Origin: Roseburia rectibacter
GTDB lineage: Bacteria; Bacillota; Clostridia; Lachnospirales; Lachnospiraceae
Assembly: GCF_014287515.2 (NCBI RefSeq)
Contig: NZ_CP092473.1
Coordinates: forward strand, 2,631,001 to 2,695,000
Direction of reading: 5' to 3'
DNA length: 64,000 nucleotides
Made by a program: the position numbers and the translations under genes. Below the pieces are notes generated by a model that did no database searches, was not told where the DNA came from, and saw nothing but the letters and a program-made list of their open reading frames with translations. Shown here piece after piece: positions 1-64,000 of the stretch. The stretch's first letter is position 1. Each line of letters starts with the position of its first letter.

Positions 1-810
1 AATCCCGCGCATGCGTTTTTCTATAAAAACACGATCCTCTTTGTCCATGGAACGAACTGTTCCCTCTAATTCCACTTTATCCGGAATCACATTCCAGGTA
101 TTACCGCCATGAATCCTTGTCACACTGACCACCCCCGTATGAAACGGATTTAAGTTTCTGCCGACAATGCTCTGCAATGCCTGTATCACAGATGCCGCCA
201 CAAGTATCGTGTCCACTCCCTCATCCGGATGACCGCCATGGCAGCCTGTACCCGTAATATTTAATTCAAACCGGTCTACCGCCGCCATAACACTTCCGGC
301 ACGGATTCCAAGTGTGCCAACCGGAAGATATGCTGCTGTGTGCAGACCAAAAATCGCCTCCACATCAGAAAGTATCCCTGTCTGCAGAACCGTCTCTGCT
401 CCATGTGACGACTCCTCTGCCGGCTGGAACAGAATTTTTACATTTCCATGCAGTTTCTCTTTTCGCTCCTGCAAGAGTAATGCTGTTCCAAGCACTGCTG
501 CCGTATGGAAATCATGTCCGCAGGCATGCATCTTTCCCGGAATTTCTGACTTATAAGGCAGCTCTGTCTCCTCCATGATCGGCAGTGCATCAATGTCACA
601 ACGCAATCCATATGTTTTTCCCGGTTGTGCGCCTCGTATTATGGCAACCACGCCGGTTTTTAATGGTGTCTGTAAAATTTCGATTCCTGCTGCATGAAGT
701 TCTCTTTTGATCCGCTCTGTCGTCTCATATTCCTCATAGGATAGCTCTGGGTGACTGTGAAGTTCCTCAAAGAAATCCGTAAGTTTCTGCTCTAATACTT
801 TCTGTTCCAT
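1..810 (-). CDS. M20-family amidohydrolase / metallopeptidase (C-terminus off the left edge)
   Basis: This reading frame runs from an ATG at 810 to the left edge without a stop, giving the first 270 residues. It shows the M20 metal-binding signatures HACGHD and, further on, QPAEES followed by a GA-type context, and a glycine-rich lid-domain stretch. M20D enzymes use a two-zinc site to cleave acyl-amino acid or dipeptide amide bonds in the cytoplasm. The start at 810 has GGAG six bases upstream; an in-frame ATG at 822 has no comparable site. It lies directly downstream of the oligopeptide transporter operon on the same strand, which fits hydrolysis of imported peptides or acylated amino acids (inference). 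Substrate cannot be told from sequence. Confidence 0.9.
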   Translation of the reverse strand, partial: MEQKVLEQKLTDFFEELHSHPELSYEEYETTERIKRELHAAGIEILQTPLKTGVVAIIRGAQPGKTYGLRCDIDALPIMEETELPYKSEIPGKMHACGHDFHTAAVLGTALLLQERKEKLHGNVKILFQPAEESSHGAETVLQTGILSDVEAIFGLHTAAYLPVGTLGIRAGSVMAAVDRFELNITGTGCHGGHPDEGVDTILVAASVIQALQSIVGRNLNPFHTGVVSVTRIHGGNTWNVIPDKVELEGTVRSMDKEDRVFIEKRMRGI

Positions 811-919
811 ATACTTCTCCATTCTGCTTTTCTGCATAATATAATATCATAAGCCGCCCGGCAAATGCTGGTTTGTTGAGGCATGCGTCACTCCGCCCCA
901 ACCTGAATCAGGCATACTA

Positions 920-949
920 ATTTCACTCTGATTATTATCAGAGTGAAAT
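920..949. other. 11-bp perfect inverted repeat (stem-loop)
   Basis: Arms at 920-930 and 939-949 pair perfectly around an 8-base AT-rich loop. It lies between the last opp gene and the M20 gene. Neither side carries a clean T-run (the plus side is only moderately T-rich), so it is at best a weak terminator or an mRNA 3'-end stabilising hairpin for the opp operon. Nothing else is seen in 811-1060. Confidence 0.5.
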
Positions 950-1060
950 CACTTTCTTATTTTCGGACAACGGAAACAAAACAGTCCCGGCTTGATGCAA
1001 TTTGCCAATCGTAACCCTCCAGAACCACCCTACACAGGGAAGCTCATGATCCATGGGCAC

Positions 1061-1936
1061 CTATCTGCGCCCACCAGACGGATCAAATGCATCACGCAGT
1101 GCATCCCCAACAAAGTTGATGGAAATAACCAGCACAACGATCATAATCCCCGGAGGCAGCCAGAGCCAAGGCTGTGACGTCAGTACCGTAATAGACTGTG
1201 CTCCGTTTAACATATTTCCAAGGCTTGCCATTGGAGGCTGCACACCCATGCCAAGGAAACTTAACGCCGCCTCATCTAACATGGAGATTGCCATAACAGA
1301 AGTTGCATATACGAGGATCGGAGCAACCGTATTTGGCAAAATCTCGGAAAACAGGATATGACGAAGCGGCATGCCTGCCACTACATTTCCTTTGACAAAA
1401 TTTGTTTCACGTAAGCTGAGCACATTTCCACGTACCAGTCTTGCTACCCCAGGCCAGTCTACAAATCCCAGAATCAGAATAATACTCCACAATCCCGGTT
1501 TAAAGATCGCTGCTGCAACAAGCACCAGAAGGATATAAGGAAAAGACATGACCATATCCGTAAAACGCATCAGTATCATATCTGCCACTCCGCCAAAATA
1601 TCCCGCGATCAGGCCAAGTACCACACCAATCACCGTCGATATGGCTGTAGCAAGGATTCCCACAAGCAGTGATATCCTTGTTGCATATAAAAGCCTGCTG
1701 AATACGTCCCTGCCGATCTGATCTGTTCCAAGAATAAACTCTTTACACGGTGCTCCACTAAACGTTCCGACAATTGCATCCGGGTCATAAGGCGCAACAA
1801 CCGGTGCAAACAATGCCGCCAGTCCGACAACAACCAGTATCACAAGGCTGATTTTTGCAAGATGATGTGCACGGAAACGACGCAGCACCATCTGCATATA
1901 TGTTTCATTTAAGTTTTCTTTTTTCTTTTTTATCAT
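1061..1936 (-). CDS. Peptide ABC transporter permease, DppC/OppC type
   Basis: A 291-residue integral membrane protein. A cytoplasmic lysine-rich start is followed by a first membrane helix (residues about 25-47), then the BPD_transp_1 domain with several helices and the EAA-type loop for docking to the ATPase (around the GNVLSLRE to LPNTVAPILV stretch). OppC-type subunits pair with OppB to form the translocation pore. It is the last gene of the operon and starts 15 bases after the OppB stop. Length and N-terminal extension match the OppC_N plus permease architecture. Which peptides, or nickel in some relatives, are carried is not visible here. Confidence 0.93.
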   Translation of the reverse strand: MIKKKKENLNETYMQMVLRRFRAHHLAKISLVILVVVGLAALFAPVVAPYDPDAIVGTFSGAPCKEFILGTDQIGRDVFSRLLYATRISLLVGILATAISTVIGVVLGLIAGYFGGVADMILMRFTDMVMSFPYILLVLVAAAIFKPGLWSIILILGFVDWPGVARLVRGNVLSLRETNFVKGNVVAGMPLRHILFSEILPNTVAPILVYATSVMAISMLDEAALSFLGMGVQPPMASLGNMLNGAQSITVLTSQPWLWLPPGIMIVVLVISINFVGDALRDAFDPSGGRR

Positions 1937-1951
1937 ACAAATTCAACCTCT

Positions 1952-2899
1952 TTACTGAAGTTTTATCGTCGGATCTACTACCGCATATAAAATATCTGTC
2001 AGAAGATTACCGAGCAGTACAACGATCGCTGAGAGCAGACAGACTCCCATAATAACCGGATAATCACGGTTTGTGATCGCACTCATCGTCATAAGACCAA
2101 GTCCCGGCCAGGAAAATACCTGCTCCACAATAATAGAACCTCCAAACAATACCGGTATTTCCATTCCAATGACCGTCACGATCGGAACTAAGGCATTGCG
2201 CAGTGCATGTTTATTGATGACAAGAAAATGTCCGATTCCCTTTGCCCGTGCTGTACGCAGATAATCCTGCTGTAAGATTTCAAGCACTGCACTGCGGATA
2301 TAGCGGATATTTGTTCCTGCCATGGACACCGCAAGGACAATGACCGGCATAACCATATGTGCCGCCACATCTGCTGCACCACCGGACGTGCCAAGCGTTG
2401 TCATTCCACCGGAAGGCAGCCAGCCCAATTTGACTGTAAACAGATAGATGAGAAGCATGGCAAGGAAAAATCCCGGAATACTGCTGCCAAGAAATGATAA
2501 TGTCACTACCGTATAATCACCTTTTGAATACTGATGGATTGCACTGTAAATTCCTGACGGAACAGCAAGCAATATACTGACAAACAGTGATACCCCCATC
2601 AAAAGCAATGTTGGTCCCAGATGGCTTGCGATCATATCTGCAACAGGCTGGTAATTTTTAATGGAATATCCCATATTCCCATGCAGAAGCTGTCCCAGCC
2701 ACACAAAATACTGCACATAAAATGGTTTGTCGAGTCCAAGTGCTATTGCTTTTGCCTGTACTGCAGCTTCCGAAACACGCGGTCCCTGCAGCATTTCAAG
2801 CGGACTCCCCGCCATACACATGATCGCATAATCGATCACAGTAATACCGAGCAATACCGGAATCGCGATCAGGATACGTTTGATAATATATTTTGTCAT
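1952..2899 (-). CDS. Peptide ABC transporter permease, DppB/OppB type
   Basis: A 315-residue permease beginning MTKYIIKRILIAIPVLLGIT, a typical OppB first membrane helix, followed by the large extracytoplasmic loop and five more helices with the EAA docking loop near the TARAKGIG stretch. An upstream in-frame ATG at 2947 is possible, but the start at 2899 has GAGG seven bases before it and matches the family N-terminus. The gene follows OppF by 54 bases on the same strand and precedes OppC, so the two permeases are co-transcribed. Function: half of the membrane channel for ATP-driven peptide import. Confidence 0.92.
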   Translation of the reverse strand: MTKYIIKRILIAIPVLLGITVIDYAIMCMAGSPLEMLQGPRVSEAAVQAKAIALGLDKPFYVQYFVWLGQLLHGNMGYSIKNYQPVADMIASHLGPTLLLMGVSLFVSILLAVPSGIYSAIHQYSKGDYTVVTLSFLGSSIPGFFLAMLLIYLFTVKLGWLPSGGMTTLGTSGGAADVAAHMVMPVIVLAVSMAGTNIRYIRSAVLEILQQDYLRTARAKGIGHFLVINKHALRNALVPIVTVIGMEIPVLFGGSIIVEQVFSWPGLGLMTMSAITNRDYPVIMGVCLLSAIVVLLGNLLTDILYAVVDPTIKLQ

Positions 2900-2953
2900 A
2901 TGATTCCTCATTTCCTGCACTTTTGCATCACTGCTTTTGTGCATCACCGCATT

Positions 2954-3961
2954 TTACGCATTTTCTGTCCCCTCATAATAAGGACATGCCACCAGATGAT
3001 CCGGTTTTCCGGCAATCGGTAAAAGCACCGGCTCACTCAGCCGGCAGTCGTCTCTCGCATACGGACACCTCGGATGAAACCGGCATCCTTTTGGAGGATG
3101 CACCGCGGAAGCAACCTCGCCTTTTAAAACTGCAGGCTTTTCTTCCCGGTGTCCCGGATCTGCAACCGGTGCTGCATGTGTCAGCGCTTTTGTATACGGA
3201 TGTGCAGGATGTAAGAACACTTCACTGGCATCTGCGATCTCAACGATCTTCCCAAGGTACATAACCGCGATCCTGTCACTCACGTAACGGACAGCTCCAA
3301 GACCATGCCCCACAAACAGACTTGTCAGTCCCAGTTCATTTTGTAACTCACGGATCAGATTTAATATCTGTGCCTGTATCGACACATCAAGTGCACTGAC
3401 CGGTTCATCACACACGATGAACTCCGGTTTTAATGACAACGCTTTTGCTATTCCAATACGCTGTCTCTGTCCACCCGAAAATTCATGCGGATATTTTAAA
3501 AGTGTGCTCTGGGGCAGTCCGACCATATCTAAAAGCTGTTTTATATCAGTGTCAATTGTTCTCTTATCCGAAATTCCATGATATAACATTGGCTGTGCCA
3601 AAATATCATAGATACGTTTCCGGGGATTTAAAGAGGAATAGGAATCCTGAAAGATCATCTGAAGACCGGTTCCTGCCTGTTTTCGTGCCTTTTTTTCATT
3701 GTGGGTAAGTGATTTTGCAGCGATTTTTTCTCCATGATAGTAAATCGCTCCGTCCGTCGGTGAAATCAGCCCGACTAAAAGCTGTCCGATCGTGGATTTT
3801 CCACATCCGGACTCTCCAACCAGACCAAGTGTCTCGCCCTTTTTTATTGAAAAATCAACACCGTCAACTGCCTGTACCTGACTGACAGTATGGGTAATGA
3901 TACCACCTTTGATGTCATAATATTTTTTTAATTTTTCTACTCTGATCAGTTCTTTATCCAT
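2954..3961 (-). CDS. Oligopeptide ABC transporter ATP-binding protein, OppF/DppF type
   Basis: About 335 residues with Walker A (GESGCGKST), the ABC signature (FSGGQRQR), Walker B followed by DEPVSALD, and the switch histidine in VGHGL. The C-terminal oligo/dipeptide extension contains the cysteine cluster of this family (CRFHPRCPYARDDC). The ATG at 3961 is chosen over one at 3979 because AGGAG lies nine bases upstream and the frame then begins just after the OppD stop; the upstream choice would overlap OppD. It energises peptide import together with OppD. The family extension may hold an iron-sulphur cluster in some relatives; that is not testable here. Confidence 0.92.
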   Translation of the reverse strand: MDKELIRVEKLKKYYDIKGGIITHTVSQVQAVDGVDFSIKKGETLGLVGESGCGKSTIGQLLVGLISPTDGAIYYHGEKIAAKSLTHNEKKARKQAGTGLQMIFQDSYSSLNPRKRIYDILAQPMLYHGISDKRTIDTDIKQLLDMVGLPQSTLLKYPHEFSGGQRQRIGIAKALSLKPEFIVCDEPVSALDVSIQAQILNLIRELQNELGLTSLFVGHGLGAVRYVSDRIAVMYLGKIVEIADASEVFLHPAHPYTKALTHAAPVADPGHREEKPAVLKGEVASAVHPPKGCRFHPRCPYARDDCRLSEPVLLPIAGKPDHLVACPYYEGTENA

Positions 3962-3966
3962 TCCAT

Positions 3967-4935
3967 TTAACTCCTGCAAGCCTTATGGCAGCGTACAAAA
4001 TGATCCTTTTCTGTCTCTTTCATCTCCTGCTTTTCCACGCAGCCTTCTCCGGCAAATGCACAGCGGTCTGCAAACCGGCACCCTGTGATCTGGTCATAAT
4101 TTTCCGGTACAATGCCCGGAATTGATGCAAGTGTCCTTCCACTCTCATCATAAATACCCGGAACCGTATCAAGCAGTGCTTTCGTATACGGATGTGCCGG
4201 ATGATAAAAAAGATCTTTCACTGATGCCATCTCTATAATCTGTCCCGCATACATAACAAGCACACGATCCGCCATCTGCGCCACAAGTCCAATATCATGT
4301 GTGATCAGGATCACTGACATCCCAATCTCTTTTTGCAGTTCTTTCATCAGCTCCATGATCTGAGCCTGAATCGTCACATCCAGCGCCGTTGTCGGTTCAT
4401 CCGCAATGAGAAGCTTTGGATTGCAGCAAAGTGCCATCGCGATCATCACACGCTGACGCATCCCTCCGGATAACATATGCGGATATTTTTTCATTGCTGC
4501 ACGCGCATCCGGCATCCCGACTTTCTCTAAAATCGTAACAGCCCTCTCTTTTGCTTCTTTTTTTGAAAGATGCAGATGGATGCGTATACTCTCCGTAATC
4601 TGACTTCCAATCGTAAACACCGGATTTAACGACGTTAAAGGGTCCTGAAAAACCATCGTCATCTGATTTCCGCGGATCATATCTAACTGCTTTTCATCCA
4701 TATCTAGCAGATTTTTGTTTGTAAAGAGGACAGAGCCGTCAATAACAGCTCCGCCCTTTCCTAATAATCCCATTATAGACAGTGATGTCACACTCTTGCC
4801 ACAGCCGGACTCACCAACGATACAAACCGTTTCTCCTTCTGCAACTTCAAAACTGACATGATCCACACTGATCTTTTTTCCAAAATCTCCGGTAAACGCT
4901 GTCGTCAGATCATTTACCTGTAATAATTTTGACAT
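3967..4935 (-). CDS. Oligopeptide ABC transporter ATP-binding protein, OppD/DppD type
   Basis: A 322-residue ATPase with Walker A (GESGCGKSV), signature LSGGMRQR, Walker B with DEPTTALD and the switch ITHDIG, followed by the oligopeptide C-terminal domain with cysteines (GCRFADRCAFAGEGC). It is the partner of the OppF ATPase; one of each usually forms the heterodimeric motor. It starts 15 bases after the binding-protein gene on the same strand, and the OppF ribosome-binding site is embedded in its last codons, which suggests translational coupling. Confidence 0.93.
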   Translation of the reverse strand: MSKLLQVNDLTTAFTGDFGKKISVDHVSFEVAEGETVCIVGESGCGKSVTSLSIMGLLGKGGAVIDGSVLFTNKNLLDMDEKQLDMIRGNQMTMVFQDPLTSLNPVFTIGSQITESIRIHLHLSKKEAKERAVTILEKVGMPDARAAMKKYPHMLSGGMRQRVMIAMALCCNPKLLIADEPTTALDVTIQAQIMELMKELQKEIGMSVILITHDIGLVAQMADRVLVMYAGQIIEMASVKDLFYHPAHPYTKALLDTVPGIYDESGRTLASIPGIVPENYDQITGCRFADRCAFAGEGCVEKQEMKETEKDHFVRCHKACRS

Positions 4936-4950
4936 TGATTTTCCCGTTCC

Positions 4951-6612
4951 TTATTTCGTAATTTCCCACTGTTCTACATTATTAAAGAAACCATACACAC
5001 TTGGTGTGGCATTTACCAGACGTTTGTTAACAGCCGCCTGCGCACTGACAATATAAGCAGAGAACATCGGCACATCTTCCTGCACTTTCTGATCCACTAC
5101 TGAATAAAGACCTTTGATCTCATCAATATCACTTGTCGTCTGTGTCTTTGCAAGTGCTTCATTTACACTGTCATCTCCGTATCCGGTCCAGCTCTCCTCG
5201 CCACCTAAAAGCCATGCTACATCCGGGTATGGATCAACCGGCGCATAAGTATACTGTACCGCCAAAATATCATAATCATTTGTACCTGCTACAGACATCA
5301 GGGTTGCAAAATCCACTGTCTGCACTTCCACCTTAATACCAACTGCAGCCCACTGTGCCACAAACACATTTGCTGCATTTACGAATGCGCCGTCTCCGGA
5401 ATTCACACAAAAACGTAAAGTCTGTGATCCGTCCCATCCGGCCTCTGCTAAAAGTTCTTTCGCTTTCTCCACATCCTGTTCTACCGGAACGATGCCATCG
5501 TCATAAAAAGGACTTGCAGAAGAAAGAAATCCGTCTACAACTTCACCTTTTCCTTTTAAAAGCTGCTCTAAAACCATCTTACGGTCAATTGCATATAACA
5601 TTGCCTGACGCACACGCACATCAGGAACATTCTTTGTCTGGATAAACACGGACTGGTTTGTTACCGGTTCTCCGTATACAACATTCACATTGGAAAGTCC
5701 TTCAATGCTGTCATAATCTTCCTGTGGGATAACACTCATTGTCGGCTGTGTAATGTCGATCTCCCCGGACTGTAATCCGGCATAAAGCTGACTGCCGCTT
5801 ACGATCTTGATATTGAGTTTCGCGATCTTTGGTGCACCTTTCCAGTAATTTTCATTCGCTTTATAAGAAATATAATGATCGACATCAAAATCCGTCACCA
5901 TATATGGTCCGCTGACCACATCCGGATGATTAAACCAGTCAGCCGTCTTTAATTCTTCCTCACTGTACTGCTCGATCACATGTTTTGGAAGTGTCATCAG
6001 ATAACGTGCATAGGAATTTTCAAATGTGGCTAATGACATCTCATCTTTTGTAGTAAACTGTACTGTTGCATCATCAATCGCTTTGATACCGTCGATACTC
6101 TCCGCTCCCTCTTCCGTAAAACCGTCATCTCCGACACCTTCAAACACATAATACATCATGGAGGTATTTCCAATAACCGGGGAAGTCAGACGAAGTGCTG
6201 TATATACCACATCATCTGCAGTGATCTTCTCGCCATCTGACCAGGTTGCTTTCTCATCGATATGCACGATGAAATTTTTATTATCTTCCGTTGTGACAGA
6301 ATCAGCAATCTCACCTTCAAATTCCAGTTTGGAATTTAATTCCACCAGTGGAAGAAACATCAGGCTGGTCGCATATTTATTGATCTCACCGCCATCCATC
6401 AAAAGCGGATTTAATGTTCCAAGTGTATCCGTAACACCAATGTTTACAATATCATCTGAAACTTCTGCCATCTCTGTTGCTGCAGCATTTTCCCCCTGCG
6501 GCTGACTGCCTGTATTGCCGCCAGAAGTCCCGCATCCAACAGCAGTAATCCCCATCGCAGCCGTAAGCATAAGCGCCGACAGGACTTTTTTCCATCTTCT
6601 TTCTTTTCTCAT
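4951..6612 (-). CDS. Oligopeptide-binding lipoprotein (SBP_bac_5 family)
   Basis: About 553 residues. The start at 6612 has GAGGA just upstream; an ATG at 6633 is less likely. The N-terminus is a lipoprotein signal: basic residues, a hydrophobic stretch and the lipobox ITAVGC with the modified cysteine at residue 27. The mature part has the class C fold hallmarks of family 5 binding proteins (an N-terminal DTLGTLNPLL stretch, LNIKIVSG, and a lobe with VRQAMLYAIDR). It captures peptides outside the membrane and delivers them to the OppBC pore. It is the first gene of the operon and sits behind a consensus promoter, consistent with the high expression usual for binding proteins. Confidence 0.93.
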   Translation of the reverse strand: MRKERRWKKVLSALMLTAAMGITAVGCGTSGGNTGSQPQGENAAATEMAEVSDDIVNIGVTDTLGTLNPLLMDGGEINKYATSLMFLPLVELNSKLEFEGEIADSVTTEDNKNFIVHIDEKATWSDGEKITADDVVYTALRLTSPVIGNTSMMYYVFEGVGDDGFTEEGAESIDGIKAIDDATVQFTTKDEMSLATFENSYARYLMTLPKHVIEQYSEEELKTADWFNHPDVVSGPYMVTDFDVDHYISYKANENYWKGAPKIAKLNIKIVSGSQLYAGLQSGEIDITQPTMSVIPQEDYDSIEGLSNVNVVYGEPVTNQSVFIQTKNVPDVRVRQAMLYAIDRKMVLEQLLKGKGEVVDGFLSSASPFYDDGIVPVEQDVEKAKELLAEAGWDGSQTLRFCVNSGDGAFVNAANVFVAQWAAVGIKVEVQTVDFATLMSVAGTNDYDILAVQYTYAPVDPYPDVAWLLGGEESWTGYGDDSVNEALAKTQTTSDIDEIKGLYSVVDQKVQEDVPMFSAYIVSAQAAVNKRLVNATPSVYGFFNNVEQWEITK

Positions 6613-6685
6613 AATTTCCTCACTTTCTGACAAAAAACTGTATTATGCCCGCTTCTCGCACATAAACCAGTACTTTTTGCACATT

Positions 6686-6697
6686 ATTACTAGTAAT
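6686..6697. promoter_or_regulatory. 12-bp perfect palindrome downstream of the opp promoter
   Basis: ATTACTAGTAAT reads identically on both strands and lies about 12-23 bases downstream of the predicted opp transcription start. The position suits a repressor operator or a small 5'UTR structure. No regulator can be assigned; the nearest regulator gene is the MocR protein beyond the divergent peptidase. Confidence 0.4.
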
Positions 6698-6715
6698 CCA
6701 CTAGGAATTAGGTAA

Positions 6716-6744
6716 ATTATATTTTTTCTTTTTTAAATTGTCAA
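6716..6744 (-). promoter_or_regulatory. SigA-type promoter of the opp operon
   Basis: On the minus strand a perfect -35 TTGACA (6744-6739) and a perfect -10 TATAAT (6721-6716) are separated by 17 bases. The predicted start is near 6709, giving an approximately 100-base 5'UTR before the binding-protein gene. Confidence 0.85.
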
Positions 6745-6802
6745 TCATTTTTTCAGAATATCCAGGTGTCAAAAGGTGATTCACAACTTAGCATCTTTCA
6801 GA

Positions 6803-6831
6803 TTGACAAAAAAATTACGGCTGATTATAGT
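6803..6831 (+). promoter_or_regulatory. SigA-type promoter of the C39-like peptidase gene
   Basis: A perfect -35 TTGACA (6803-6808) and a -10 TATAGT (6826-6831) with 17-base spacing on the plus strand, ending 32 bases before the ATG. It is divergent from, and about 60 bases away from, the opp promoter. Confidence 0.8.
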
Positions 6832-6863
6832 ATTCCTTAGAATAAAGAAAAGAGGCAATACAC

Positions 6864-7505
6864 ATGAAAAATCTGTTAATCTATCAATCCACTGAATATG
6901 ACTGTGGCCCGACCACCTTGACAAATGCAATCCGATATCTGTTTGACCGTGAAGAAATTTATCCTGATATTGTCAAATATATTATGCTCTATTGTCTCGA
7001 TTCTTATAATGAAGCCGGTGAGGTAGGAAAACGCGGTACTTCCGCATCTGCCATGATGTTTTTAAGCAACTGGCTCACCCAGTTTGGACAAGTGAAAAAC
7101 TTTCCTATTTCCTGCAATTTTCTATCTAAAAAAGATGTCGTATTATCCCAAAACAGCCATATTATCGGTGCCCTGCAGCAGGGTGGTGCTGTTTTGCTCC
7201 GTGTCTACTTAGAAGTACCGCATTATATTCTGCTGACTGGTGTTTCGGACAATGATATTTATGTGTTTGATCCATATTATGAAGAGATAGATGACCCTGA
7301 ACTCGACAAAGAATTCTTTGAAGATGGCATCACCTTTATCACCGATCAGCCAAAGCGTGCTAACCGCATGATTTCAATCGACAGGCTTTCAAGTACCGGT
7401 GTCGGCTTTTATGAAATGGGACCATATGAGGAACGTGAGGCTGTGATCCTGTTCAACACAAATACCAGGAAAACGCCCGAAAACAGTATTGAATACATCA
7501 TATAA
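6864..7505 (+). CDS. C39-like cysteine peptidase domain protein (hypothetical)
   Basis: A 213-residue protein that begins directly with a papain-like C39 signature: Gln8 in YQSTEYDCGPTT with a catalytic-type cysteine at residue 14, later PHYILLTG with the histidine and VFDPYY with the aspartate. There is no signal peptide or membrane helix, so it should be cytoplasmic. C39 domains usually process double-glycine leaders inside bacteriocin exporters; stand-alone versions like this one (peptidase_C39_2-like) have no settled role. AGAGG lies eight bases before the start. It is transcribed away from the opp operon and overlaps the end of the MocR gene by eight bases on the opposite strand. Confidence 0.75.
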   Translation: MKNLLIYQSTEYDCGPTTLTNAIRYLFDREEIYPDIVKYIMLYCLDSYNEAGEVGKRGTSASAMMFLSNWLTQFGQVKNFPISCNFLSKKDVVLSQNSHIIGALQQGGAVLLRVYLEVPHYILLTGVSDNDIYVFDPYYEEIDDPELDKEFFEDGITFITDQPKRANRMISIDRLSSTGVGFYEMGPYEEREAVILFNTNTRKTPENSIEYII

Positions 7506-8988
7506 TTGTATCTAATATCAAAAGTCCTTTCCGGATCTCATCTTCACACAGTCTTCCATAACCAAGTAAAAGAATCTGTTTGTCCGGTGCAGTTCCGGCA
7601 GATCCGATTTTTTCACTTTCTATGGAATACTTGCTGTATTTTGTATTCTCATATCCATTCGAAGCCATTTCCGGAACAACGTATTCACTGATTCCATAGA
7701 TACGTATTCCCTGCTTTCCTGCAAGGTCACATATCTCCGCTTCTTTTTTTTCTGTACGTATCTGCACCAGAACATGCAGTCCTGCATGATCTCCGTAAAC
7801 TTTTTCCACCCAGTTTCTCTTTTTTAGTTCCGCAAGGAGGAAATCATGTTTTGCACGGTAAATTCCTCTCATCTTATTCAGATGACGTTCAAAATGTCCC
7901 TCTTCAATAAACGCACGCAATACCTCCTGCTGGATTTTAGGAACAGTTGCAGAGTAAAATCCACATTTTTCATGATAACGATTTAACAATTCCGGCGGAA
8001 GCACCATATAACTGATTCGAAGTGACGGTGCAATGCTCTTAGAAAAAGTTCCAATATAAATAACCTTATCAAAATGATCCACACTCTGCAGGGACGGGAT
8101 CGGCTTTCCACGATACCTGTATTCACTGTCGTGATCATCTTCGATCAGATACCTGTTTTCTTTTTCAGAAGCCCATTTCAGCAGCTCCAGTCTCTGCTTT
8201 AACGGCATGACCGTTCCAAGCGGAAACTGATGGGAAGGCATAATGTAGACAATATCCGGATCATATTTTCTGACTTTCCAGGGATCTATTCCATCTTCTT
8301 CCACGGTAACCAGTGACATCTGGTATCCCATATTTAAAAATGTATGATATGCCTGCAGATAAGTCGGATTCTCCATCAGGACACGCTTATTTCTGCCCAA
8401 AATCTGTGTCAGTAAGATCTCAAGATATTCATTTCCGGCTCCGATAATCAACTGATCCGGCTCACAGTTAACCCCTCTCGCCTGATGAAGATAAGCTGCA
8501 ATCGCCTTTCTGAGTCCATAATCTCCCTGTCCATCTCCGGATAAAAGCAATTCCTCCCGGTCATCTAACAGCACATTTTTATTTAATTTTCTCCACACAT
8601 TATATGGAAAATGTTCGGTATCGATCGCATATGGTGAGAAGTCAATGATATCTTCCCCCATTTTCTCTTTCTGTCCCTTTTTCCCAAATGGAGCTATATC
8701 TTTTGATCCATTTTCTGCATGACCAAATTCATATAATTCCGTAATATCGCATACAAAAAAACCCCTGCAAGGTTCTGCTTTGATGTATCCCTCTGCCAGG
8801 AGCTGTTCATATGCCATTTCCACGGTACTTCTGCTTACAGACAAATGTTTTGACAAAAGTCTTGTTGATGGAAGTTTTTCCCCGACGGGAATCTTTCCCG
8901 CAATGACATCCCGTTTGATATACTCATATATTTTCTCATAGAGGGGAGCTTTCGCTCCCCCCTGTAGATCAATCATTATTTCAATCAT
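7498..8988 (-). CDS. MocR-family transcriptional regulator (GntR helix-turn-helix fused to aminotransferase-like domain)
   Basis: A 496-residue protein. Residues about 10-80 form a GntR winged helix (PLYEKIYEYIKRDVIAG, then LPSTRLLSKHLSVSRSTV), and the rest is a fold-type I aminotransferase-like domain with the pyridoxal-phosphate context (GTFSKSIAPSLRISY; the lysine of FSKS is the expected Schiff-base residue). MocR proteins sense PLP or amino compounds and regulate vitamin B6, GABA or amino-acid genes. Which genes it controls is unclear; its neighbours are the C39 peptidase (convergent) and DUF2225 (11 bases upstream, same strand). The ribosome-binding site before 8988 is weak. Confidence 0.9.
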   Translation of the reverse strand: MIEIMIDLQGGAKAPLYEKIYEYIKRDVIAGKIPVGEKLPSTRLLSKHLSVSRSTVEMAYEQLLAEGYIKAEPCRGFFVCDITELYEFGHAENGSKDIAPFGKKGQKEKMGEDIIDFSPYAIDTEHFPYNVWRKLNKNVLLDDREELLLSGDGQGDYGLRKAIAAYLHQARGVNCEPDQLIIGAGNEYLEILLTQILGRNKRVLMENPTYLQAYHTFLNMGYQMSLVTVEEDGIDPWKVRKYDPDIVYIMPSHQFPLGTVMPLKQRLELLKWASEKENRYLIEDDHDSEYRYRGKPIPSLQSVDHFDKVIYIGTFSKSIAPSLRISYMVLPPELLNRYHEKCGFYSATVPKIQQEVLRAFIEEGHFERHLNKMRGIYRAKHDFLLAELKKRNWVEKVYGDHAGLHVLVQIRTEKKEAEICDLAGKQGIRIYGISEYVVPEMASNGYENTKYSKYSIESEKIGSAGTAPDKQILLLGYGRLCEDEIRKGLLILDTII

Positions 8989-8999
8989 TATAATTTTGC

Positions 9000-9851
9000 C
9001 TATTTGCTTTTTTTGATTTCTGCAACGATCTTTTCTTTTAAATCATATGCGCGGTCTTTCATCTTCTTTGATGCGGAAGGCGCAGCCTGAATCCTTGAAA
9101 TACACTTAGATGCCACATCATATTTTTTAAAATGATATGCCATTGCTGCAAGAAGATAATCTACGGTACACTGATCCATTCCACACATCGGGAACATCTC
9201 TGTAGACATTGCTTTCATAAAGCCTTCATATGCCTGCTGGTAAAATGCTTCTTCCTGCTCTTTTACCTCTTTTTTCTTCCCTAATGTTTCAGGATCAGTT
9301 CCTTTTAACTCCTCCCCTTTTCCACGATACAGCCAGGAAAGTTTCAGACAGGTATATGCTTTCTCACTCGTCTTTCCTTTTTTCACGATCGTGTTAAACA
9401 GCGCCAGTTTATAACGCTCAATCGCCTGGTCATAGTCTAAAACCATTGGTTCATCAGAACCACTTGGTTTGAAGTTCACACAAACCTGTTCTTTGACCAG
9501 TTTGATCTGTCCTGATGTTACATGCTCAAAATAGCGGTTCATCGCTGTATATCCGCAATACGGGCAGGATGCCACATCATATTTTAATGTATCAATATAT
9601 TCAAAACGTGGACGCAGATCCAGATCCGGCTCTAATCGTTTGATTCGTCCGTTTTTAATCATTTTGGTCTTAAATACCTTATCACATACAGTACAGCGGA
9701 TCGCTTTGTCTAACAGAAAACTGTCTTCTGTCGGAGCAGCTTCTGTTTTTCCTCCATTAGCAGATGCTGCCGGCTTTTTCTCTTCTTCAAACAGATCCGT
9801 TGTGTTATCCGCTTTGATACCAAATTTTTCCAATCCTGCAAATAAATTCAT
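9000..9851 (-). CDS. DUF2225 family protein
   Basis: A 283-residue cytoplasmic protein recognised by the DUF2225 pattern: a first zinc-knuckle-like pair (CTVCDKVF) around residue 55, the RPRFEYIDTLKYDV stretch, and a second pair (CPYCGYTAMNRYF), followed by a helical, TPR-like C-terminal half. The four cysteines probably bind a metal. Function is unknown for the family. The N-terminal 45 residues are low-complexity and not conserved in kind. It lies between glnS and the MocR gene on the same strand. Confidence 0.85.
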   Translation of the reverse strand: MNLFAGLEKFGIKADNTTDLFEEEKKPAASANGGKTEAAPTEDSFLLDKAIRCTVCDKVFKTKMIKNGRIKRLEPDLDLRPRFEYIDTLKYDVASCPYCGYTAMNRYFEHVTSGQIKLVKEQVCVNFKPSGSDEPMVLDYDQAIERYKLALFNTIVKKGKTSEKAYTCLKLSWLYRGKGEELKGTDPETLGKKKEVKEQEEAFYQQAYEGFMKAMSTEMFPMCGMDQCTVDYLLAAMAYHFKKYDVASKCISRIQAAPSASKKMKDRAYDLKEKIVAEIKKSK

Positions 9852-9914
9852 ATGTATTTCATATCCTTTCCTGATACGCCCGTTTCCGGGTGCAAATGCA
9901 CCATCCCGGTGTAG

Positions 9915-9932
9915 CTAATGCTTATGCATTAG
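9915..9932 (-). other. Short hairpin spanning the glnS stop codon
   Basis: CTAATGC and GCATTAG arms pair around a four-base loop that contains the glnS stop codon. No T-run follows, so it is not called a terminator. Further GC-rich small hairpins follow in the 70 bases before the DUF2225 gene. Confidence 0.3.
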
Positions 9933-11610
9933 GTAATTTAAATGAGCTCTTTAATGACACAATTCTGTTAAATACCAGATGATCTGCGGTTGAATCCTTT
10001 GCATCCACACAGAAAAATCCCTGTCTTACAAACTGGAAACTGTCATATGCTTTTGCATCTTTTAAGTTTTCCTCAACAACACAGTTTTTCAAAATCGTAA
10101 GGGAATTCGGATTCAGATTCAGACTTCCGTCTTCATTATACACGCCTTTTTCCTCATCCACAATATTTTCATAGAGACGGATTTCAGCCGGAACTGCCTG
10201 TGCTGCCGATACCCACTGGATCGTTCCTTTTACTTTACGTCCGTCCGGGCTGTTTCCACCTTTTGAAGCCGGATCGTAAGTACAGTGTATCTCAGTTACC
10301 ACTCCATTTTCATCTTTCACAAAACTGTTGCATGTCACGAAATATGCATTCATCAGGCGCACTTCGTTGCCTGGGAACATACGGAAATATTTCTTTGGCG
10401 GCTCCTCCATAAAATCTTCACGGTCAATATAAAGTTCGCGTGAAAATGGAACTTTACGCACACCAAGTTCCTCGTTCTCAAGGTTATTAACTACCTCAAG
10501 ATACTCTGTCTCTCCCTCCGGGTAGTTATCGATCACCACTTTGACCGGATCTAAGATTGCCATCATACGCGGACGTTTCATCTTTAGATCCTCACGGATG
10601 CAGTATTCTAACATTGCATAATCCACGGAACTGTTTGCCTTGGAAATACCACAGAGTTCTACGAACATTTTTAAAGATTCCGGTGTAAATCCTCTTCTGC
10701 GGAGTGCTGCGATCGATACAAGACGCGGATCATCCCAGCCGTCTACGATACCTTCCTCTACAAGACGTTTGATATATCTTTTTCCGGTTACAACATTTGT
10801 CAGATATAATTTTGCAAACTCGATCTGTCTTGGAGGCATCTCATCCTTGTCAGGGATCATGTCCTTGCCGACTTCATCAATTACCCAGTTGTAAAGAGGT
10901 CTGTGATCCTCAAATTCCAGTGTACAGATAGAATGGGTAATTCCCTCGATCGCATCCTCTAATGGATGTGCAAAATCATACATTGGATAGATGCACCATT
11001 TATCTCCGGTTCTGTGATGTGTCATATGTGCCACACGGTAAATAACCGGATCTCTCATATTGATATTTGAAGATGTCATATCGATCCTTGCACGGAGCAC
11101 TTTCTCTCCGTCAGCAAATTTACCGTTTTTCATATCTTCAAATAAAGCAAGATTCTCTTCCACGCTTCTTGAGCTCGCCGGATCTTCTTTTCCAGGCTCT
11201 GTCAGAGTACCACGGTACTCACGGATCTCATCTGCACTCAGATCAGAAACATATGCTTTTCCTTTTTTGATCAGCTTTACTGCTGCTTCATACATCTGGT
11301 CAAAATAATCGGATGCGAAAAACAGTCTGTCCTCCCAGTCTGCCCCAAGCCATTTGATATCTTCTTTAATTGCTTCCACGAACTCCGATTTTTCTTTGGT
11401 CGGATTCGTATCATCAAATCGTAAATTGAATTTTCCATTATATTTCTGTGCAAGTCCAGAATTTAAAAGTATGGACTTGGCATGTCCGATATGAAGATAT
11501 CCGTTCGGCTCCGGTGGAAATCTTGTATGGACGGTTTTGCAATGTCCTTCCTCTATATCCTGATCAATAAACTGTTCGATAAAATTCTTTGAGACATTCT
11601 CGTTCTCCAT
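9922..11610 (-). CDS. glnS: Glutamine--tRNA ligase
   Basis: About 562 residues. It charges tRNA-Gln with glutamine using ATP. Class I hallmarks are present: [15 protein letters not shown] (HIGH at residues 40-43), the GlnRS-specific block WDDPR followed by [10 protein letters not shown], and the C-terminal anticodon-binding beta-barrels. Where E. coli GlnRS has its KMSKS-equivalent VMSKR, this protein reads VVTGKR (about residues 273-278). The ATG at 11610 is preferred to one at 11640 because GAGGAGG lies nine bases before it. Many Firmicutes make Gln-tRNA by transamidation, so glnS is of the transferred gamma-proteobacterial/eukaryotic lineage seen in many Clostridia (family knowledge). Confidence 0.96.
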
Positions 11611-11640
11611 GATGTCTGTCCTCCTCATATAACAACTCAT

Positions 11641-11671
11641 GCTATATCATGTGCAAAATCAGCACATGATC
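11641..11671 (-). promoter_or_regulatory. Hairpin/promoter-like element in the glnS leader, shared with the SpoU methylase gene
   Basis: A 9-bp inverted repeat (11646-11654 with 11662-11670) is followed on the minus strand by TGATATAGC, a possible weak extended -10. The same arrangement, 25 of about 31 positions identical, occurs at 54339-54368 upstream of the SpoU methylase. It lies about 35 bases before the glnS start codon. Confidence 0.45.
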
Positions 11672-11720
11672 AACATTCGCCGCTCGTCAATCATTCAAAT
11701 ATGTTGACTCACTTACACTC

Positions 11721-11729
11721 ATTATATCA
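11721..11729 (-). promoter_or_regulatory. Extended -10 promoter candidate for glnS
   Basis: TGATATAAT on the minus strand is a perfect extended -10 (TGN-TATAAT). No good -35 lies at 17 bases; TTGCAC is present but 22 bases upstream. The start would be near 11714, about 100 bases before the glnS ATG. Confidence 0.5.
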
Positions 11730-11804
11730 TACATGATACACCGCTTGGGTGCAAGTAAAATATAGCATGAATTGGGGATTTTGGTAAGAAATTATTTATC
11801 CTTA

Positions 11805-11829
11805 ATTTTCATTCATCTTCGCTGCCTGG
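11805..11829 (-). repeat. Decayed second copy of the prfA 3' end
   Basis: Eighteen consecutive bases (11805-11822) are identical to the last codons of prfA at 12726-12743, in the same orientation. Read on the minus strand the copy gives QAAKMNEN then a stop, against [12 protein letters not shown] in prfA, so a nine-base in-frame deletion separates them. Similarity fades beyond 11830. The two copies flank the ATPase remnant as direct repeats about 920 bp apart. Confidence 0.7.
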
Positions 11830-11970
11830 CCGGAGGATGTGTGGAGCAAATAATTGCTTCCACAGCTATAACTACTATCATCACATATACTGCAGCTCTG
11901 TATTTGTTATTCCATCCTATATGTTTCCAGCTATTTTATAATGCAAAAAATGTCATTTTTTTAAAGTTTT

Positions 11971-12639
11971 TGCATTTCTACCGTTATTATAAGAGACATT
12001 CTCGAACGTGAAAGTCGCAGAGGTCAGAAAAAAATCACTGACCCGGTCCTTTTAAAAAAGATTATCATGTTCCTTGCTGATAACATTGGAAGCAACATCT
12101 CTGTTTCTTCTATCGGCAACACCTTGGTAAATGAAGGACTTCTTGAAAACGGGAAGCGAAAAGGAACCCCAAGTGTTCACACTGTTCAGGCTTATGTGAA
12201 TGCACTTCTAGAGTCATATTTTTTCTACGACATCAAAAGATTTGATATCAAAGGAAAGGAATATTTACGCACTCTTGGCAAATACTATATTGTCGATATC
12301 GGACTTCGAAACTATCTGCTTGGATTCAGAGATCGTGACAGCGGTCATGCAATAGAAAACATTGTTTACTTTGAACTGATTCGTCGAGGCTATGATGTTA
12401 CTATAGGTAAAGTTGGTAATTTCGAAGTGGATTTTATTGCAACAAAGGCAGACAACAAACTTTATGTTCAGGTCACAGAATCAATGACAAGTGAAGATGT
12501 TCGTAGCCGGGAATTAGCACCACTCAAAAAAATCAGCGATAACTATGAAAAAATCGTTCTTTCCTTAAATACAGGCATAGATTCTTCCTATGATGGCATA
12601 AAATCAATCAACCTGATCGACTGGCTAATCTCAGAATAA
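11971..12639 (+). pseudogene. 5'-truncated AAA_14/DUF4143 ATPase
   Basis: The open frame extends upstream of the first ATG (12067) to about 11971 and reads STVIIRDILERE, then KITDPVLLKKIIMFLADNIG, which is the internal part of archaeal/bacterial AAA_14-DUF4143 ATPases. The C-terminal DUF4143 nuclease-like part is intact (ENIVYFELIRRGYDVTIG, then FEVDFIATKADNKLYVQV, with the restriction-like D and V/Q strand). The whole N-terminal AAA domain with its P-loop is missing, so the gene is a remnant. A shortened protein from the ATG at 12067 (190 residues) could still be made, but no ribosome-binding site supports it. It is one of few plus-strand frames here. Confidence 0.8.
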
Positions 12640-12655
12640 AAACAGAATATACGGA

Positions 12656-12684
12656 AAGGAACCAGAGGTAATCTCTGGTTCCTT
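12656..12684. terminator. Stem-loop between the ATPase remnant and prfA
   Basis: A 12-bp perfect stem (12656-12667 with 12673-12684) and a five-base loop. On the minus strand, the direction of prfA, it is followed after about ten bases by TTTTT; on the plus strand no T-run follows. It is a plausible prfA terminator, possibly acting on both sides. Confidence 0.55.
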
Positions 12685-12719
12685 AAATTCATAGGATATT
12701 CTCCGATGACTTTTGTTTT

Positions 12720-13796
12720 TTACGCATTTTCATTCATCTTCGCAAGTTTCGCTGCCTGGTCTGCTGCGATACATGCGTCAATAATCTCCTGGATATCTCC
12801 GTTCATGATCTTATCAAGTTTGTAAAGTGTGAGGTTGATCCTGTGATCTGTCACACGTCCCTGTGGGAAGTTGTAGGTACGGATCTTTTCGGAACGGTCA
12901 CCAGTTCCAACCTGGCTCTTACGAAGCTCTGCCTCTGCATCGTGGGCTTTCTGCTGTTCTAAGTCGTACAGTTTAGTACGCAGCAGGGCAAATGCCTTTG
13001 CCTTGTTCTGGATCTGTGATTTTTCCGTCTGGCTGTAGATCACGATTCCGGTCGGGATATGTGTTAAGCGCACGGCAGAGTCTGTCGTATTGACACACTG
13101 ACCGCCGGCACCGGATGCACGGCAGACATCGATACGGATATCTTTATCATCGATCTGTACATCCACTTCCTCAGCCTCCGGCATCACAGCAACCGTGATC
13201 GTTGATGTATGGATACGTCCGCCGGACTCTGTCTCCGGCACACGCTGTACACGATGTACACCGGACTCATATTTCATAACAGAATACGCGCCCTGACCAC
13301 TCAGCATAAAAGTAACACTCTTCATACCGCCGATGCCTGTCTCATCTGCTTCCATAATCTCTGTCTTCCAGTTTCTGCTTTCTGCATAATGCAGATACAT
13401 ACGATAGATCTCAGCTGCAAATAAAGCTGCCTCGTCACCACCGGCGCCCGCACGGATCTCAACGATAACATTTTTGTCATCATTCGGGTCTTTCGGAAGT
13501 AAAAGAATTTTCAACTCTTTTTCTAACTCTTCCACTCTTGCCTTAGAATCGTTTAATTCTTCTTTTGCAAGCTCACGCATTTCCTCGTCTGACTCTTCCT
13601 CTAGCAATGCAAGAGAATCTTCAATATTCTGTTTGCACTGTTTGTACTCTTTGTATGCGTTTACGATCGGAGTCAGGTCACTCTGCTCTTTCATCAGTTT
13701 ACGGAAACGCACCGGATCATTTGCAACATCCGGCTCACTTAACTCACTCATTAATTCTTCAAAACGGATCAGTAAATCCTCTAATTTATCAAACAT
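12720..13796 (-). CDS. prfA: Peptide chain release factor 1
   Basis: About 358 residues. RF1 recognises UAA and UAG in the ribosomal A site and triggers peptide release. The GGQ loop is present ([18 protein letters not shown]), and the stop-codon recognition region reads [18 protein letters not shown], the PxT form of RF1. The ATG at 13796 with GGAGG four bases upstream is preferred to a TTG at 13820. The gene that methylates the GGQ glutamine, prmC, lies directly upstream on the same strand. The last codons occur a second time, decayed, at 11.8 kb. Confidence 0.97.
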
Positions 13797-13885
13797 AAAT
13801 CCTCCATTCCTGTGTATCAAAGAATACCTTTACACATTCCCTGTTTTCACATACCATCTTTCTAACAAACACACCACATTCCACG

Positions 13886-14713
13886 CTAAAGCATTCCTGT
13901 CACAACACGGTCATTTTGTGCTAAATCTTTGATGACCGCCACATTCTTAAATCCCGCCTCTCTTAAAAGCCCGGATACCGCCTCGCCTTGGTCATAACCG
14001 ATCTCGAACAGAATGTGCCCTTCCGGTTTTAAATACGATGGACATTTCTCCATGATCTTCCGGTAAAAATATAAACCATCTTCTTTGCCATCCAATGCCT
14101 CCATCGGTTCAAAATCCCGTACTTCCGGCATAAGTTTAAGTACTTCTTCTGTTCTTATATAAGGTGGATTTGATACGATCACATCATAAGTTCCTGTCAC
14201 ATTATCAAACAGATCACTGCGTTCAAATGTAACCGAAACCTGATTCAGCTTTGCATTTTCTTTCGCCACAAGAAGCGCCTGTTTGGAAATATCCGTCGCT
14301 GTTCCCTCCACCTCCGGTATATTATGCACAATACTGACAATAATACAGCCGGAACCGGTACACATGTCAAGCACATTCATTCCCGGTTTTACAACTTTTA
14401 ATGCTTCTTCCACTAAAGTTTCCGTATCCTGCCTTGGAATAAGCACATTGGAATTGACTTTAAATTTCAATCCCATAAATTCAGCCTCACCGACAATATA
14501 CTGTAACGGCACATGTTCTGCGCGTTTTCTCAGTGCGATCTCATATTCACTTAACTGTTCCTCAGCTACCTCGTCCTCCATATGCAGATAATAAAAACTG
14601 CGGTCAATCTTGCAGACCATCTCTAACAGCAGCCATGCATCGATTTTAGCATCTGCCACATCTGCCATATTTAAAACTTTCTCACCGAGATTAATTGCTT
14701 CCCGATATGTCAT
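13886..14713 (-). CDS. prmC: Peptide chain release factor N5-glutamine methyltransferase
   Basis: A 275-residue SAM-dependent methyltransferase that modifies the glutamine of the GGQ motif in release factors. An N-terminal helical domain (to about residue 80) is followed by the Rossmann fold with the SAM loop VLDMCTGSGCI and the catalytic NPPY motif (VSNPPYIRTEEV). It overlaps the DUF1385 gene by 23 bases and precedes prfA by about 90 bases, a common Firmicute arrangement. The spacing of AAGGA to the ATG is short (two to three bases), so translation may depend on coupling to the upstream gene. Confidence 0.95.
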   Translation of the reverse strand: MTYREAINLGEKVLNMADVADAKIDAWLLLEMVCKIDRSFYYLHMEDEVAEEQLSEYEIALRKRAEHVPLQYIVGEAEFMGLKFKVNSNVLIPRQDTETLVEEALKVVKPGMNVLDMCTGSGCIIVSIVHNIPEVEGTATDISKQALLVAKENAKLNQVSVTFERSDLFDNVTGTYDVIVSNPPYIRTEEVLKLMPEVRDFEPMEALDGKEDGLYFYRKIMEKCPSYLKPEGHILFEIGYDQGEAVSGLLREAGFKNVAVIKDLAQNDRVVTGML

Positions 14714-15671
14714 GTTCCTTACTGTCCTCTTGCTTTATTTCTTTCACATAAGCCTTCCAGTCAAACACAGCCTCAACAGATGCCATACCCACCTCGATCA
14801 TGTCATCCTCCGGTTCTTTCGTTGTAATGTGCTGCAACAGAAGTCCCGGTTTGCTGAGCAGATTGACAACTTCATTATCACTGCGTCCTGCCAGTCTTAT
14901 AAATTCATAAGATACCCCCGCGATCACAGGGATCAGCACAAGACGAAGTACCAGTCTTAACACTCTTGAATCCACATGGATGAACATAAAAAAGAAAATA
15001 CTGATGATCATAACGATCAGCAGGAAACTGGTTCCACAACGCTTATGTAATCTGGAACTCTTTCTCACGTTCTCCACCGTAAGATCCATCCCATGTTCAA
15101 TACAGTTAATACACTTATGCTCCGCACCATGATACATGTAAACCCGTTTGATATCAGGCATCAGCGAAATCGCTGCCACATACCCGATAAAAATTGCCAG
15201 ACGGATCAGCCCCTCTAAAACAGCGATCAGCATATAGGAATCTGTAAACTTCTGAAAAAATACAGATATATAATATGGAAGAATCATAAATATCGCGACA
15301 GCAAGAACAATGGAAAATGCAACCGTACCACCCATCATCAGGCTGTCCTGTCTTTCCTGCTGCTCTTTGGTCAGCACTTTCTTCTCGCGCTGTTTTTTTG
15401 ATTTTTTTTCATGTTCCTGCTCTTCTTCCTCAAAAAAAGAAGCGGAAAACGTCAACGTTGCAACACCCAGGTACAACGACTCTATAAAACTGAACACACC
15501 GCGTAAGACCGGCATGTTTCTGATTTTCTTATTTTTTATAATACCTTTATATTCGGAAACCTCAAGTGCAATTTCCCCATCTGGCTTTCTGACAGCTACG
15601 GCGTATTTTTCCTGATTTTTCATCATCACACCTTCCATGACTGCCTGTCCGCCAATCCCGGAATATCTCAT
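14691..15671 (-). CDS. DUF1385 family membrane protein
   Basis: About 326 residues, beginning MRYSGIGGQAVMEGVMM, the diagnostic DUF1385 (YqhQ-like) N-terminus. A charged linker with a run of glutamate and lysine lies around residues 75-105, followed by three to four membrane helices and the conserved YHGAEHKCINCIEHG motif with possible metal ligands. Family function is unknown; in Clostridia it is linked to prfA, prmC, rpmE and rho, as here. The start at 15671 uses the GGAG of the repeated hairpin leader; a longer in-frame start at 15683 lies inside that leader. Confidence 0.88.
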   Translation of the reverse strand: MRYSGIGGQAVMEGVMMKNQEKYAVAVRKPDGEIALEVSEYKGIIKNKKIRNMPVLRGVFSFIESLYLGVATLTFSASFFEEEEQEHEKKSKKQREKKVLTKEQQERQDSLMMGGTVAFSIVLAVAIFMILPYYISVFFQKFTDSYMLIAVLEGLIRLAIFIGYVAAISLMPDIKRVYMYHGAEHKCINCIEHGMDLTVENVRKSSRLHKRCGTSFLLIVMIISIFFFMFIHVDSRVLRLVLRLVLIPVIAGVSYEFIRLAGRSDNEVVNLLSKPGLLLQHITTKEPEDDMIEVGMASVEAVFDWKAYVKEIKQEDSKEHDISGSN

Positions 15672-15713
15672 GTTAATCTCCATTCTTATGTGTGAAAAAG
15701 AAGATTTTCACAC
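15672..15713 (-). repeat. Hairpin leader element, copy 1 (before DUF1385)
   Basis: On the gene strand a 9-bp hairpin GTGTGAAAA/TTTTCACAC (15690-15713, six-base loop) is followed by an A-rich spacer and ATGGAGATTAAC, which supplies the ribosome-binding site. Same module as at 19.0, 51.7, 52.1, 53.3 and, in extended form, 56.5 kb. Confidence 0.8.
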
Positions 15714-15769
15714 TGTTTTCCATTCCTGTCGGTTTTCACGAAATTAACGAATAAAATCATCCGACGCTC

Positions 15770-15804
15770 TAAAAAAAGGTTGAGATTAAATAAACCTCAA
15801 CCTT
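15770..15804 (-). terminator. Intrinsic terminator of rpmE
   Basis: A 9-bp stem (15776-15784 with 15796-15804) followed on the minus strand by seven T residues, about 25 bases after the rpmE stop codon. A textbook Rho-independent terminator. Confidence 0.85.
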
Positions 15805-15829
15805 ATCTTTAACCATGTTCACTTGCGTA

Positions 15830-16033
15830 CTATTTGTTAATGCCGTACTTCTTGTTGAACTTATCGATACGTCCGTCAGTTCTTGCAGATTTCTGCTGTC
15901 CTGTGTAGAACGGATGGCATTTGGAACAAATTTCTACGTGGATATCCTCTTTTGTAGAACCTGTTACGAATGTGTTACCGCAGTTACATGTAACTGTTGC
16001 CTGATAATAATCTGGATGGATTCCTTCTCTCAT
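15830..16033 (-). CDS. rpmE: 50S ribosomal protein L31
   Basis: A 67-residue L31 of the zinc-binding type: CNCG and CSKCH supply the four cysteines. L31 bridges the large and small ribosomal subunits. The ATG at 16033 with GAGGTG six bases upstream gives the standard N-terminus MREGIHPDY; an ATG at 16042 is not supported. It lies just downstream of rho on the same strand, the usual Firmicute order, and ends at a strong terminator. The zinc form is typically expressed when zinc is sufficient (family knowledge). Confidence 0.96.
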
Positions 16034-16191
16034 GATTTTCACCTCTTTATGTTCTTATCGTTATTTAGTTTCGCCTGTTCAATCCTTTTATACCCGTATG
16101 CCCGATCCGCATATGGTACTTACTCCAAAGGAAAGTCCCGATAAACAGCTTATTCAGTGTAACATACGATTTCAAAAAAATCAAGATATTT

Positions 16192-17697
16192 TTAAATAAT
16201 TCTGTTCTTTTTTACCATATTAATATATTCGCGATTATTTTTGGTGCGTGCAAACATATTCAAAATATTCTCCACGGCATCATCTTTGCGCATTCCATTG
16301 ATTGCTTTTCGCATGATGTCAACTGCTTCCTGTTCTTCGGAATCAAGCAGCAGATCTTCTCTTCTGGTTCCCGATTTCACGATATCGATTGCCGGAAATA
16401 CACGCTTTTCCGAAAGTTTTCTGTCGAGCACGAGTTCCATGTTACCGGTTCCCTTAAATTCCTCAAATACAACATCATCCATCTTGCTTCCGGTATCAAC
16501 CAGCGCTGTCGCAAGGATTGTAAGGCTTCCTCCCTCACGCATATTTCTCGCTGCACCAAAGAATCTTTTTGGCATATGGAGTGCCGCCGGATCAAGACCT
16601 CCGGATAAGGTACGTCCACTTGGTGGAACCGTAAGGTTATATGCCCTTGCAAGTCTTGTGATACTGTCAAGAAGGATCATGACATCTTTGCCGTGCTCTA
16701 CCAGACGTTTTGCACGGCCAAGCACCATCTCCGATACACGTTTGTGATGTTCCGGGAGTTCATCAAAAGTAGAGTAAATTACCTCAACATTATCGCCCAC
16801 AATGGCTTCCTTGATATCTGTAACCTCCTCCGGTCTCTCATCGATCAGAAGGATGATCAGGTGCATATTCGGATTTCCTGATGTTACTGATTTGGCGATT
16901 TCTTTTAAAAGTGTTGTTTTTCCTGCCTTAGGCTGGGAAACGATCATACCACGCTGTCCCTTACCAATTGGGGAAACAAGATCTACAATACGCATCGCAA
17001 CACTGCATCCCGGGCGTTCTAAACGTATCCTCTCATTCGGAAAAATCGGTGTCAGATCTTCAAAACTTTTTCTCTTCTGGGCTACACTCGGGTGATAGCC
17101 GTTAATTGTAGTCACATATAAAAGTGCCGAAAACTTTTCCTGCTGTGTCTTGATTCTTGTATTACCACAGACAATATCTCCCGTTTTTAAATTAAACTTT
17201 CGGATCTGTGATGGTGAAACATACACATCATGCTCACCCGGAAGATAATTCTCACAGCGGATAAATCCGTATCCATCCGGCATAACCTCTAAAATACCAT
17301 TTGCCGTAATTCCACTGTCAAGACTCATCATGGTATCATCTGCCGCTGCAGATGCCGTCTGATTTTCCTGTGTTTCTACCGGCTCTTCTGCCTTTTCTTT
17401 TGTCTGACGATCTGCATCTGTTCCGCGTTCCCTTGGTACATATTCCGTCCTTTTTCTGGAATATTCTTTCGGCTGTGCATGATCTTTCGAACGCTCTGTG
17501 CCCTCTTTTGCTTTCACACGCTCCCCGCGCTCTTCCTGCGTCTGCATACTCTCCGTCTCTTTTTGTTTGCGTGCATCTTCTTCAAGCATACGATTGACCA
17601 AATCGCTCTTCTTCATGGAAGAAATATTCTTCAGTCCCCGTGCCTTTGCCAGATCACGCAAAACGACTAATGATAAACTCTCATATTTTTCTCTCAT
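16192..17697 (-). CDS. rho: Transcription termination factor Rho
   Basis: A 501-residue hexameric RNA helicase. Residues 1-35 form the Rho N-terminal SAP-like domain. Residues about 40-125 are a charged low-complexity insertion (rich in E, K, R, Q), common in Clostridia. Then come the cold-shock RNA-binding domain (GYGFIRCENYLPGEHDVYVS) and the ATPase with Walker A (QPKAGKTTLL), Walker B (LIDERPEEVTD) and the Q/R-loop regions (RLARAYNLTVPPSGRTLSGG). GGAG lies seven bases before the ATG. It terminates untranslated transcripts and is the first gene of the rho-rpmE pair. Confidence 0.97.
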   Translation of the reverse strand: MREKYESLSLVVLRDLAKARGLKNISSMKKSDLVNRMLEEDARKQKETESMQTQEERGERVKAKEGTERSKDHAQPKEYSRKRTEYVPRERGTDADRQTKEKAEEPVETQENQTASAAADDTMMSLDSGITANGILEVMPDGYGFIRCENYLPGEHDVYVSPSQIRKFNLKTGDIVCGNTRIKTQQEKFSALLYVTTINGYHPSVAQKRKSFEDLTPIFPNERIRLERPGCSVAMRIVDLVSPIGKGQRGMIVSQPKAGKTTLLKEIAKSVTSGNPNMHLIILLIDERPEEVTDIKEAIVGDNVEVIYSTFDELPEHHKRVSEMVLGRAKRLVEHGKDVMILLDSITRLARAYNLTVPPSGRTLSGGLDPAALHMPKRFFGAARNMREGGSLTILATALVDTGSKMDDVVFEEFKGTGNMELVLDRKLSEKRVFPAIDIVKSGTRREDLLLDSEEQEAVDIMRKAINGMRKDDAVENILNMFARTKNNREYINMVKKNRII

Positions 17698-17799
17698 TCA
17701 TAAACTCCTTACTTTTTTCACCTGTTGGAATCGTCTGCGGAAATGATGTCTGATGTGACAATTGAATTTTTCGATGTGGCTATTATACTACATCTTTTT

Positions 17800-18073
17800 C
17801 TAAATAGGAAGTCCTAATTCTTGATTTTTCTCCCTAATCGCAAAAAAGCAGATACTACGAAAATGTTCAAATCCCTGTTCCTGCATATAATAATATACAC
17901 TGTAATAACCGGAAACAGTAAAATCTGCCTTTAATGCCCAGAAACTCATCGATCGATTTCGGCGTGTCTGTAAAACCGGCTTTGTCAAATACCACTTTCT
18001 TGTAGATTAATCCATTTACACAGGCAGATGACATCAAAATGAAAGCTGTAAGAAATGCAGCACTGCACCGCAA
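17800..18073 (-). pseudogene. Remnant of an extracellular solute-binding protein
   Basis: Two overlapping frames on the minus strand together read NGLIYKKVVFDKAGFTDTPK then SIDEFL and, after a frameshift near 17.96 kb, ALKADFTVSGYYSVYYYMQE. The first part matches the hinge segment of sugar-type family 1 binding lipoproteins (NGxxYNKxVFDKAG-type). The signal peptide, most of both lobes and any transporter genes are absent. This is the only recognisable content of the 400-base gap between rho and panE. Confidence 0.6.
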
Positions 18074-18099
18074 TTTGACTTTATTCCCATTCTGTTTTC

Positions 18100-19029
18100 T
18101 TATTTGTAATCAAATTTCCCGTCGTTCTTTTCTTCTAAGGCTTTGATCATATGATAAGTAAACTCATTATACGGTGTAGGAATGCCTAACTCTCTCCCCA
18201 TACGAACGACTGCACCGGCAAACATATCTACCTCTGTGTGACGCTTTGCATCAAGATCCTGAAGCGTGGAATATCTAGCGCGGTCCATGACTTTGCTGCC
18301 AAAGGTTGAGGATGTATCCGATTTGTCAAAATCAATTCCTTTTGCCTTTGCGATCAGATCCACTTCCTCCCTGAGTCTGTCCCGCAAAAATGCCATATGT
18401 TCGCTGTCTTTATAGGCTCCGACGCCACAGCCAACCATAGCCTGCGCCTGATTATTTGGCACATTGAGCCGGAATTTGCTCCAGATTTCCGTAAGGATCA
18501 CATCAGTTGCCCTGTAATGAAGCCCTGTATCCACAAAAAGATCATTTAATGCTTCAACTCTCTCTGTCCCTCTGCTAAGATCTGCTTCCCCGTAGATAAT
18601 GCCGATCGTTGTCTCCGGCTCAAATTTTACATGGTTGCCATCTCTCTCCGATGCCACTTTGATCAGTGAATGTACGATTTTATCAGAAGAGATCACCTCT
18701 GAGATGATCTCCTCACTGTCCACGCCGTTCATCAAGCTGATAACGGTTGTTTTCTCTCCCACCACCGTCCGGATATCCTTTAATGCCGGGCGGAGTGCAT
18801 TGTATTTCATTGCTACGATCAAAAGATCTACGCCGTGTGCCTCCTCAGGTGTTTTTATGACTGGATCGTATCTTTTATCATTGATAAAAAATCCTTCTTT
18901 TTCATAACGTGCTCTGCGTTCTCCTGACGCAACCACACACAGATCAATATCTTTCTTTTGGGTAAGTCCCCAGATGATGTAGGAACCTACTGCTCCTGCT
19001 CCAAGTATTGCAACTGACTGATATTTCAT
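18100..19029 (-). CDS. panE: 2-dehydropantoate 2-reductase (ketopantoate reductase family)
   Basis: About 309 residues. The N-terminal Rossmann fold has the NADPH loop ILGAGAVGSY, and the C-terminal helical domain contains the WSKFRLNVPNNQAQAMVG region of the family's active-site helix (the family lysine-asparagine-rich segment). The reaction reduces 2-dehydropantoate to pantoate for coenzyme A synthesis, though close paralogues act on other 2-keto acids, so the symbol is tentative. The start at 19029 follows GGAG of the repeated leader; an upstream in-frame GTG at 19068 falls inside the leader hairpin. It lies 50 bases after the XRE regulator gene. Confidence 0.85.
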   Translation of the reverse strand: MKYQSVAILGAGAVGSYIIWGLTQKKDIDLCVVASGERRARYEKEGFFINDKRYDPVIKTPEEAHGVDLLIVAMKYNALRPALKDIRTVVGEKTTVISLMNGVDSEEIISEVISSDKIVHSLIKVASERDGNHVKFEPETTIGIIYGEADLSRGTERVEALNDLFVDTGLHYRATDVILTEIWSKFRLNVPNNQAQAMVGCGVGAYKDSEHMAFLRDRLREEVDLIAKAKGIDFDKSDTSSTFGSKVMDRARYSTLQDLDAKRHTEVDMFAGAVVRMGRELGIPTPYNEFTYHMIKALEEKNDGKFDYK

Positions 19030-19070
19030 TTTACTCCATTCCTGCGTGTGAAAAATCTTATTTTTCACAC
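19030..19070 (-). repeat. Hairpin leader element, copy 2 (before panE)
   Basis: An 11-bp stem (19046-19056 with 19060-19070, three-base loop), GTGTGAAAAAT and its complement, then CGCAGGAATGGAGTAAA before the ATG. The stem is identical to copy 6 at 53.3 kb. Confidence 0.8.
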
Positions 19071-19080
19071 TAGCCTGTTT

Positions 19081-20085
19081 TCATTCTATTTTTTTCTTTT
19101 CATTTTGCATGACCGCACGGAAAATACCTGATGCTGCAGCGAAAAGTACCCCTGCCACCGGCCAGATGATCCATGTAAAATCCCAACGCATTGTCCAGAA
19201 ACTCCATCCCAGATAAATTGCAGTGGCAATACACCAGTACGCTCCGCTAAATGCATCTAACTTCTTTTTCAGTTTCTTTTCTGAAATAGTATAATCTCCC
19301 TCCTGCAAAAGAATATCATAACTTCCTTTTATTATACCGACACGGATTATCATATACACGCCACATGCTACCAGAATTAAAAGCAGCGATACAAAGCTGG
19401 TACATACAGCATCCGGTGCATCCATACATGCTGCCACCAAAAGCGGGATTGCCGCAACGATGCAGAGCACCACGCCAACGGCGATTCCTCTGGTAAATGT
19501 TCCCTCATAATTTTTTAATTTTTCCTTTGCAAGCCCTTCTACCCCATAGGCGGTTTCAAAACATTCGTTTTCCAGAAACTCGAATCTTTTTGTCTGCATA
19601 CCGCAGAAAATAAATGTAAATACCGCTGCAGCCACAAATCCAAGCAGGCATACCAGTCCAACCGATGCAGCCACACCCTCGGAAATATTTCCAATCTGCG
19701 CCTCCGATAATCCTGCCAAAAATATCAGAACTGACGGACTGACGATACAGGCTGCAACTGCAGCTGCGATCTTCGGTGCATTTTTCTTCCGGACTTCCAT
19801 AAAATCATTTGCATCTTCCACCGAAACCTTTTTTAATGGAAAATCTTTGTCGGAAGGTTCCACTCCCTCAATGGGCTGCGGTGTCTCACATTCATCTTTT
19901 AAAAGGTAGTCTGTACTCACCCCAAAAATCTCTGACAGCTGGATCACCCTCTGCAGATCCGGTATTGACTGGGCACTCTCCCATTTTGACACCGCCTGTC
20001 TGGAGACGGAAAGTTTCTCTGCCAGTTCTTCCTGCGACCATCCGTTCTTTTTTCGCTCTTCCATAATTTTTTCAGCTAAAATCAT
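19081..20085 (-). CDS. XRE-family transcriptional regulator with C-terminal membrane domain
   Basis: A 334-residue protein. Residues 1-65 are a Cro/C1-type helix-turn-helix ([21 protein letters not shown], a very typical recognition helix), followed by a charged linker and, from about residue 105, five to six hydrophobic helices. Such anchored regulators are common in Firmicutes and often sense membrane or cell-envelope states; the target genes are unknown. It is followed by panE after 50 bases, with a hairpin leader between them. No own operator was recognised in the 170-base upstream gap, which otherwise holds only two TTGACA-like boxes without a convincing -10. Confidence 0.87.
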
Positions 20086-20257
20086 AACTCATCCTCTTTT
20101 CTTTTTCAATGATGTGATCTTTGTTACGCCTCCATCATACCCATTTTGACCGGTTGCAGGCTACCAAATGTGCCTGTCAATCTGTCAATTGATGGTTGCA
20201 ATTCCCGCAATTTAGGCATTTTCCTGTATTTTTTGATCCAGGAACTTTTTATCACTC

Positions 20258-22936
20258 TCACAAACGACCGCCCACTGCAAATTTAGAAAAGCTCTTTGTT
20301 GTAAAGTTCACTGTCTGTTTCTTAGAATCATAATAAGATTTTGAAATCTTTTTGACATTTCCTTTTTTGTTGATGGTGTACGCAAAAAGATCTTTCTTTT
20401 TTTCTTTCTTAGAAATCTTATAATGGATCTTTACGGTAACCTTTCCCTTTTTCAATTTTCCTAACGTTTTTTTCTTTGCACCTGTAACCGAAATTTCATA
20501 CATTGGACGTTTTTTGACAATTTTACCTGCCTTTGAAGAAAGAATGCGTTTATCTAATTTCTTAACATGAAAATACACATCTGAATTCATCTGTTTTTTT
20601 ATTTCTTTTAAGGCATTGCGGTCCATCGTAATTATAACGTTTCCATATTCCAGTTGCAGTGCTTTTGCCTCATTGTCAATAAGACGATTCAACGTTGACT
20701 TACTAACCTTTAAAACCTGCTTTTTCCCTTTCCTGGACTTACATTTTATTCTGACCGTCTTATTTTTTATCTTTTTATCCGGTGTTGGTTTTTCTGTTGT
20801 CGGTTCTTCCGGTGCTGGTTTTTGTGGTGTCGGTTTTTGTGGTGTCGGTTTTTCCGTCGTCGGTTCTTCCGGTTCTTCCGGTGCTTCTAAAGCACCACTT
20901 CCAGTCTGTGTTTTCTTTTCTTTCACAATAACCTGACAGGCAGCTTCACTCCCTGCATAGTTTTTATTGCCATTATATTTTGCGGTAAAAGAATATGTCT
21001 TTGTCTTGTTCGGAAGTGATACCGTCCACTGATCATTTTCCTTCTTAACCAGTGTAATGCTGGAATCATTGCAAGTAATATCCACCGGTTCATCTGCGCT
21101 GATTCCCTGTTTTATAACTTTAAGTGTTACGCTGCCAGCACCCTCTGATCCTGCGGGCGTTGCAAGAAGCTTTAGTTCTGTAACAGCCTTTGTAATTTCC
21201 AAAAATGCCTGCCCATAACAGGATTTTGCAGAATCAGAAGATGCTTCAAAATAAATTGTATATTTACCTGCGTCTGTATAAGCCGGAAGTTCTTCTATTG
21301 TATAAGGTCCGTCCTCCTTCATACTGTATCGAAGATTCACACCCTCCCCTGGTCTAATGTCAAATGTATGCCTGTTTGAATCATACGGCACTGTAACCGG
21401 TCTTGTCGTACACTCTGCTATCTCCTGATCTTCGTCTCCGGAGGAATCATTGTTCTCCTGATAATAATAAACAATGTCCATGCTGTCTTCCGTGATCGTT
21501 ATCTTATCCTGATCCACACTGTTTCCCACACAGGCATAACCGGATAACTCAGGATTTCTTAAGGTATATGTAGAATTGCGTGGTACATGGACAATCGATG
21601 CTTTTGTATTCGGAATATCTGTTTCTGTTCCGTCTTCGTTCTTTAACCGGTAATGAATGTTGACGGTACTCCATGCCTGATTACCTGTTTTATCTGTCGC
21701 TAAAACTTCCTGTGTATCCATGTCCACGATTTTTCCATCCAGTCTGTCACCGTTTGTCAGACCATACACATCATTAAGTACAACGGAAAGAGACTCTCTT
21801 GCAGCATCCGGGTCATAGAAATTTGTAAGGGCTTGGATGGTAAATTCTTTTTCTGCACTATATTTTACCGTTATTCCATCTGCGCCGATAATGCGAAAAC
21901 TCATCTTAAGATGCTGTTCTTTATTCACCATATTTTGTACAACCGTGCGAAATTCCAAATCATGATCATTGGCTTTTGTGATATTAGACTCGGTAATTCT
22001 GTATTTTTCACTGTCTCTGTCAAGTGTCGCGGTTTTGTTATGAGGAATAGAAACTTCAGGATCACTGATATAAAGAGCCGCCGGTTTACTGACATAATCC
22101 GTGTTATTCAGCTTTCTTGCCAGTTCCATTTTGCAGACCTCACAAAACGGCTGTCCGAGCCACCGCATCATACATTCACGACTGGGCGCAAATGCGGTAT
22201 CCGTTCCCGCATTCGTGATTCCGATCCCGCGAAATCCTAACATTTTGCTCCATTTGATTTTCTCCGGATCAGTAGTGTCGGACATATTTGGTTTGTTGGT
22301 ATATCTCTCATATTCATCGCCGAGTCCGCCTATACTATGGGCAGTCTCGTGAGCCATAACCATTCCATCACTATTATCCTCAGAATTTGTAGAAAAAGAA
22401 AATAATGGATTTACTGATGCACCATAGCTTCCTGTATCATTACAAAGTATATGAATCGTTCCAACATTTGCGCCTTCATCCAGATAATTTTCTTCCAGTT
22501 CCGTTCTTAACGCTTTCGCCCTTTCATCCCCGCCATTGGTAAATCCGGCTGCCTTTCCATATACTTTGACATGAAAATATGTATCCGGACTCTTGCCGCC
22601 ATACACTCCAATGCCTGACTCGTTAGAAACTGCCTGCACAGCGTAAATATTAATACGGTCAGAATATTCCCTATATGGTGACCATGTCAGCATTCCACGC
22701 GCCTTTTGAGTGGCATCTTCCAAAAACTGATCCTGCTGACCGGCGGTATATCCATCTCCCATGATCACGATCACAAAGTTTTCTTTATCATCACCAGTCT
22801 TATGAATTACCTGAACCGGAAATGTGGTTTTGGATTTTTCTGTATTTTTTGCCATTACTGTTTGTGGCAAAAGCAGCAGTAACAATAACATCATATAGAT
22901 ACATACTGCTTGTATTCGTTTTGTTTTTCTTTTCAT
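20258..22936 (-). CDS. Secreted M64 (IgA-peptidase-like) metallopeptidase with repeat-rich C-terminus
   Basis: About 892 residues. A lysine-rich start and a long hydrophobic stretch ending in a signal-peptidase site (TVMAKN) direct secretion. The catalytic domain (to about residue 300) begins with the M64 pattern VIVIMGDGYTAGQ and carries the zinc motif HETAHSIGGLGDEY at about residues 196-209. Later parts include bacterial repeat-type domains (a stretch ending in YYYQENNDSSG, an MBG-like AGKYTIYFEA stretch), a proline-rich TTEKPTPQKP-type linker and a basic C-terminal domain. No LPXTG or membrane anchor is visible. The ATG at 22936 has AAAGGTG before it. M64 is the family of Clostridium ramosum IgA protease; substrate specificity here is unknown. 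It follows hsdR by about 50 bases. Confidence 0.87.
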   Translation of the reverse strand: MKRKTKRIQAVCIYMMLLLLLLLPQTVMAKNTEKSKTTFPVQVIHKTGDDKENFVIVIMGDGYTAGQQDQFLEDATQKARGMLTWSPYREYSDRINIYAVQAVSNESGIGVYGGKSPDTYFHVKVYGKAAGFTNGGDERAKALRTELEENYLDEGANVGTIHILCNDTGSYGASVNPLFSFSTNSEDNSDGMVMAHETAHSIGGLGDEYERYTNKPNMSDTTDPEKIKWSKMLGFRGIGITNAGTDTAFAPSRECMMRWLGQPFCEVCKMELARKLNNTDYVSKPAALYISDPEVSIPHNKTATLDRDSEKYRITESNITKANDHDLEFRTVVQNMVNKEQHLKMSFRIIGADGITVKYSAEKEFTIQALTNFYDPDAARESLSVVLNDVYGLTNGDRLDGKIVDMDTQEVLATDKTGNQAWSTVNIHYRLKNEDGTETDIPNTKASIVHVPRNSTYTLRNPELSGYACVGNSVDQDKITITEDSMDIVYYYQENNDSSGDEDQEIAECTTRPVTVPYDSNRHTFDIRPGEGVNLRYSMKEDGPYTIEELPAYTDAGKYTIYFEASSDSAKSCYGQAFLEITKAVTELKLLATPAGSEGAGSVTLKVIKQGISADEPVDITCNDSSITLVKKENDQWTVSLPNKTKTYSFTAKYNGNKNYAGSEAACQVIVKEKKTQTGSGALEAPEEPEEPTTEKPTPQKPTPQKPAPEEPTTEKPTPDKKIKNKTVRIKCKSRKGKKQVLKVSKSTLNRLIDNEAKALQLEYGNVIITMDRNALKEIKKQMNSDVYFHVKKLDKRILSSKAGKIVKKRPMYEISVTGAKKKTLGKLKKGKVTVKIHYKISKKEKKKDLFAYTINKKGNVKKISKSYYDSKKQTVNFTTKSFSKFAVGGRL
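20785..20885 (-). repeat. Proline-threonine-lysine coding repeats in the M64 peptidase
   Basis: Imperfect 12- to 24-base repeats encode alternating EEPTTEKPTP and PQKPTPQKPAP units, a flexible extracellular linker. Such runs are prone to slippage and length variation. Confidence 0.8.
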
Positions 22937-22983
22937 GTACTTCACCTTTTGTTGAATAAGTTTTCTCTTTGCCAGCAGATTTT

Positions 22984-25900
22984 TTACGCAGTTTCCTCGG
23001 AATTGCGCTTGATGCTGTCCACAATGCTCATAATCTTTCTTGCCGAATCCATATCATCTTTAAACAAAGCTGTGATACTGCCCGCCGACCGGAACGGTTC
23101 GTCCATCAGTACCCTGTTGTCATCAATATTTCCATTTGCAACAATATAATCAACGATCAGCCTTACAAACCGGATCTGATTTACATTTAAACGCTCTTCT
23201 GTCAGGAATTCACTAAATGCTTCATTGACTGCTTCCCTGTCAACTCCTACAATCTGCCGTACCAGACGTCCCACCGGCGTATCTCCATACTCTTTTTCAT
23301 AATCTGCTTTTGTTCCCAGTTCTTTCCAGAGAATTTCTTCTAACTCTTTTAAATCAGCCTCTGTAAGTCTTTTATTATGTCTCAGTTTAAATACTGAAAT
23401 TTTACCCTTGTGATCCCGAAGGTAAAACTCTACTTTTTTCCGGTAATTTTTCAGATCCACGCTGGCATAAATGGGTTCCCCTTCTTTCCTATCTGTGATC
23501 TCATCCGTAAAATCGGTATAATAAATTCTTCTTCCTGCACGTTCCAGATATTGAAGCAGATCCCGCAAAGCCTCCCTCACTTTGTCTAATTCTACAACCG
23601 TTACATCATCCCAGAAATTTGTCTCCTGAACTTTTGCAATCATTTCTTTTTTTGCTGCGACCTGCGGAAGCCGATATACTTTCGAGAGCTGTTCGGCTGT
23701 TGTCATCACAATTTGAATTGGTTTCTGGACGCTTTTGCTCTGTAATAATCCCAGATCAATGCTGTAAATCAGATAATCAAATCTCCGGGCAAGTTCATTT
23801 TCTTTTTTGGGTTTCATTAACGGTGCGATATGTTCTTTAATCTCGGATATTTCAATCGTCTCTAACTGATTCCAACTTGACAGCTTCCGAAACATCTCTA
23901 CATATCTGAGATGCCTTTTTACCACAAAGCTGTCATCATTTAATTCTATCACTGCCTGATTCAGCCCCATTACCAGCTCTTTTCGGTACACTGCATAATC
24001 CGCATCCATGACATACTGTGATGCCTGCAGTTCCCTGCATATCTGTGCCTTTGCATTATATATTTTTTCACAAAGTGATTCCTGAATTCCATTCTCAGAA
24101 CCATTTTTATTCACCCGAAAGTATTCAAAATTATTACAGAAGTCAAAAATCAGAAAACGCTCTTTATCCATTCCCTCGCCCAGCAGATCTTTGCATAAAC
24201 GCGTTCCTCTTCCTATCATCTGCCAGAACTTTGCATAACTGCGCACCTTTTTAAAAAATACAAGGTTTAAAATCTCCGGAACATCAATTCCCGTATCCAG
24301 CATATCCACAGATACTGCAATCTGCGGCATTCGTTCTTTTGTGCCAAAATCATCAATCAGTGTATCTGCATATTTGATGCTATAATCGACCTGTTTGATA
24401 AAATCTCCACCATATTCCGGAAATAACGTGTTAAAACGCTCCACAATCTTTTTCGCATGAGGAGTGTTTTTTGCAAAAATAATCGTTTTTCCAATTTTAT
24501 CCCCACCTTCGATCTTTAACCCCTTCTCCATCAGCTCTTTTAACACCAGATCGATCGTGTCGTCATTAAAGAGCCATGTATTAACTGCAGTATTGGAAAT
24601 ATCCTCCTCCACCGTCTCTTCATCTTTGAAAGTTTCCTCAAACTTCTCTTTCTCTTCCTCAGACAACTCATTATAATGGATGCCTTCTTCCATGATCTTC
24701 GTTTTGTATTCCAATGTCGAATAAGTGACCAAATATCCCTCTTCTACCGCCTTTTCTAATTCATAAGCAAATGTCGGGACGCCGCGTTCAAGATCAAATA
24801 CCCCGTATGTATTTTTATCAATTTCATTTTTCGGCGTTGCCGTCATGCCAAGAAGCATTGCATCAAAATATTCAAAAATTTCCTGGTATTTTTTGTAAAT
24901 ACTGCGGTGCACCTCATCACAGATGATCAGGTCAAAATATCCCGGTGTAAACAAACGATCCCCATATTTATTTTTCGTCTCATCAATTGCATTCATCATG
25001 GTAGGATAAGTGGAAAAAATCATGCGGCAGGCTTCCGGATCATCTTTTCCTTCTACCAGGTTACAGCAGGATAAATCATCCAGCAAATTTGTATAACTGT
25101 TCTTCGCCTGCTTTACCAACGCCGTCCGGTCTGCAAGGAACAAAATATTTTTTACATAATTATGTTTCCGCAGCACATCCACAATACTGATGCTGACTCT
25201 GGTTTTTCCAGAACCGGTAGCCTGCACGATCAGCATCTTCCGATGCTTTTTTTCAATTGCATCACAGACTGCTGTTACCGCTTCTTTCTGATAAGGACGG
25301 TTTGTAATATCATCCCGAATTTCAATGTTTTCCAACGGAATTCTTAACTTTCTTCTGTCTATCTCAATCTGTAATTCTTCCTGCGTAAAGAACCCGGATA
25401 CCTCGCGCCTTGGATATCCCTCATTATCATTTGTATAAAAAATTTCGAATCCATTTGTGGTAAAAATCAGTGGACGCTGCTTATACTGATTTTGCAGACA
25501 GTCCGCATATAATTTTGCCTGCTGGCTTCCAACGATTGGATCTGCCGATGCTTTTTTTGCCTCTACCACTGCCAACGGCAAATGGTCTTTTCCCCATAAA
25601 ACATAATCCACAAAGCCATTTCCTGAGGCATTGGGCATACCGGTAACCGGTTCCTCCTCCGTACAATTCCGTCCCATAATCCATCCTGCTCTCTGTAATT
25701 CCACATCGATATATCTCTTTCGCGTCTCTGCCTCGCTGATCTCATCTACATGGAACTCTCTGGTCTGGCTGTGAAGTGTACGCTGTGCCTGCATCTGTTT
25801 TCGCAGCTGCTCATTTTCCCTGCAAATTTCTTCTAATTTTTTATCTTTGCTGGACAGACTCTCATATAAACGTCTTAACTCCTCCGCTTTTACCCTTTTT

Positions 25901-26334
25901 TCATCCCCGGATGGCAGTATAGACTCATCAAAAAAACGTTCCGTATATTCTTTCGAATAGGAATAATCAATCCAGTCACAAAATTCAAACAGATCACGCA
26001 GGGCTATGACTGCCTCATCTCTTTTGATATTACTGTTCGTATGGACTGCGACATTTCCAAGATGGATTGTATATTTCAGCATCGGAAACAGTCTTGGTTC
26101 AATGATGCTGCGAAATGTAGGCTCATGGATCAGACTCGACACATTATCCCGATACGGAAGTGTCAGTTCCGCATCATAGGAAAACACAAATCGAACCGCG
26201 AGTTCTAACGCTCTTCTGGAGAGAATCGCACATGTCGCAGGCGATATGCTGATGCTCTTTTCTGCCTCTATCGCCTGTTTTGCAAAATCGGAATACTCTT
26301 CTTTTTCTAAAAGATAATCAAAATTAGTTTCCAT
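22984..26334 (-). CDS. hsdR: Type I restriction enzyme R subunit
   Basis: A 1116-residue motor-nuclease subunit. Residues 1-140 are a DUF4145-like helical domain, then a short coiled coil (150-190). The HsdR N-terminal nuclease is seen with FVDYVLWGKD (Asp243) and VVEAKK (Glu258, Lys260), a PD-(D/E)XK arrangement. Superfamily 2 helicase motifs follow: ATGSGKT (372-378), DEVHRS (473-478), TATPK, and the C-terminal EcoEI-type domain. It translocates DNA and cuts unmethylated targets in complex with HsdM and HsdS. AGGAG lies eight bases before the ATG. It follows hsdS, but no hsdM gene exists in the window except a 35-residue scrap at 31.8 kb. Confidence 0.94.
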   Translation of the reverse strand: METNFDYLLEKEEYSDFAKQAIEAEKSISISPATCAILSRRALELAVRFVFSYDAELTLPYRDNVSSLIHEPTFRSIIEPRLFPMLKYTIHLGNVAVHTNSNIKRDEAVIALRDLFEFCDWIDYSYSKEYTERFFDESILPSGDEKRVKAEELRRLYESLSSKDKKLEEICRENEQLRKQMQAQRTLHSQTREFHVDEISEAETRKRYIDVELQRAGWIMGRNCTEEEPVTGMPNASGNGFVDYVLWGKDHLPLAVVEAKKASADPIVGSQQAKLYADCLQNQYKQRPLIFTTNGFEIFYTNDNEGYPRREVSGFFTQEELQIEIDRRKLRIPLENIEIRDDITNRPYQKEAVTAVCDAIEKKHRKMLIVQATGSGKTRVSISIVDVLRKHNYVKNILFLADRTALVKQAKNSYTNLLDDLSCCNLVEGKDDPEACRMIFSTYPTMMNAIDETKNKYGDRLFTPGYFDLIICDEVHRSIYKKYQEIFEYFDAMLLGMTATPKNEIDKNTYGVFDLERGVPTFAYELEKAVEEGYLVTYSTLEYKTKIMEEGIHYNELSEEEKEKFEETFKDEETVEEDISNTAVNTWLFNDDTIDLVLKELMEKGLKIEGGDKIGKTIIFAKNTPHAKKIVERFNTLFPEYGGDFIKQVDYSIKYADTLIDDFGTKERMPQIAVSVDMLDTGIDVPEILNLVFFKKVRSYAKFWQMIGRGTRLCKDLLGEGMDKERFLIFDFCNNFEYFRVNKNGSENGIQESLCEKIYNAKAQICRELQASQYVMDADYAVYRKELVMGLNQAVIELNDDSFVVKRHLRYVEMFRKLSSWNQLETIEISEIKEHIAPLMKPKKENELARRFDYLIYSIDLGLLQSKSVQKPIQIVMTTAEQLSKVYRLPQVAAKKEMIAKVQETNFWDDVTVVELDKVREALRDLLQYLERAGRRIYYTDFTDEITDRKEGEPIYASVDLKNYRKKVEFYLRDHKGKISVFKLRHNKRLTEADLKELEEILWKELGTKADYEKEYGDTPVGRLVRQIVGVDREAVNEAFSEFLTEERLNVNQIRFVRLIVDYIVANGNIDDNRVLMDEPFRSAGSITALFKDDMDSARKIMSIVDSIKRNSEETA

Positions 26335-26426
26335 GGCTGATGCTCCTTTTTCTTGTGTGGATAGTGATTAAGTCCTTTTTCGTTTATTTATTGTTGGATG
26401 ATGATGTTAGTATTACAATTTTAATA

Positions 26427-27515
26427 TCAAGCAGCGAGAGTGGTTTGTGGGGAGGTTGCAAGTTTCAATTTGTTGACTTGTTTGTGAAACTCAATAAACT
26501 GCATCTGTATATCCATCGGTGGTAATAATAAAGGCATAGTTTCTATTCTAAAAATAGCCAACTTAGGTACACCAACAGACATTTTTCTCTCGTTAATGTA
26601 ATCCTGAATACCTGGGGAATTAATGTAATGAGCAAAAAAAACGCCATCTATGACCTTCTCTGTTTTAGGAACTAACTTAACTGCATTTTCAGTCAAATTT
26701 GCACCATCATACTTTTCTGGAATAACTCCCGCCATACCAAGATTTACACCAACATTAGTCAAATAAATATCGCCACTTTTGACCGTATATCTTTTGATAT
26801 GCTCATACACTTCTTCATCAATATAATGAATATCATCATCAAGAATAGTCTCGTTTTTCATATCTGTTGCTCTCAGATATGGATGAGCAGTTGCATCATC
26901 AGCATATCCCATACCTTTAGGAATACGCTTACCACCTTTAACTTCATAATAGTCGGATATAATACCCGCATTCCATCCCTTATCGTTAAGTTTTGGATCA
27001 CCAAACATCTCGACAAATCGGGCTTGGATGAGGTTGTCTAATATTTCCAATTCCAGTTGCCGCAGTTTCTTTATTTTTACTATTCGATTCAATTCATCAA
27101 CAATATGTGATTGCTCTTCTAATGTTCGTAAAGGAATTTTCATTTTGCACATTGCAGCTTGCGTTAATTTCTGTCTCGTTGCACCATTTATCATTCCATC
27201 AACCTTATAAAACATAAGTGAATAACATAAGTAATCTACATTTAATCCCACCTTTGGTTTTAATACATGAGCATGATTATTAACCCAACATTTTCCAGAA
27301 ACTCTATAAGCAATAGGTCTCTCTTTTGAACCAAAGTTTCCACCATCCTCAGCTAGTAAAACAAGTTCATCATCAAAAATGTAATCAGCAACATAGTCTT
27401 GAATACCATTTGCTCCATAATAAGGATATTCTCCCTCTTCTCTATCCGATGCTGTAATAGGTACTCTCATTGAATCAAGTATTTCACAACAATCTTCCAC
27501 ATACATCATTTCCAT
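26427..27515 (-). CDS. hsdS: Type I restriction enzyme specificity subunit with an altered C-terminus
   Basis: A 362-residue protein with two target-recognition domains (about 1-150 and 175-340) separated by a helical conserved region (EEQSHIVDELNRIVKIKKLR, then LDNLIQARFVEMFGDP). It determines the DNA sequence recognised by the complex. HsdS proteins of this kind normally end with a tail of the form VQKSLDETQ...LMQKYFG; here the protein stops after KQVNKLK with an unrelated LATSPQTTLAA. That missing tail is found in the same strand at 31639-31711, joined to the start of hsdM. GGAGG lies ten bases before the ATG. Without a local hsdM its activity is uncertain. Codon use is AT-rich like the rest of the island. 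Confidence 0.88.
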   Translation of the reverse strand: MEMMYVEDCCEILDSMRVPITASDREEGEYPYYGANGIQDYVADYIFDDELVLLAEDGGNFGSKERPIAYRVSGKCWVNNHAHVLKPKVGLNVDYLCYSLMFYKVDGMINGATRQKLTQAAMCKMKIPLRTLEEQSHIVDELNRIVKIKKLRQLELEILDNLIQARFVEMFGDPKLNDKGWNAGIISDYYEVKGGKRIPKGMGYADDATAHPYLRATDMKNETILDDDIHYIDEEVYEHIKRYTVKSGDIYLTNVGVNLGMAGVIPEKYDGANLTENAVKLVPKTEKVIDGVFFAHYINSPGIQDYINERKMSVGVPKLAIFRIETMPLLLPPMDIQMQFIEFHKQVNKLKLATSPQTTLAA

Positions 27516-27532
27516 CTACATCATTCCTCCGC

Positions 27533-27548
27533 GGGCTGTTCGCAGCCC
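27533..27548. other. Small GC-rich hairpin before hsdS
   Basis: GGGCTG and CAGCCC pair around a TTCG tetraloop (CGAA on the gene strand), about 18 bases upstream of the hsdS start and directly before its ribosome-binding site. It could dampen hsdS translation. No T-run, so not a terminator. Confidence 0.4.
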
Positions 27549-27603
27549 TGCAAATCCGAATTTATGGGATCAGATTGTGAGATAAAATACCTTATTTACT
27601 CCC

Positions 27604-28074
27604 TTAAAAACCGCCATTCTGATATGCTCTGGCAATAATATAGGATGGCTCGTAATATGCGCTACAATTATAATTATCTATTATATCACAAATATCATTA
27701 TTATAAACCCTGCATATTCCATCAACATAATTTTCATTCCAAAGAGCCGTATCGACAATCAAACGCTGATATACTTTTCCCATCTGCATTGCCGATGGGA
27801 TCTGTCTCACTAATTCTTTATTCACATCCGCAATATCAAAATCGCCTTTTTTTAACTGATAAGCTGCAATCCAGTCATCCTCTACATCTTTTGGATTTTC
27901 TGCATGAAGTACATTTGCCACACTAATCAAGTGGTATAATTCATCTTTTCCGATCCTATTTACAACATAACGGTTCTTTTGATGAATTTTTCTTGCCACC
28001 CGTTCAATCATATAACATATAAAATATAAATCATTCTTTTGAATTTCTTCATCTGGAAAATACTTATTTGTCAT
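27604..28074 (-). CDS. DUF3791-like partner protein, copy A
   Basis: A 156-residue protein whose first half (NDLYFICYMIERVARKIHQK, then LISVANVLHAENPKDVEDDW) fits the DUF3791 pattern, ending in the typical VLHxE/T element. The second half (MGKVYQRLIVDTA, DIIDNYNCSAYYEPSYIIARA) is shared with copy B at 30.7 kb. Its start overlaps the stop of the DUF3990 gene by four bases (ATGA), so the two are translationally coupled. The pairing of a DUF3990 and a DUF3791 protein suggests a toxin-antitoxin or modifier pair (inference); no member of the pair has a function that I can name from sequence. Confidence 0.7.
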   Translation of the reverse strand: MTNKYFPDEEIQKNDLYFICYMIERVARKIHQKNRYVVNRIGKDELYHLISVANVLHAENPKDVEDDWIAAYQLKKGDFDIADVNKELVRQIPSAMQMGKVYQRLIVDTALWNENYVDGICRVYNNDICDIIDNYNCSAYYEPSYIIARAYQNGGF

Positions 28075-28532
28075 ACATTTTCGCTCCCTTCAAACTGCAG
28101 CATTCTTAGCGATTGCTCTGTGCAAAATACAATTTGATGCGTCGGATATTTAAATTTTACCAATTCCCAAAAAGCAGATTTTTTTATATTTCCTGCCATA
28201 TAGTCTTCTACATAATCCCATATCTGGTCATCAGCCATCGGTCCTTCCACAATATCATAATTATGCTCAATTCCTCTTCTACAATCCACAACAAATTGAA
28301 GCCACTCTTCCGTCATTTCCGAAAAAATTTTTGCTTTCTGAGATGATATATCCGAATATGAATATATATTTACAATAGATTCTCCACGTTTTGTTAATGC
28401 CCATCTTTTTGCCTGTTTCTTTATATTGGTACAATAAAATCCATATCCAAAATCTTTATAATGTCCATTAATCATAATTTTAGGTTCTGGAACCACAACA
28501 TTGCTGCCATGATATACAATTACTTTGTCCAT
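28071..28532 (-). CDS. DUF3990 protein (ADP-ribosyltransferase-like fold), copy A
   Basis: A 153-residue protein with the start VIVYHGSNVVV and the block KDFGYGFYCTNIKKQAKRWA. DUF3990 is grouped with ADP-ribosyltransferase folds; the YHG and GFYxT motifs resemble the H and Y positions of PARP-like enzymes. A later conserved core (MADDQIWDYVEDYMAG, KFKYPTHQIVFCTEQSLR) is almost shared with copy B at 31.2 kb. Whether it is catalytic is unknown; the third acidic catalytic residue cannot be assigned confidently. It forms an operon with the DUF3791-like gene. Confidence 0.72.
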   Translation of the reverse strand: MDKVIVYHGSNVVVPEPKIMINGHYKDFGYGFYCTNIKKQAKRWALTKRGESIVNIYSYSDISSQKAKIFSEMTEEWLQFVVDCRRGIEHNYDIVEGPMADDQIWDYVEDYMAGNIKKSAFWELVKFKYPTHQIVFCTEQSLRMLQFEGSENV

Positions 28533-28565
28533 TTATTTTCCCCCGTTACCATCATATATATATGT

Positions 28566-29534
28566 CTATGCAATATACTTCCGATGTGCTGTTTTTACAT
28601 TATTCTGATTTACGATTGCATACTGCATCGTCGTGTCTATCTGAGAATGTCCCAAAATTTTCTGTACCTGTTCAATCGGCATTCCCTTATCAATCGCCCT
28701 CGTTGCCATCGTTCGTCGGAACTTATGCGGATGTATTCTCTCCATGCTGATTTTTCTGCCAAGCTCACGCACCCGTATTTCCACGCCGCTGATTTTTAAT
28801 CTATCATACGGAGCATCTAAAGTTGTAAATAATGCCGGATTATCGTCATGGCGGCTATTGATATAATTTTGCAGATGCAGTTTTGCTTTTGCATCAAAAT
28901 AAACTCTGCGCTCCTTATCTCCTTTTCCGTAAACGATACATTCTCTTTCTTCAAAATCAATATCTGAGATATTCAATCTTACCAGCTCTCCGACACGAAT
29001 TCCGGTTGAATACAGAAGATCAATCATCGCTAAATTCCTCGCACATTCGCAGTTATCACGGAGTTTTTCAATCATTTCATCAGAAATCGTCTCTTTCACA
29101 GACTGTTTTGTTTTAATTTTATGTATTCGTCTCATAGGGCTTTTTAAAATATAATCCTCTTCCTCTAACCATGAAAAAAAGCTGGATATATTTCTACGCA
29201 CATTATCAACCGTAACCTTACTACAATTATTACGCTGCTGGTAATTTGCCAGATAACTTCGGATCTCATCGGTTGTCATTTTTCGAACCGGAACATCTAA
29301 AGTCGCAAGCAAATGTTCCACTGTCATTTTATAATATTGCAGCGTCCGCTCTGAACATCCTTCGATCTGCTTTGCATCTATAAACATTTTTAAATATGTC
29401 TCATTGGATGTCTGCTCTCTCTGCGGTGTTTCACTGGATAAGTTTTTAAGTAATACTTCCTGCAATTTTTTCATTTGCGCAATACTAAAAAAATCTGCCA
29501 TTTCATTTAATATGCATACTAATTTTTCATCCAT
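28566..29534 (-). CDS. Tyrosine recombinase / integrase
   Basis: About 322 residues. A SAM-like N-terminal DNA-binding domain (SERTLQYYKMTVEHLL, SYLANYQQRNNCSKVTVDNV) is followed by the catalytic domain with Arg in TGIRVGELVRL, HxxR in HPHKFRRTMAT, His in LGHSQIDTT and the nucleophile in TTMQYA. The ATG at 29534 has GAG eight bases upstream and lies inside a perfect inverted repeat; the longer start at 29564 is less likely. In several type I loci a tyrosine recombinase next to hsdS shuffles target-recognition domains, so it may have shaped this locus. It could equally be a general integrase for the island. Confidence 0.9.
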   Translation of the reverse strand: MDEKLVCILNEMADFFSIAQMKKLQEVLLKNLSSETPQREQTSNETYLKMFIDAKQIEGCSERTLQYYKMTVEHLLATLDVPVRKMTTDEIRSYLANYQQRNNCSKVTVDNVRRNISSFFSWLEEEDYILKSPMRRIHKIKTKQSVKETISDEMIEKLRDNCECARNLAMIDLLYSTGIRVGELVRLNISDIDFEERECIVYGKGDKERRVYFDAKAKLHLQNYINSRHDDNPALFTTLDAPYDRLKISGVEIRVRELGRKISMERIHPHKFRRTMATRAIDKGMPIEQVQKILGHSQIDTTMQYAIVNQNNVKTAHRKYIA

Positions 29535-29564
29535 GTTGGTACTCTTTTCCTTTCGTACCAACAT
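29533..29564. promoter_or_regulatory. 10-bp perfect inverted repeat over the recombinase start codon
   Basis: ATGTTGGTAC (29533-29542) and GTACCAACAT (29555-29564) are separated by 12 bases. The recombinase ATG falls inside the left arm. The shape could be a recombinase binding site, an operator or an RNA hairpin that hides the ribosome-binding site. Confidence 0.6.
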
Positions 29565-29626
29565 CCTGCGCCAACATCACTGTCAAAATTTAATTTATTA
29601 TTTACGTTTTTCAGACTTATAAAACA

Positions 29627-29657
29627 AACCTATGCAATTTAAGAAATTACACAGGTT
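29627..29657 (-). terminator. Likely terminator after the zeta-like gene
   Basis: An imperfect stem of about 12 pairs (AACCT...AGGTT outside, AATTT/AAATT inside, three-base loop) ends a few bases after the zeta-like stop codon and is followed on the minus strand by TTTGTTTTAT. Confidence 0.5.
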
Positions 29658-29662
29658 CTTTT

Positions 29663-30232
29663 CTACTGTAAACCAACTAATTTTTTTATTGTTTCCTCAC
29701 TCCAATTATTATTTTCCCATATAAAATACTCTGTTTTTCTTTTTTTAAAAATCCTATACGGGACAGATGTATTATCATAAATATGCATTATATCTGCAAC
29801 TTGAACTAATTCTGGAATAAGTTTTAACGCTTTCGAGTATCTGAAACGAATTTTATCTTCCGGTACCCCATGTCCACCTAACGCCTTTCTAGACTCCACA
29901 CGTAATATATTAACATTTACATCAGCAGTCAACACGTATATACATCGAATAAAATACCCTTTCTCTTTCGCTTTTTTCAATAATTCCAGATTTCTGTCCG
30001 TTGACATAACTGTTTCAAAAGTAAAGCTATTATGATTAACAATCGCCTGTTCTCTCATCTTTTCAGCCAATTGCACTGCTTCAAGATCAGAACAATAGTT
30101 TGTTCTTTTTATATCATCTGCATTAATATACGGTTCAATAACTTTTACCATCTTTGTAATAGTTGATTTTCCGCTACCATTAGGTCCTGCAAATACAATT
30201 ATTTCTGGAAACTTTTCCCTATACTGAGGCAT
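29663..30232 (-). CDS. Zeta-toxin-like P-loop kinase
   Basis: A 189-residue P-loop protein starting MPQYREKFPEIIVFAGPNGS, with Walker A GPNGSGKST and the zeta-type substrate loop FTFETVMS, followed by ESRKALGGHGVPEDKIRFRY with the arginines that line the phosphate pocket. Zeta toxins phosphorylate UDP-N-acetylglucosamine and poison wall synthesis; many chromosomal relatives of this type have unproven roles. AAGGAG lies five to six bases before 30232, so that start is preferred to 30247. It overlaps the small upstream gene by 14 bases, the organisation of an antitoxin-toxin operon. Confidence 0.85.
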   Translation of the reverse strand: MPQYREKFPEIIVFAGPNGSGKSTITKMVKVIEPYINADDIKRTNYCSDLEAVQLAEKMREQAIVNHNSFTFETVMSTDRNLELLKKAKEKGYFIRCIYVLTADVNVNILRVESRKALGGHGVPEDKIRFRYSKALKLIPELVQVADIMHIYDNTSVPYRIFKKRKTEYFIWENNNWSEETIKKLVGLQ

Positions 30233-30413
30233 ATTTTCTCCTTCCATCCGGATACTCTAAAAAAGCCGTCTTTTTTTCAACATCATAGCCTGCAATTGGA
30301 ACACCTTTTATTTTTTTTATCTCATTATCAATCCGAATAGCCTCTTTAAAACGCTCTGTTAATTCATCATCTGAAATTCCACACATAGAATCCAATTCAT
30401 TCATTTCTAACAT
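30219..30413 (-). CDS. Small protein upstream of the zeta-like kinase (antitoxin candidate)
   Basis: A 64-residue acidic-basic protein (ISDDELTERFKEAIRIDNE, then a beta-like VPIAGYDVEKKTAFLEYPDG). It has a good AAGGAG nine bases before the ATG and overlaps the kinase gene. It does not resemble the classical epsilon antitoxin by eye; size, position and overlap make it the likely partner (inference). Confidence 0.65.
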   Translation of the reverse strand: MLEMNELDSMCGISDDELTERFKEAIRIDNEIKKIKGVPIAGYDVEKKTAFLEYPDGRRKYASV

Positions 30414-30443
30414 CTTAACTGTCTCCTTCCTTCTGTCTATTCA

Positions 30444-30597
30444 TTATATGAAAGACATTGTTTTTCTGACATATCTCATAAAAAACTGTTTTATATCGTC
30501 TGATACCTGCTTTGATACCACTAGTTTCTTTCTATGTTTGCAGACAAAAATAATATGATGCTATCATAAATTCTTGTGTCTGTTTCTTGATTTCCAT
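30444..30597 (-). pseudogene. IS200/IS605-family TnpA fragment
   Basis: On the minus strand one frame reads HHIIFVCKHRKKLVVSK then DDIKQFFMRYVRK, matching the N-terminal strand and first helices of the Y1 transposase TnpA; a neighbouring frame starts MEIKKQTQEF and continues as YEICQKNN, so the gene is frameshifted. The HUH motif and catalytic tyrosine are absent. No complete insertion sequence is present. This fills the gap between the zeta operon and the second DUF3990 pair. Confidence 0.65.
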
Positions 30598-30697
30598 GTT
30601 CCTATAATGCATAGTATAACATTATCCTCTACTTTTAGCTACCTTAACTAAGGCACGTATTTCTGACAGCGTGCAAACGAAACTATTATTTATCAAA

Positions 30698-31159
30698 TTA
30701 AAGAATTGTATTTTCTATATAACACTCCAGTAAATAAGATGGATTTTCGTAATAAAGACTACTGTTATAATCATCAATTTTCGGACTTAGAAACGAATTA
30801 TATACTTTTATCAATGCATCCATTATATCTATTTGTTTTTCCTGTGCCACCTGTTTGATCAAACGTTTATATACTTTTGCAATATCCCAATGTGAGGGAA
30901 TCACGTATCTGCAATCTGCTACATTATCAAAGGTTCCATTCGGGATCTTCGCTTCTTCCACAAAATCTTCACATACCCTGTCAATATTGTCACAATGATA
31001 AATATCTGCCAGCTCATAGATTTTCTGCAGCCGTTCTTTGCCAAGCCAGTTTACAATATCAGCCCTCTTGTTTTTTGTTTTTCTTGCAATATAATCAATC
31101 AGACCACATACAAAAAATAAATCATTGTCCTTTTGATCTTCGCGCCCTTCTCCGATCAT
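30698..31159 (-). CDS. DUF3791-like partner protein, copy B
   Basis: A 153-residue paralogue of the protein at 27.6 kb: NDLFFVCGLIDYIARKTKNK, then IYELADIYHCDNIDRVCEDF in the first half, and WDIAKVYKRLIKQV, KIDDYNSSLYYENPSYLLEC in the second. The start codon overlaps the DUF3990 stop by one base (TAATG), again indicating coupling. Sequence identity between the copies is low in the first half and clearer in the second, so the duplication is not recent. Function unknown. Confidence 0.7.
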   Translation of the reverse strand: MIGEGREDQKDNDLFFVCGLIDYIARKTKNKRADIVNWLGKERLQKIYELADIYHCDNIDRVCEDFVEEAKIPNGTFDNVADCRYVIPSHWDIAKVYKRLIKQVAQEKQIDIMDALIKVYNSFLSPKIDDYNSSLYYENPSYLLECYIENTIL

Positions 31160-31623
31160 TACAGTGTTACCTCCTCGTAACCTCTATATTCCAGACATTT
31201 TAATGCCTCTTTCGTACAAAACGTGATTTGATGCGTTGGATATTTGAATTTTGCCAATACCCAGAATTGTTCTCTTGTAATCGTGCCATCCATATAGTCG
31301 GAAATATAGTTATAAATCTGGTCATCTGCCATTGCACCGATCACTATATCGTAATCGTGTACTTTCCCACTTCTGCACGAAATAATAAAATCCAGCCATT
31401 CATCCGTCATCTCACGAAATTCTTTGATGTTTAAATCCTGATTTAAACGCACATCATAAATCGACACAATTTTCGTATCATAACGTCTTGCCCACCTCTG
31501 CGCCTGCTCTTTTATGATCGTACAATAAAAACCAATGCCAAAGTCTTTTGTATTGCGTCCTATGCGGATTTCCGGGGTTTCAACAGGTGTATAACCACCA
31601 TGATAAACTGTCATTTTCGCCAT
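31159..31623 (-). CDS. DUF3990 protein (ADP-ribosyltransferase-like fold), copy B
   Basis: A 154-residue paralogue of copy A with MTVYHGGYTPV, KDFGIGFYCTIIKEQAQRWA and KFKYPTHQITFCTKEALK. The order of genes (DUF3990 then DUF3791-like) and the overlap mirror copy A. It lies 15 bases downstream of the hsdM-hsdS scar on the same strand, so it was probably once embedded among hsd genes. It may be a toxin-like modifier enzyme neutralised by its partner (inference only). Confidence 0.72.
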   Translation of the reverse strand: MAKMTVYHGGYTPVETPEIRIGRNTKDFGIGFYCTIIKEQAQRWARRYDTKIVSIYDVRLNQDLNIKEFREMTDEWLDFIISCRSGKVHDYDIVIGAMADDQIYNYISDYMDGTITREQFWVLAKFKYPTHQITFCTKEALKCLEYRGYEEVTL

Positions 31624-31638
31624 AGTATCTCTCCCCCT

Positions 31639-31818
31639 CTATCCAAAATATTTCTGCATCAGACTGTCAAATAATGTTTGGGTTTCATCAAGAGATTTTT
31701 GGACTTCAACTTTCAAATATGTAAACTGCTCTATGACATCTAACGGATTTGTAATTCCTCCTGTCCAGAATGTTTCCCATATTCTGTCTATTTTATTTCG
31801 TAATTCTCCGGTAATCAT
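31639..31818 (-). pseudogene. hsdM-hsdS deletion scar (59-residue fusion ORF)
   Basis: The first 35 residues ([20 protein letters not shown], then [15 protein letters not shown]) are the standard N-terminus of a type I methylase HsdM. The last 24 ([20 protein letters not shown], then KYFG and the stop) are the standard C-terminal tail of HsdS. The frame is continuous, so a deletion removed nearly all of hsdM and hsdS between these points. The ORF retains the original start and stop. It sits upstream of the DUF3990 copy B in the same direction. The tail is exactly what the remaining hsdS at 26.4 kb lacks. Confidence 0.85.
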
Positions 31819-31846
31819 ATGTTTCCTCCATCTTTATCTTTCCCTT

Positions 31847-32677
31847 CTACTCCGCCTCATGCATCTCCACTCCCGGCTTTGCCTCCACCGTATGTGTTGC
31901 CTCATAGAGTGACGCCGTCGGTGCGACCGGGCTCATGAGCACTTTTCCGGTTCCGCGGTACACATTGACGAGTCCTTCGCCGCTGACTGCCGAACCCACA
32001 AGCGTTTTCGTCGATCTCTCCACAGTAAATTCCAGACCGGAGGACCAGCAGACTGCAAGATTTCCATCAATTTTTAATTCATCATTGTCAAGTTCCACCT
32101 CAATCAGTTCTTCATACGGCACGTTACTCTCCAATGCTGCGACACCTTCCCCGACCAGACTTAAGTTGAAAAATCCTTCTTTGCCAAGCACGGTCGATGA
32201 GATTGTTTTCCGCGCCGTCAGCTTATTTTTTACGGTTCCGGAACAGGCATAAAATATGCCATCCTCGATCGTCATGCCCTTTTCACCCCAGGATCCGACA
32301 TCCACTAAGATCAGATATTTATAGGTAGGTTCTAACACCAGAATGCCGTTGCCGACGTATTCCGGTTTGACTGCTGTCTCCTTTGTGATCGCACCTTTGA
32401 CCATCTTGCCGACAAAATCACCGACTCCCTTGATCCCTGTGGTTGCTTTCACATGACCTGCCATCCACTGCATGCTGCCCGCCTGGATAATGGCAGACTC
32501 TTTTCCGTTTAGTTCAATAACGATCTGGCGTCTGCGGACACCCATTTTACTCATAAAGTACTCATTTCTCGCATTTTCCGGCGCAACGGAGGCGTCTGAC
32601 TGATACTCTAATACATGAAAATTTCCAAGACTGCTCACATATTTTCTTGCGTTGTTTTCTAAATTTTTTATATTCAT
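31847..32677 (-). CDS. AIM24 / TIGR00266-like family protein
   Basis: A 276-residue beta-rich cytoplasmic protein. The AIM24 pattern is visible in ESAIIQAGSMQWMAGHV, then GNGILVLEPTYKYLILVDV and the acidic-glycine end GEGLVNVYRGTGKVLMSPV. The family forms trimeric double-beta-helix barrels and has no established bacterial function. The start follows GGGAG in a diverged member of the repeated leader. It is preceded by a 250-base gap holding that leader and a palindromic element. Confidence 0.8.
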   Translation of the reverse strand: MNIKNLENNARKYVSSLGNFHVLEYQSDASVAPENARNEYFMSKMGVRRRQIVIELNGKESAIIQAGSMQWMAGHVKATTGIKGVGDFVGKMVKGAITKETAVKPEYVGNGILVLEPTYKYLILVDVGSWGEKGMTIEDGIFYACSGTVKNKLTARKTISSTVLGKEGFFNLSLVGEGVAALESNVPYEELIEVELDNDELKIDGNLAVCWSSGLEFTVERSTKTLVGSAVSGEGLVNVYRGTGKVLMSPVAPTASLYEATHTVEAKPGVEMHEAE

Positions 32678-32729
32678 TTAAACTCCCTTTCCTGCGCTGC
32701 TTTCTAATGAAAACAAGTTTTGCACACTG
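32678..32729 (-). repeat. Hairpin leader element, copy 3 (diverged, before AIM24)
   Basis: On the gene strand GTGTGCAAAACTTG, a short spacer and AGAAAGCAGCGCAGGAAAGG precede the ribosome-binding site. It aligns with the second half of the extended leaders at 56.5 and 60.0 kb (ACTTG ... GAAAGCAGCGCA), but the GTGTGAAAA hairpin is lost. Confidence 0.55.
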
Positions 32730-32827
32730 ATCTCCTATTCTTTCTTATCCGCTCCATTATAAAACAAACCGCTTTTCTGATTCAATCAATATCCGTATCA
32801 TGTTTAAATCTTCAGTTATAAAGTCGT

Positions 32828-32957
32828 TACTGTTCACTCGTACCTCGTTCCAGTAACGGATTTTGCCGATGCTTCGCATTCCAAATCGGCAAAATCTGCT
32901 GCCACCACTGTATCATACGGCATTTTCAGTTCAGAAAATGCCTGCCTGTGAACAGTA
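32828..32957. repeat. 130-bp nested palindromic element at the 3' end of the HAD-HelD gene
   Basis: Outer 10-bp inverted repeats (TACTGTTCAC at 32828-32837, its complement at 32948-32957) enclose two perfect hairpins: a 12-bp stem at 32859-32870/32885-32896 and a 9-bp stem at 32919-32927/32934-32942. The last nine codons and the stop of the upstream gene lie inside the right end. The form resembles a small non-autonomous mobile repeat or a folded RNA element. Confidence 0.7.
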
Positions 32958-35900
32958 GCGTAAAGTCAATGTTCTCTGGTAGATCTCAACCAATTTTTCA
33001 CGGTTCTTTTCGCTGATAAAATAATAATCGCTCTGACTCCCCTCTGCCATGATATAAGGTCCAAAAGTCCGTATCCCACAAAACAGCACAGTTCCTTTCG
33101 ATGCAATGGCAAGCCCGTATCCTTTCTCTGATAAAATAAGCGGCATTCTTAACTTTTTTCCACCATAGGAAATGTATTTTGCTTTTGCTGTCACATCCAT
33201 AAAATCAGCGGCAAGCAGTCCCTTTGCTTTCAAATGTTCGGACTTTTCCCATTCAAAAAATGTCCAGTTACATCCGCCTTCCTGAAACCTCGGTTCCTCC
33301 GCTTTTTCCGTAAGCAGTAACTGCTTTTTCTCATTGTAAAAGCAGACCGCACCATTATTTTTTGCAATGTGCACGGTAACTTTTTCCGTTGCAATTTCTA
33401 CCAGCATTTTGGATTCTTTTGCACTCCATGTAAATGCTGTATCCGCCTTTCCTTTCCATGCTGTATCGCCAATTTTTTCCGTGACACCCTTCACGAAACT
33501 GACCCGGATCACCTCCGGTGTGATCGGTGTGATGCGTAAAAGTCCGTACATACTGGAAAGTTCCACATAGCTTTTTGTCTTTTTGATCCATTTGATGACA
33601 AAATTGTTTCGGGAATGACCTTTGACACGGAGGATCGCATTGTCCGGTATCGCGCCAAATTCATATGGAGAGATAATGATTTCCTCCGTATGATTTTTTT
33701 CGTTTTTTCCAGAGTTGTCTGCTGCTTTTCTGACTGGCGCTGCCACAGCTCTCTTACAGGCAGATGCCATTTTCTGCCCTGTCAATATTTTTCCTCTTGC
33801 CGCAGCCTCATTCTCTTTCCCCTGCGTTTTAATGACAATGCGCTTCGGACCGATATACTCGCGCTCTGCCATATCCTTTGCGCCCTCGATCCTGCGCTGC
33901 TGTTCGATCTCTTTTTCCGTGTGCTGCACCCGTTCAAATTCCGCTGCTTTTGTCAAGGTTTCTGCCGCAAACTCTTTCATATGTTTTCCTTCCGGGACTT
34001 TGTCGGCAAGGATCCCGGTCAGCTTTCCACGGTGCAAAACCACAAGTTCATGCAGTGCGCGGGTCGCAGCCACATACAGAAGTTTGACATGCCCGTTATC
34101 CGACGGGTATTTTTCCTGTGTCGGATCAAACAGCAGCACAGCATCAAATTCAAGTCCTTTCGTGTAGGAGACAGGAAGCACCATGACGCCATCCCCGAAC
34201 TCGGCTTTTTCCAGATCTGATTCTGCAATTTTTACATATTTCTTTAGTTCTTCCGCAGCCTGTGCCGCTTCCGCCTCATCACGACAGATCACAGCGATCG
34301 TCTCATAACCGTCCTGCTGCCATTTTTTGATCGTGGTGACGGTATCTGCCAGCAATTGATTTTCATCCGGACATGCCACCGTCTGCACCGGATTTCCGTG
34401 ACGGATAATCGGCTCTACCGGATAAATGGAAAAATCTCCATGACGCAGAATTTCATTTGCAAACCCAGAAATTTCCACCGTGTTGCGGTAACTTTTCCTA
34501 AGAAGTCCGAACGCATCAAATGTCCCTGTCAAAATCAGTTTTTTCAACTCTTCCCAGTCGTTTAAACCATACTCAAAATGAATATTCTGGGATGTATCAC
34601 CCATGATCGTGTAAGTACAGTCATACAGACAGTAATGCAGGCATCTGTATGACATCATGCCAAAGTCCTGCGCCTCATCAATCACTACATGGCTCGCCTC
34701 ACGCACCGGATCCGTCTCTTTGATCCTCTTGTAAATATATGCAAGTGCCGCAAGATCATAGACATCAAACGAGTTTTCCGGCACATCGACTTCTTTTCCT
34801 GCCTCCTGCTGCGCAAGTAAAAATTCTCTGTAAAAAGTAAATACAGATTCTCTCCATTTTCCATCCCCAAAATAAGACGCGTACTTTTTGTCTAAAATCT
34901 TTTTCTCTTTTGGCGGAAAAGTCACGGACTTCCCGGAAACCTCATTTTCATATTTTGCATACAAAATCTCATTTAACATGAGTATCTTGCTCTGCATGGA
35001 AACTTTCGGATTATTTTTTAAATAACGTCCGATCTGCTCCTTTGATAACAGGAGATTTCCAGTCTTTTCCATATAAATGTCTTCTTTTGCGATCGACTGA
35101 TTCTCATAGTTCTGGCAGAATTTTTCTAAATCCAGAAACCACGCCGTGCCGCCCCTGATGCTGTTTTTTGCATCTGTCTTGTCGATATTGTGGTAAGAAA
35201 ACCGCGTCTCGCCCCAATCCTCATACAAAAGGCGGATGAAAAGCTGCTCCATCGTCATCTGACGGATTCCATACACATCAAGTTCCGGCAGAACACTTGT
35301 GATATAATTCAAAAGAATCCGGTTGCTTCCTATAATATAAAAGTCCTCCGGGCGGAAATCATCTTTATAATTATATAGAATATAGGAAATGCGGTGCATC
35401 GCCACCGTCGTTTTTCCGGAACCAGCGACACCCTGCACAATGATGTTTGTTTTCGGTGAACGGCGGATAATGAGGTTCTGCTCTTTCTGGATCGTCGCAA
35501 TGATCTCGCCCAAAACTGCCTTTTTATTTTTGGCAAGGTATTTTGTCAGCAGTTCATCGTTGGCGACCACATCCGAATCAAAGAAATCTTTTAACCGGTC
35601 ATTTTCAATCTCGTAAGTGCGCTTGCGTTTCAGATCAATCTCAAATGTTCCCTCAGAACTCACGGTATATTGGCACGTTCCCATCCTGCTCTCATAGTAT
35701 ACTGATGCGATCGGTGCTCTCCAGTCGAGCACAACCGGATCAGAGCTGCTGTCCGTGATGCCGACTCTTCCAATATAAAAAGTCTCATCCGCTTTCGCCT
35801 TTGGATCCCTGAAATCAATGCGCCCAAAATATGGCTTCTTACGTGCCTTTTCATAGCGCACCAGTTCCCGTTCTTCCTCTTTTAACCTCGCAGTCGCATT

Positions 35901-36731
35901 GTTCCAGAGTGCCAGTCCTTCCTTATCCTTTGCATCGTAGACTTCGAGGAGATCGGCAAGATCTTCATTGATCTTCCGGATATCTTCTTTCGCATGATCT
36001 AAATTATCCTGCGCGATCTCTATGATTTTACTGAGCTGATGCTCCTCGTCTTCCTTTGTCAGACCGGGGAATTTCTCAAACAGCTTTATGATCTCATCTA
36101 ACGAATCCACCCTCGCTGCCAGTTTCCCACGCAGTGTCTCATCCGGTTCGGTCTGATCCGGCACCATCACAACATTACAGCCTGCATCATAAGCACTGCA
36201 TACACCGTTTGGGGAATCCTCAACCGCCATACATTCATTCGGCAAAAGTGCAAGCTGTCTGCATGCATACTGATAGATATCCGGTGAAGGCTTTCCATGT
36301 TCCACCATCGTTGCACAGATGATCTGATCAAAATAACCGTAAAGACCAAGCTGCTTTAAATACTGTTCCGTACGCACCTGATCTGTCGCCGTCGCGATTG
36401 CACGGCGAATACCCTGTGCCTTTAAATAATCAAGAAGTTCGATTGCACCTTTTTTGATCTCAATTCCATTTTTTTTCAGACACTCTCCCATGATCTGCTT
36501 GCGATAATTTCGTATCGCCGTATAATCCAGATCCGGATCATGAAACATTTCTTTTAAATGCTGTGGTGCATATGGCTGCCCAAGCGACCGCATGGTAAGT
36601 GCCTGTTCATCCGTCATTTCATACCCAAAATGCGCCAGTGCCTTTGGCCAGAACATGCGGTAATATTTTTCCGTATCGATCAGTGTGCCGTCCATATCAA
36701 AAATTACGGCTTTTATGTTTTTTGTATTCAT
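32931..36731 (-). CDS. HAD hydrolase - HelD-like helicase - GH31-like domain fusion
   Basis: A single 1266-residue frame with three parts. Residues 1-215 are a HAD hydrolase of the beta-phosphoglucomutase type (VIFDMDGTLIDT, GKPSPD, EDSPNG). Residues about 225-905 are a UvrD/HelD-like superfamily 1 ATPase: an N-terminal coiled coil, Walker A GVAGSGKTT (434-442), VVIDEAQDF (682-690), YTKGLEFDAV (856-865) and YVAATRA (886-892). HelD removes stalled RNA polymerase from DNA. A basic linker leads to residues 1030-1266, which resemble the N-terminal beta-sandwich of family 31 glycosidases (ITPEVIRVSF, then PLILSEKGYGLAIAS) without any catalytic barrel. The 3' end runs into a palindrome. AGAGG precedes the ATG. 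I know no such three-part protein. Confidence 0.82.
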   Translation of the reverse strand: MNTKNIKAVIFDMDGTLIDTEKYYRMFWPKALAHFGYEMTDEQALTMRSLGQPYAPQHLKEMFHDPDLDYTAIRNYRKQIMGECLKKNGIEIKKGAIELLDYLKAQGIRRAIATATDQVRTEQYLKQLGLYGYFDQIICATMVEHGKPSPDIYQYACRQLALLPNECMAVEDSPNGVCSAYDAGCNVVMVPDQTEPDETLRGKLAARVDSLDEIIKLFEKFPGLTKEDEEHQLSKIIEIAQDNLDHAKEDIRKINEDLADLLEVYDAKDKEGLALWNNATARLKEEERELVRYEKARKKPYFGRIDFRDPKAKADETFYIGRVGITDSSSDPVVLDWRAPIASVYYESRMGTCQYTVSSEGTFEIDLKRKRTYEIENDRLKDFFDSDVVANDELLTKYLAKNKKAVLGEIIATIQKEQNLIIRRSPKTNIIVQGVAGSGKTTVAMHRISYILYNYKDDFRPEDFYIIGSNRILLNYITSVLPELDVYGIRQMTMEQLFIRLLYEDWGETRFSYHNIDKTDAKNSIRGGTAWFLDLEKFCQNYENQSIAKEDIYMEKTGNLLLSKEQIGRYLKNNPKVSMQSKILMLNEILYAKYENEVSGKSVTFPPKEKKILDKKYASYFGDGKWRESVFTFYREFLLAQQEAGKEVDVPENSFDVYDLAALAYIYKRIKETDPVREASHVVIDEAQDFGMMSYRCLHYCLYDCTYTIMGDTSQNIHFEYGLNDWEELKKLILTGTFDAFGLLRKSYRNTVEISGFANEILRHGDFSIYPVEPIIRHGNPVQTVACPDENQLLADTVTTIKKWQQDGYETIAVICRDEAEAAQAAEELKKYVKIAESDLEKAEFGDGVMVLPVSYTKGLEFDAVLLFDPTQEKYPSDNGHVKLLYVAATRALHELVVLHRGKLTGILADKVPEGKHMKEFAAETLTKAAEFERVQHTEKEIEQQRRIEGAKDMAEREYIGPKRIVIKTQGKENEAAARGKILTGQKMASACKRAVAAPVRKAADNSGKNEKNHTEEIIISPYEFGAIPDNAILRVKGHSRNNFVIKWIKKTKSYVELSSMYGLLRITPITPEVIRVSFVKGVTEKIGDTAWKGKADTAFTWSAKESKMLVEIATEKVTVHIAKNNGAVCFYNEKKQLLLTEKAEEPRFQEGGCNWTFFEWEKSEHLKAKGLLAADFMDVTAKAKYISYGGKKLRMPLILSEKGYGLAIASKGTVLFCGIRTFGPYIMAEGSQSDYYFISEKNREKLVEIYQRTLTLRYCSQAGIF

Positions 36732-36991
36732 GCTTTTCCTCTTCTATCCCGAACCATTACCTCAATTGTGCAACAACCGGCTGCATAAATCCCTGCCAGA
36801 ACGATTGTCGTGAATTAGAATATTTTAACACATTTATTTTCACACGACAACGCTATTTCGAATGGCTGATACATTCTGACGGATGGCAGAGCCAAAATCT
36901 TTTGAAAATGATTCTTTTCGCATACGAAACTGTCACAGAGGAAGCAAAAGACTATGCATCTTTATGACCTGCATACGAGACAAACTATATT
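36732..36991. other. Intergenic region with an unassigned plus-strand coding scrap
   Basis: Between the HAD-HelD and SGNH genes. A plus-strand frame ending at 36967 reads RQRYFEWLIHSDGWQSQNLL then KMILFAYETVTEEAKDYASL; it has protein-like composition but no start, ribosome-binding site or recognisable family. It may be the tail of a lost gene. Confidence 0.3.
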
Positions 36992-37627
36992 TCAGACGTT
37001 CCATCGTGGCTCTTTTGCATACCCCATAAACAGATCAAAGATCGCACGGTAGCCTTCCTCCTTGATATGCATTCCCTCAATCGTATACTCTGCTTTTAGA
37101 TTTCCATCCCAGTCTTTTAACGGATCATTGATATCTATATATTTTGCATGATGTCTTTCCGCAAGCTCCTGCACTGCCTTATTTGCCATCGCAATTTTCC
37201 CGTTCGTGCGGACACGCAGACATGGTTTCATCTCCTCGGCTGCTGCTTCATAATTAATCGGATAATATGCCATCATATAGATTTCAATATCAGGCAGTTT
37301 GTTTTCTACAATGGAAAGTATCCTGTCATAGTTTGCGATCATCCGGTCTATTGATATCGCAGGATCACTCAGATCATTTGTCCCGATATTGATAAAAAGG
37401 CGGGACGGCTTTAGATCCAGGATGCAGACATCTACATTTTCAAGCAGCTCGTCTGTGATAAAACCGCCGATTCCACGGTTATAGACCGTGATATCCAGAT
37501 GGTCTTCGTCAATAAATTTTTCGACCGGAAACATCTCCATCAGTGAGGAACCTGCGCATACAATTTTCCCCGGTACCACTTCCTGATTCAATTTACTGTA
37601 ACGTGCAATTTTTTCTTCTTTCGTCAT
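36992..37627 (-). CDS. SGNH/GDSL-family hydrolase
   Basis: A 211-residue esterase/lipase-like protein. Block I reads VCAGSSLME (nucleophile serine), block II has the glycine in NRGIGGF, block III the asparagine in IGTNDLSD, and block V GMHIKEEGY with the histidine; the usual aspartate three residues before that histidine is a glutamate here (IEGMH). It has no signal peptide, so it should act on small cytoplasmic esters or acetylated sugars. It begins one base after the LysR stop codon, so the two are almost certainly translated together. Confidence 0.88.
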   Translation of the reverse strand: MTKEEKIARYSKLNQEVVPGKIVCAGSSLMEMFPVEKFIDEDHLDITVYNRGIGGFITDELLENVDVCILDLKPSRLFINIGTNDLSDPAISIDRMIANYDRILSIVENKLPDIEIYMMAYYPINYEAAAEEMKPCLRVRTNGKIAMANKAVQELAERHHAKYIDINDPLKDWDGNLKAEYTIEGMHIKEEGYRAIFDLFMGYAKEPRWNV

Positions 37628-37628
37628 G

Positions 37629-38498
37629 TTAATCCTCCTCGAATTCCATTTCCTTAATAAATGCTTCCACTTCTACCGGCAAACGTTCCTCGCGCCATGC
37701 TAACAATATCTCGGTTGTAAGATCAGCGTCCGTAATGCCATAAACACTCATCGAGTCAGACACACGCATGGACTCTGGCAAAATTGCCACTCCAATCCCT
37801 TTTTCTGCAATTGTCATCGCTGTTCTTGCATCCTCACATTCATAATAGATATCGCAGGTCAGTCCAACAGCCTCAAACGCTGAAATAATATAATTCCGAT
37901 ACCGGTGTGATAATATCAGATGTTCCTTTGACAATTCTCTCAAACTAATCTGTGATCCATCCTTTTTCCTGAATCCCTCTATTCCCTCATATCCATCTGC
38001 TGCCACGGCAACCAGTTTTTCCTGAATCAGCCTCTTTGTCTTACAACCGTTCAGCGTGATCGGCGTACGCAGCGTTGTGATATCTATCATGTGTTTTTCT
38101 AATTGTTCTTTTAAATTGAATGTCGATCCCTCATGAATATCAAAATGAATCTCCGGATATTGTTTTGAAAACCGCTCAATATATTCTGACATCATCAGAA
38201 CCGTAGATGGTGTAATACCAATATGTATCGTTGCAGACTGACTTACCTTGACCACCTCACGCTTTGTAACATCTAACATTTTTAAAATACTGCCAGACCT
38301 TGCATACAACACCTTTCCAGCTTCTGTCAATGTGATTTTCTTTGTTCCACGAAAAAAAAGCTGTACATTAAGTTCTTCTTCAAGCATTTTCATCTGATAA
38401 CTGACCGGTGGCTGTGTCATTTTAAGAACTTTCGCAGCACCACTCACCGTTCCCTCTTCCACTACTGCACGAAAATATTCCAACTGTCTGATTTCCAT
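37629..38498 (-). CDS. LysR-family transcriptional regulator
   Basis: A 289-residue regulator. The N-terminal winged helix is typical (MEIRQLEYFRAVVEEGTVSG, then AAKVLKMTQPPVSYQMKMLE), followed by a periplasmic-binding-like effector domain. A strong GGAGG lies just before the ATG. It is transcribed divergently from the MATE transporter across a 137-base AT-rich region with a large inverted repeat, which makes the transporter and itself the likely targets. The SGNH hydrolase follows in the same operon. Confidence 0.93.
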   Translation of the reverse strand: MEIRQLEYFRAVVEEGTVSGAAKVLKMTQPPVSYQMKMLEEELNVQLFFRGTKKITLTEAGKVLYARSGSILKMLDVTKREVVKVSQSATIHIGITPSTVLMMSEYIERFSKQYPEIHFDIHEGSTFNLKEQLEKHMIDITTLRTPITLNGCKTKRLIQEKLVAVAADGYEGIEGFRKKDGSQISLRELSKEHLILSHRYRNYIISAFEAVGLTCDIYYECEDARTAMTIAEKGIGVAILPESMRVSDSMSVYGITDADLTTEILLAWREERLPVEVEAFIKEMEFEED

Positions 38499-38526
38499 GT
38501 TTCCCTCCTCTCCTGTTTTTGTCAGT

Positions 38527-38576
38527 ATATATAAAAAATATTGTTTTATGATATAAAATAAATATTTTTTATATAT
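38527..38576. promoter_or_regulatory. 16-bp inverted repeat in the LysR/MATE divergent promoter region
   Basis: Perfect arms ATATATAAAAAATATT (38527-38542) and its complement (38561-38576) with an 18-base AT spacer. It sits between the two divergent start codons. A TATACT box for the MATE gene lies about ten bases downstream. A LysR operator is the natural reading, although the arms are longer and more AT-rich than usual. Confidence 0.6.
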
Positions 38577-38635
38577 TATAATTTATGCTATACTGGTTTT
38601 CAAGAATTAAATTTTTCACAAAAATGAGGATTACC

Positions 38636-40000
38636 ATGAAACGCATTGATTTTGAAAACGGAACCGTAACTGAAAATATATTAAGCGCTGCCCTCCCTAT
38701 GCTTGCAGCCCAGATTTTAAGTCTGCTCTATAACATTGTAGACCGCATTTATATTGGTCGTATCCCGAATATCGGGACCACAGCGCTTGGTGCTGTCGGA
38801 CTTTGTTTTCCGCTTATTATGATCATCACGGCATGCAGCAATCTGTTCGGGAGCGGCGGCGCACCGCTTTTTTCGATCAACCGTGGGAAAGGTGATAAAG
38901 AACAGGCAAACAGGATCTTAAATACCTCTTTTTCCATGGTATGTGCCAGTGCACTCCTCCTGATGGGAACCGGTCTTCTCTTTGCAAAACCGCTTCTCAT
39001 TCTTTTTGGTGCCTCAAAAAATGCTCTGACTTTTGCCAGACCTTATATGATGCTGTATCTGCTCGGTACACTTCCATCCATGATTGCTACCGGCATGAAC
39101 CCTTTTATCAATGCACAGGGGTATTCCACAACCGGGATGTTTTCCGTGGCAATCGGTGCAATCGCAAACATTCTCCTGGATCCGCTCTTTATTTTTACCT
39201 TCCATCTGGGCGTAAACGGTGCAGCGGCCGCCACTGTATTGTCACAGATTTTATCTGCACTGTTTGTGTTTCATTTTCTGCGCCGCAAAGCGGAGATCAA
39301 AGTCCGCCTGCTTCGAAAAAATGAACTTTCCTCCTGCATTCCTCTCGCGAAAAGTATCATCAGCCTCGGTACATCCGGTTTTATCATGCAGCTCACCAAC
39401 AGTCTCGTCTCCATCTGCTGCAATCATGTACTCTCCGTCACCGGTGGCGATGTGTACGTCTCTGTCATGACAATTGTCTCAAGTGTCCGCCAGATGGTGG
39501 AAACTCCGATCTATGCGATCACGGAAGGTTCCTCCCCAATCATAAGCTACAACTATGGTGCCCTCCGCCCCGCGCGCGTCAAAAAAGCCGGCATCACGAT
39601 GGCTCTTATGGCGCTCGTCTATACCGGCCTCATGTGGAGCGTGATCATTCTCGCCCCGGAATATTTAATTGGTGTTTTCAGTTCGGATACAGCACTGTCA
39701 GCAGATGCCGTTCCCGCATTAAAACTGTATTTTGCTGCATTTATCTTTATGGATCTGCAGTATATCGGTCAGACTGTTTTCAAATCTTTAAACAAACGGA
39801 AACAGGCGATCTTCTTTTCCCTGCTGCGCAAGGTGTTTATCGTTGTACCGCTGACCTATCTTCTGCCATACACTTTCCACATGGGAACGGACGGCGTATT
39901 TCTTGCAGAACCCGTATCAAATGTGATCGGTGGCAGTCTGTGTTTTATCACAATGCTGTTTACGGTTCTGCCGGAGCTGAACCGGATGGAAAATCAGTAA
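38636..40000 (+). CDS. MATE-family multidrug/Na+ antiporter
   Basis: About 454 residues, twelve predicted membrane helices in two bundles, starting MKRIDFENGTVTENILSAAL, followed by PMLAAQILSLLYNIVDRIYI, the usual MATE (NorM/DinF-like) N-terminus. MATE pumps export cationic compounds using Na+ or H+. GAGG lies six bases before the ATG at 38636; the earlier ATG at 38585 lies upstream of any ribosome-binding site and next to the promoter. It is divergent from the LysR gene and its 3' end overlaps recQ by 41 bases on the opposite strand. Confidence 0.93.
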   Translation: MKRIDFENGTVTENILSAALPMLAAQILSLLYNIVDRIYIGRIPNIGTTALGAVGLCFPLIMIITACSNLFGSGGAPLFSINRGKGDKEQANRILNTSFSMVCASALLLMGTGLLFAKPLLILFGASKNALTFARPYMMLYLLGTLPSMIATGMNPFINAQGYSTTGMFSVAIGAIANILLDPLFIFTFHLGVNGAAAATVLSQILSALFVFHFLRRKAEIKVRLLRKNELSSCIPLAKSIISLGTSGFIMQLTNSLVSICCNHVLSVTGGDVYVSVMTIVSSVRQMVETPIYAITEGSSPIISYNYGALRPARVKKAGITMALMALVYTGLMWSVIILAPEYLIGVFSSDTALSADAVPALKLYFAAFIFMDLQYIGQTVFKSLNKRKQAIFFSLLRKVFIVVPLTYLLPYTFHMGTDGVFLAEPVSNVIGGSLCFITMLFTVLPELNRMENQ

Positions 40001-41948
40001 AATATGCTTTCAGCTCCGCCACGATCATTTCCTGACTCTCCCTCGTGTGGATCAGTGCATAATAATGCCCGCCGCCAAATTTTGACCGTCTTTCCTCTTC
40101 GCATATTCCCGCTGCAATGCCTTTTTCGGTCACACGTCTGATGCGGGTTTCGTCCTGTTCCTCTTCCTTCAAATAGCCTTTTTGTACGAGCAGATCATTG
40201 ACAAAAGCAGCCGTCAGCTTTTTGCGGTCTTTTTCCTCACAGAGCGCATTGATCCGGTCGGTCAGTTCCGATACCATGCAGGCGTCAGAAAACGTTACCT
40301 GATCTAATTTTCCCGGTGCAATATAAAACGGCTGTTTCTTTTTTCCCGCCAGGGGCTTCGACACAATTTCTACTACCGCAGCTCCTTCTGTCTTTCCTGT
40401 CGTCATATTTCCGGATTCATGTGTCTGCAAAAACATCCGGATGATCTCTGCAAAACTTTCCCCGTAGCTTGCAATCTTCTGTGCACCCATTCCGTAAACG
40501 TCTGCCATCTGCGCTTTATCAGCCGGACATTTAGCGCACATATCTTTCAACGTTTTATCCGAACAGATGATAAATGGAGGTACGCCCTGTTTTGCTGCAA
40601 GCTCCAACCGGCATTTACGCAGCTCCTCAAACAGCTCCTGTCCCTCTTTCGTTAAATCTGCAAGTCCCGCGGTCTTTTTCTTTGCCTTTCCGGTCTCTAT
40701 ATAATTTTCCTCCACCTCGTCCTCTGGTACAACACAGTTACTGCATTTTTCGCAGGTGCACGGACTGTGATCCCCAAAATAGTTCAGGATATACTGGCGC
40801 AGACACTCATCTGTCTCACAGTAATGAATCATCTGATTCAGTTTCCGCTGTTCATTTGCCCGGACTGCCGGATCCCCCGACGTATATCCGCCCTCTGTCG
40901 CCTTATAGTCAAGCAGCCGTTTGTTAATCATGATATCCTGTTTGGAAAAGAAAAGCACACACTCCGCTTCCTCCCCGTCGCGCCCGGCTCTTCCCGCCTC
41001 CTGATAATAATATTCAAGGCTTTGCGGCATATTATAATGGAGAACATAACGCACATTGGATTTGTCGATCCCCATTCCAAATGCGTTGGTTGCAACCATC
41101 ACACGGATCCTGTCATAGGTAAAATCATCCTGACTCTCTTTCCGTTCTTCCAAAGAAAGCCCCGCATGGTACCGCCCTGCCAGAATGCCGTGCTGCAATA
41201 AAAGTTCACAGACACTGTCCACATTCTTTTTTGTCGCACAGTAGATGATTCCACTCTCATCCTCATGCCTTTTGACATAATTTAAAATACTGTTGTCCGT
41301 CTCTTTTCCACCTTTTCGCTTTACGACACGGAAGAAAAGATTCGGCCGGTCAAACCCGGTCACGACAGTCACCGGATTCTGCAGGTGCAGACTTCCCGTG
41401 ATATCCTGTTTGACGCGCTCGGTCGCTGTCGCCGTAAATGCGCTGACCACAGGGCGTCTCGGCAGTCTTGCAAGAAAATCTGCAATCTCTAAATAGCTTG
41501 GCCTGAAATCCTGTCCCCACTGGGAAATACAGTGTGCCTCATCCACTGTCACCATCGAAATGTCTGCCCGGCATGCAAAATCTAAAAAACGCATGGTATT
41601 TAACCGCTCCGGTGCCACATAGATGATCTTATACTTTCCCTGCGCTGCATACAAAAGTGCTGCCCGGATCTGATTCTCCGTCAGCGAACTGTTGATATAT
41701 GCTGCATGTACTCCTGCCTGATTCAGTGCTTTGACCTGATCGGACATCAGGGAGATCAATGGCGAGATCACGATCGTGATACCGGAAAGCATTAGTGCCG
41801 GCACCTGATAACAGAGTGACTTTCCGGCTCCGGTCGGCATGATGCCAAGTACATCCTTTCCCTTTAAAATTCCTTCCATCAGCTCCTGCTGACCGGTGCG
41901 CAGGGTATCATATCCAAAATAGTGTTTGAGGGTTTGGTACAGGTTCAC
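39960..41948 (-). CDS. recQ: ATP-dependent DNA helicase RecQ
   Basis: A 662-residue 3'-5' DNA helicase. Motif 0 and Walker A (LRTGQQELMEG, MPTGAGKSLCYQ), DEAH box (VDEAHCISQWGQDFRPSY), motif VI (QEAGRAGRDG), the zinc-binding cluster (YFGDHSPCTCEKCSNC), the RQC region with HRDC (QELFEELRKCRLELAAKQGV) and a helical C-terminal extension are all present. It acts in recombination and replication restart. Translation starts at a GTG with GGAG seven bases upstream. The gene ends within the 3' end of the MATE gene. Confidence 0.96.
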   Translation of the reverse strand: MNLYQTLKHYFGYDTLRTGQQELMEGILKGKDVLGIMPTGAGKSLCYQVPALMLSGITIVISPLISLMSDQVKALNQAGVHAAYINSSLTENQIRAALLYAAQGKYKIIYVAPERLNTMRFLDFACRADISMVTVDEAHCISQWGQDFRPSYLEIADFLARLPRRPVVSAFTATATERVKQDITGSLHLQNPVTVVTGFDRPNLFFRVVKRKGGKETDNSILNYVKRHEDESGIIYCATKKNVDSVCELLLQHGILAGRYHAGLSLEERKESQDDFTYDRIRVMVATNAFGMGIDKSNVRYVLHYNMPQSLEYYYQEAGRAGRDGEEAECVLFFSKQDIMINKRLLDYKATEGGYTSGDPAVRANEQRKLNQMIHYCETDECLRQYILNYFGDHSPCTCEKCSNCVVPEDEVEENYIETGKAKKKTAGLADLTKEGQELFEELRKCRLELAAKQGVPPFIICSDKTLKDMCAKCPADKAQMADVYGMGAQKIASYGESFAEIIRMFLQTHESGNMTTGKTEGAAVVEIVSKPLAGKKKQPFYIAPGKLDQVTFSDACMVSELTDRINALCEEKDRKKLTAAFVNDLLVQKGYLKEEEQDETRIRRVTEKGIAAGICEEERRSKFGGGHYYALIHTRESQEMIVAELKAYFTDFPSGSAPAEP

Positions 41949-42041
41949 GTTTTTTCTCCTTTGTTGGTTTGAGCATAACTGCTGATGACATCCATCACAT
42001 AAGTGAGGACAAGCCGCTTATTAAAATATATTATATTTTCT

Positions 42042-43424
42042 TTACATTGCAATCCAGCCAAATGCATTTGCCACGGAACTGATCAGTATGATCAGTGCAA
42101 AGACCGGGCACAGATATTTGATCATCACAATAAAAATCTTTTTCCTGCGGAATGTGCTCCCTCCGTGCATGATCTCATCTTCCATCCGCTTCATTCCGAC
42201 GATTCTCGATACAAACAGGCTTGTGAGCATTGCCGCAATCGGCATCATCACAGAGTTCGTCAGAAAATCAAAGAAATCCAAAAACTGCATGCCGATAATT
42301 TTAATGCCTACTAACGGTCCATATCCCAGTGAAGATAAACTTCCAAGCGCGATCATGATCACTCCGACTAAAACCGTTGCTCTTCTTCTGCTCCATCCCA
42401 GCTCATCCTCAAAGGTAGAAACCGCGCTCTCAGTCAATGCGATAGAACTTGTTACTGCTGCAAACAGTACTAGCAGGAAAAATAGGATTCCAACTACTGT
42501 CCCAAATCCCATATTCTCAAACACTTTTGGAATTGTAATAAACATCAATGCCGGTCCCGCCTGCAGAGTATCCGGGTCGCCGCCCGAAAATGCGAACACC
42601 GCCGGAATGATCATCAGTCCCGCCATAATAGCGATCGCCGTGTCAAACACTTCCACATTTCTTGTGGAATCTTCCAGTGATGTTTCTTTTTTCATATAGG
42701 ATCCAAAGGTAATGAGGATTCCCATTGCAATCGACAGCGAATAAAACATCTGTCCCATCGCCGCTACCACCGTCATCCAGGAAAAGTTTTTCACATTTGG
42801 CACAAGAAAATATTTTACTCCCTCCATGGCGCCCGGTCTTGTCACGGAATACACCGCAATCAGGACGGATAACACGATCAGTATCGGCATCATAAATTTC
42901 GATACACGTTCGATTCCGTTTCGCACCCCTGCGTAAATGATCGTCAGAGTGAACAGACAGAACAGGATAAAACAGAGTTCCGTGGATACTCCATCTGAGA
43001 TAAACTCCGAAAAATATCCGTCTGCCGCCAGCATTTTTCCATTTCCCCTGATATACTCGATCAGGTATTTGATCACCCAGCCGCCGATCACGGAATAATA
43101 CGGCACGATCAATACCGGGATGATCGCATTGATCCATCCACCGGCTGACAGCCATCCGGCTTTTCCAAATGCCTGAAATGCTCCCACCGGACTTTTCCTT
43201 GTCATGCGTCCAAGTGCCGACTCAGCCATGATCATCGTATATCCAAACGTCAGTGCCAGTAAAATATAGATCAGAAGGAAAATCCCTCCACCATATTTTG
43301 CCGCCAGATATGGAAATCTCCAGATATTTCCAAGTCCTACGGACGCACCTGCGGCGGACAGTACATAACCCAGTTTCCCGGAAAAAGAACTTCTTTTGTT
43401 GTCGTGTGTGTGTAAATTGCTCAT
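42042..43424 (-). CDS. Sodium:neurotransmitter symporter (SNF) family amino-acid transporter
   Basis: About 460 residues with the LeuT-type signature near the N-terminus (SGKLGYVLSAAGASVGLGNI, then WRFPYLAAKYGGG) and about twelve helices. Relatives import amino acids with Na+. The ATG at 43424 gives the usual short N-terminus; an ATG at 43463 gives 13 more residues and neither has a strong ribosome-binding site, so the start is uncertain. It follows the MFS gene by about 60 bases on the same strand. Confidence 0.9.
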   Translation of the reverse strand: MSNLHTHDNKRSSFSGKLGYVLSAAGASVGLGNIWRFPYLAAKYGGGIFLLIYILLALTFGYTMIMAESALGRMTRKSPVGAFQAFGKAGWLSAGGWINAIIPVLIVPYYSVIGGWVIKYLIEYIRGNGKMLAADGYFSEFISDGVSTELCFILFCLFTLTIIYAGVRNGIERVSKFMMPILIVLSVLIAVYSVTRPGAMEGVKYFLVPNVKNFSWMTVVAAMGQMFYSLSIAMGILITFGSYMKKETSLEDSTRNVEVFDTAIAIMAGLMIIPAVFAFSGGDPDTLQAGPALMFITIPKVFENMGFGTVVGILFFLLVLFAAVTSSIALTESAVSTFEDELGWSRRRATVLVGVIMIALGSLSSLGYGPLVGIKIIGMQFLDFFDFLTNSVMMPIAAMLTSLFVSRIVGMKRMEDEIMHGGSTFRRKKIFIVMIKYLCPVFALIILISSVANAFGWIAM

Positions 43425-43481
43425 ATCTTTTTGTTCACGGTTTGTGAAACAGTCTCCCTTCATTTTTTGTTTTCTTCTCTA

Positions 43482-44636
43482 TTACCGCACCAGCCGGAAT
43501 GTCTTTTCCACCATGAAAAACATTAACACAATGAAAATCAGCACATAGGCCGGCAGCAGTGTGATGGAAATATGGTTTGCGATCAGTCCAAAGACCGGAG
43601 GCATAAATGTAGAACCAACATAAGCACTCGCCATCTGGATACCGATGATCGCCTGGGAATTTTTCTCTCCAAAATTTGCCGGTGTTGCGTGAATGATCGA
43701 TGGGTAGACCGGTGCGCATCCAATCCCCATCACGACAAGTCCTGCCAGAGCTGCCGTGTCAGACGGAATCGGCAGAAGTACTGCAGCACAGCCAGCCAGT
43801 AAAATAGTTGTGCCAAGCCTGATCATCTTATGATCCCCTAATTTTTCCGTCACAAATCCTGCCAAAAATCTTCCGAGCGTGATACCGCTGCAGAACAATG
43901 CCGCATATGCCGCCGCACGCTCCGCAGAGATACCTTTTGCACCGACCAGATAACTGCTTGACCAGAGGATCAGTGTAGATTCCAATGCACAGTAAGAGAA
44001 AAATCCAAGCAAGAGCTGTGGTACGCCTTTGATCTTCACTGCACCGCGTATTCCAATCACCTCGTGCTGCTCTTCCTGCTGTTCTGCCGTTTTGTTGACT
44101 TTCCAGACCGGAAGTGTCACAAACAGAATCATTGTGATCCCCATCTGAAGAAAAGATACCATGCGGTAACCGTTCTGCCAGGATGAGGTGGTCAGTGCAT
44201 AGCTCATTATGTACGGGCTGATGATTGTTCCCACGCCCCAGAAACAATGCAGCCAGCTCATATGTTTTGATGAATAATGCAGTGCAACATAGTTATTGAG
44301 TGCCGCATCGATAGCTCCTGCGCCAAGTCCATACGGAATCGCCCACAGGCACAACATGTAAAATGCGCTCGACGTCGAAAAACCAAACAAGGCAGCTGCC
44401 GTTAACAGGACACTGCATACCGTAACGATCTGTGTTCCAAATTTCTTTGTCAGGCGTTCCGACATTAAACTTGAACAGATCGTCCCTGCAGAGATGATCA
44501 TTGTGACCAGTCCCGCATAGGACAGCGGCACCGAAAATGCCTCATGCATGATCGGCCATGCCGAACCAAGCAGAGAGTCCGGTAAGCCAAGACTTATAAA
44601 TGCCATGTAAATTAATAGTAATAATAGTGTGTACAT
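43482..44636 (-). CDS. MFS transporter
   Basis: A 384-residue protein with twelve predicted helices beginning LLLLLIYMAFISLGLPDSLL, and the MFS loop 2-3 motif SERLTKKFGTQIV. The fold is of the fucose/sugar or unknown-substrate type (YfkF/FucP-like N-terminus with GLPDSLLGSAWP). Direction of transport and substrate are not inferable. A TATAAT lies about 80 bases upstream on the minus strand (44713-44718) without a good -35. Confidence 0.87.
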   Translation of the reverse strand: MYTLLLLLIYMAFISLGLPDSLLGSAWPIMHEAFSVPLSYAGLVTMIISAGTICSSLMSERLTKKFGTQIVTVCSVLLTAAALFGFSTSSAFYMLCLWAIPYGLGAGAIDAALNNYVALHYSSKHMSWLHCFWGVGTIISPYIMSYALTTSSWQNGYRMVSFLQMGITMILFVTLPVWKVNKTAEQQEEQHEVIGIRGAVKIKGVPQLLLGFFSYCALESTLILWSSSYLVGAKGISAERAAAYAALFCSGITLGRFLAGFVTEKLGDHKMIRLGTTILLAGCAAVLLPIPSDTAALAGLVVMGIGCAPVYPSIIHATPANFGEKNSQAIIGIQMASAYVGSTFMPPVFGLIANHISITLLPAYVLIFIVLMFFMVEKTFRLVR

Positions 44637-44816
44637 TTTTTGCTCCTTTATTTATCCAATTCGCCGTTTGCCACTTATACAAGTATCTTGACTCGCTTCG
44701 CCCGGCAGTCTTATTATATCTTGAACGCCACCAAAAATCCACGCAATATTATAGAATATTATCCCATAACATGGTAAAATAAAGTAAAAGTATTATTTGT
44801 GGAGATCTGATCATAG

Positions 44817-46418
44817 ATGAACTTAAGACAAAATAAAGAAAAAAACGCACAGCAAATGTTGACAGGTGTAATTTTGACATTATTTATCATGCTCCTGCTT
44901 TGTACCATATTTACAAATCAGGATGCAGCCTCTGTAAGCAAACTCAAAGCGCGTCAGCCTGACAAAATACAATACCTGGATGATGGAATGGTACTGCTTA
45001 GTTTTAACATTAACCGCAATGAAAGCAACAACGGTTCCCTTGTATTTTTTACCTCACATCAGCATGTGACCGTTTCTACGAAAAACAATGAAATATACAG
45101 ATTAGATGACTCCGGTGGAATATGGGGGCATACAACAGGAAATGTATGGAATTTTGTCAAACTGCCGACACATGCAGAAACAGTCATAGTCAGGCTGGAA
45201 CCCTGTTATCCGGAAACAGCCGGTCAAATTGAACAATATTATATAGGAACCGGAAATGAAATCTATACAGGCATATTGCGTCAGTCTATGCCCACTTTTA
45301 TAGCGAGTGTATTTATTCTGTTAGCCGGTTTTTTTATCACGTGTTACTGGGTGTTTATTCACAACAGCAGCCATATAGACGGAACCCTTTTTTATCTGGG
45401 GATCTTCTCCATATTGCTTGGACTTTGGACCGCCAACGAGACAGATGTTTGTTCTCTGATGCTCCTAAACAGAAGATCATCTGCTTTTGCTGCTTTTATG
45501 TTTCTGATGATAATGCCTATCCCATTTTTGATGTTTGTAAAGAGCTTCCTTGAGATCAATGATGATAAAATCTGGAAAATCATCTGCGATCTTTGTATAC
45601 TTCAGACAGTTGTCTGCAGTTTGCTGCACTTTACCGGATTCTATGAGTTTCGAAGAAGCATCTGGATCACTCACATTTCCATTTGTATGGTGCTCGTTTA
45701 TCTCATTGCAGTTATCATATATAAGATTGTAAAAAAACAGACAGACCAGAAACTGAAAGCCTGCATGATGGCTCTTACGCTTGTCATCATTGCAACTATC
45801 GTGGATATGGTCGGTTATTACAAAACAGGAAATAATTCCGGAATGTTTGGAAGATCATCCTTCCTTGTATTTATCATAATTCTCGGTTTAGAATCCGCAA
45901 GACAGGCTGTTACCAGTTTGAAAAAAAGACGCAGGATGGAGGAACTCGAACAATTTGCACTGAATGATTCCATGACAGGACTCTACAACAGAAATGCCTA
46001 TGATTACTTTATAAATAATGAATCGGATATTAAAAATCATATGGTGGTTACATTTGATCTTAATAATCTCAAGATGTGTAACGACAACTATGGACACAGT
46101 GCCGGGGATGCCTATATCATCAATTCGGCACATATCATAGAGACTGCGTTTGATCGTTTTGGCAAATGTTACCGTATCGGCGGCGATGAATTCTGCTGCA
46201 TCATACCGGATGCAACAGAATTTCAGATAGAACATTTTATTCAAAAAATGCATCAGGACGTAGCGATACTCAATAATAAGAATATCATTCCGACTGAAGT
46301 GGAAATCGCATGCGGATATGCGCTGGTCACACCGGATGATACCGATATAGAAAAAGTGCGTGAACGTGCAGATGAGATGATGTACCATAACAAGAAAGTG
46401 TTAAAGGGACTTATTTAA
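44817..46418 (+). CDS. Membrane diguanylate cyclase (GGDEF domain)
   Basis: A 533-residue protein. A signal-anchor helix (residues about 15-35) leads to an extracytoplasmic beta-rich domain (to about 165), then seven membrane helices (about 165-370; a 7TMR-DISM-like arrangement) and a C-terminal GGDEF domain with the active-site motif RIGGDEFCCI. It should make cyclic di-GMP in response to an external signal. No upstream inhibitory RxxD is obvious. GGAG lies about 11 bases before the ATG. It is a lone plus-strand gene; its end overlaps the next minus gene by four bases. Confidence 0.9.
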   Translation: MNLRQNKEKNAQQMLTGVILTLFIMLLLCTIFTNQDAASVSKLKARQPDKIQYLDDGMVLLSFNINRNESNNGSLVFFTSHQHVTVSTKNNEIYRLDDSGGIWGHTTGNVWNFVKLPTHAETVIVRLEPCYPETAGQIEQYYIGTGNEIYTGILRQSMPTFIASVFILLAGFFITCYWVFIHNSSHIDGTLFYLGIFSILLGLWTANETDVCSLMLLNRRSSAFAAFMFLMIMPIPFLMFVKSFLEINDDKIWKIICDLCILQTVVCSLLHFTGFYEFRRSIWITHISICMVLVYLIAVIIYKIVKKQTDQKLKACMMALTLVIIATIVDMVGYYKTGNNSGMFGRSSFLVFIIILGLESARQAVTSLKKRRRMEELEQFALNDSMTGLYNRNAYDYFINNESDIKNHMVVTFDLNNLKMCNDNYGHSAGDAYIINSAHIIETAFDRFGKCYRIGGDEFCCIIPDATEFQIEHFIQKMHQDVAILNNKNIIPTEVEIACGYALVTPDDTDIEKVRERADEMMYHNKKVLKGLI

Positions 46419-47326
46419 AAAAGATCCAGCATATTATCCAGATATATCTCCTCTCTGACCTGCAGCTGATACTCAGGTTTTGTCATATAATAGAGCAGAA
46501 ACTCCAGAATCAGGGCGCTGCCAAGTCCCCTGCCTTCGATTTTAAAATTGGAAAATCCCATCGGCAGATAGCTGTTTTTCATATCATCCACACCAATAAA
46601 TCCGGGATTTTCCATTGCCTTCGAAAAACGATAGCCATTCCCTGCATCCGGAGCTGCACAGCGGTGATCCGGACCATTTTCGCCAAGGTTTTTGCGGCTG
46701 ACAGCTTCATAGCAGATTTTCCTGTCCCCACAGCCAAACCAGCAGCATTCATTACATAAGAATTCCACTTTGGCTTTCTGTGCCCCTGTCAATGTATTTA
46801 ATTTATCAAAAACCTTATTCAACCGGAAATCCGGTACGACGTAAAGAAACTCATCTCTGTTTACTTCCCTTACGAACTGCTCAAAATCCGTCAGGACCTT
46901 GGTGGTGGAAGAAACAAAATAAAATCCCGGATAATTTTTTTTCAGATATTCCAGTAACAGGTCCGAATAGATAATGACACCATTTCTGACACCCTCACTT
47001 TTCTCAAATAAAGTGCAGAGATGATTGCATTTCTTATCCCAAAGATGTTCCTGCCCAAGCAGGGAATTGCTGAATGTAAGCCGCGCTGAGATTCCGTATT
47101 CCTGCATCAACGCAAAAACCTCCCGCGGATCATGATCTCCGAACGAGGTACGGCCTCCGCCCCAGATACAATCTGACGGGGCACCATAGACAGAGCCTAT
47201 CTCACACCAGTCGTAAAAGTATTCTCTGTGTTCCCGGAATAGTGGCAGAAACACATGGTACAATTCATAAAACTCAAACAGGCCTGGAAGATGGTAGTAT
47301 GCTGTGTTCTTTTTTAATTGATTCAT
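46415..47326 (-). CDS. Uncharacterised protein with a C-terminal cysteine cluster
   Basis: A 303-residue protein that I recognise only as a conserved clostridial type. The N-terminal part has barrel-like motifs (DWCEIGSVYGAPSDCIWGGG, ALMQEYGISARLTFSNSLL, NGVIIYSD, FYFVSSTTKVLTDFEQF). The end has a cluster CNECCWFGCGDRKICYE ... HRC and a conserved PMGFSNFKIEGRGLGSALIL block. The layout, an alpha/beta barrel followed by clustered cysteines and an IEGR-type motif, is reminiscent of U32/COG0826 proteins that hold an iron-sulphur cluster (inference). No signal peptide. Confidence 0.6.
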   Translation of the reverse strand: MNQLKKNTAYYHLPGLFEFYELYHVFLPLFREHREYFYDWCEIGSVYGAPSDCIWGGGRTSFGDHDPREVFALMQEYGISARLTFSNSLLGQEHLWDKKCNHLCTLFEKSEGVRNGVIIYSDLLLEYLKKNYPGFYFVSSTTKVLTDFEQFVREVNRDEFLYVVPDFRLNKVFDKLNTLTGAQKAKVEFLCNECCWFGCGDRKICYEAVSRKNLGENGPDHRCAAPDAGNGYRFSKAMENPGFIGVDDMKNSYLPMGFSNFKIEGRGLGSALILEFLLYYMTKPEYQLQVREEIYLDNMLDLF

Positions 47327-47459
47327 GTCTGTATTCTCACCCCTATTAAATACTAGCTATACATGCTGTAAATCTTATCATTTATACAGCATTTCAATCA
47401 GCACTGAAAAATTCTAGCATCATGACCGTTGACTGGCTCGTCTGGTTTTGCTTTATCAC

Positions 47460-48071
47460 CTAATATTCCTTTTTCTTGAAAATACCTACAGTCAAAGGAA
47501 AGGACACGATAAATAACAATATAGAACAACCAATTAAAATAAACGTCCCGAACAACGGTATATTAAAAAGCATTGTGGCAATACCCAATGCACAAATCAA
47601 AGATATGATAAGAAACACAATGGTTTTATCTTCCCCCGCTAAATAAACCATAGGAATAAATATTGCTCCCATTGTAAGACTTATACTAATTCCTATTACA
47701 AGTACACCTGAGATACCCTCAAATTGTTCAAAAGTAATTCCATGTAACAGATAGGATAGGGCTATTATAATGCCAACGAAAAGCACTCCTATCATAATCC
47801 ATAATAATTGATTTATATATAAACTTTTTACAATATCAATCCGCTTTACTGGCAAAGTAAGTTTATATTTTCCCCATTTTGAGGAAAATTCATTTCCAAT
47901 AACGGTAGCTGCATTTACTGCTAATCCGACAATTCCAATAATTATGAAATACATTTGCCATGTCTGGTCTGGAATAATGATAACGGCAATCCCCATTGCA
48001 AACATAAAAAGCAAAAAAATTTTTGCATTTGTCCATACAGCAAGAAAATTGCTTTTAAAAAGACCTTTCAT
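47460..48071 (-). CDS. ABC-2 type transporter permease
   Basis: A 203-residue membrane protein with six predicted helices, the first preceded by KGLFKSNFLAVWTNAK. It resembles the ABC-2 permease 5 type found with YtrA-like regulators. Its start overlaps the ATPase stop by four bases. It is the last gene of a GntR-ATPase-permease operon; such operons respond to cell-wall-active compounds in B. subtilis (ytr, family knowledge), substrate here unknown. Codon use is more AT-rich than in the flanking genes. Confidence 0.82.
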   Translation of the reverse strand: MKGLFKSNFLAVWTNAKIFLLFMFAMGIAVIIIPDQTWQMYFIIIGIVGLAVNAATVIGNEFSSKWGKYKLTLPVKRIDIVKSLYINQLLWIMIGVLFVGIIIALSYLLHGITFEQFEGISGVLVIGISISLTMGAIFIPMVYLAGEDKTIVFLIISLICALGIATMLFNIPLFGTFILIGCSILLFIVSFPLTVGIFKKKEY

Positions 48072-48940
48072 ACATGATCCCCCCTTACTAAAAGCAAAAA
48101 AATTTCATCAACAGAAACGTGGTCTATCACGATTTCTTTGTACTTTCTCTGCATTGCTTTACAATCTGAAACCAGAACATCAATTTGAAAATCACGTTTC
48201 CGATAAACAATAATATCTGCCGGATCTAATGCAAGGAATTGATTTTCCTTGCAGCGCATAACCGCATAATTATAAACCAAATCATTTTTCGATACGGTCA
48301 TAATCAGTTTTCCATTATGAATGAATGTAATATAGTCTGCCACTTTTTCTAAATCACTTGTAATATGGGAAGAAAGTAAAATAGAGTGGTCTTCTTCCTG
48401 TACGAAATCAAGGAATGTATCTAACATCTCGTCGCGTACAACAGGGTCAAGTCCGCCAGTAGCTTCATCCAGAATTAACAGTTGTGGATGGTGTGATAAA
48501 GCAACCGCAATCGCTAATTTCATTGTCATCCCTCTGGAATATTGCTTAATTTTTTGATTTGCAGGTAATTTGTATTCTTTTAAAAATTTCTGAAACAAAA
48601 TATTGTCCCATTGCTTATAAAATCCTGACATAACTTTCGCTAATTGTGCTGCTGTCCAATAAGCTGGAAAATTATCTCCGTCATAAACAACACCTATTCT
48701 TTCCCGCATATCTGTATCTGCGTCTGTCATTTCTTTTCCAAACAACTTTACCATTCCGCTGTCTTTGGCGATTGTATTTAGAATACAGCCAATCGTTGTA
48801 GTTTTTCCGGCTCCGTTTTCCCCGACAAAACCCAAAATAGAACCATACGGCAGAGAAAAAGTCACATTTTCTAACGCAAAATTTGACTTAGAAAATGTTT
48901 TGGAAACCTGTTGTAATTCTAAAATATTTTCCATGCTCAT
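48068..48940 (-). CDS. ABC transporter ATP-binding protein
   Basis: A 290-residue ATPase with Walker A (GENGAGKTTT), signature region QYSRGMTMKLAIAVALS (the LSGGQ equivalent is degenerate, YSRGM, as in many Ytr/Bcr-type ATPases), Walker B with LDEATGGLDP and the switch SSHITSD. The start shares ATGA with the GntR stop codon, so it is translationally coupled. It powers the permease encoded directly downstream. Confidence 0.9.
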   Translation of the reverse strand: MSMENILELQQVSKTFSKSNFALENVTFSLPYGSILGFVGENGAGKTTTIGCILNTIAKDSGMVKLFGKEMTDADTDMRERIGVVYDGDNFPAYWTAAQLAKVMSGFYKQWDNILFQKFLKEYKLPANQKIKQYSRGMTMKLAIAVALSHHPQLLILDEATGGLDPVVRDEMLDTFLDFVQEEDHSILLSSHITSDLEKVADYITFIHNGKLIMTVSKNDLVYNYAVMRCKENQFLALDPADIIVYRKRDFQIDVLVSDCKAMQRKYKEIVIDHVSVDEIFLLLVRGDHV

Positions 48941-49314
48941 TCGTCCTCCTGATAGAATAAAGCCAACAACTCCGTCAATTTTTCAAGGGAAATATTACTT
49001 GTCCGTCCAATCTCTGCGGCGGCTTGTAAATGTTCCTCTGCAATACGTTGTTGTTCTTCTTGATAAAATTCTTTGTTTTGTGCCGATACAAAACTCCCCC
49101 TGCCGACAGTTGTTTCAATAAAACCGTCCCTTTGCAGATCCTCATATGCTTTTTGGACGGTAATCACACTAACATGAATAGATTTTGCCAGTGAACGCAT
49201 TGAGGGAATAGCGTCTCCGGCTTGCAGTTCTCCACTCATTATCATTGCTTTTATCTGCGATGTGATTTGCTCATATATCGGCTTGTTGGCGTTATTACTG
49301 ATAATGATTTCCAT
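48937..49314 (-). CDS. GntR-family regulator, YtrA type
   Basis: A 125-residue regulator: a GntR winged helix (NKPIYEQITSQIKAMIMSGE, then IPSMRSLAKSIHVSVITVQK) plus a short dimerisation tail, the YtrA subfamily size. It heads an operon with an ABC ATPase and permease. A palindrome matching the YtrA operator shape overlaps the predicted transcription start, which indicates autorepression relieved by an unknown inducer. Confidence 0.92.
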   Translation of the reverse strand: MEIIISNNANKPIYEQITSQIKAMIMSGELQAGDAIPSMRSLAKSIHVSVITVQKAYEDLQRDGFIETTVGRGSFVSAQNKEFYQEEQQRIAEEHLQAAAEIGRTSNISLEKLTELLALFYQEDE

Positions 49315-49339
49315 AACTCACCGCCTTCGTTTTTTTGAT

Positions 49340-49387
49340 TGTACTTAATGTACAGTTACATTATAGCATCTATAAACTCATAGTCAA
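49340..49387 (-). promoter_or_regulatory. Promoter and operator of the GntR-ABC operon
   Basis: On the minus strand -35 TTGACT (49387-49382) and perfect -10 TATAAT (49365-49360) with 16-base spacing. The inverted repeat TGTAC-N5-GTACA (49340-49354) covers the expected start site, the place for a repressor. It fits the GTAC half-sites known for YtrA-type regulators. Confidence 0.75.
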
Positions 49388-49405
49388 CCCTCAAAATAAA
49401 ATTGC

Positions 49406-49436
49406 CAGATACAGTTATCAAAAATAGCTGTATCTG
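49406..49436 (-). other. Stem-loop in the gap downstream of the GH31 scrap
   Basis: A 9-bp perfect stem CAGATACAG/CTGTATCTG extended by further pairs, small loop, followed on the minus strand by GCAATTTTATTTT. Possibly an old terminator; no intact gene ends here. Confidence 0.4.
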
Positions 49437-49491
49437 ACACTCAGAATAGGGGGCTGCTGTCTGTCAAGCTCTGTGTGTTACTTTACCGCAC

Positions 49492-49617
49492 ATGAGCATT
49501 GTAGCACCGGTTCTCTCCGCAGATATAAATAAACGCGATGTATATCTTCCTGCAGGAAAATGGGTAAACATAACAGACGCACCGATCGAACATATTCCAG
49601 TGTTTGAACGGATATAG
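49492..49617 (+). pseudogene. Scrap of a family 31 glycosidase C-terminus
   Basis: A 41-codon plus-strand frame reads SIVAPVLSADINKRDVYLPA then GKWVNITDAP and IEHIPVFERI before a stop. This matches the GH31 region just after the catalytic barrel (APV..., VYLPxGxW, IPVFxR), with an internal deletion between the W and the I. No ribosome-binding site. Together with the operator and hairpins this is all that the 49.3-49.7 kb gap contains. Confidence 0.65.
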
Positions 49618-49627
49618 ATATAAACAA

Positions 49628-49659
49628 GGACCAAAAGTTCATCCAAGAACTTTTGGTCC
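49628..49659 (-). terminator. Terminator of the first ABC-F gene
   Basis: A 13-bp perfect stem (49628-49640 with 49647-49659) with a six-base loop, 14 bases after the ABC-F stop codon; followed on the minus strand by TTGTTTATA. The T-run is broken but the stem is strong. Confidence 0.65.
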
Positions 49660-49672
49660 AATTATTTCATAC

Positions 49673-51703
49673 TCACTCCTCCTCAAATTCCGCAAGTTCG
49701 GTCTCCGTCTCAAGCATCCGCTCTAACAGACTCTCCTGGTTCTTTTCCTCCGCATCGAGTGCATTCTGCAGTTCCATCAGCTTCGGATAGTCACTGGCAA
49801 GCTCCGGATCCATGAACTGCATTTTTATTTCTGCAAGTTTTTCCTCGCTCTCCTCTAACATTTTTTCATATTTTTCTAACTGACGCTGCAGTCTCGAACG
49901 GATCTTGCCCGGATTATAATATGTTTTTTTGTCAAATACATCCGTTAAAGTCGGCACATCTTTGCCTGTTTTGATACTACTCTGATTCTGATTTTGTTTC
50001 TCATTCCCCGCGGGGTTTTGTGTGTAATTTCCTGCCATATGCCGCGCACTCTGTGACATTACCTGCCCTTTTGGGGAAATCCCCATTTCTTTTTGTTTTT
50101 CTGCAAGATACTCCTCATAGCTCATGGCATATTGTTTCACACCACTCTCGGAAAACTCCAAAATCCCGGTTGCGATCCTGCTGATAAAATAACGGTCATG
50201 TGAGACGAAAAGTACTGTTCCCTCGTACTCTCTTAACATCTGTTCTAACGCCTCTTTTCCAACAATATCCATATGGTTCGTCGGCTCATCTAAGATCAAA
50301 AGATTCGGTTTGGTCTGCAGCATTTTACAGAGTGCGAGACGGACTTTTTCTCCGCCGGAAAGCTGTCCCATCTTCTTTTCTACATCTTCTCCGGAAAATA
50401 AAAATCCCCCCAGTGCACTGCGGACTTCCTCCCTCATATAGGAAGGATATTCCTCCCAGAAATTTTCAAGCACGGTCTGATCTTCCCGGAAATGCTCCTG
50501 CACTGCTTTCTGCTGGTCAAAATAACTCCATTCTACATTTTGTCCAAATGAAAATTCACCACCTAACGCAGGCAGTTCGCCGACTAAGGTTTTCAAAAGT
50601 GTGGATTTTCCTTTACCGTTCTCCCCAATGATTGCAAGTCTGTCTTTCTTTTGAAGCAGAAATGAGACTTTACTTAAGACGGTATCGTAACCGATCTCAA
50701 GATTTTTGGCATGAATCACATTCGTGTAGCTTTCCATGCGCGGTACATATCTCGCATGAAATGCTTTCGTATCAAAATGTCTCGGCTTTTCGATTTTTAC
50801 CATGTGTTCGATCGCCATGCGCTTTGAACGTGTCGCCGCCACTTTCGTCGGCGTATTTTTCCATTTTTCGATCCAGTCCGTCAGACGTTTGATCTCCTTT
50901 TGCTGCTCCTCATAGTCTTTTTCCTGCTTGATGAGTGCCTCTTCCTTTTGCTTTATAAATGCCGTATAATTGCCGGCATAACGTTTGATCTCATGATATT
51001 CGATCTCGTAGGTCACATCGATCACTTTGTCTAAAAACATACGGTCATGTGAAACAATGATGACCGCCTTATCATAAGTCTTTAAATATCCTTCTAACCA
51101 CTCGATTGTCGGAAGATCCAGATGGTTGGTCGGCTCATCGAGCAGCATGATATCCGGACGTTTTAACAGCAGTTTGATAAATGCCACTTTCGTCTGCTGT
51201 CCACCGGAAAAACTTCCGATCGGGCGTTTCAGATCTTCTAACGCAAACCCGAACCGCTGAAACATAGTCTCCATATCCTGCTGCCACGAATATCCCCGCA
51301 TTGCCTCCATACGGCTTTGTAAGTTGTCATATTCGCGCAAAAGCTGTTTGTCCGCGGAAGTTTTCATCTCATTTTCAAGTTCCCGCATCCGCTTTTCACA
51401 CGCAAACACCGGCTCAAATACTTTCTTGATTTCCTCTTCCACGGTCACATCTTTTTCCGTAAAATTAACCTGACGCAGGAAACCAATCTCCTGTTTTCCT
51501 GCCATCGTAATACCACATTCTTCATCGCTGTCTAAATTATTCATCGAAATATCGCCCGCGATCAGACGCAGCAGCGTGGTCTTTCCACAGCCGTTTCGTC
51601 CTACAATGGCAATCTTTTCTTTATCATGCACCTCAAAATTGACATCGCGTAAAATCACATCCCCGCCAAACTGGACGAGAGCATGACTGATCTTATATCT
51701 CAT
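49673..51703 (-). CDS. ABC-F family ATPase (YdiF/Uup-like)
   Basis: About 676 residues with two ABC cassettes and no membrane segment. Cassette 1 has Walker A GRNGCGKTT, signature SFSGGQQTK and DEPTNHLD; cassette 2 has GENGKGKST, LSGGEKVR and DEPTNHMD. The linker between them (KQKEEALIKQEKDYEEQQKE) is the P-site-tRNA-interaction helix pair, and a C-terminal coiled coil (residues about 600-676) is preceded by a QNQNQ-rich segment. ABC-F proteins bind the ribosomal E site and tune translation; this one looks like a housekeeping type. The start at 51703 uses the GGAG of a degenerate hairpin leader. Confidence 0.9.
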   Translation of the reverse strand: MRYKISHALVQFGGDVILRDVNFEVHDKEKIAIVGRNGCGKTTLLRLIAGDISMNNLDSDEECGITMAGKQEIGFLRQVNFTEKDVTVEEEIKKVFEPVFACEKRMRELENEMKTSADKQLLREYDNLQSRMEAMRGYSWQQDMETMFQRFGFALEDLKRPIGSFSGGQQTKVAFIKLLLKRPDIMLLDEPTNHLDLPTIEWLEGYLKTYDKAVIIVSHDRMFLDKVIDVTYEIEYHEIKRYAGNYTAFIKQKEEALIKQEKDYEEQQKEIKRLTDWIEKWKNTPTKVAATRSKRMAIEHMVKIEKPRHFDTKAFHARYVPRMESYTNVIHAKNLEIGYDTVLSKVSFLLQKKDRLAIIGENGKGKSTLLKTLVGELPALGGEFSFGQNVEWSYFDQQKAVQEHFREDQTVLENFWEEYPSYMREEVRSALGGFLFSGEDVEKKMGQLSGGEKVRLALCKMLQTKPNLLILDEPTNHMDIVGKEALEQMLREYEGTVLFVSHDRYFISRIATGILEFSESGVKQYAMSYEEYLAEKQKEMGISPKGQVMSQSARHMAGNYTQNPAGNEKQNQNQSSIKTGKDVPTLTDVFDKKTYYNPGKIRSRLQRQLEKYEKMLEESEEKLAEIKMQFMDPELASDYPKLMELQNALDAEEKNQESLLERMLETETELAEFEEE

Positions 51704-51742
51704 ATTAATCTCCATTTCTGCGCGAAATCTTATTTTTCACAC
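51704..51742 (-). repeat. Hairpin leader element, copy 4 (damaged, before ABC-F)
   Basis: The upstream arm GTGTGAAAAATAAGATTT is intact on the gene strand, but the returning arm is shortened (CGCGCAG instead of TTTTTCACACGCAAG), so the hairpin cannot form. The following ATGGAGATTAAT is conserved. Confidence 0.7.
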
Positions 51743-51764
51743 TTACTCCTCTATCTTTGATAGA

Positions 51765-52087
51765 CTACCTACCTTCTAACACCAGCCGAAGTAATTCATT
51801 TGCCCAGTACTCCGTCAATTCAAAGTGAGGCACAGGCAGTAGTTATTCTCTGCTATTTCAGGATCATCTTCATGGCCGGTCTTCCCATAGCCCAGCATCA
51901 CAAAACCAATCAAAAGACCCTCATCTTAAACTGCGAGCGGTTTTGCATAATATCCCTCATTATTAACAGCATATGCCTCCGCAAGACTTTCAATATTTGC
52001 GGAGACAAAATTCTCCTGCTCTTTTGTCACTTTTAATCTACATACATCCCAGACATTTTTTGTTGTAATTTCTTCAAAACGAATCAT
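51765..52087 (-). pseudogene. Broken GNAT acetyltransferase
   Basis: From the ATG at 52087 the frame reads MIRFEEITTKNVWDVCRLKV, then FVSANIESLAEAYAV and YYAKPLAV, a BltD/spermidine-acetyltransferase-like N-terminus, but a TAA interrupts it before DEGLLIGFVMLGYG. After PEIAENNYC the acetyl-CoA-binding half is missing and the sequence continues in another frame with an unrelated HFELTEYWANELLRLVL. It still has the hairpin leader and a GGGGG-type ribosome-binding site upstream. Confidence 0.8.
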
Positions 52088-52129
52088 ATTAACCCCCTTT
52101 CTTGCGTGTGAAAAAATGTATTTTCACAC
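52088..52129 (-). repeat. Hairpin leader element, copy 5 (before the broken GNAT)
   Basis: A 9-bp hairpin GTGTGAAAA/TTTTCACAC (52106-52129, six-base loop differing from copy 1) followed by CGCAAGAAAGGGGG. A second AATGGAGATTT lies just upstream of the hairpin at about 52129-52140. Confidence 0.75.
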
Positions 52130-52148
52130 AAATCTCCATTCTTTTCCC

Positions 52149-53270
52149 TCACAGCAGCCGAAATACCTGCTCTGCCGTGGCGGCTATATTTTCCATTGCA
52201 TTTTCTTTTTTCATTGCTTCTTCTAATGTTGTCACGCCTCTTACGATCGGGAAAAATGCGTCAATCCCTGCCTGATTACAGACGGAAGCTTCCGGTGCAA
52301 CACTCCCTGCAAATGCGATGACTTTCGCATTATATTTTTTTGCCAGCGCAGCAACACCGACCGGTGCTTTCCCCATAACCGTCTGTGCATCCAGACGTCC
52401 TTCTCCGGTCACCACAACATCCGCATTTTTCATTTTTTCTTCCAGACCGGTTGCCTGCAAAATCAGTTCCACCCCCGGTATTAATTCTCCCGCAAGATAC
52501 GAAAGGAACGCGTATCCGAGTCCTCCCGCTGCACCGGCGCCCTCACAGTCCGCAAAGTCACAGCCTAAACTTTCTTTGGTCACATCCGCATAATGTTTCA
52601 TTGCCTCATCGACCTTAGACTTCTGCTCTTCCGTCACACCTTTTTGTGGTCCAAATATGTAAGTTGCACCCTGTTTGCCGCAAAGCGGATTTTTCACATC
52701 ACAGGCAATCTGAAATTTTGCACCGGAAAGCAGCGAATTTTTATTTTCAGTCCGGATCACCTCAATCTTTGCAAGCGCAGCCGCGCCCTCTCCCACATCA
52801 TTTCCATCTTCATCAAAAAATTCAAATCCAAGCGCCTTTAACATTCCGATGCCGCCATCGTTGGTTGCACTTCCACCAATTCCAATCATGAAATTTTTAC
52901 ATCCTCGTTTCAGGGCATCTGCAATCATCTCCCCCACTCCATAGGTAGATGCACGCAGCGGATCTTTCTTTATCACAAGCGTGATTCCCGCAGCAGATGC
53001 CATTTCCATGACAGCCGTTTTTGTCTCTTCTAAAAAACCGTAATAACACGACACTTTTTCTCCAAGCGGTCCTGCCACGGTAACCGGTATTTTTTCTGCT
53101 CCCAAGCCTTCGATCAATGCATCCACGGTTCCTTCACCGCCATCTGCGAGTGGACTTAACCATACTTCTGCATCTGGTTTTGCTGCCAGAATTCCTTTCT
53201 TTACAGCATTTCCAGCCTCCATGGACGTCATGCTTCCCTTAAATGAATCGATTGCTGCTACTACTTTCAT
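52149..53270 (-). CDS. Glycerate kinase (GarK/GlxK family)
   Basis: A 373-residue kinase of the type I glycerate kinase family, converting D-glycerate to 2- or 3-phosphoglycerate with ATP. Signatures: MKVVAAIDSFKGSMTSMEAG at the start (family substrate loop), PLADGGEGT, GIGGSATNDGG and GEGRLDAQT. The start at 53270 follows GGAG of the hairpin leader; the ORF could extend to 53282 within the leader. It lies about 70 bases after the SpoU methylase gene on the same strand, with no functional link apparent. Confidence 0.94.
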   Translation of the reverse strand: MKVVAAIDSFKGSMTSMEAGNAVKKGILAAKPDAEVWLSPLADGGEGTVDALIEGLGAEKIPVTVAGPLGEKVSCYYGFLEETKTAVMEMASAAGITLVIKKDPLRASTYGVGEMIADALKRGCKNFMIGIGGSATNDGGIGMLKALGFEFFDEDGNDVGEGAAALAKIEVIRTENKNSLLSGAKFQIACDVKNPLCGKQGATYIFGPQKGVTEEQKSKVDEAMKHYADVTKESLGCDFADCEGAGAAGGLGYAFLSYLAGELIPGVELILQATGLEEKMKNADVVVTGEGRLDAQTVMGKAPVGVAALAKKYNAKVIAFAGSVAPEASVCNQAGIDAFFPIVRGVTTLEEAMKKENAMENIAATAEQVFRLL

Positions 53271-53313
53271 ATAAATCTCCATTCTTGCGTGTGAAAAATC
53301 TTATTTTTCACAC
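53271..53313 (-). repeat. Hairpin leader element, copy 6 (before glycerate kinase)
   Basis: The cleanest copy: an 11-bp stem (53289-53299 with 53303-53313), three-base loop AAG on the gene strand, then GCAAGAATGGAGATTTAT before the ATG. Stem and loop are identical to copy 2. Confidence 0.85.
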
Positions 53314-53341
53314 TTCCATCTTTCTCTAAGAAGTTAGTTTG

Positions 53342-54280
53342 TTACTGTTCGCACTTCATCCCAAGCTGCCAGAATGCCACCGCACTTGCAGCCGCCACGT
53401 TCAGTGAATCCACACCATGTGTCATCGGAATTTTCACCGTATAGTCACAGTCTGCGATCGTGTGATCTGCCAGTCCGTCACCTTCCGTTCCGAGAACGAT
53501 TGCTAACTTTTCCTCCGCCATCATTTTTTCATCATCTATACTCACGGAGTCATCCCGAAGTGCCATTGCCGCCGTTTTATATCCCAGCTTATGCAGCACA
53601 TCCATCGCACCGTCCGGCCAGCATGCATTTTTATCAAAATATGTCCACGGTATCTGGAATACTGTTCCCATGCTGACACGGCTTGCTCTCCGGTACAGCG
53701 GATCTGCACAGGCTGATGTCAAAAGAACTGCATCCATTCCAAGTGCCGCCGCAGAACGGAAAATTGCTCCGACATTTGTTGGATTTACCACATTTTCCAA
53801 AATTGCAACACGCCTTGCATTCTTGCAGATCTGCTCCACCGAAGGCAGTGTGGGACGGTACATGGCACATAGCATGCCGCGTGTCAGCTGATAGCCGGTG
53901 ATCTTTGCCAGCACCTCGATTTCTGCAATGTAGACGGGAATCTCACACTCTGCTGTGCAGACTGGAATATCATGCTCCGCCGCCATGCTTGAATTTCCAT
54001 TCTCTGCTTCCATCTTGTCTGTCTGTTTGATGTCCTGGCTTTGTAATTTTTCGCAGCGCGCAAGAATTTCTTTTGCCTGCGTCTTTACATGCTTTTTTTC
54101 CATCAGAAATGACATCGGCACACAGCCGGCATCTAAGGCACGCTTGATCACCTTCGGACTTTCCGCAATGAAAATCCCCGGCTTCGGCTCAAAATAGTGA
54201 AAAAGCTGTGCTTCATTTAAATTGTAATAAATCTGCAGCTCCGGGGCATCCAGATCTTTGATTTCTATAATATTTATCAT
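53342..54280 (-). CDS. SpoU/TrmH-family RNA methyltransferase
   Basis: A 312-residue SPOUT methyltransferase. Residues about 15-95 form an L30e-like substrate-binding domain with an inserted charged and cysteine-containing segment (residues about 95-120, CTAECEIPVYIAE). The knotted catalytic domain shows the three family motifs: NVVNPTNVGAIFRSA, LGTEGDGL and SLNVAAASAVAFW. It 2'-O-methylates a ribose in rRNA or tRNA using SAM; the target is unknown. An extended -10 (TGGTATAAT) lies about 60 bases before the ATG. Confidence 0.92.
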   Translation of the reverse strand: MINIIEIKDLDAPELQIYYNLNEAQLFHYFEPKPGIFIAESPKVIKRALDAGCVPMSFLMEKKHVKTQAKEILARCEKLQSQDIKQTDKMEAENGNSSMAAEHDIPVCTAECEIPVYIAEIEVLAKITGYQLTRGMLCAMYRPTLPSVEQICKNARRVAILENVVNPTNVGAIFRSAAALGMDAVLLTSACADPLYRRASRVSMGTVFQIPWTYFDKNACWPDGAMDVLHKLGYKTAAMALRDDSVSIDDEKMMAEEKLAIVLGTEGDGLADHTIADCDYTVKIPMTHGVDSLNVAAASAVAFWQLGMKCEQ

Positions 54281-54338
54281 TGTATTCCTCTTTTCTCTCC
54301 TGTATCAGCGATTGAGCATATGGCAGATAAATTCATTG

Positions 54339-54368
54339 ATTATACCATGTGCAAAATGGCATATGATC
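54339..54368 (-). promoter_or_regulatory. Extended -10 promoter with palindromic element, shared with glnS
   Basis: On the minus strand an imperfect inverted repeat (GATCATATGCC ... GCACATGG) leads directly into TGGTATAAT, a perfect extended -10. The sequence matches the glnS leader element at 11641-11671 at 25 of about 31 positions. Confidence 0.55.
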
Positions 54369-54849
54369 AAATTTCAAGCCGGAAAAGAATTCTTCCCTCC
54401 TCAAGCTCTCCCCAACAATTTACCGGCGGCTCCTTCGTTTCTTTAAATCCACAATCCGAATGCATTTTTATTTATGATAAATTACTTTTTCCTATAATGC
54501 AATCTATCTTTTTTGCGCCTGTGCCTTTCAAAAACTCCGTTACATGACGTATCAGTTTTTTACCATATCCTCTGTTTCTCTGCCCCGGCCTCGTCTCAAC
54601 TGCCTCAAAAAACCATTTCCCCGGCTCTGACTCAACTGCCCTGAGTCCGCATACCCACTGTTTTTCTACAGTTTCAACAAACACCATCTGCTTTGGATTT
54701 TCGATAAACTCCTTTAAAAACGCCGCATATGATGCCTCCATTTCATCACGATTTTTAAATTTCCCCTCCATATCCGCCATGGATTCTGCATATAATAAAA
54801 ACATTTTTTTTATTACCTGTTCATTTACATTTTCAATCCGTTCTAACAT
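54367..54849 (-). pseudogene. GNAT acetyltransferase with an internal stop codon
   Basis: The first 125 codons (MLERIENVNEQVIKKMFLLY ... TRPGQRNRGYGKKLIRHV) form the N-terminal and acetyl-CoA-binding part of a GNAT enzyme with the R/Q-x-x-G-x-G/A loop. A TAA at 54472-54474 stops it after GKSNLS, yet the same frame continues for 34 codons with a typical GNAT C-terminus (IKMHSDCGFKETKEPPVNCW, then GELEEGRILFRLEI) and a second stop. One base change would restore a 160-residue protein. A truncated 125-residue product lacks the last strands and is probably inactive. Confidence 0.85.
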
Positions 54850-54902
54850 TTTTTATCCTCCTCTTCTGATCGCCAGATTACAAAAACGGTCGGATCACAG
54901 CT

Positions 54903-56486
54903 TTACAGTTCCACAACACGCGTTGCGATTTTCTCCTGAAACCTGATATCATGATCGACAAGGATCATGGTCGGCTGATACCGAAGGATCAGCTGCTCGA
55001 TCTGCATTCTTGAAAAAACATCAATATAGTTGAGCGGTTCATCCCAGATGTACACATGTGCCGGTGTCATCAGACTCGCGGCAATCAGTACTTTTTTCTT
55101 CTGCCCCTCCGAAAACTCTTCGAGTCTTTTCTCAAATTGTGTCCGTTCCATGTCAAGCTGGCGCAGTAATGCAAAAAATAAACTTTCTTCTAAATTTCTT
55201 TCCCTGCAAAAATCTCTGATATCACCACGCAGAAAGCTGGTATCCTGATTAATATATGACACCACCAGATTAGAAGCTGTTCGGATTTCTCCGTCTGTCA
55301 CAAGCAATTTTGCATAACTGCTGCCTGACTGCTGTGTATTGATCTGCTGCACATTTTTCATCTCATAACCTGCCTGTCCGATATTTACCTGCTGCAGAAT
55401 CGTCTTGATCAGCGTCGATTTTCCACATCCGTTTTCTCCATGTAAAAAGACACGCTCCCCCTGCACCAGTTCAAAGGTCAGATTTTTCAATACATTGTCC
55501 TCTGCACCTTCATACCGCACCGAAAGTTCCTGGCAGGAAATCAGACGTTCCTTATGATAGGAAAGCGGCATAATTTTTAAACTGACAGGCTGTTCAATAT
55601 CCTGCAAAAGCCCCTCTTTCTCCTGTATTTTCCTCTCCATCCGGCGTTCATACTGTGTCACACGGCTCTGCATCTTTTTTGTCTTGGCACCGATATATGC
55701 TCTCGTTGCACCCGAGCGGTCATGCTCTTTGACCGGATCATAGCCTATTTTCGTCGCTTCGTTTTTATCCGCCCACTTTCGGCTTCTTGCCGCCGCCTGT
55801 TTTAAAGATGCGATTTCTTTCAAATGTTTTTCATTTTCCTCCATCGCAAAATGATCCATCCGCGTCTTGTTTTCCCACCAGCTTGAAAAATTGCCGCTCT
55901 GTACCTCGATCGTCTTTCGATTTAAAACCAGTACATGATCAATGCATGCATCTAAAATATCCCTGTCATGCGATATCAGGATAAACCCTTTTTTGCCGCA
56001 CAGATATTCTTTCACACATTCCCTTGCATGCATGTCCAAATGATTCGTTGGCTCATCGATCAGCAGAAAATCATTTTCCCCGGAAAACAGCACCGCAAGA
56101 AGTACTTTTGTCTGCTCTCCATGACTTAAACTTTTAAATGGACGGTATAATAACTCTGCATCCGCATGCAGCTTTCCAAGTTCTACGATCACGCGCCATT
56201 CTTCACATCCCGGTTTTACTTCTTCTAAAAACAAGGATGCACAATTTTCCCTTTGTTTTTCAGATATCTGATATGGAAAGTAATCAAACACTGCAGACGA
56301 TGTGATATTCCCCTCATATTTATATTTTCCACGCAGCAAATTTAAAAAAGTTGTTTTTCCTTTTCCATTTCTCCCGATCAGACCTAACTTCCAGTCCGTA
56401 TCAATCCCAAAAGATACGTTTTCAAAAACCGTATCAAAACTTCCCTCATAACCATATGTGAGATCTGTTACCTGAATCTGTGACAT
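54903..56486 (-). CDS. ABC-F ATPase of the Lsa type (ribosome-protection candidate)
   Basis: About 527 residues, two ABC cassettes. The N-terminus SQIQVTDLTYGYEGSFDTVF and the phrase FGIDTDWKLGLIGRNGKGKT are hallmarks of the Lsa group, whose members dislodge lincosamides, pleuromutilins and streptogramin A from the ribosome. Cassette 1: GRNGKGKTT, SLSHGEQTK, DEPTNHLD. The linker (KQAAARSRKWADKNEATKIG, then DRSGATRAYIGAKTKKMQSR) matches the antibiotic-resistance domain region. Cassette 2: GENGCGKST, FSEGQKKK, DEPLNYID. Resistance is an inference. A long leader with a short ORF and a terminator lies upstream, and the start follows an extended hairpin leader. Confidence 0.88.
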   Translation of the reverse strand: MSQIQVTDLTYGYEGSFDTVFENVSFGIDTDWKLGLIGRNGKGKTTFLNLLRGKYKYEGNITSSAVFDYFPYQISEKQRENCASLFLEEVKPGCEEWRVIVELGKLHADAELLYRPFKSLSHGEQTKVLLAVLFSGENDFLLIDEPTNHLDMHARECVKEYLCGKKGFILISHDRDILDACIDHVLVLNRKTIEVQSGNFSSWWENKTRMDHFAMEENEKHLKEIASLKQAAARSRKWADKNEATKIGYDPVKEHDRSGATRAYIGAKTKKMQSRVTQYERRMERKIQEKEGLLQDIEQPVSLKIMPLSYHKERLISCQELSVRYEGAEDNVLKNLTFELVQGERVFLHGENGCGKSTLIKTILQQVNIGQAGYEMKNVQQINTQQSGSSYAKLLVTDGEIRTASNLVVSYINQDTSFLRGDIRDFCRERNLEESLFFALLRQLDMERTQFEKRLEEFSEGQKKKVLIAASLMTPAHVYIWDEPLNYIDVFSRMQIEQLILRYQPTMILVDHDIRFQEKIATRVVEL

Positions 56487-56575
56487 AAAAATCTCCATTC
56501 TTGCGCTGCTTTCAAGCGCATCTCAAGTTTGTGCGTAAGCACAAATCTTGCGTGAGAAAAATGTATTTTTCACAC
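56487..56575 (-). repeat. Hairpin leader element, copy 7 (extended, before the Lsa-like gene)
   Basis: Three hairpins in series on the gene strand: GTGTGAAAAAT with ATTTTTCTCAC (one mismatch), TTTGTGC/GCACAAA, and GCGCT/AGCGC, each ending in a GCAAGA or GCGCAAGA step, then ATGGAGATTTTT and the ATG. It shows the modular nature of the family: the short copies equal the first hairpin plus the last GCAAGAATGGAG step. Confidence 0.8.
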
Positions 56576-56663
56576 TAGCCTCATTGTTTTGCGAAGGAAA
56601 ATGCATGCTATGTTTCTTATAGCATTTGCCTCTTGCAGGAGCAGAGGATTTTCCTCCCATACA

Positions 56664-56691
56664 AAAAATCCCATGCTGCCATGGGATTTTT
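56664..56691 (-). terminator. Intrinsic terminator in the leader of the Lsa-like gene (attenuator candidate)
   Basis: A 12-bp perfect stem (56664-56675 with 56680-56691) and a four-base loop, followed on the minus strand by TTTTTT. It lies about 180 bases upstream of the ABC-F start codon and about 380 bases downstream of the predicted promoter, between promoter and gene. It can also act on the plus strand. A smaller hairpin (ATGCTAT/ATAGCAT) lies at about 56607-56627. Confidence 0.8.
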
Positions 56692-57031
56692 CTTACACCT
56701 CACATATTTTATGATCACATCTGGCAGACAATAGATTGCACATTGTAAGATAAAATCGATTGTCCCGGACAACAAAATGTCCGTTTCCGCCATTTTTTAA
56801 CACAAAAAAGAGAGGATACAAGAATCAAATCCACTTTTGGCAACATGATATGCCGTACTGCACCTCTGCAATACTGCTGTAACTTCAGATTTACACAACA
56901 TATCATGCACTTTATTCCTTATACCGGTGCAATATATGCCATGTATCATCCCGAATCAGCAGACAAACGCATGCCATATATGACACACATTCTCTTGCTG
57001 ACTCTGTTTTCTTTCATGTTTCAAAAGTAAA

Positions 57032-57043
57032 TTATCTCCGCAT
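57032..57043 (-). CDS. Three-codon upstream ORF (Met-Arg-Arg-stop)
   Basis: ATG CGG AGA TAA on the minus strand, preceded by AAAGGAGAGG at an ideal distance, starting about 23 bases after the predicted transcription start. Too short to be a gene product by itself; a translated leader peptide for attenuation is the natural reading. It could also be the relic of a deleted gene. The rest of 56.70-57.03 kb has no recognisable gene; a few hairpins (for example CGGACA/TGTCCG near 56.77 kb) are seen. Confidence 0.55.
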   Translation of the reverse strand: MRR

Positions 57044-57072
57044 TGGTTCCTCTCCTTTAAATTTCTATTGCA

Positions 57073-57101
57073 ATAGTAGCACAATGCCATTTTTAATGCA
57101 A
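57073..57101 (-). promoter_or_regulatory. Promoter of the Lsa-like ABC-F leader
   Basis: On the minus strand -35 TTGCAT (57101-57096) and -10 TACTAT (57078-57073), 17 bases apart, start near 57066. The only gene downstream before the next promoter is the Lsa-like ABC-F at 56486, giving a leader of about 580 bases. Confidence 0.7.
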
Positions 57102-57165
57102 CCAAAAATTTTTACGAAAAATCTTTCGTTACCGGTCACACAATAAATATGCACAGCAGCAATCT

Positions 57166-59967
57166 CTACTCCACATTTTTGAGTGCCTGATCCATCGGGA
57201 TCTTTTTGATACGCATAAAGTCCAGTATCATTACAAACAGATATCCGATCAGCACAAATGCAAACATTTTCACATATCCGGCTGGCTGGATCACAAATGC
57301 AAACCATCCACTGTAACTAAACAAGATCGCTTTCCATGCCAGATTCATAACAAACGCTCCAAATACAACACTGACCGCATCTTCGATCACAACCACGATC
57401 GTTGTGGAAAGCAGATACAGGCTGGCGATTTCTTTATTCTCATATCCAAGAATCTTTGTCATTGAAATTGCATTCTCATTTTTCTCAATGATCAGCTTTG
57501 TCAGAAGATAGATCAAAACTGCGGAAAGCAGGATACAAAGTATCTGGAAATAATCCATATAAGATCCCATGGAATGATCTAACTGGTCACACATCTTTGT
57601 GATATCACGCTCGGTGATCACCGTTGCAATATCATCTTCCGACAGATCTGCAAGCTCTTCATTTGAAAAATATCCACTAAATGCCTCTTCATCCAGCTCA
57701 AATACCATGCGGTAATTTTCAATCGGCATAAATACTGCAATGTTTACGCACTGGTCATAAATTCCGGCTATCGTAAACGTATACTGTTTGTTTTCATATT
57801 TTTCATCCAGTGAAACGGTATCCCCGACATTAAGTTCATATTTTTCTGAAAATGATCTGGAAATATAAACTTCATCTTCCTGCAGGGACTGCATACCTTT
57901 TATTTCTACATACTTACTATTGTCTGAAATACCGTAAACAGAGACTTCCTCATCTATTACATCGCTTTTTTTCTGCAAAGAACACATACTGAATTTTTCT
58001 GCGTCTTTATTGTCCGTCGTCAGTACATTTCCATCTTCATCCTCAAAAGATTTCAGAACATACTGATACTTTGCAAACATCATATTTTTTGCATTTTCTT
58101 TGTAATAAGAAAGCGTATCCGGCATTCCCACTGCCATTGCAAGCATCACCATGATAAAGAAAATTCCCACAAACAGAATCAGATAATTTGCCACATTCTG
58201 AAACATGATGCGCAGACGGAATCTGTTAAAAAATTTAAAATGTGGCAGCCGCATTGCTTTTTTGCGTTTTGTTTTTTTCAGATCATGCCTCAGAAACTGT
58301 AACGGTGTATGCTGCATCATTTTAATAATGACGATCAGATTGACCATAAACATCAGCACGACCGGTATCAGGGTTGTCTTAAAAAATGCATCCGGATTCC
58401 AGATCGTCTCATAGGTCGGAAGGCTGTAACTGTTATAATACATGGATACCACAACATCTTTAAATACCGTATAGCCAAGCACATTTCCGACTAATGCGGA
58501 AATCAGGGTAACGATAACCGGCATAGACAGATAATGGCGTACCAGCTCCCCTTTCGTATAGCCGGACGCACGCAATGTTCCGATTGTAGATGACTCTTTT
58601 GTGATCGTATTGCTGATCGTAACTGCAAAAATAAATGCGATGATGACAATCAGAATATCAAGCAGCACACCTCCCATTGCCTCATCAGAGCCCATGTCGT
58701 CGGTTGCAAAATGAATCGCCGGATTCGCATATTTTGGCACATAATCTTCAATCTCATTGTCATTTACCACGGTCTGTGTGAGCAACGCCCGCATAAAATC
58801 ATCCGACTGGTTTTTCTCTTCTTTTTCATCTGACGGCTCATTTTCATACTTCCATGCATAATCGTAATGAATCGTCTTATGTAACTTTGCAAATCCCTCA
58901 TCTGTTACCATTGCAACATTAAACTTTAAGGCATCAAACATCAGATCCGTGCTTTTTTCGTGCAGTGTGGAATAGTTGACATATGCGATCAGACCAACGA
59001 CCTGATATTTTTCTTCTCCGACTGTGATCTCATCGCCGACTTTTATCCCGACATTGTCAGCATGCATACGGTCAATGGCAATTTCATCCTCTTTTTCCGG
59101 GAAACTTCCGTCCATCAGGCATGCAAGATTGATATCATCTGTCTTTGCAAAAACACGGACTGTTCCATCCGAAGTTCCGTCGTTGTCATGATCTTCCTCT
59201 TCATCCCTGTAAAAATTTTCATACAGATGAACCGGAGTTTCCTTAAAATCAGGATCGTTCAATTCATATTTTTCTTCTGCATCCGCATATTTCTCATTGA
59301 TCTCATCTAAAACCTTGTTCCAGGCTTCGTCGTATGCTTTCTCATATGCCTCGTCATGTGCCTCATCAAACGCTTTCTCATACGCCTCGTCATGTGCCTT
59401 AGGATATGCTTTTTCATACGCTGTATCATAGGCTTTGTTGTACTGCCTGGACTGTTTTGCCTGTGCTACTGCTGTATCAAGCATAACTCCCGCAGTTGTT
59501 TCATCAAGTCCCTGCGCCATCAGCATCTGCTTTATCTGTGCATTAAAAGAAACATCAAATTCTGACTGGAACTCTGCATCAAATTTTTCCTTAAATTCTG
59601 TTTCAAACTTCTCATCAAATTCTTTTTTGAACTTTTCTTCAAATTCACTATCGAACTTTTTATCCAGCTTCTTTTTTGCCTCATCAATGTAATACTGTCT
59701 GACATCTGCTTTATCGCCTGTCTTAATTGCATCAAGCAGTGTTTCGTCTGCTTTCTTTTTTAATTCAAAGTGTCCGTCTTCCAGCTTGTATCTGCCAACA
59801 CCCTCATCAGCCGCTGTCATCATGCTCTCGTTTGCAACATACATGCCGGACACAAAGCCGATCATCAGAATCAGGAACAGACTTACCACAAGATACTTTT
59901 TCCAGTCTCCTGTCAGTTCCCTCGGTATTCGTCTGATAAGCGGATTTTTGATTTTTTTCTTTTTCAT
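57166..59967 (-). CDS. MacB/FtsX-like ABC transporter permease with aromatic tetrapeptide repeats
   Basis: A 933-residue permease. A first helix (residues 25-43) is followed by a large extracytoplasmic region, then two FtsX domains with three helices each (about 430-560 and 800-930) separated by a second extracytoplasmic domain, with one further helix pair near 590-640. Residues 105-141 carry phenylalanine at every fourth position ten times, and residues 176-216 carry Y, F, H or W at every fourth position eleven times, with charged residues between. The start at 59967 follows GGAG of a hairpin leader; the longer frame to 60036 overlaps the upstream gene. It pairs with the ATPase encoded directly upstream. 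Such pairs export peptides or lipids or act as mechanotransmission units. Confidence 0.88.
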   Translation of the reverse strand: MKKKKIKNPLIRRIPRELTGDWKKYLVVSLFLILMIGFVSGMYVANESMMTAADEGVGRYKLEDGHFELKKKADETLLDAIKTGDKADVRQYYIDEAKKKLDKKFDSEFEEKFKKEFDEKFETEFKEKFDAEFQSEFDVSFNAQIKQMLMAQGLDETTAGVMLDTAVAQAKQSRQYNKAYDTAYEKAYPKAHDEAYEKAFDEAHDEAYEKAYDEAWNKVLDEINEKYADAEEKYELNDPDFKETPVHLYENFYRDEEEDHDNDGTSDGTVRVFAKTDDINLACLMDGSFPEKEDEIAIDRMHADNVGIKVGDEITVGEEKYQVVGLIAYVNYSTLHEKSTDLMFDALKFNVAMVTDEGFAKLHKTIHYDYAWKYENEPSDEKEEKNQSDDFMRALLTQTVVNDNEIEDYVPKYANPAIHFATDDMGSDEAMGGVLLDILIVIIAFIFAVTISNTITKESSTIGTLRASGYTKGELVRHYLSMPVIVTLISALVGNVLGYTVFKDVVVSMYYNSYSLPTYETIWNPDAFFKTTLIPVVLMFMVNLIVIIKMMQHTPLQFLRHDLKKTKRKKAMRLPHFKFFNRFRLRIMFQNVANYLILFVGIFFIMVMLAMAVGMPDTLSYYKENAKNMMFAKYQYVLKSFEDEDGNVLTTDNKDAEKFSMCSLQKKSDVIDEEVSVYGISDNSKYVEIKGMQSLQEDEVYISRSFSEKYELNVGDTVSLDEKYENKQYTFTIAGIYDQCVNIAVFMPIENYRMVFELDEEAFSGYFSNEELADLSEDDIATVITERDITKMCDQLDHSMGSYMDYFQILCILLSAVLIYLLTKLIIEKNENAISMTKILGYENKEIASLYLLSTTIVVVIEDAVSVVFGAFVMNLAWKAILFSYSGWFAFVIQPAGYVKMFAFVLIGYLFVMILDFMRIKKIPMDQALKNVE
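59320..59442 (-). repeat. Coding repeats: xxA(Y/F/H/W) tetrapeptides in the permease
   Basis: Encodes residues 176-216, eleven consecutive four-residue units such as EKAY, DEAH, EKAF and DEAW. The DNA shows near-perfect 12- and 24-base repeats (for example around 59330-59400). Confidence 0.85.
59545..59667 (-). repeat. Coding repeats: xxxF tetrapeptides in the permease
   Basis: Encodes residues 101-141 with phenylalanine at 105, 109, 113, 117, 121, 125, 129, 133, 137 and 141 and mostly E, K and D between. Confidence 0.85.
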
Positions 59968-60029
59968 ACTAATCTCCATTCTTGCGCTGTTTTTAAGCGC
60001 ATCACAAGTTTGTACGCCAATACAGCTTC
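59968..60029 (-). repeat. Hairpin leader element, copy 8 (extended, between ATPase and permease)
   Basis: On the gene strand ACAAACTTGTGAT, GCGCTTAAAAACAGCGC and AAGAATGGAGATTAGT precede the ATG, matching the second half of copy 7. The first hairpin is replaced by the end of the upstream ATPase gene. Confidence 0.75.
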
Positions 60030-60746
60030 CTACCACTCCAGATCTGCCGCTGAAATTTTATGTTCATTGATATCGTTATGACGCACTGCCCCGTCACGGA
60101 GTTTGATGACATGGTCTGCCATATGCCGGATTGCCTCGTTATGTGTAACCATGATAACTGTATTACCATATTTGACATTGACATCCTCAATCAGCTTTAA
60201 TATTTCCTTGGAAGTGTTGTAGTCAAGTGCTCCGGTCGGCTCATCACAGAGCAGGATATCCGGATTTTTCACAATGGCACGCCCGATGGAAACCCTCTGC
60301 TGCTGGCCGCCGGAAAGCTGGTTCGGCAGTTTATGCCTGTGTTCATAAAGTCCCAGCGTATGTAACAGATCGTCAATATCGAGCGGACTGTCTGATAAAT
60401 ATGCACCAACCTCAATATTTTCCTTGACATTTAAATTTGCGATCAGGTTATACATCTGAAATACATAACCTAAATGTTTTCTGCGGTACTGTGTCAGCTT
60501 CTTCTCTCCGAGTTCTTCTAACTTATCGCCGTTGATGGAAATATAACCGGAGTCCGCACTATCGATTCCACCGATAATATTGAGAAGCGTCGACTTTCCG
60601 GAACCGGATGGTCCAAGCAGCACACAAAATTCTCCTTTTGCCACGGAAAAATTCATTCCCCGAAGTACTTCCTGTCGGGTCTCCCCGCTTCCAAACCCTT
60701 TTTTCAGATCAACAATTTCCAAAAATTTTCTTTCTTCTTCTGACAT
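60030..60746 (-). CDS. ABC transporter ATP-binding protein (LolD/MacB type)
   Basis: A 238-residue ATPase with Walker A (GPSGSGKST), Q-loop, signature LSGGQQQR, Walker B with DEPTGALDY and switch VTHNEA. The C-terminal [15 protein letters not shown] stretch is typical of the MacB group. It is the motor for the FtsX-like permease 60 bases downstream. The operon has its own promoter and a palindrome just after the start site. In Firmicutes such pairs often belong to stress or antimicrobial-peptide responses; no sensor genes are adjacent here. Confidence 0.94.
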
Positions 60747-60824
60747 ATGCTCCCCTTTCCCATTACAGAATTGTTCTTATATCCTTATCTATTCTGAATG
60801 GTTTTAAAGTCTTTTCTTACTTTT

Positions 60825-60840
60825 GTTAGTGTTATCTAAC
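60825..60840. promoter_or_regulatory. Operator candidate of the MacB-like operon
   Basis: The inverted repeat GTTAG-N6-CTAAC lies just downstream of the predicted start site and is flanked by direct repeats of ACTTTTGTT. The geometry suits a MarR- or TetR-type dimer. Confidence 0.5.
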
Positions 60841-60850
60841 TTTTGTTTGT

Positions 60851-60878
60851 ATTATATCACAGCTTTTCCAGATTACAA
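60851..60878 (-). promoter_or_regulatory. Promoter of the MacB-like operon
   Basis: On the minus strand -35 TTGTAA (60878-60873) and perfect -10 TATAAT (60856-60851), 16 bases apart, start near 60844, about 100 bases before the ATPase gene. Confidence 0.65.
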
Positions 60879-60880
60879 GC

Positions 60881-60915
60881 AAAAAGACGATTCCTTTTGT
60901 CAGAATCGTCTTTTT
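60881..60915. terminator. Bidirectional intrinsic terminator
   Basis: A 13-bp perfect stem (60881-60893 with 60903-60915) with T-runs on both strands. On the minus strand it ends the small membrane-protein gene about 45 bases after its stop and insulates the following promoter. Confidence 0.85.
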
Positions 60916-60960
60916 GCCTTATAATGTATGTTTATTGCTTGTTTGACTGTAAATATTGTT

Positions 60961-61380
60961 CTATTTTCGCAGCAGTTTTATGATCTTCCCCTCATACACC
61001 ACCGTCACCACAGCAATCAGCGCCACCGTCACCAGACTGTATCCCTTATTGATCTGCACTCCGGCGACATCACAGATACTGGTAAATAAAAGACTGAGCA
61101 CGAAGATCAGCTTGACCGCACGCACCATATGGATCGTATATTTTCTTATTTTTCCACTACATATTTCTTTCGGCAGGTTATTTACCCTTTCCGGATAACG
61201 TGCAAGCAGCGTCAGTCCAACATATACAAGAATCAGGATCGCCGCATTTAAAATAATTCCGGTAAATGCCACTCCATATACGATTCCATAATAAATCTGC
61301 AGTCCCAGATAAATCATTGCAGCTACGATTCCCACTGCCTCAAGCAGGAAATCCATATTTGTCATTTCTTCTTTTTTCAA
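60961..61380 (-). CDS. Small membrane protein of unknown function
   Basis: About 139 residues with four predicted helices (LLEAVGIVAAMIYLGLQIYY, FTGIILNAAILILVYVGLTL, AVKLIFVLSLLFTSICDVAG, YSLVTVALIAVVTVVYEGKI). The start is unclear: a TTG at 61380 has GGAAGGGG six bases upstream; an ATG at 61365 has no good site; the frame is open to 61455, inside the previous gene. It follows the glycosylase gene by about 30 bases and ends at a strong terminator. I do not recognise the family. Confidence 0.65.
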   Translation of the reverse strand: MKKEEMTNMDFLLEAVGIVAAMIYLGLQIYYGIVYGVAFTGIILNAAILILVYVGLTLLARYPERVNNLPKEICSGKIRKYTIHMVRAVKLIFVLSLLFTSICDVAGVQINKGYSLVTVALIAVVTVVYEGKIIKLLRK

Positions 61381-61412
61381 ATTTATCCCCTTCCTGTGCT
61401 GTTCTTCATCTT

Positions 61413-61922
61413 CTATTCTGTTATTTCTAAATACATTCCAAATGCCGCTTTCCATTCCGCCGTCAGACGTTCAAAATTCCATGCTGCATTTGCAGGGCTT
61501 GTGGATGGCAGTTTGCCAAGCGGCGGCATTCCCTCTTTATTACAGTATTTTACAAAAAGCTGATGTGCTTTTCCACCATTTGCAAAGATTCCCTGAATAT
61601 CTGCCCCCGATAAGATTACATTCATGTCGTTCGGCACAACATTTTTGATAGAACTGTCAGAAGAACCCACAATATCACAGGAGTCGATCACATCCCACAC
61701 AGCAATCTGATGCGTTAAAAGCAAATCTTTCTTTTTCTCAATCGTCTGTGGCACCGGTTCATTAAAAATTTCCGCTATCAGCTTCCAGAAACGGTTTTGC
61801 GGATGTCCATAATAAAACTGGTTCTCCCGCGACTTTACAGACGGAAAGGAACCCAGAATTAATATTCTGGATTCCTCATTATATACTGGCGAAAACGTGT
61901 GTTTTACATGTGTATATTCCAT
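61413..61922 (-). CDS. DNA-deoxyinosine glycosylase (uracil-DNA glycosylase superfamily)
   Basis: A 169-residue protein with superfamily motifs: ILGSFPSVKSRENQFYYGHP (substrate loop with the Asn/Gln and the tyrosine pair), FWKLIAEIF, VWDVIDSC and LPSTSPANA, the second active-site loop. The GSFPS and PSTSPAN forms match the hypoxanthine/deoxyinosine-specific branch. It removes deaminated bases to start base-excision repair. It starts 15 bases after the binding-protein gene stop, so may share its transcript. Confidence 0.87.
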   Translation of the reverse strand: MEYTHVKHTFSPVYNEESRILILGSFPSVKSRENQFYYGHPQNRFWKLIAEIFNEPVPQTIEKKKDLLLTHQIAVWDVIDSCDIVGSSDSSIKNVVPNDMNVILSGADIQGIFANGGKAHQLFVKYCNKEGMPPLGKLPSTSPANAAWNFERLTAEWKAAFGMYLEITE

Positions 61923-61937
61923 TTTTATGTACGCTTT

Positions 61938-62912
61938 CTATTCATAATTTTTAACATTAGAACTGTCTACTTTTTCAAATGGTACCCATACATATAAGCC
62001 ATCTGCGGTAGCTCCCTCTAAAGTCGTCACATCTTTTCCGGTTGCAAGTGCGATTGCTGCATAAACAGCACTCTCACCCTGTCCAACTGCGGACTGGTAT
62101 ACGGTAAAGTCCATCTTTCCATCTTCAATCGCTTTGCATCCGTCTGCAGTCGCATCGATTCCAAGTACCGTCACATCACTGATTCCTGCTGCATCACAGG
62201 CATCAATGATACCAAGTGCCATAGAGTCGTTGTTGCAGACAGCAACGTCACACTTCTGTCCTGTCTTTAAAAATATATTGAACATCTCTTCCGCACGGTC
62301 CTGCTCCCAGTCGGCGTTATCTTCAAAGACATAATTGATCTTTTTCCCTGATGCATTTAAAGTATCCTTTAATGACTCAGATCTTCCTTTTGTCGCGGAA
62401 TGTTTTTTCGGTCCTTCTAACAACACCACATTGATCTCATCCGCAGAAGCAAATTTATCTAGAATATACTCTGCCTGATACTGTCCTGCCACATATTCAT
62501 CCGATCCAACATAAATATATTTCCCAGCCTGAAGTCTCGACTCATCCGGGCAGCTGTTAAAAAATACGATTGGTATATCACCTGCAAGCGCTTCTAATTC
62601 GAATGCCGTATCAGCATCAACCGGTCCGCATAAAATCACATCATAATTCTCACTGACCGCCTTTTTGATATGTTCCACCTGGTTTTCAATGGAATTTTCT
62701 GCATCAAATACATCCAGCTGAGCCCCACACTCTTCCGCCGTCTGCTGTGCCTGTGCCACAAGTACATTTCGGAAAGTATCTGCCTGTGATAATGACAGAA
62801 GAATCTTTAATCCTTTACCATCTATTGAACCTGTCTGTGTATTTCCACCACATCCGGCAAGGCATCCTACGAGCAATGCCAGACACATGATAGTACTTAT
62901 TAATTTCTTCAT
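61938..62912 (-). CDS. Sugar-type periplasmic binding lipoprotein (Peripla_BP_4)
   Basis: A 324-residue lipoprotein: signal ending in [10 protein letters not shown] (lipobox LAGC), then a two-lobe ribose/galactose-binding fold with the typical [11 protein letters not shown] and [20 protein letters not shown] motifs. No ABC permease or ATPase follows; instead it starts 15 bases after a chemoreceptor gene. A role as an extracellular ligand sensor for that receptor is likely (inference), as for known binding-protein-dependent chemotaxis to sugars or autoinducer-2. Confidence 0.88.
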
Positions 62913-62927
62913 CGCACGATCTCCTCT

Positions 62928-64000
62928 CTATATCCGGAACTGTTTTACCTGATCTGCAAGCTGATCTGCAGAAACGGCAAGGTTATCTGCTTCCTGTTCT
63001 ACCTGGTCACTGTTCTTTGAAATATTCTTTGCCTGCTGTAACATGGATTCTGATGTTGCAAGAATCTCATCGGAACTTGCCGCCTGCTCTTCCGAAATAG
63101 CTGCAACATTCGTAGCAACCTGATCTACCTGATTGATCTTATCAACCACGTTGCCGATCAGCGTGCTCGTTTCCTGAATATTTTTAAAGATCGTATCAAA
63201 TGTATCGACTGCTGTGTGGATCAATTCTGCACTGCCTGAAATATCCTGTGCACTGTTTCCTGCCTGTCTGACAGCATCTTCTACTAACGTATTGATTTCT
63301 GTGATCAGCTCTGTGATATGTGCTACCGAATCCGCACTGTTCTTTGCAAGTGTACCAATCTCAGCTGCAACAACTGCAAATCCTCTTCCTGCTTCGCCTG
63401 CGCGTGCAGCCTCAATCGATGCATTTAAAGATAACAGGTTCGTCTCGTCAGCAATATCACCAATCAGTTTGATGATCTGCACGATCTCGCCGGAAGCGGT
63501 TCCTACCTTATTAACAGCCTCTTCCAGATTGTGAATGGAAACTTCGATATTTGAGAGTGCCTCACCAACGCGCTCCATATCCTTACGTCCTTTTTCAGAA
63601 ACAGCAACTGTCTCCTGCATCTTGCTTTCAACCATATCACTGTCGCTCTTGGTATCTGCTGCCACACCTGCAAGCTGTGTTGCATTTTCCGCGATCTCAT
63701 TTACAGATACAGACAACTGATCAACCGTCGCGTTCAACTCACTCATGGACTGTGACTGGATTCCCGCTGCCGAACTCATCTCACCGGAAACACCCTTACT
63801 TGAGTCAGCCTGATTCTTCAACTTGCCGGAAACATTTCCCATCTCGGAGATCATCTGTTTCATGGAAGCAATAAACTTCTCCACACTTTGGCTCATGACT
63901 GCGATCTCATCATTGCCTTTTGTCTTAATAGAAACCGTAAAATCACCGGAAGTCATCGCTGTGATCACTCTTGTCATTTCCTTGACAGGTTTGATTACAA
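62928..64000 (-). CDS. Methyl-accepting chemotaxis protein (N-terminus off the right edge)
   Basis: The frame is open to the window edge. The visible 357 residues begin in a HAMP domain (VKEMTRVITAMTSGDFTVSI) and continue with the long signalling coiled coil. The hairpin tip that binds CheA and CheW is clear (IGDIADETNLLSLNASIEAA, then RAGEAGRGFAVVAAEI), flanked by methylation helices. An apparent ATG at 63977 is internal to HAMP and not the true start. The sensing domain lies outside the window. It is upstream of and close to the binding-protein gene, so the two should be co-transcribed. Confidence 0.93.
   Translation of the reverse strand, partial: VIKPVKEMTRVITAMTSGDFTVSIKTKGNDEIAVMSQSVEKFIASMKQMISEMGNVSGKLKNQADSSKGVSGEMSSAAGIQSQSMSELNATVDQLSVSVNEIAENATQLAGVAADTKSDSDMVESKMQETVAVSEKGRKDMERVGEALSNIEVSIHNLEEAVNKVGTASGEIVQIIKLIGDIADETNLLSLNASIEAARAGEAGRGFAVVAAEIGTLAKNSADSVAHITELITEINTLVEDAVRQAGNSAQDISGSAELIHTAVDTFDTIFKNIQETSTLIGNVVDKINQVDQVATNVAAISEEQAASSDEILATSESMLQQAKNISKNSDQVEQEADNLAVSADQLADQVKQFRI

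Follow-up and report, generated by a model that had tools for sequence, protein, structure and literature searches.

Leaders in the window

The window, a 64-kb stretch of the Roseburia rectibacter genome, carries eight hairpin leaders that each end in a Shine–Dalgarno sequence (SD) directly 5′ of a start codon (Table 1). The preliminary description had claimed all eight, and direct reading recovers every one: a hairpin with an AATGGAG-like tail and a start codon before DUF1385, panE, an ABC-F gene, a broken GNAT gene and glycerate kinase, a three-hairpin form before the Lsa-like ABC-F gene whose 3′ half recurs before the FtsX permease, and a diverged 3′ half before AIM24 (PF01987). The details of the description needed some correction. 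The tail is AATGGAG-like in general, but it is ATAAGAATGGAG before DUF1385 and GCAAGAAAGGGG before GNAT; SD and start codon are separated by 4 nt rather than 6 before panE; and the ABC-F hairpin that had been called damaged remains able, by reading, to pair over 8 bp, G-U pairs included. Moreover, a second AAGAATGGAG stands just 5′ of the GNAT hairpin (52134–52143). The view that the leader is not a terminator holds, and an intrinsic terminator was rejected by reading alone, as the hairpins run into the next module or the SD with no T-run.

Table 1. Positions of leaders in the window
Form	Downstream gene	Positions	Strand	Start codon	Remark
Short (hairpin A + SD)	DUF1385	15678..15713	-	15671	identical in G001
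Short	panE	19034..19070	-	19029	gene and leader both absent in G001
Diverged copy (3′ half)	AIM24 (PF01987)	32683..32727	-	32677	by reading
Short	ABC-F	51710..51742	-	51703	stem still able to pair
Short	broken GNAT	52094..52129	-	52087	
Short	glycerate kinase	53277..53313	-	53270	also in G001
Long (hairpins A, B, C + SD)	Lsa-like ABC-F	56493..56576	-	56486	
3′ half (end of B, hairpin C, SD)	FtsX permease	59974..60035	-	59967	
Candidate weak ninth copy	prfA	13802..13835	-	13796	by reading alone

Model R1, which was built with the Lsa leader included, matched that leader at E 7e-18, and model R2, built without it from copies found by R1, matched it at E 3.9e-14. R2 matches to the short copies were weak (panE 4.5e-05, glycerate kinase 8.2e-05, GNAT 0.0077, DUF1385 0.074 and ABC-F 0.12); the AIM24 copy had no match up to E 1 with R1 or E 10 with R2, and the prfA candidate had none with either model.

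The window is 83–99% identical in pieces to its nearest genome, G001, and both carry the leader before DUF1385, ABC-F, GNAT, glycerate kinase and Lsa; the ABC-F leader of G001 differs in sequence from that of the window and also pairs. At panE, gene and leader differ together, and FtsX in G001 is without the leader, which there precedes another gene, indicating rearrangement. No clean empty site was found between window and G001, and thus any movement of the leader is slow or old.

Distribution across Lachnospiraceae

G001 holds about 50 copies of the leader. The hairpin-A pattern occurs at 39 places in this genome, whereas its reversed control gave 0 and 1. We rejected a chance origin since hairpin and model searches are enriched, even though the window holds no excess of the bare 12-mer at two mismatches (12 matches against 8.98 expected). 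Altogether 230 copies were collected. They carry 70 genome labels, which belong to family f1 or to named records with Lachnospiraceae in most of their titles; a few labels perhaps stand for one genome under two names. Copy numbers from the family and phylum scans are lower bounds, because at most 15 or 10 candidates per genome were scored. Leader sequence differs between species (median identity 0.74 within a genome and 0.68 between genomes). As expected of MITE- or BOX-like repeats, the copies are thus numerous, dispersed and species-specific in sequence.

Rfam gave no match in the window at gathering scores and none at 20 leader loci at E ≤ 0.5, and a literature search of titles and the starts of abstracts returned no description of a start-codon hairpin leader. 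One 90-base leader query had no match in plasmids, phages gave two weak matches without annotation, and viral contigs gave one match to one leader pattern, read by eye.

Fold and pseudoknot

The leader consists of hairpin A, hairpin B, then hairpin C and/or a pseudoknot, the SD, mostly 6 nt, and the start codon. In many lineages the pseudoknot is formed between the loop of hairpin B and the 8–9 bases directly 5′ of the SD. Four alignments are referred to here: A1, of 22 long copies; A2, of 54 matches from 54 sources; A5, of 24 copies under 15 labels that were picked by loop shape and not by complementarity; and A6, of the long-loop class, with 35 of 39 copies (L248, L299, L304 and L307 were left out by eye, and L299 and L304 have no clear 3′ strand). 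Covariation had been named beforehand as the test of the stems, and two-sided changes do exceed those in shuffled alignments: in A2, two-sided change affects 19 of 27 pairs, compared with 11.0 after shuffling, the covariation score was 0.330 against 0.110, and 96.6% of pairs were formed compared with 33–52% when the strands were slid. The leader thus has a conserved, covarying fold, as riboswitches and ribosomal leaders do.

The pseudoknot is paired to 96.8% in A5, where three of nine pairs show two-sided change and one position is UA in 11 copies, GC in nine, AU in two and broken in two; in A6 it is paired to 97.5%. Hairpin C alone showed no covariation in A5. A looser test of loop pairing gave a weak signal: in 131 of 224 copies the own pairing exceeded that of the median swap. 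In a control, common loops were joined to rare 3′ strands, and 6 bp or more was reached by 1107 of 1610 such combinations, a share no lower than that of the own pairs (103 of 161). This control lends nothing to the loop pairing, and the aligned A5 test is clearer; the early tests are modest because loops share CUGCGC across species. GU exceeded AC in the pseudoknot cells of A6 (29 versus 6), which suggests that the element acts as sense RNA; A5 gave 2 versus 4, and mismatches on the sense strand over all copies gave 211 GU versus 131 AC.

Orientation and spacing at the start codon

Random placement would have spoken against the leader as a gene-start element, and orientation and anchoring hold well beyond the window. 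A start codon is faced by 131 of 149 copies, compared with 12 of 149 that have a start at the same distance on the opposite strand. The G001 part of this test, like that of the spacing and gene survey, leans towards anchored copies, because the hairpin filter that feeds A1 and the short G001 copies requires an SD and a start codon after each hairpin. The filter retained 36 of the 39 places. L016 lacks a start codon, L036 and L040 did not pass even though SD and ATG are visible by eye, and L017 was dropped as the same place as L016. Among model-found copies outside G001 and the window, to which no start-codon filter was applied, 183 of 211 adjoin an ORF of at least 50 codons, and 128 do so at exactly 6 nt. 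By genome, all 15 copies in G012 adjoin an ORF, as do 19 of 23 in G024 (23 of 27 matches examined) and all 17 fetched, out of 27 matches, in G236. This fixed orientation to genes (131/149; 183/211 unfiltered) sets the leader apart from MITE- or BOX-like repeats.

The distance from SD to start codon is 6 nt in 138 of 190 leaders compared with 18% of 253 other genes, with G007 as an exception (one of eight copies). The presence of an SD in the copies is partly by construction, the SD being a component of both the models and the pattern. The AUG within AAUGRRG shares its reading frame with the likely start in 151 of 192 copies, and ORF callers may therefore add about four residues.

A second SD and possible signs of insertion

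In 128 of 257 copies a second GGAG or GAGG stands 2–6 nt 5′ of hairpin A, and 115 of 257 have neither motif within 20 nt on that side. Within 14 nt of hairpin A the second SD is found in 85 of 149 copies, compared with 726 of 7450 random points. In about half of the copies it sits at the native spacing minus about 3 nt, which is consistent with insertion a few bases 5′ of existing starts and replacement of the SD. The first 4 nt after the left and right SD are identical in 14 of 77 copies, compared with 5.9% in same-genome swaps; no general target duplication was seen, the longest shared word being 5.3 for own and 4.8 for swapped flanks. Moreover, unlike lineages are nested at the same point, with copies 49% and 68% identical.

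Occupied genes

The downstream genes in the window, G001 and the other genomes surveyed are mutually unrelated, and orthologues are seldom shared, so that the constant downstream function of a riboswitch or ribosomal leader is lacking. Core genes are among them, with leaders before DnaA, adenylate kinase and chaperonin in Roseburia and relatives. At 50% or more protein identity, the 40 occupied genes of G001 have no counterpart among those of G024 (19), G007 (8) or G823 (16) and one among those of G012 (15), and eight gene groups among the 230 copies bear leaders in at least two genomes. One of the eight is glycerate kinase, in G001 and QKDK01. A leader precedes fabD in one of 27 readable loci (30 of 46 matching genomes were taken), and DUF1385 in three of 30 (from 58), each of a different lineage by eye.

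Discussion

The suggestion of a mobile 5′UTR or RBS cassette gains from the turnover of occupied genes, the nesting of unlike lineages and the second SD; a search for a mobiliser among Y1 transposases and reverse transcriptases gave no partner. REP/REPIN elements with RAYT (Y1) transposases are short hairpin repeats in species-specific families, and the leader resembles them in both respects, but it has no consistent Y1 partner and keeps one orientation and position relative to genes. No Y1 transposase was found in G007, G012, G016 or G020, and G024 has only a 36-residue fragment (some of these genomes are incomplete), whereas the enzyme is present in G004, G013 and G014, where R1 found no element. 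A Y1 partner, as in REPIN/RAYT or repeats derived from IS200/605, was thus rejected as uncorrelated with the element, although the mobiliser may be lost or distant, and a reverse transcriptase was rejected likewise.

In the parts of the BOX study available to us, BOX of Streptococcus pneumoniae is likewise a modular, multi-copy, folded short repeat of low mobility that can alter expression of the next gene (PMC3049150). It is not locked to start codons (its table has 16 between convergent genes and 70 upstream of CDS), and that portion of the study describes no SD brought at fixed spacing, as the leader brings one (PMC3049150). TAACTGA repeats of marine Beggiatoaceae, as far as the accessible text goes, also lie just 5′ of start codons in forward orientation at many genes without common function, and a translational role was proposed; they consist of simple arrays of a heptamer, of which about 10% have an SD, whereas the leader is a covarying fold with its own SD (PMC4679880). 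Translational riboswitches with H-type pseudoknots share the pseudoknot beside the SD; the leader differs in its tens of copies, unrelated genes, species-specific sequence and little gene conservation.

We consider it somewhat probable that a structured RNA element is spreading in Lachnospiraceae, that the leaders are its copies, and that it supplies the SD at start codons and acts at translation. A copy would land about 2–3 nt 5′ of an existing start codon, between the start and its native SD and in gene orientation, and would bring a replacement SD (AAUGGAG or AAUGAGG) at narrow spacing, most often 6 nt. The host gene could then still be translated, even when it is a core gene in mid-operon. 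The RNA folds into hairpin A and then B, whose loop in many lineages pairs with the 8–9 nt directly 5′ of the SD; the weaker hairpin C uses the same 3′ strand and replaces the pseudoknot in the main G001 lineage. The leader may in this way tune ribosome access to the SD, and perhaps insulate or stabilise the downstream cistron.

It is unlikely, by our estimate, that the leader is instead bound by a post-transcriptional regulator acting in trans, either a protein or an sRNA, whose fast-rewiring regulon spread by selection rather than selfishness. The fold is under selection, the ABC-F site pairs in both strains despite several changes, a few genes recur across genomes, and 28 of 33 testable G001 copies have a co-directional open frame no more than 200 nt upstream, which fits post-transcriptional action. 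But the occupied genes are unrelated and rarely shared in the compared genomes, leader sequences are species-specific, and CsrA, an obvious candidate, was found in 31 of 40 genomes, some with the element and some without it. We regard it as distinctly improbable that the leader is simply a selfish DNA repeat which moves in the form of single-stranded hairpins, in IS200/IS605 or REPIN style, with start-codon position and orientation reflecting target choice or survival: palindromic hairpins, fixed orientation, multiple and nested copies would suit it, but Y1 transposase does not track the element, the pseudoknot adjoins the SD, and GU exceeds AC on the sense strand over all copies and in A6, though not in A5. 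Least probable is an mRNA processing or stability element whose hairpins are cut by RNases or shield from them, setting the 5′ end of the downstream cistron; the frequent position behind a co-directional frame and the reported cleavage of ERIC and Correia repeats in transcripts, given in the accessible part of one source (PMC3049150), are consistent with it, but by itself it explains neither the pseudoknot, the narrow spacing nor the SD.

Returning to the spreading RNA element, we put forward more tentatively that a mobile RBS cassette which targets start codons may represent a new class of genetic element, one that replaces the SD so that core genes (dnaA, adk, fabD-type, groEL) stay translatable under a shared RNA switch, in which pseudoknot and hairpin C would compete for one 3′ strand. 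To our knowledge, the known interspersed repeats occupy many positions between genes. If the proposal is true, a mobile cassette rewires, in a species-specific manner, how tens of genes in each genome are translated, and a start-codon repeat that carries an RBS would be a ready-made route to rewire the translation of many genes together.

Anatomy and position of the leader

The preliminary description had named eight leaders, and reading of the sequence found all of them on the minus strand of the window, where a weak further candidate also lies before prfA. The genes concerned are DUF1385, PanE, ABC-F, glycerate kinase, a second ABC-F, an FtsX permease, AIM24 and PrfA. No Rfam family matched the window, and none matched among 20 relative loci at E ≤ 0.5.

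In the long-form consensus, hairpin A has 11 bp and a 3-nt loop, hairpin B reads CAAGA-TTTGTGC...GCACAAA-CTTG, hairpin C reads TGCGC...GCGCA, and the 3′-end ARGAATGGAG, which carries the Shine-Dalgarno sequence (SD), is followed by 6 nt and the start codon. The short form is hairpin A plus the SD (37 nt), other variants lack part of hairpin C or have an additional hairpin, and in genome G236 an unrelated palindrome replaces or joins hairpin A in some copies. In a shorter lineage (L057, L065, L235 and L386), hairpins A and B are followed by GGAAAGGCATGG or similar before the start, GCAGG being a possible pairing partner of the B-loop CCTGC. G001, the genome nearest to the window (42% of sampled 31-mers in common), has hairpin A at 39 places with ≤3 mismatches (reversed-pattern control, 0 and 1); two covariance-model scans gave 46 and 43 matches, and pattern and model matches combined give about 50 copies. 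Its leaders are moderately conserved at the right end through ATTA, after which two variable bases precede ATG. A few belong to other lineages (L288, L395), and in L395, before dihydrofolate reductase, an 8-bp match of loop and 3′-strand across a long insert was seen by eye.

When G001 and the window were set aside and no start-codon filter was applied, 183 of 211 copies found by the models had the start of an ORF of at least 50 codons at the 3′-end, exactly 6 nt on in 128; of the remaining 28, some are upstream units of tandem arrays and some lie near contig ends. By genome, the proportions were 15/15 in G012, 19/23 in G024, 17/17 fetched copies in G236 and 8/9 in G007, just one of the latter at 6 nt. 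In an earlier mixed set, 131/149 copies faced a start codon, compared with 943/2980 random points on the same strand and 12/149 on the opposite strand. The SD-to-start spacing was 6 nt in 138/190 leaders, while that of other genes was broad (18% at 6, 28% at 7; n = 253). In 151/192 copies the likely start shares its reading frame with the AUG within AAUGGAG, and thus a mechanical ORF call begins four codons too early.

Coordinates of features in the window and their counterparts in G001
Feature	Window	G001	Observation
ORF calls begun too early at the AUG of AAUGGAG	15683, 53282, 56498		From the ORF listing
panE with its leader	18065-19079		Missing from G001 as a single block; flanks about 9 bases apart there
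Interval between leader SD and FtsX	59961-59975	3063328-3064884	About 1.5 kb more in G001
Upstream of the Lsa leader (L102)	56660		Roughly 100-130 palindrome-rich bases in G001, absent from the window

Fold and covariation

In copies from G001 and the window, 6 of 27 pairs changed on both sides (1.6 in shuffles). With 54 copies this rose to 19 of 27 (148 cells against 32.6; covariation 0.330 against 0.110), and the copies were 96.6% paired, against 33-52% when slid, in an alignment that was fitted to the structure and so favours it. Two other alignments were made by MAFFT without structure, A5 (24 copies chosen by loop shape) and A6 (35 copies of the long-loop class). The pseudoknot, in which the loop of hairpin B pairs with the bases just before the SD, was 96.8% paired in A5 and 97.5% in A6, with two-sided change in 13 cells (shuffles 5.3) and 4 cells (shuffles 1.1), respectively; the three changed pairs in A6 were reached by 28 of 500 shuffles. 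One position among the 24 copies of A5 was UA in 11, GC in 9, AU in 2 and broken in 2. Hairpin C is formable in both classes, yet its covariation was not above shuffles; it covaries (GCGC/GCGC versus GCCC/GGGC) in the G001 lineage, where the B loop is short. In a looser and weaker test of loop pairing over the whole set, runs of at least 7 bp occurred in 123/230 own and 743/2300 swapped combinations. GU outnumbered AC mismatches over all cells (211 versus 131) and in the pseudoknot of A6 (29 versus 6), with the opposite in A5 (2 versus 4); the overall excess favours folding of the sense RNA, although the copies are related to one another. By these comparisons the leader fold is real. Structure, orientation and anchoring of the leader are all firm.

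Turnover and probable insertion

At ≥50% protein identity, the 40 leader genes of G001 had none in common with those of G024 (19), G007 (8) or G823 (16), and one with those of G012 (15). Among 230 leader genes, eight groups recur across genomes at this identity besides two window/G001 pairs, a raw count from genomes many of which were sampled in part; one group is glycerate kinase (G001, the window and QKDK01). The fabD leader was present in G001 only, among 27 readable loci, and the DUF1385 leader in 3 of 30 (G001, G863 and G831), each of a different lineage as judged by eye. The five leaders that the window and G001 have in common, at the same genes, count against recent movement, as do the joint absence of panE and its leader from G001 and the arrangement at FtsX there. 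Because the extra sequence before FtsX in G001 has its breakpoint at the SD, FtsX starts there without a leader, and the leader precedes another gene. No clean empty site was seen between the window and G001.

A second GGAG/GAGG lies 2-6 nt 5′ of hairpin A in 128/257 copies, with a peak at 4, compared with 726/7450 random points having one within 14 nt. Shifted by 3 nt, the distribution of this gap resembles by eye the native SD-to-start distribution, as if the point of entry of the element lay some 3 nt 5′ of the start codon. In tandem or nested cases the new copy starts about 4-6 nt past the SD of the older one. Some of these (L179, L185 and L148, identity up to 98-99%) may be local duplications; the neighbours at L287 (G823) and L153 are just 49% and 68% identical and hence are not simple local duplications. 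Moreover, the spacers after the left and right SD matched at 4/4 positions in 14/77 copies, tandem cases included, compared with 5.9% of same-genome swaps. Insertion of the leader near start codons is well supported, although, as noted, no clean empty site was seen. As for the mobiliser, neither a Y1 transposase nor a reverse transcriptase (0 in G020 and in G024, which has 27 copies) tracks the element.

Distribution

The model R1 matched 9 of 40 relatives, all within the 24 same-genus genomes; in a family-wide draw of 299 genomes it matched 20. The broader R2, built from copies found by R1 without the Lsa leader of the window, matched 32 of 397 family genomes and, in a phylum draw of 398 that contained just a few family members, only G001 itself. 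When named genomes were scanned by pattern, at least 114 stretches matched; among the 80 matches listed, the titles were mostly Lachnospiraceae, Roseburia, Acetatifactor or Lachnospira, with some unplaced Clostridia or bacteria, Eubacterium, 'Lactobacillus rogosae' and a 'Bacteroides' bin. The record titled 'uncultured Bacteroides' has the element at L156, L159, L171 and L188; because a leader gene in this record shares 95% identity with one of G823, the title is doubtful and the bin is probably mislabelled. The structured leader is real and is carried by a minority of sampled Lachnospiraceae genomes.

Possible function

Since the SD immediately adjoins the pseudoknot or hairpin C without being part of either, the fold would probably modulate translation initiation instead of burying the SD, and the 3′-strand common to both structures could give two alternative states. 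Of the 33 testable copies in G001, 28 lie behind a co-directional open frame of at least 80 codons ending within 200 nt, hence the leader likely acts post-transcriptionally. CsrA is present in 31 of 40 genomes. By Pfam, the leader genes include DnaA, adenylate kinase, an acyl transferase (fabD-type), SNO/PdxT, PanB, ArgJ and dihydrofolate reductase in G001, and chaperonin, flagellin and FtsA in G236. The favoured reading of the leader is that of a spreading ribosome-binding-site cassette, with a function that we infer.
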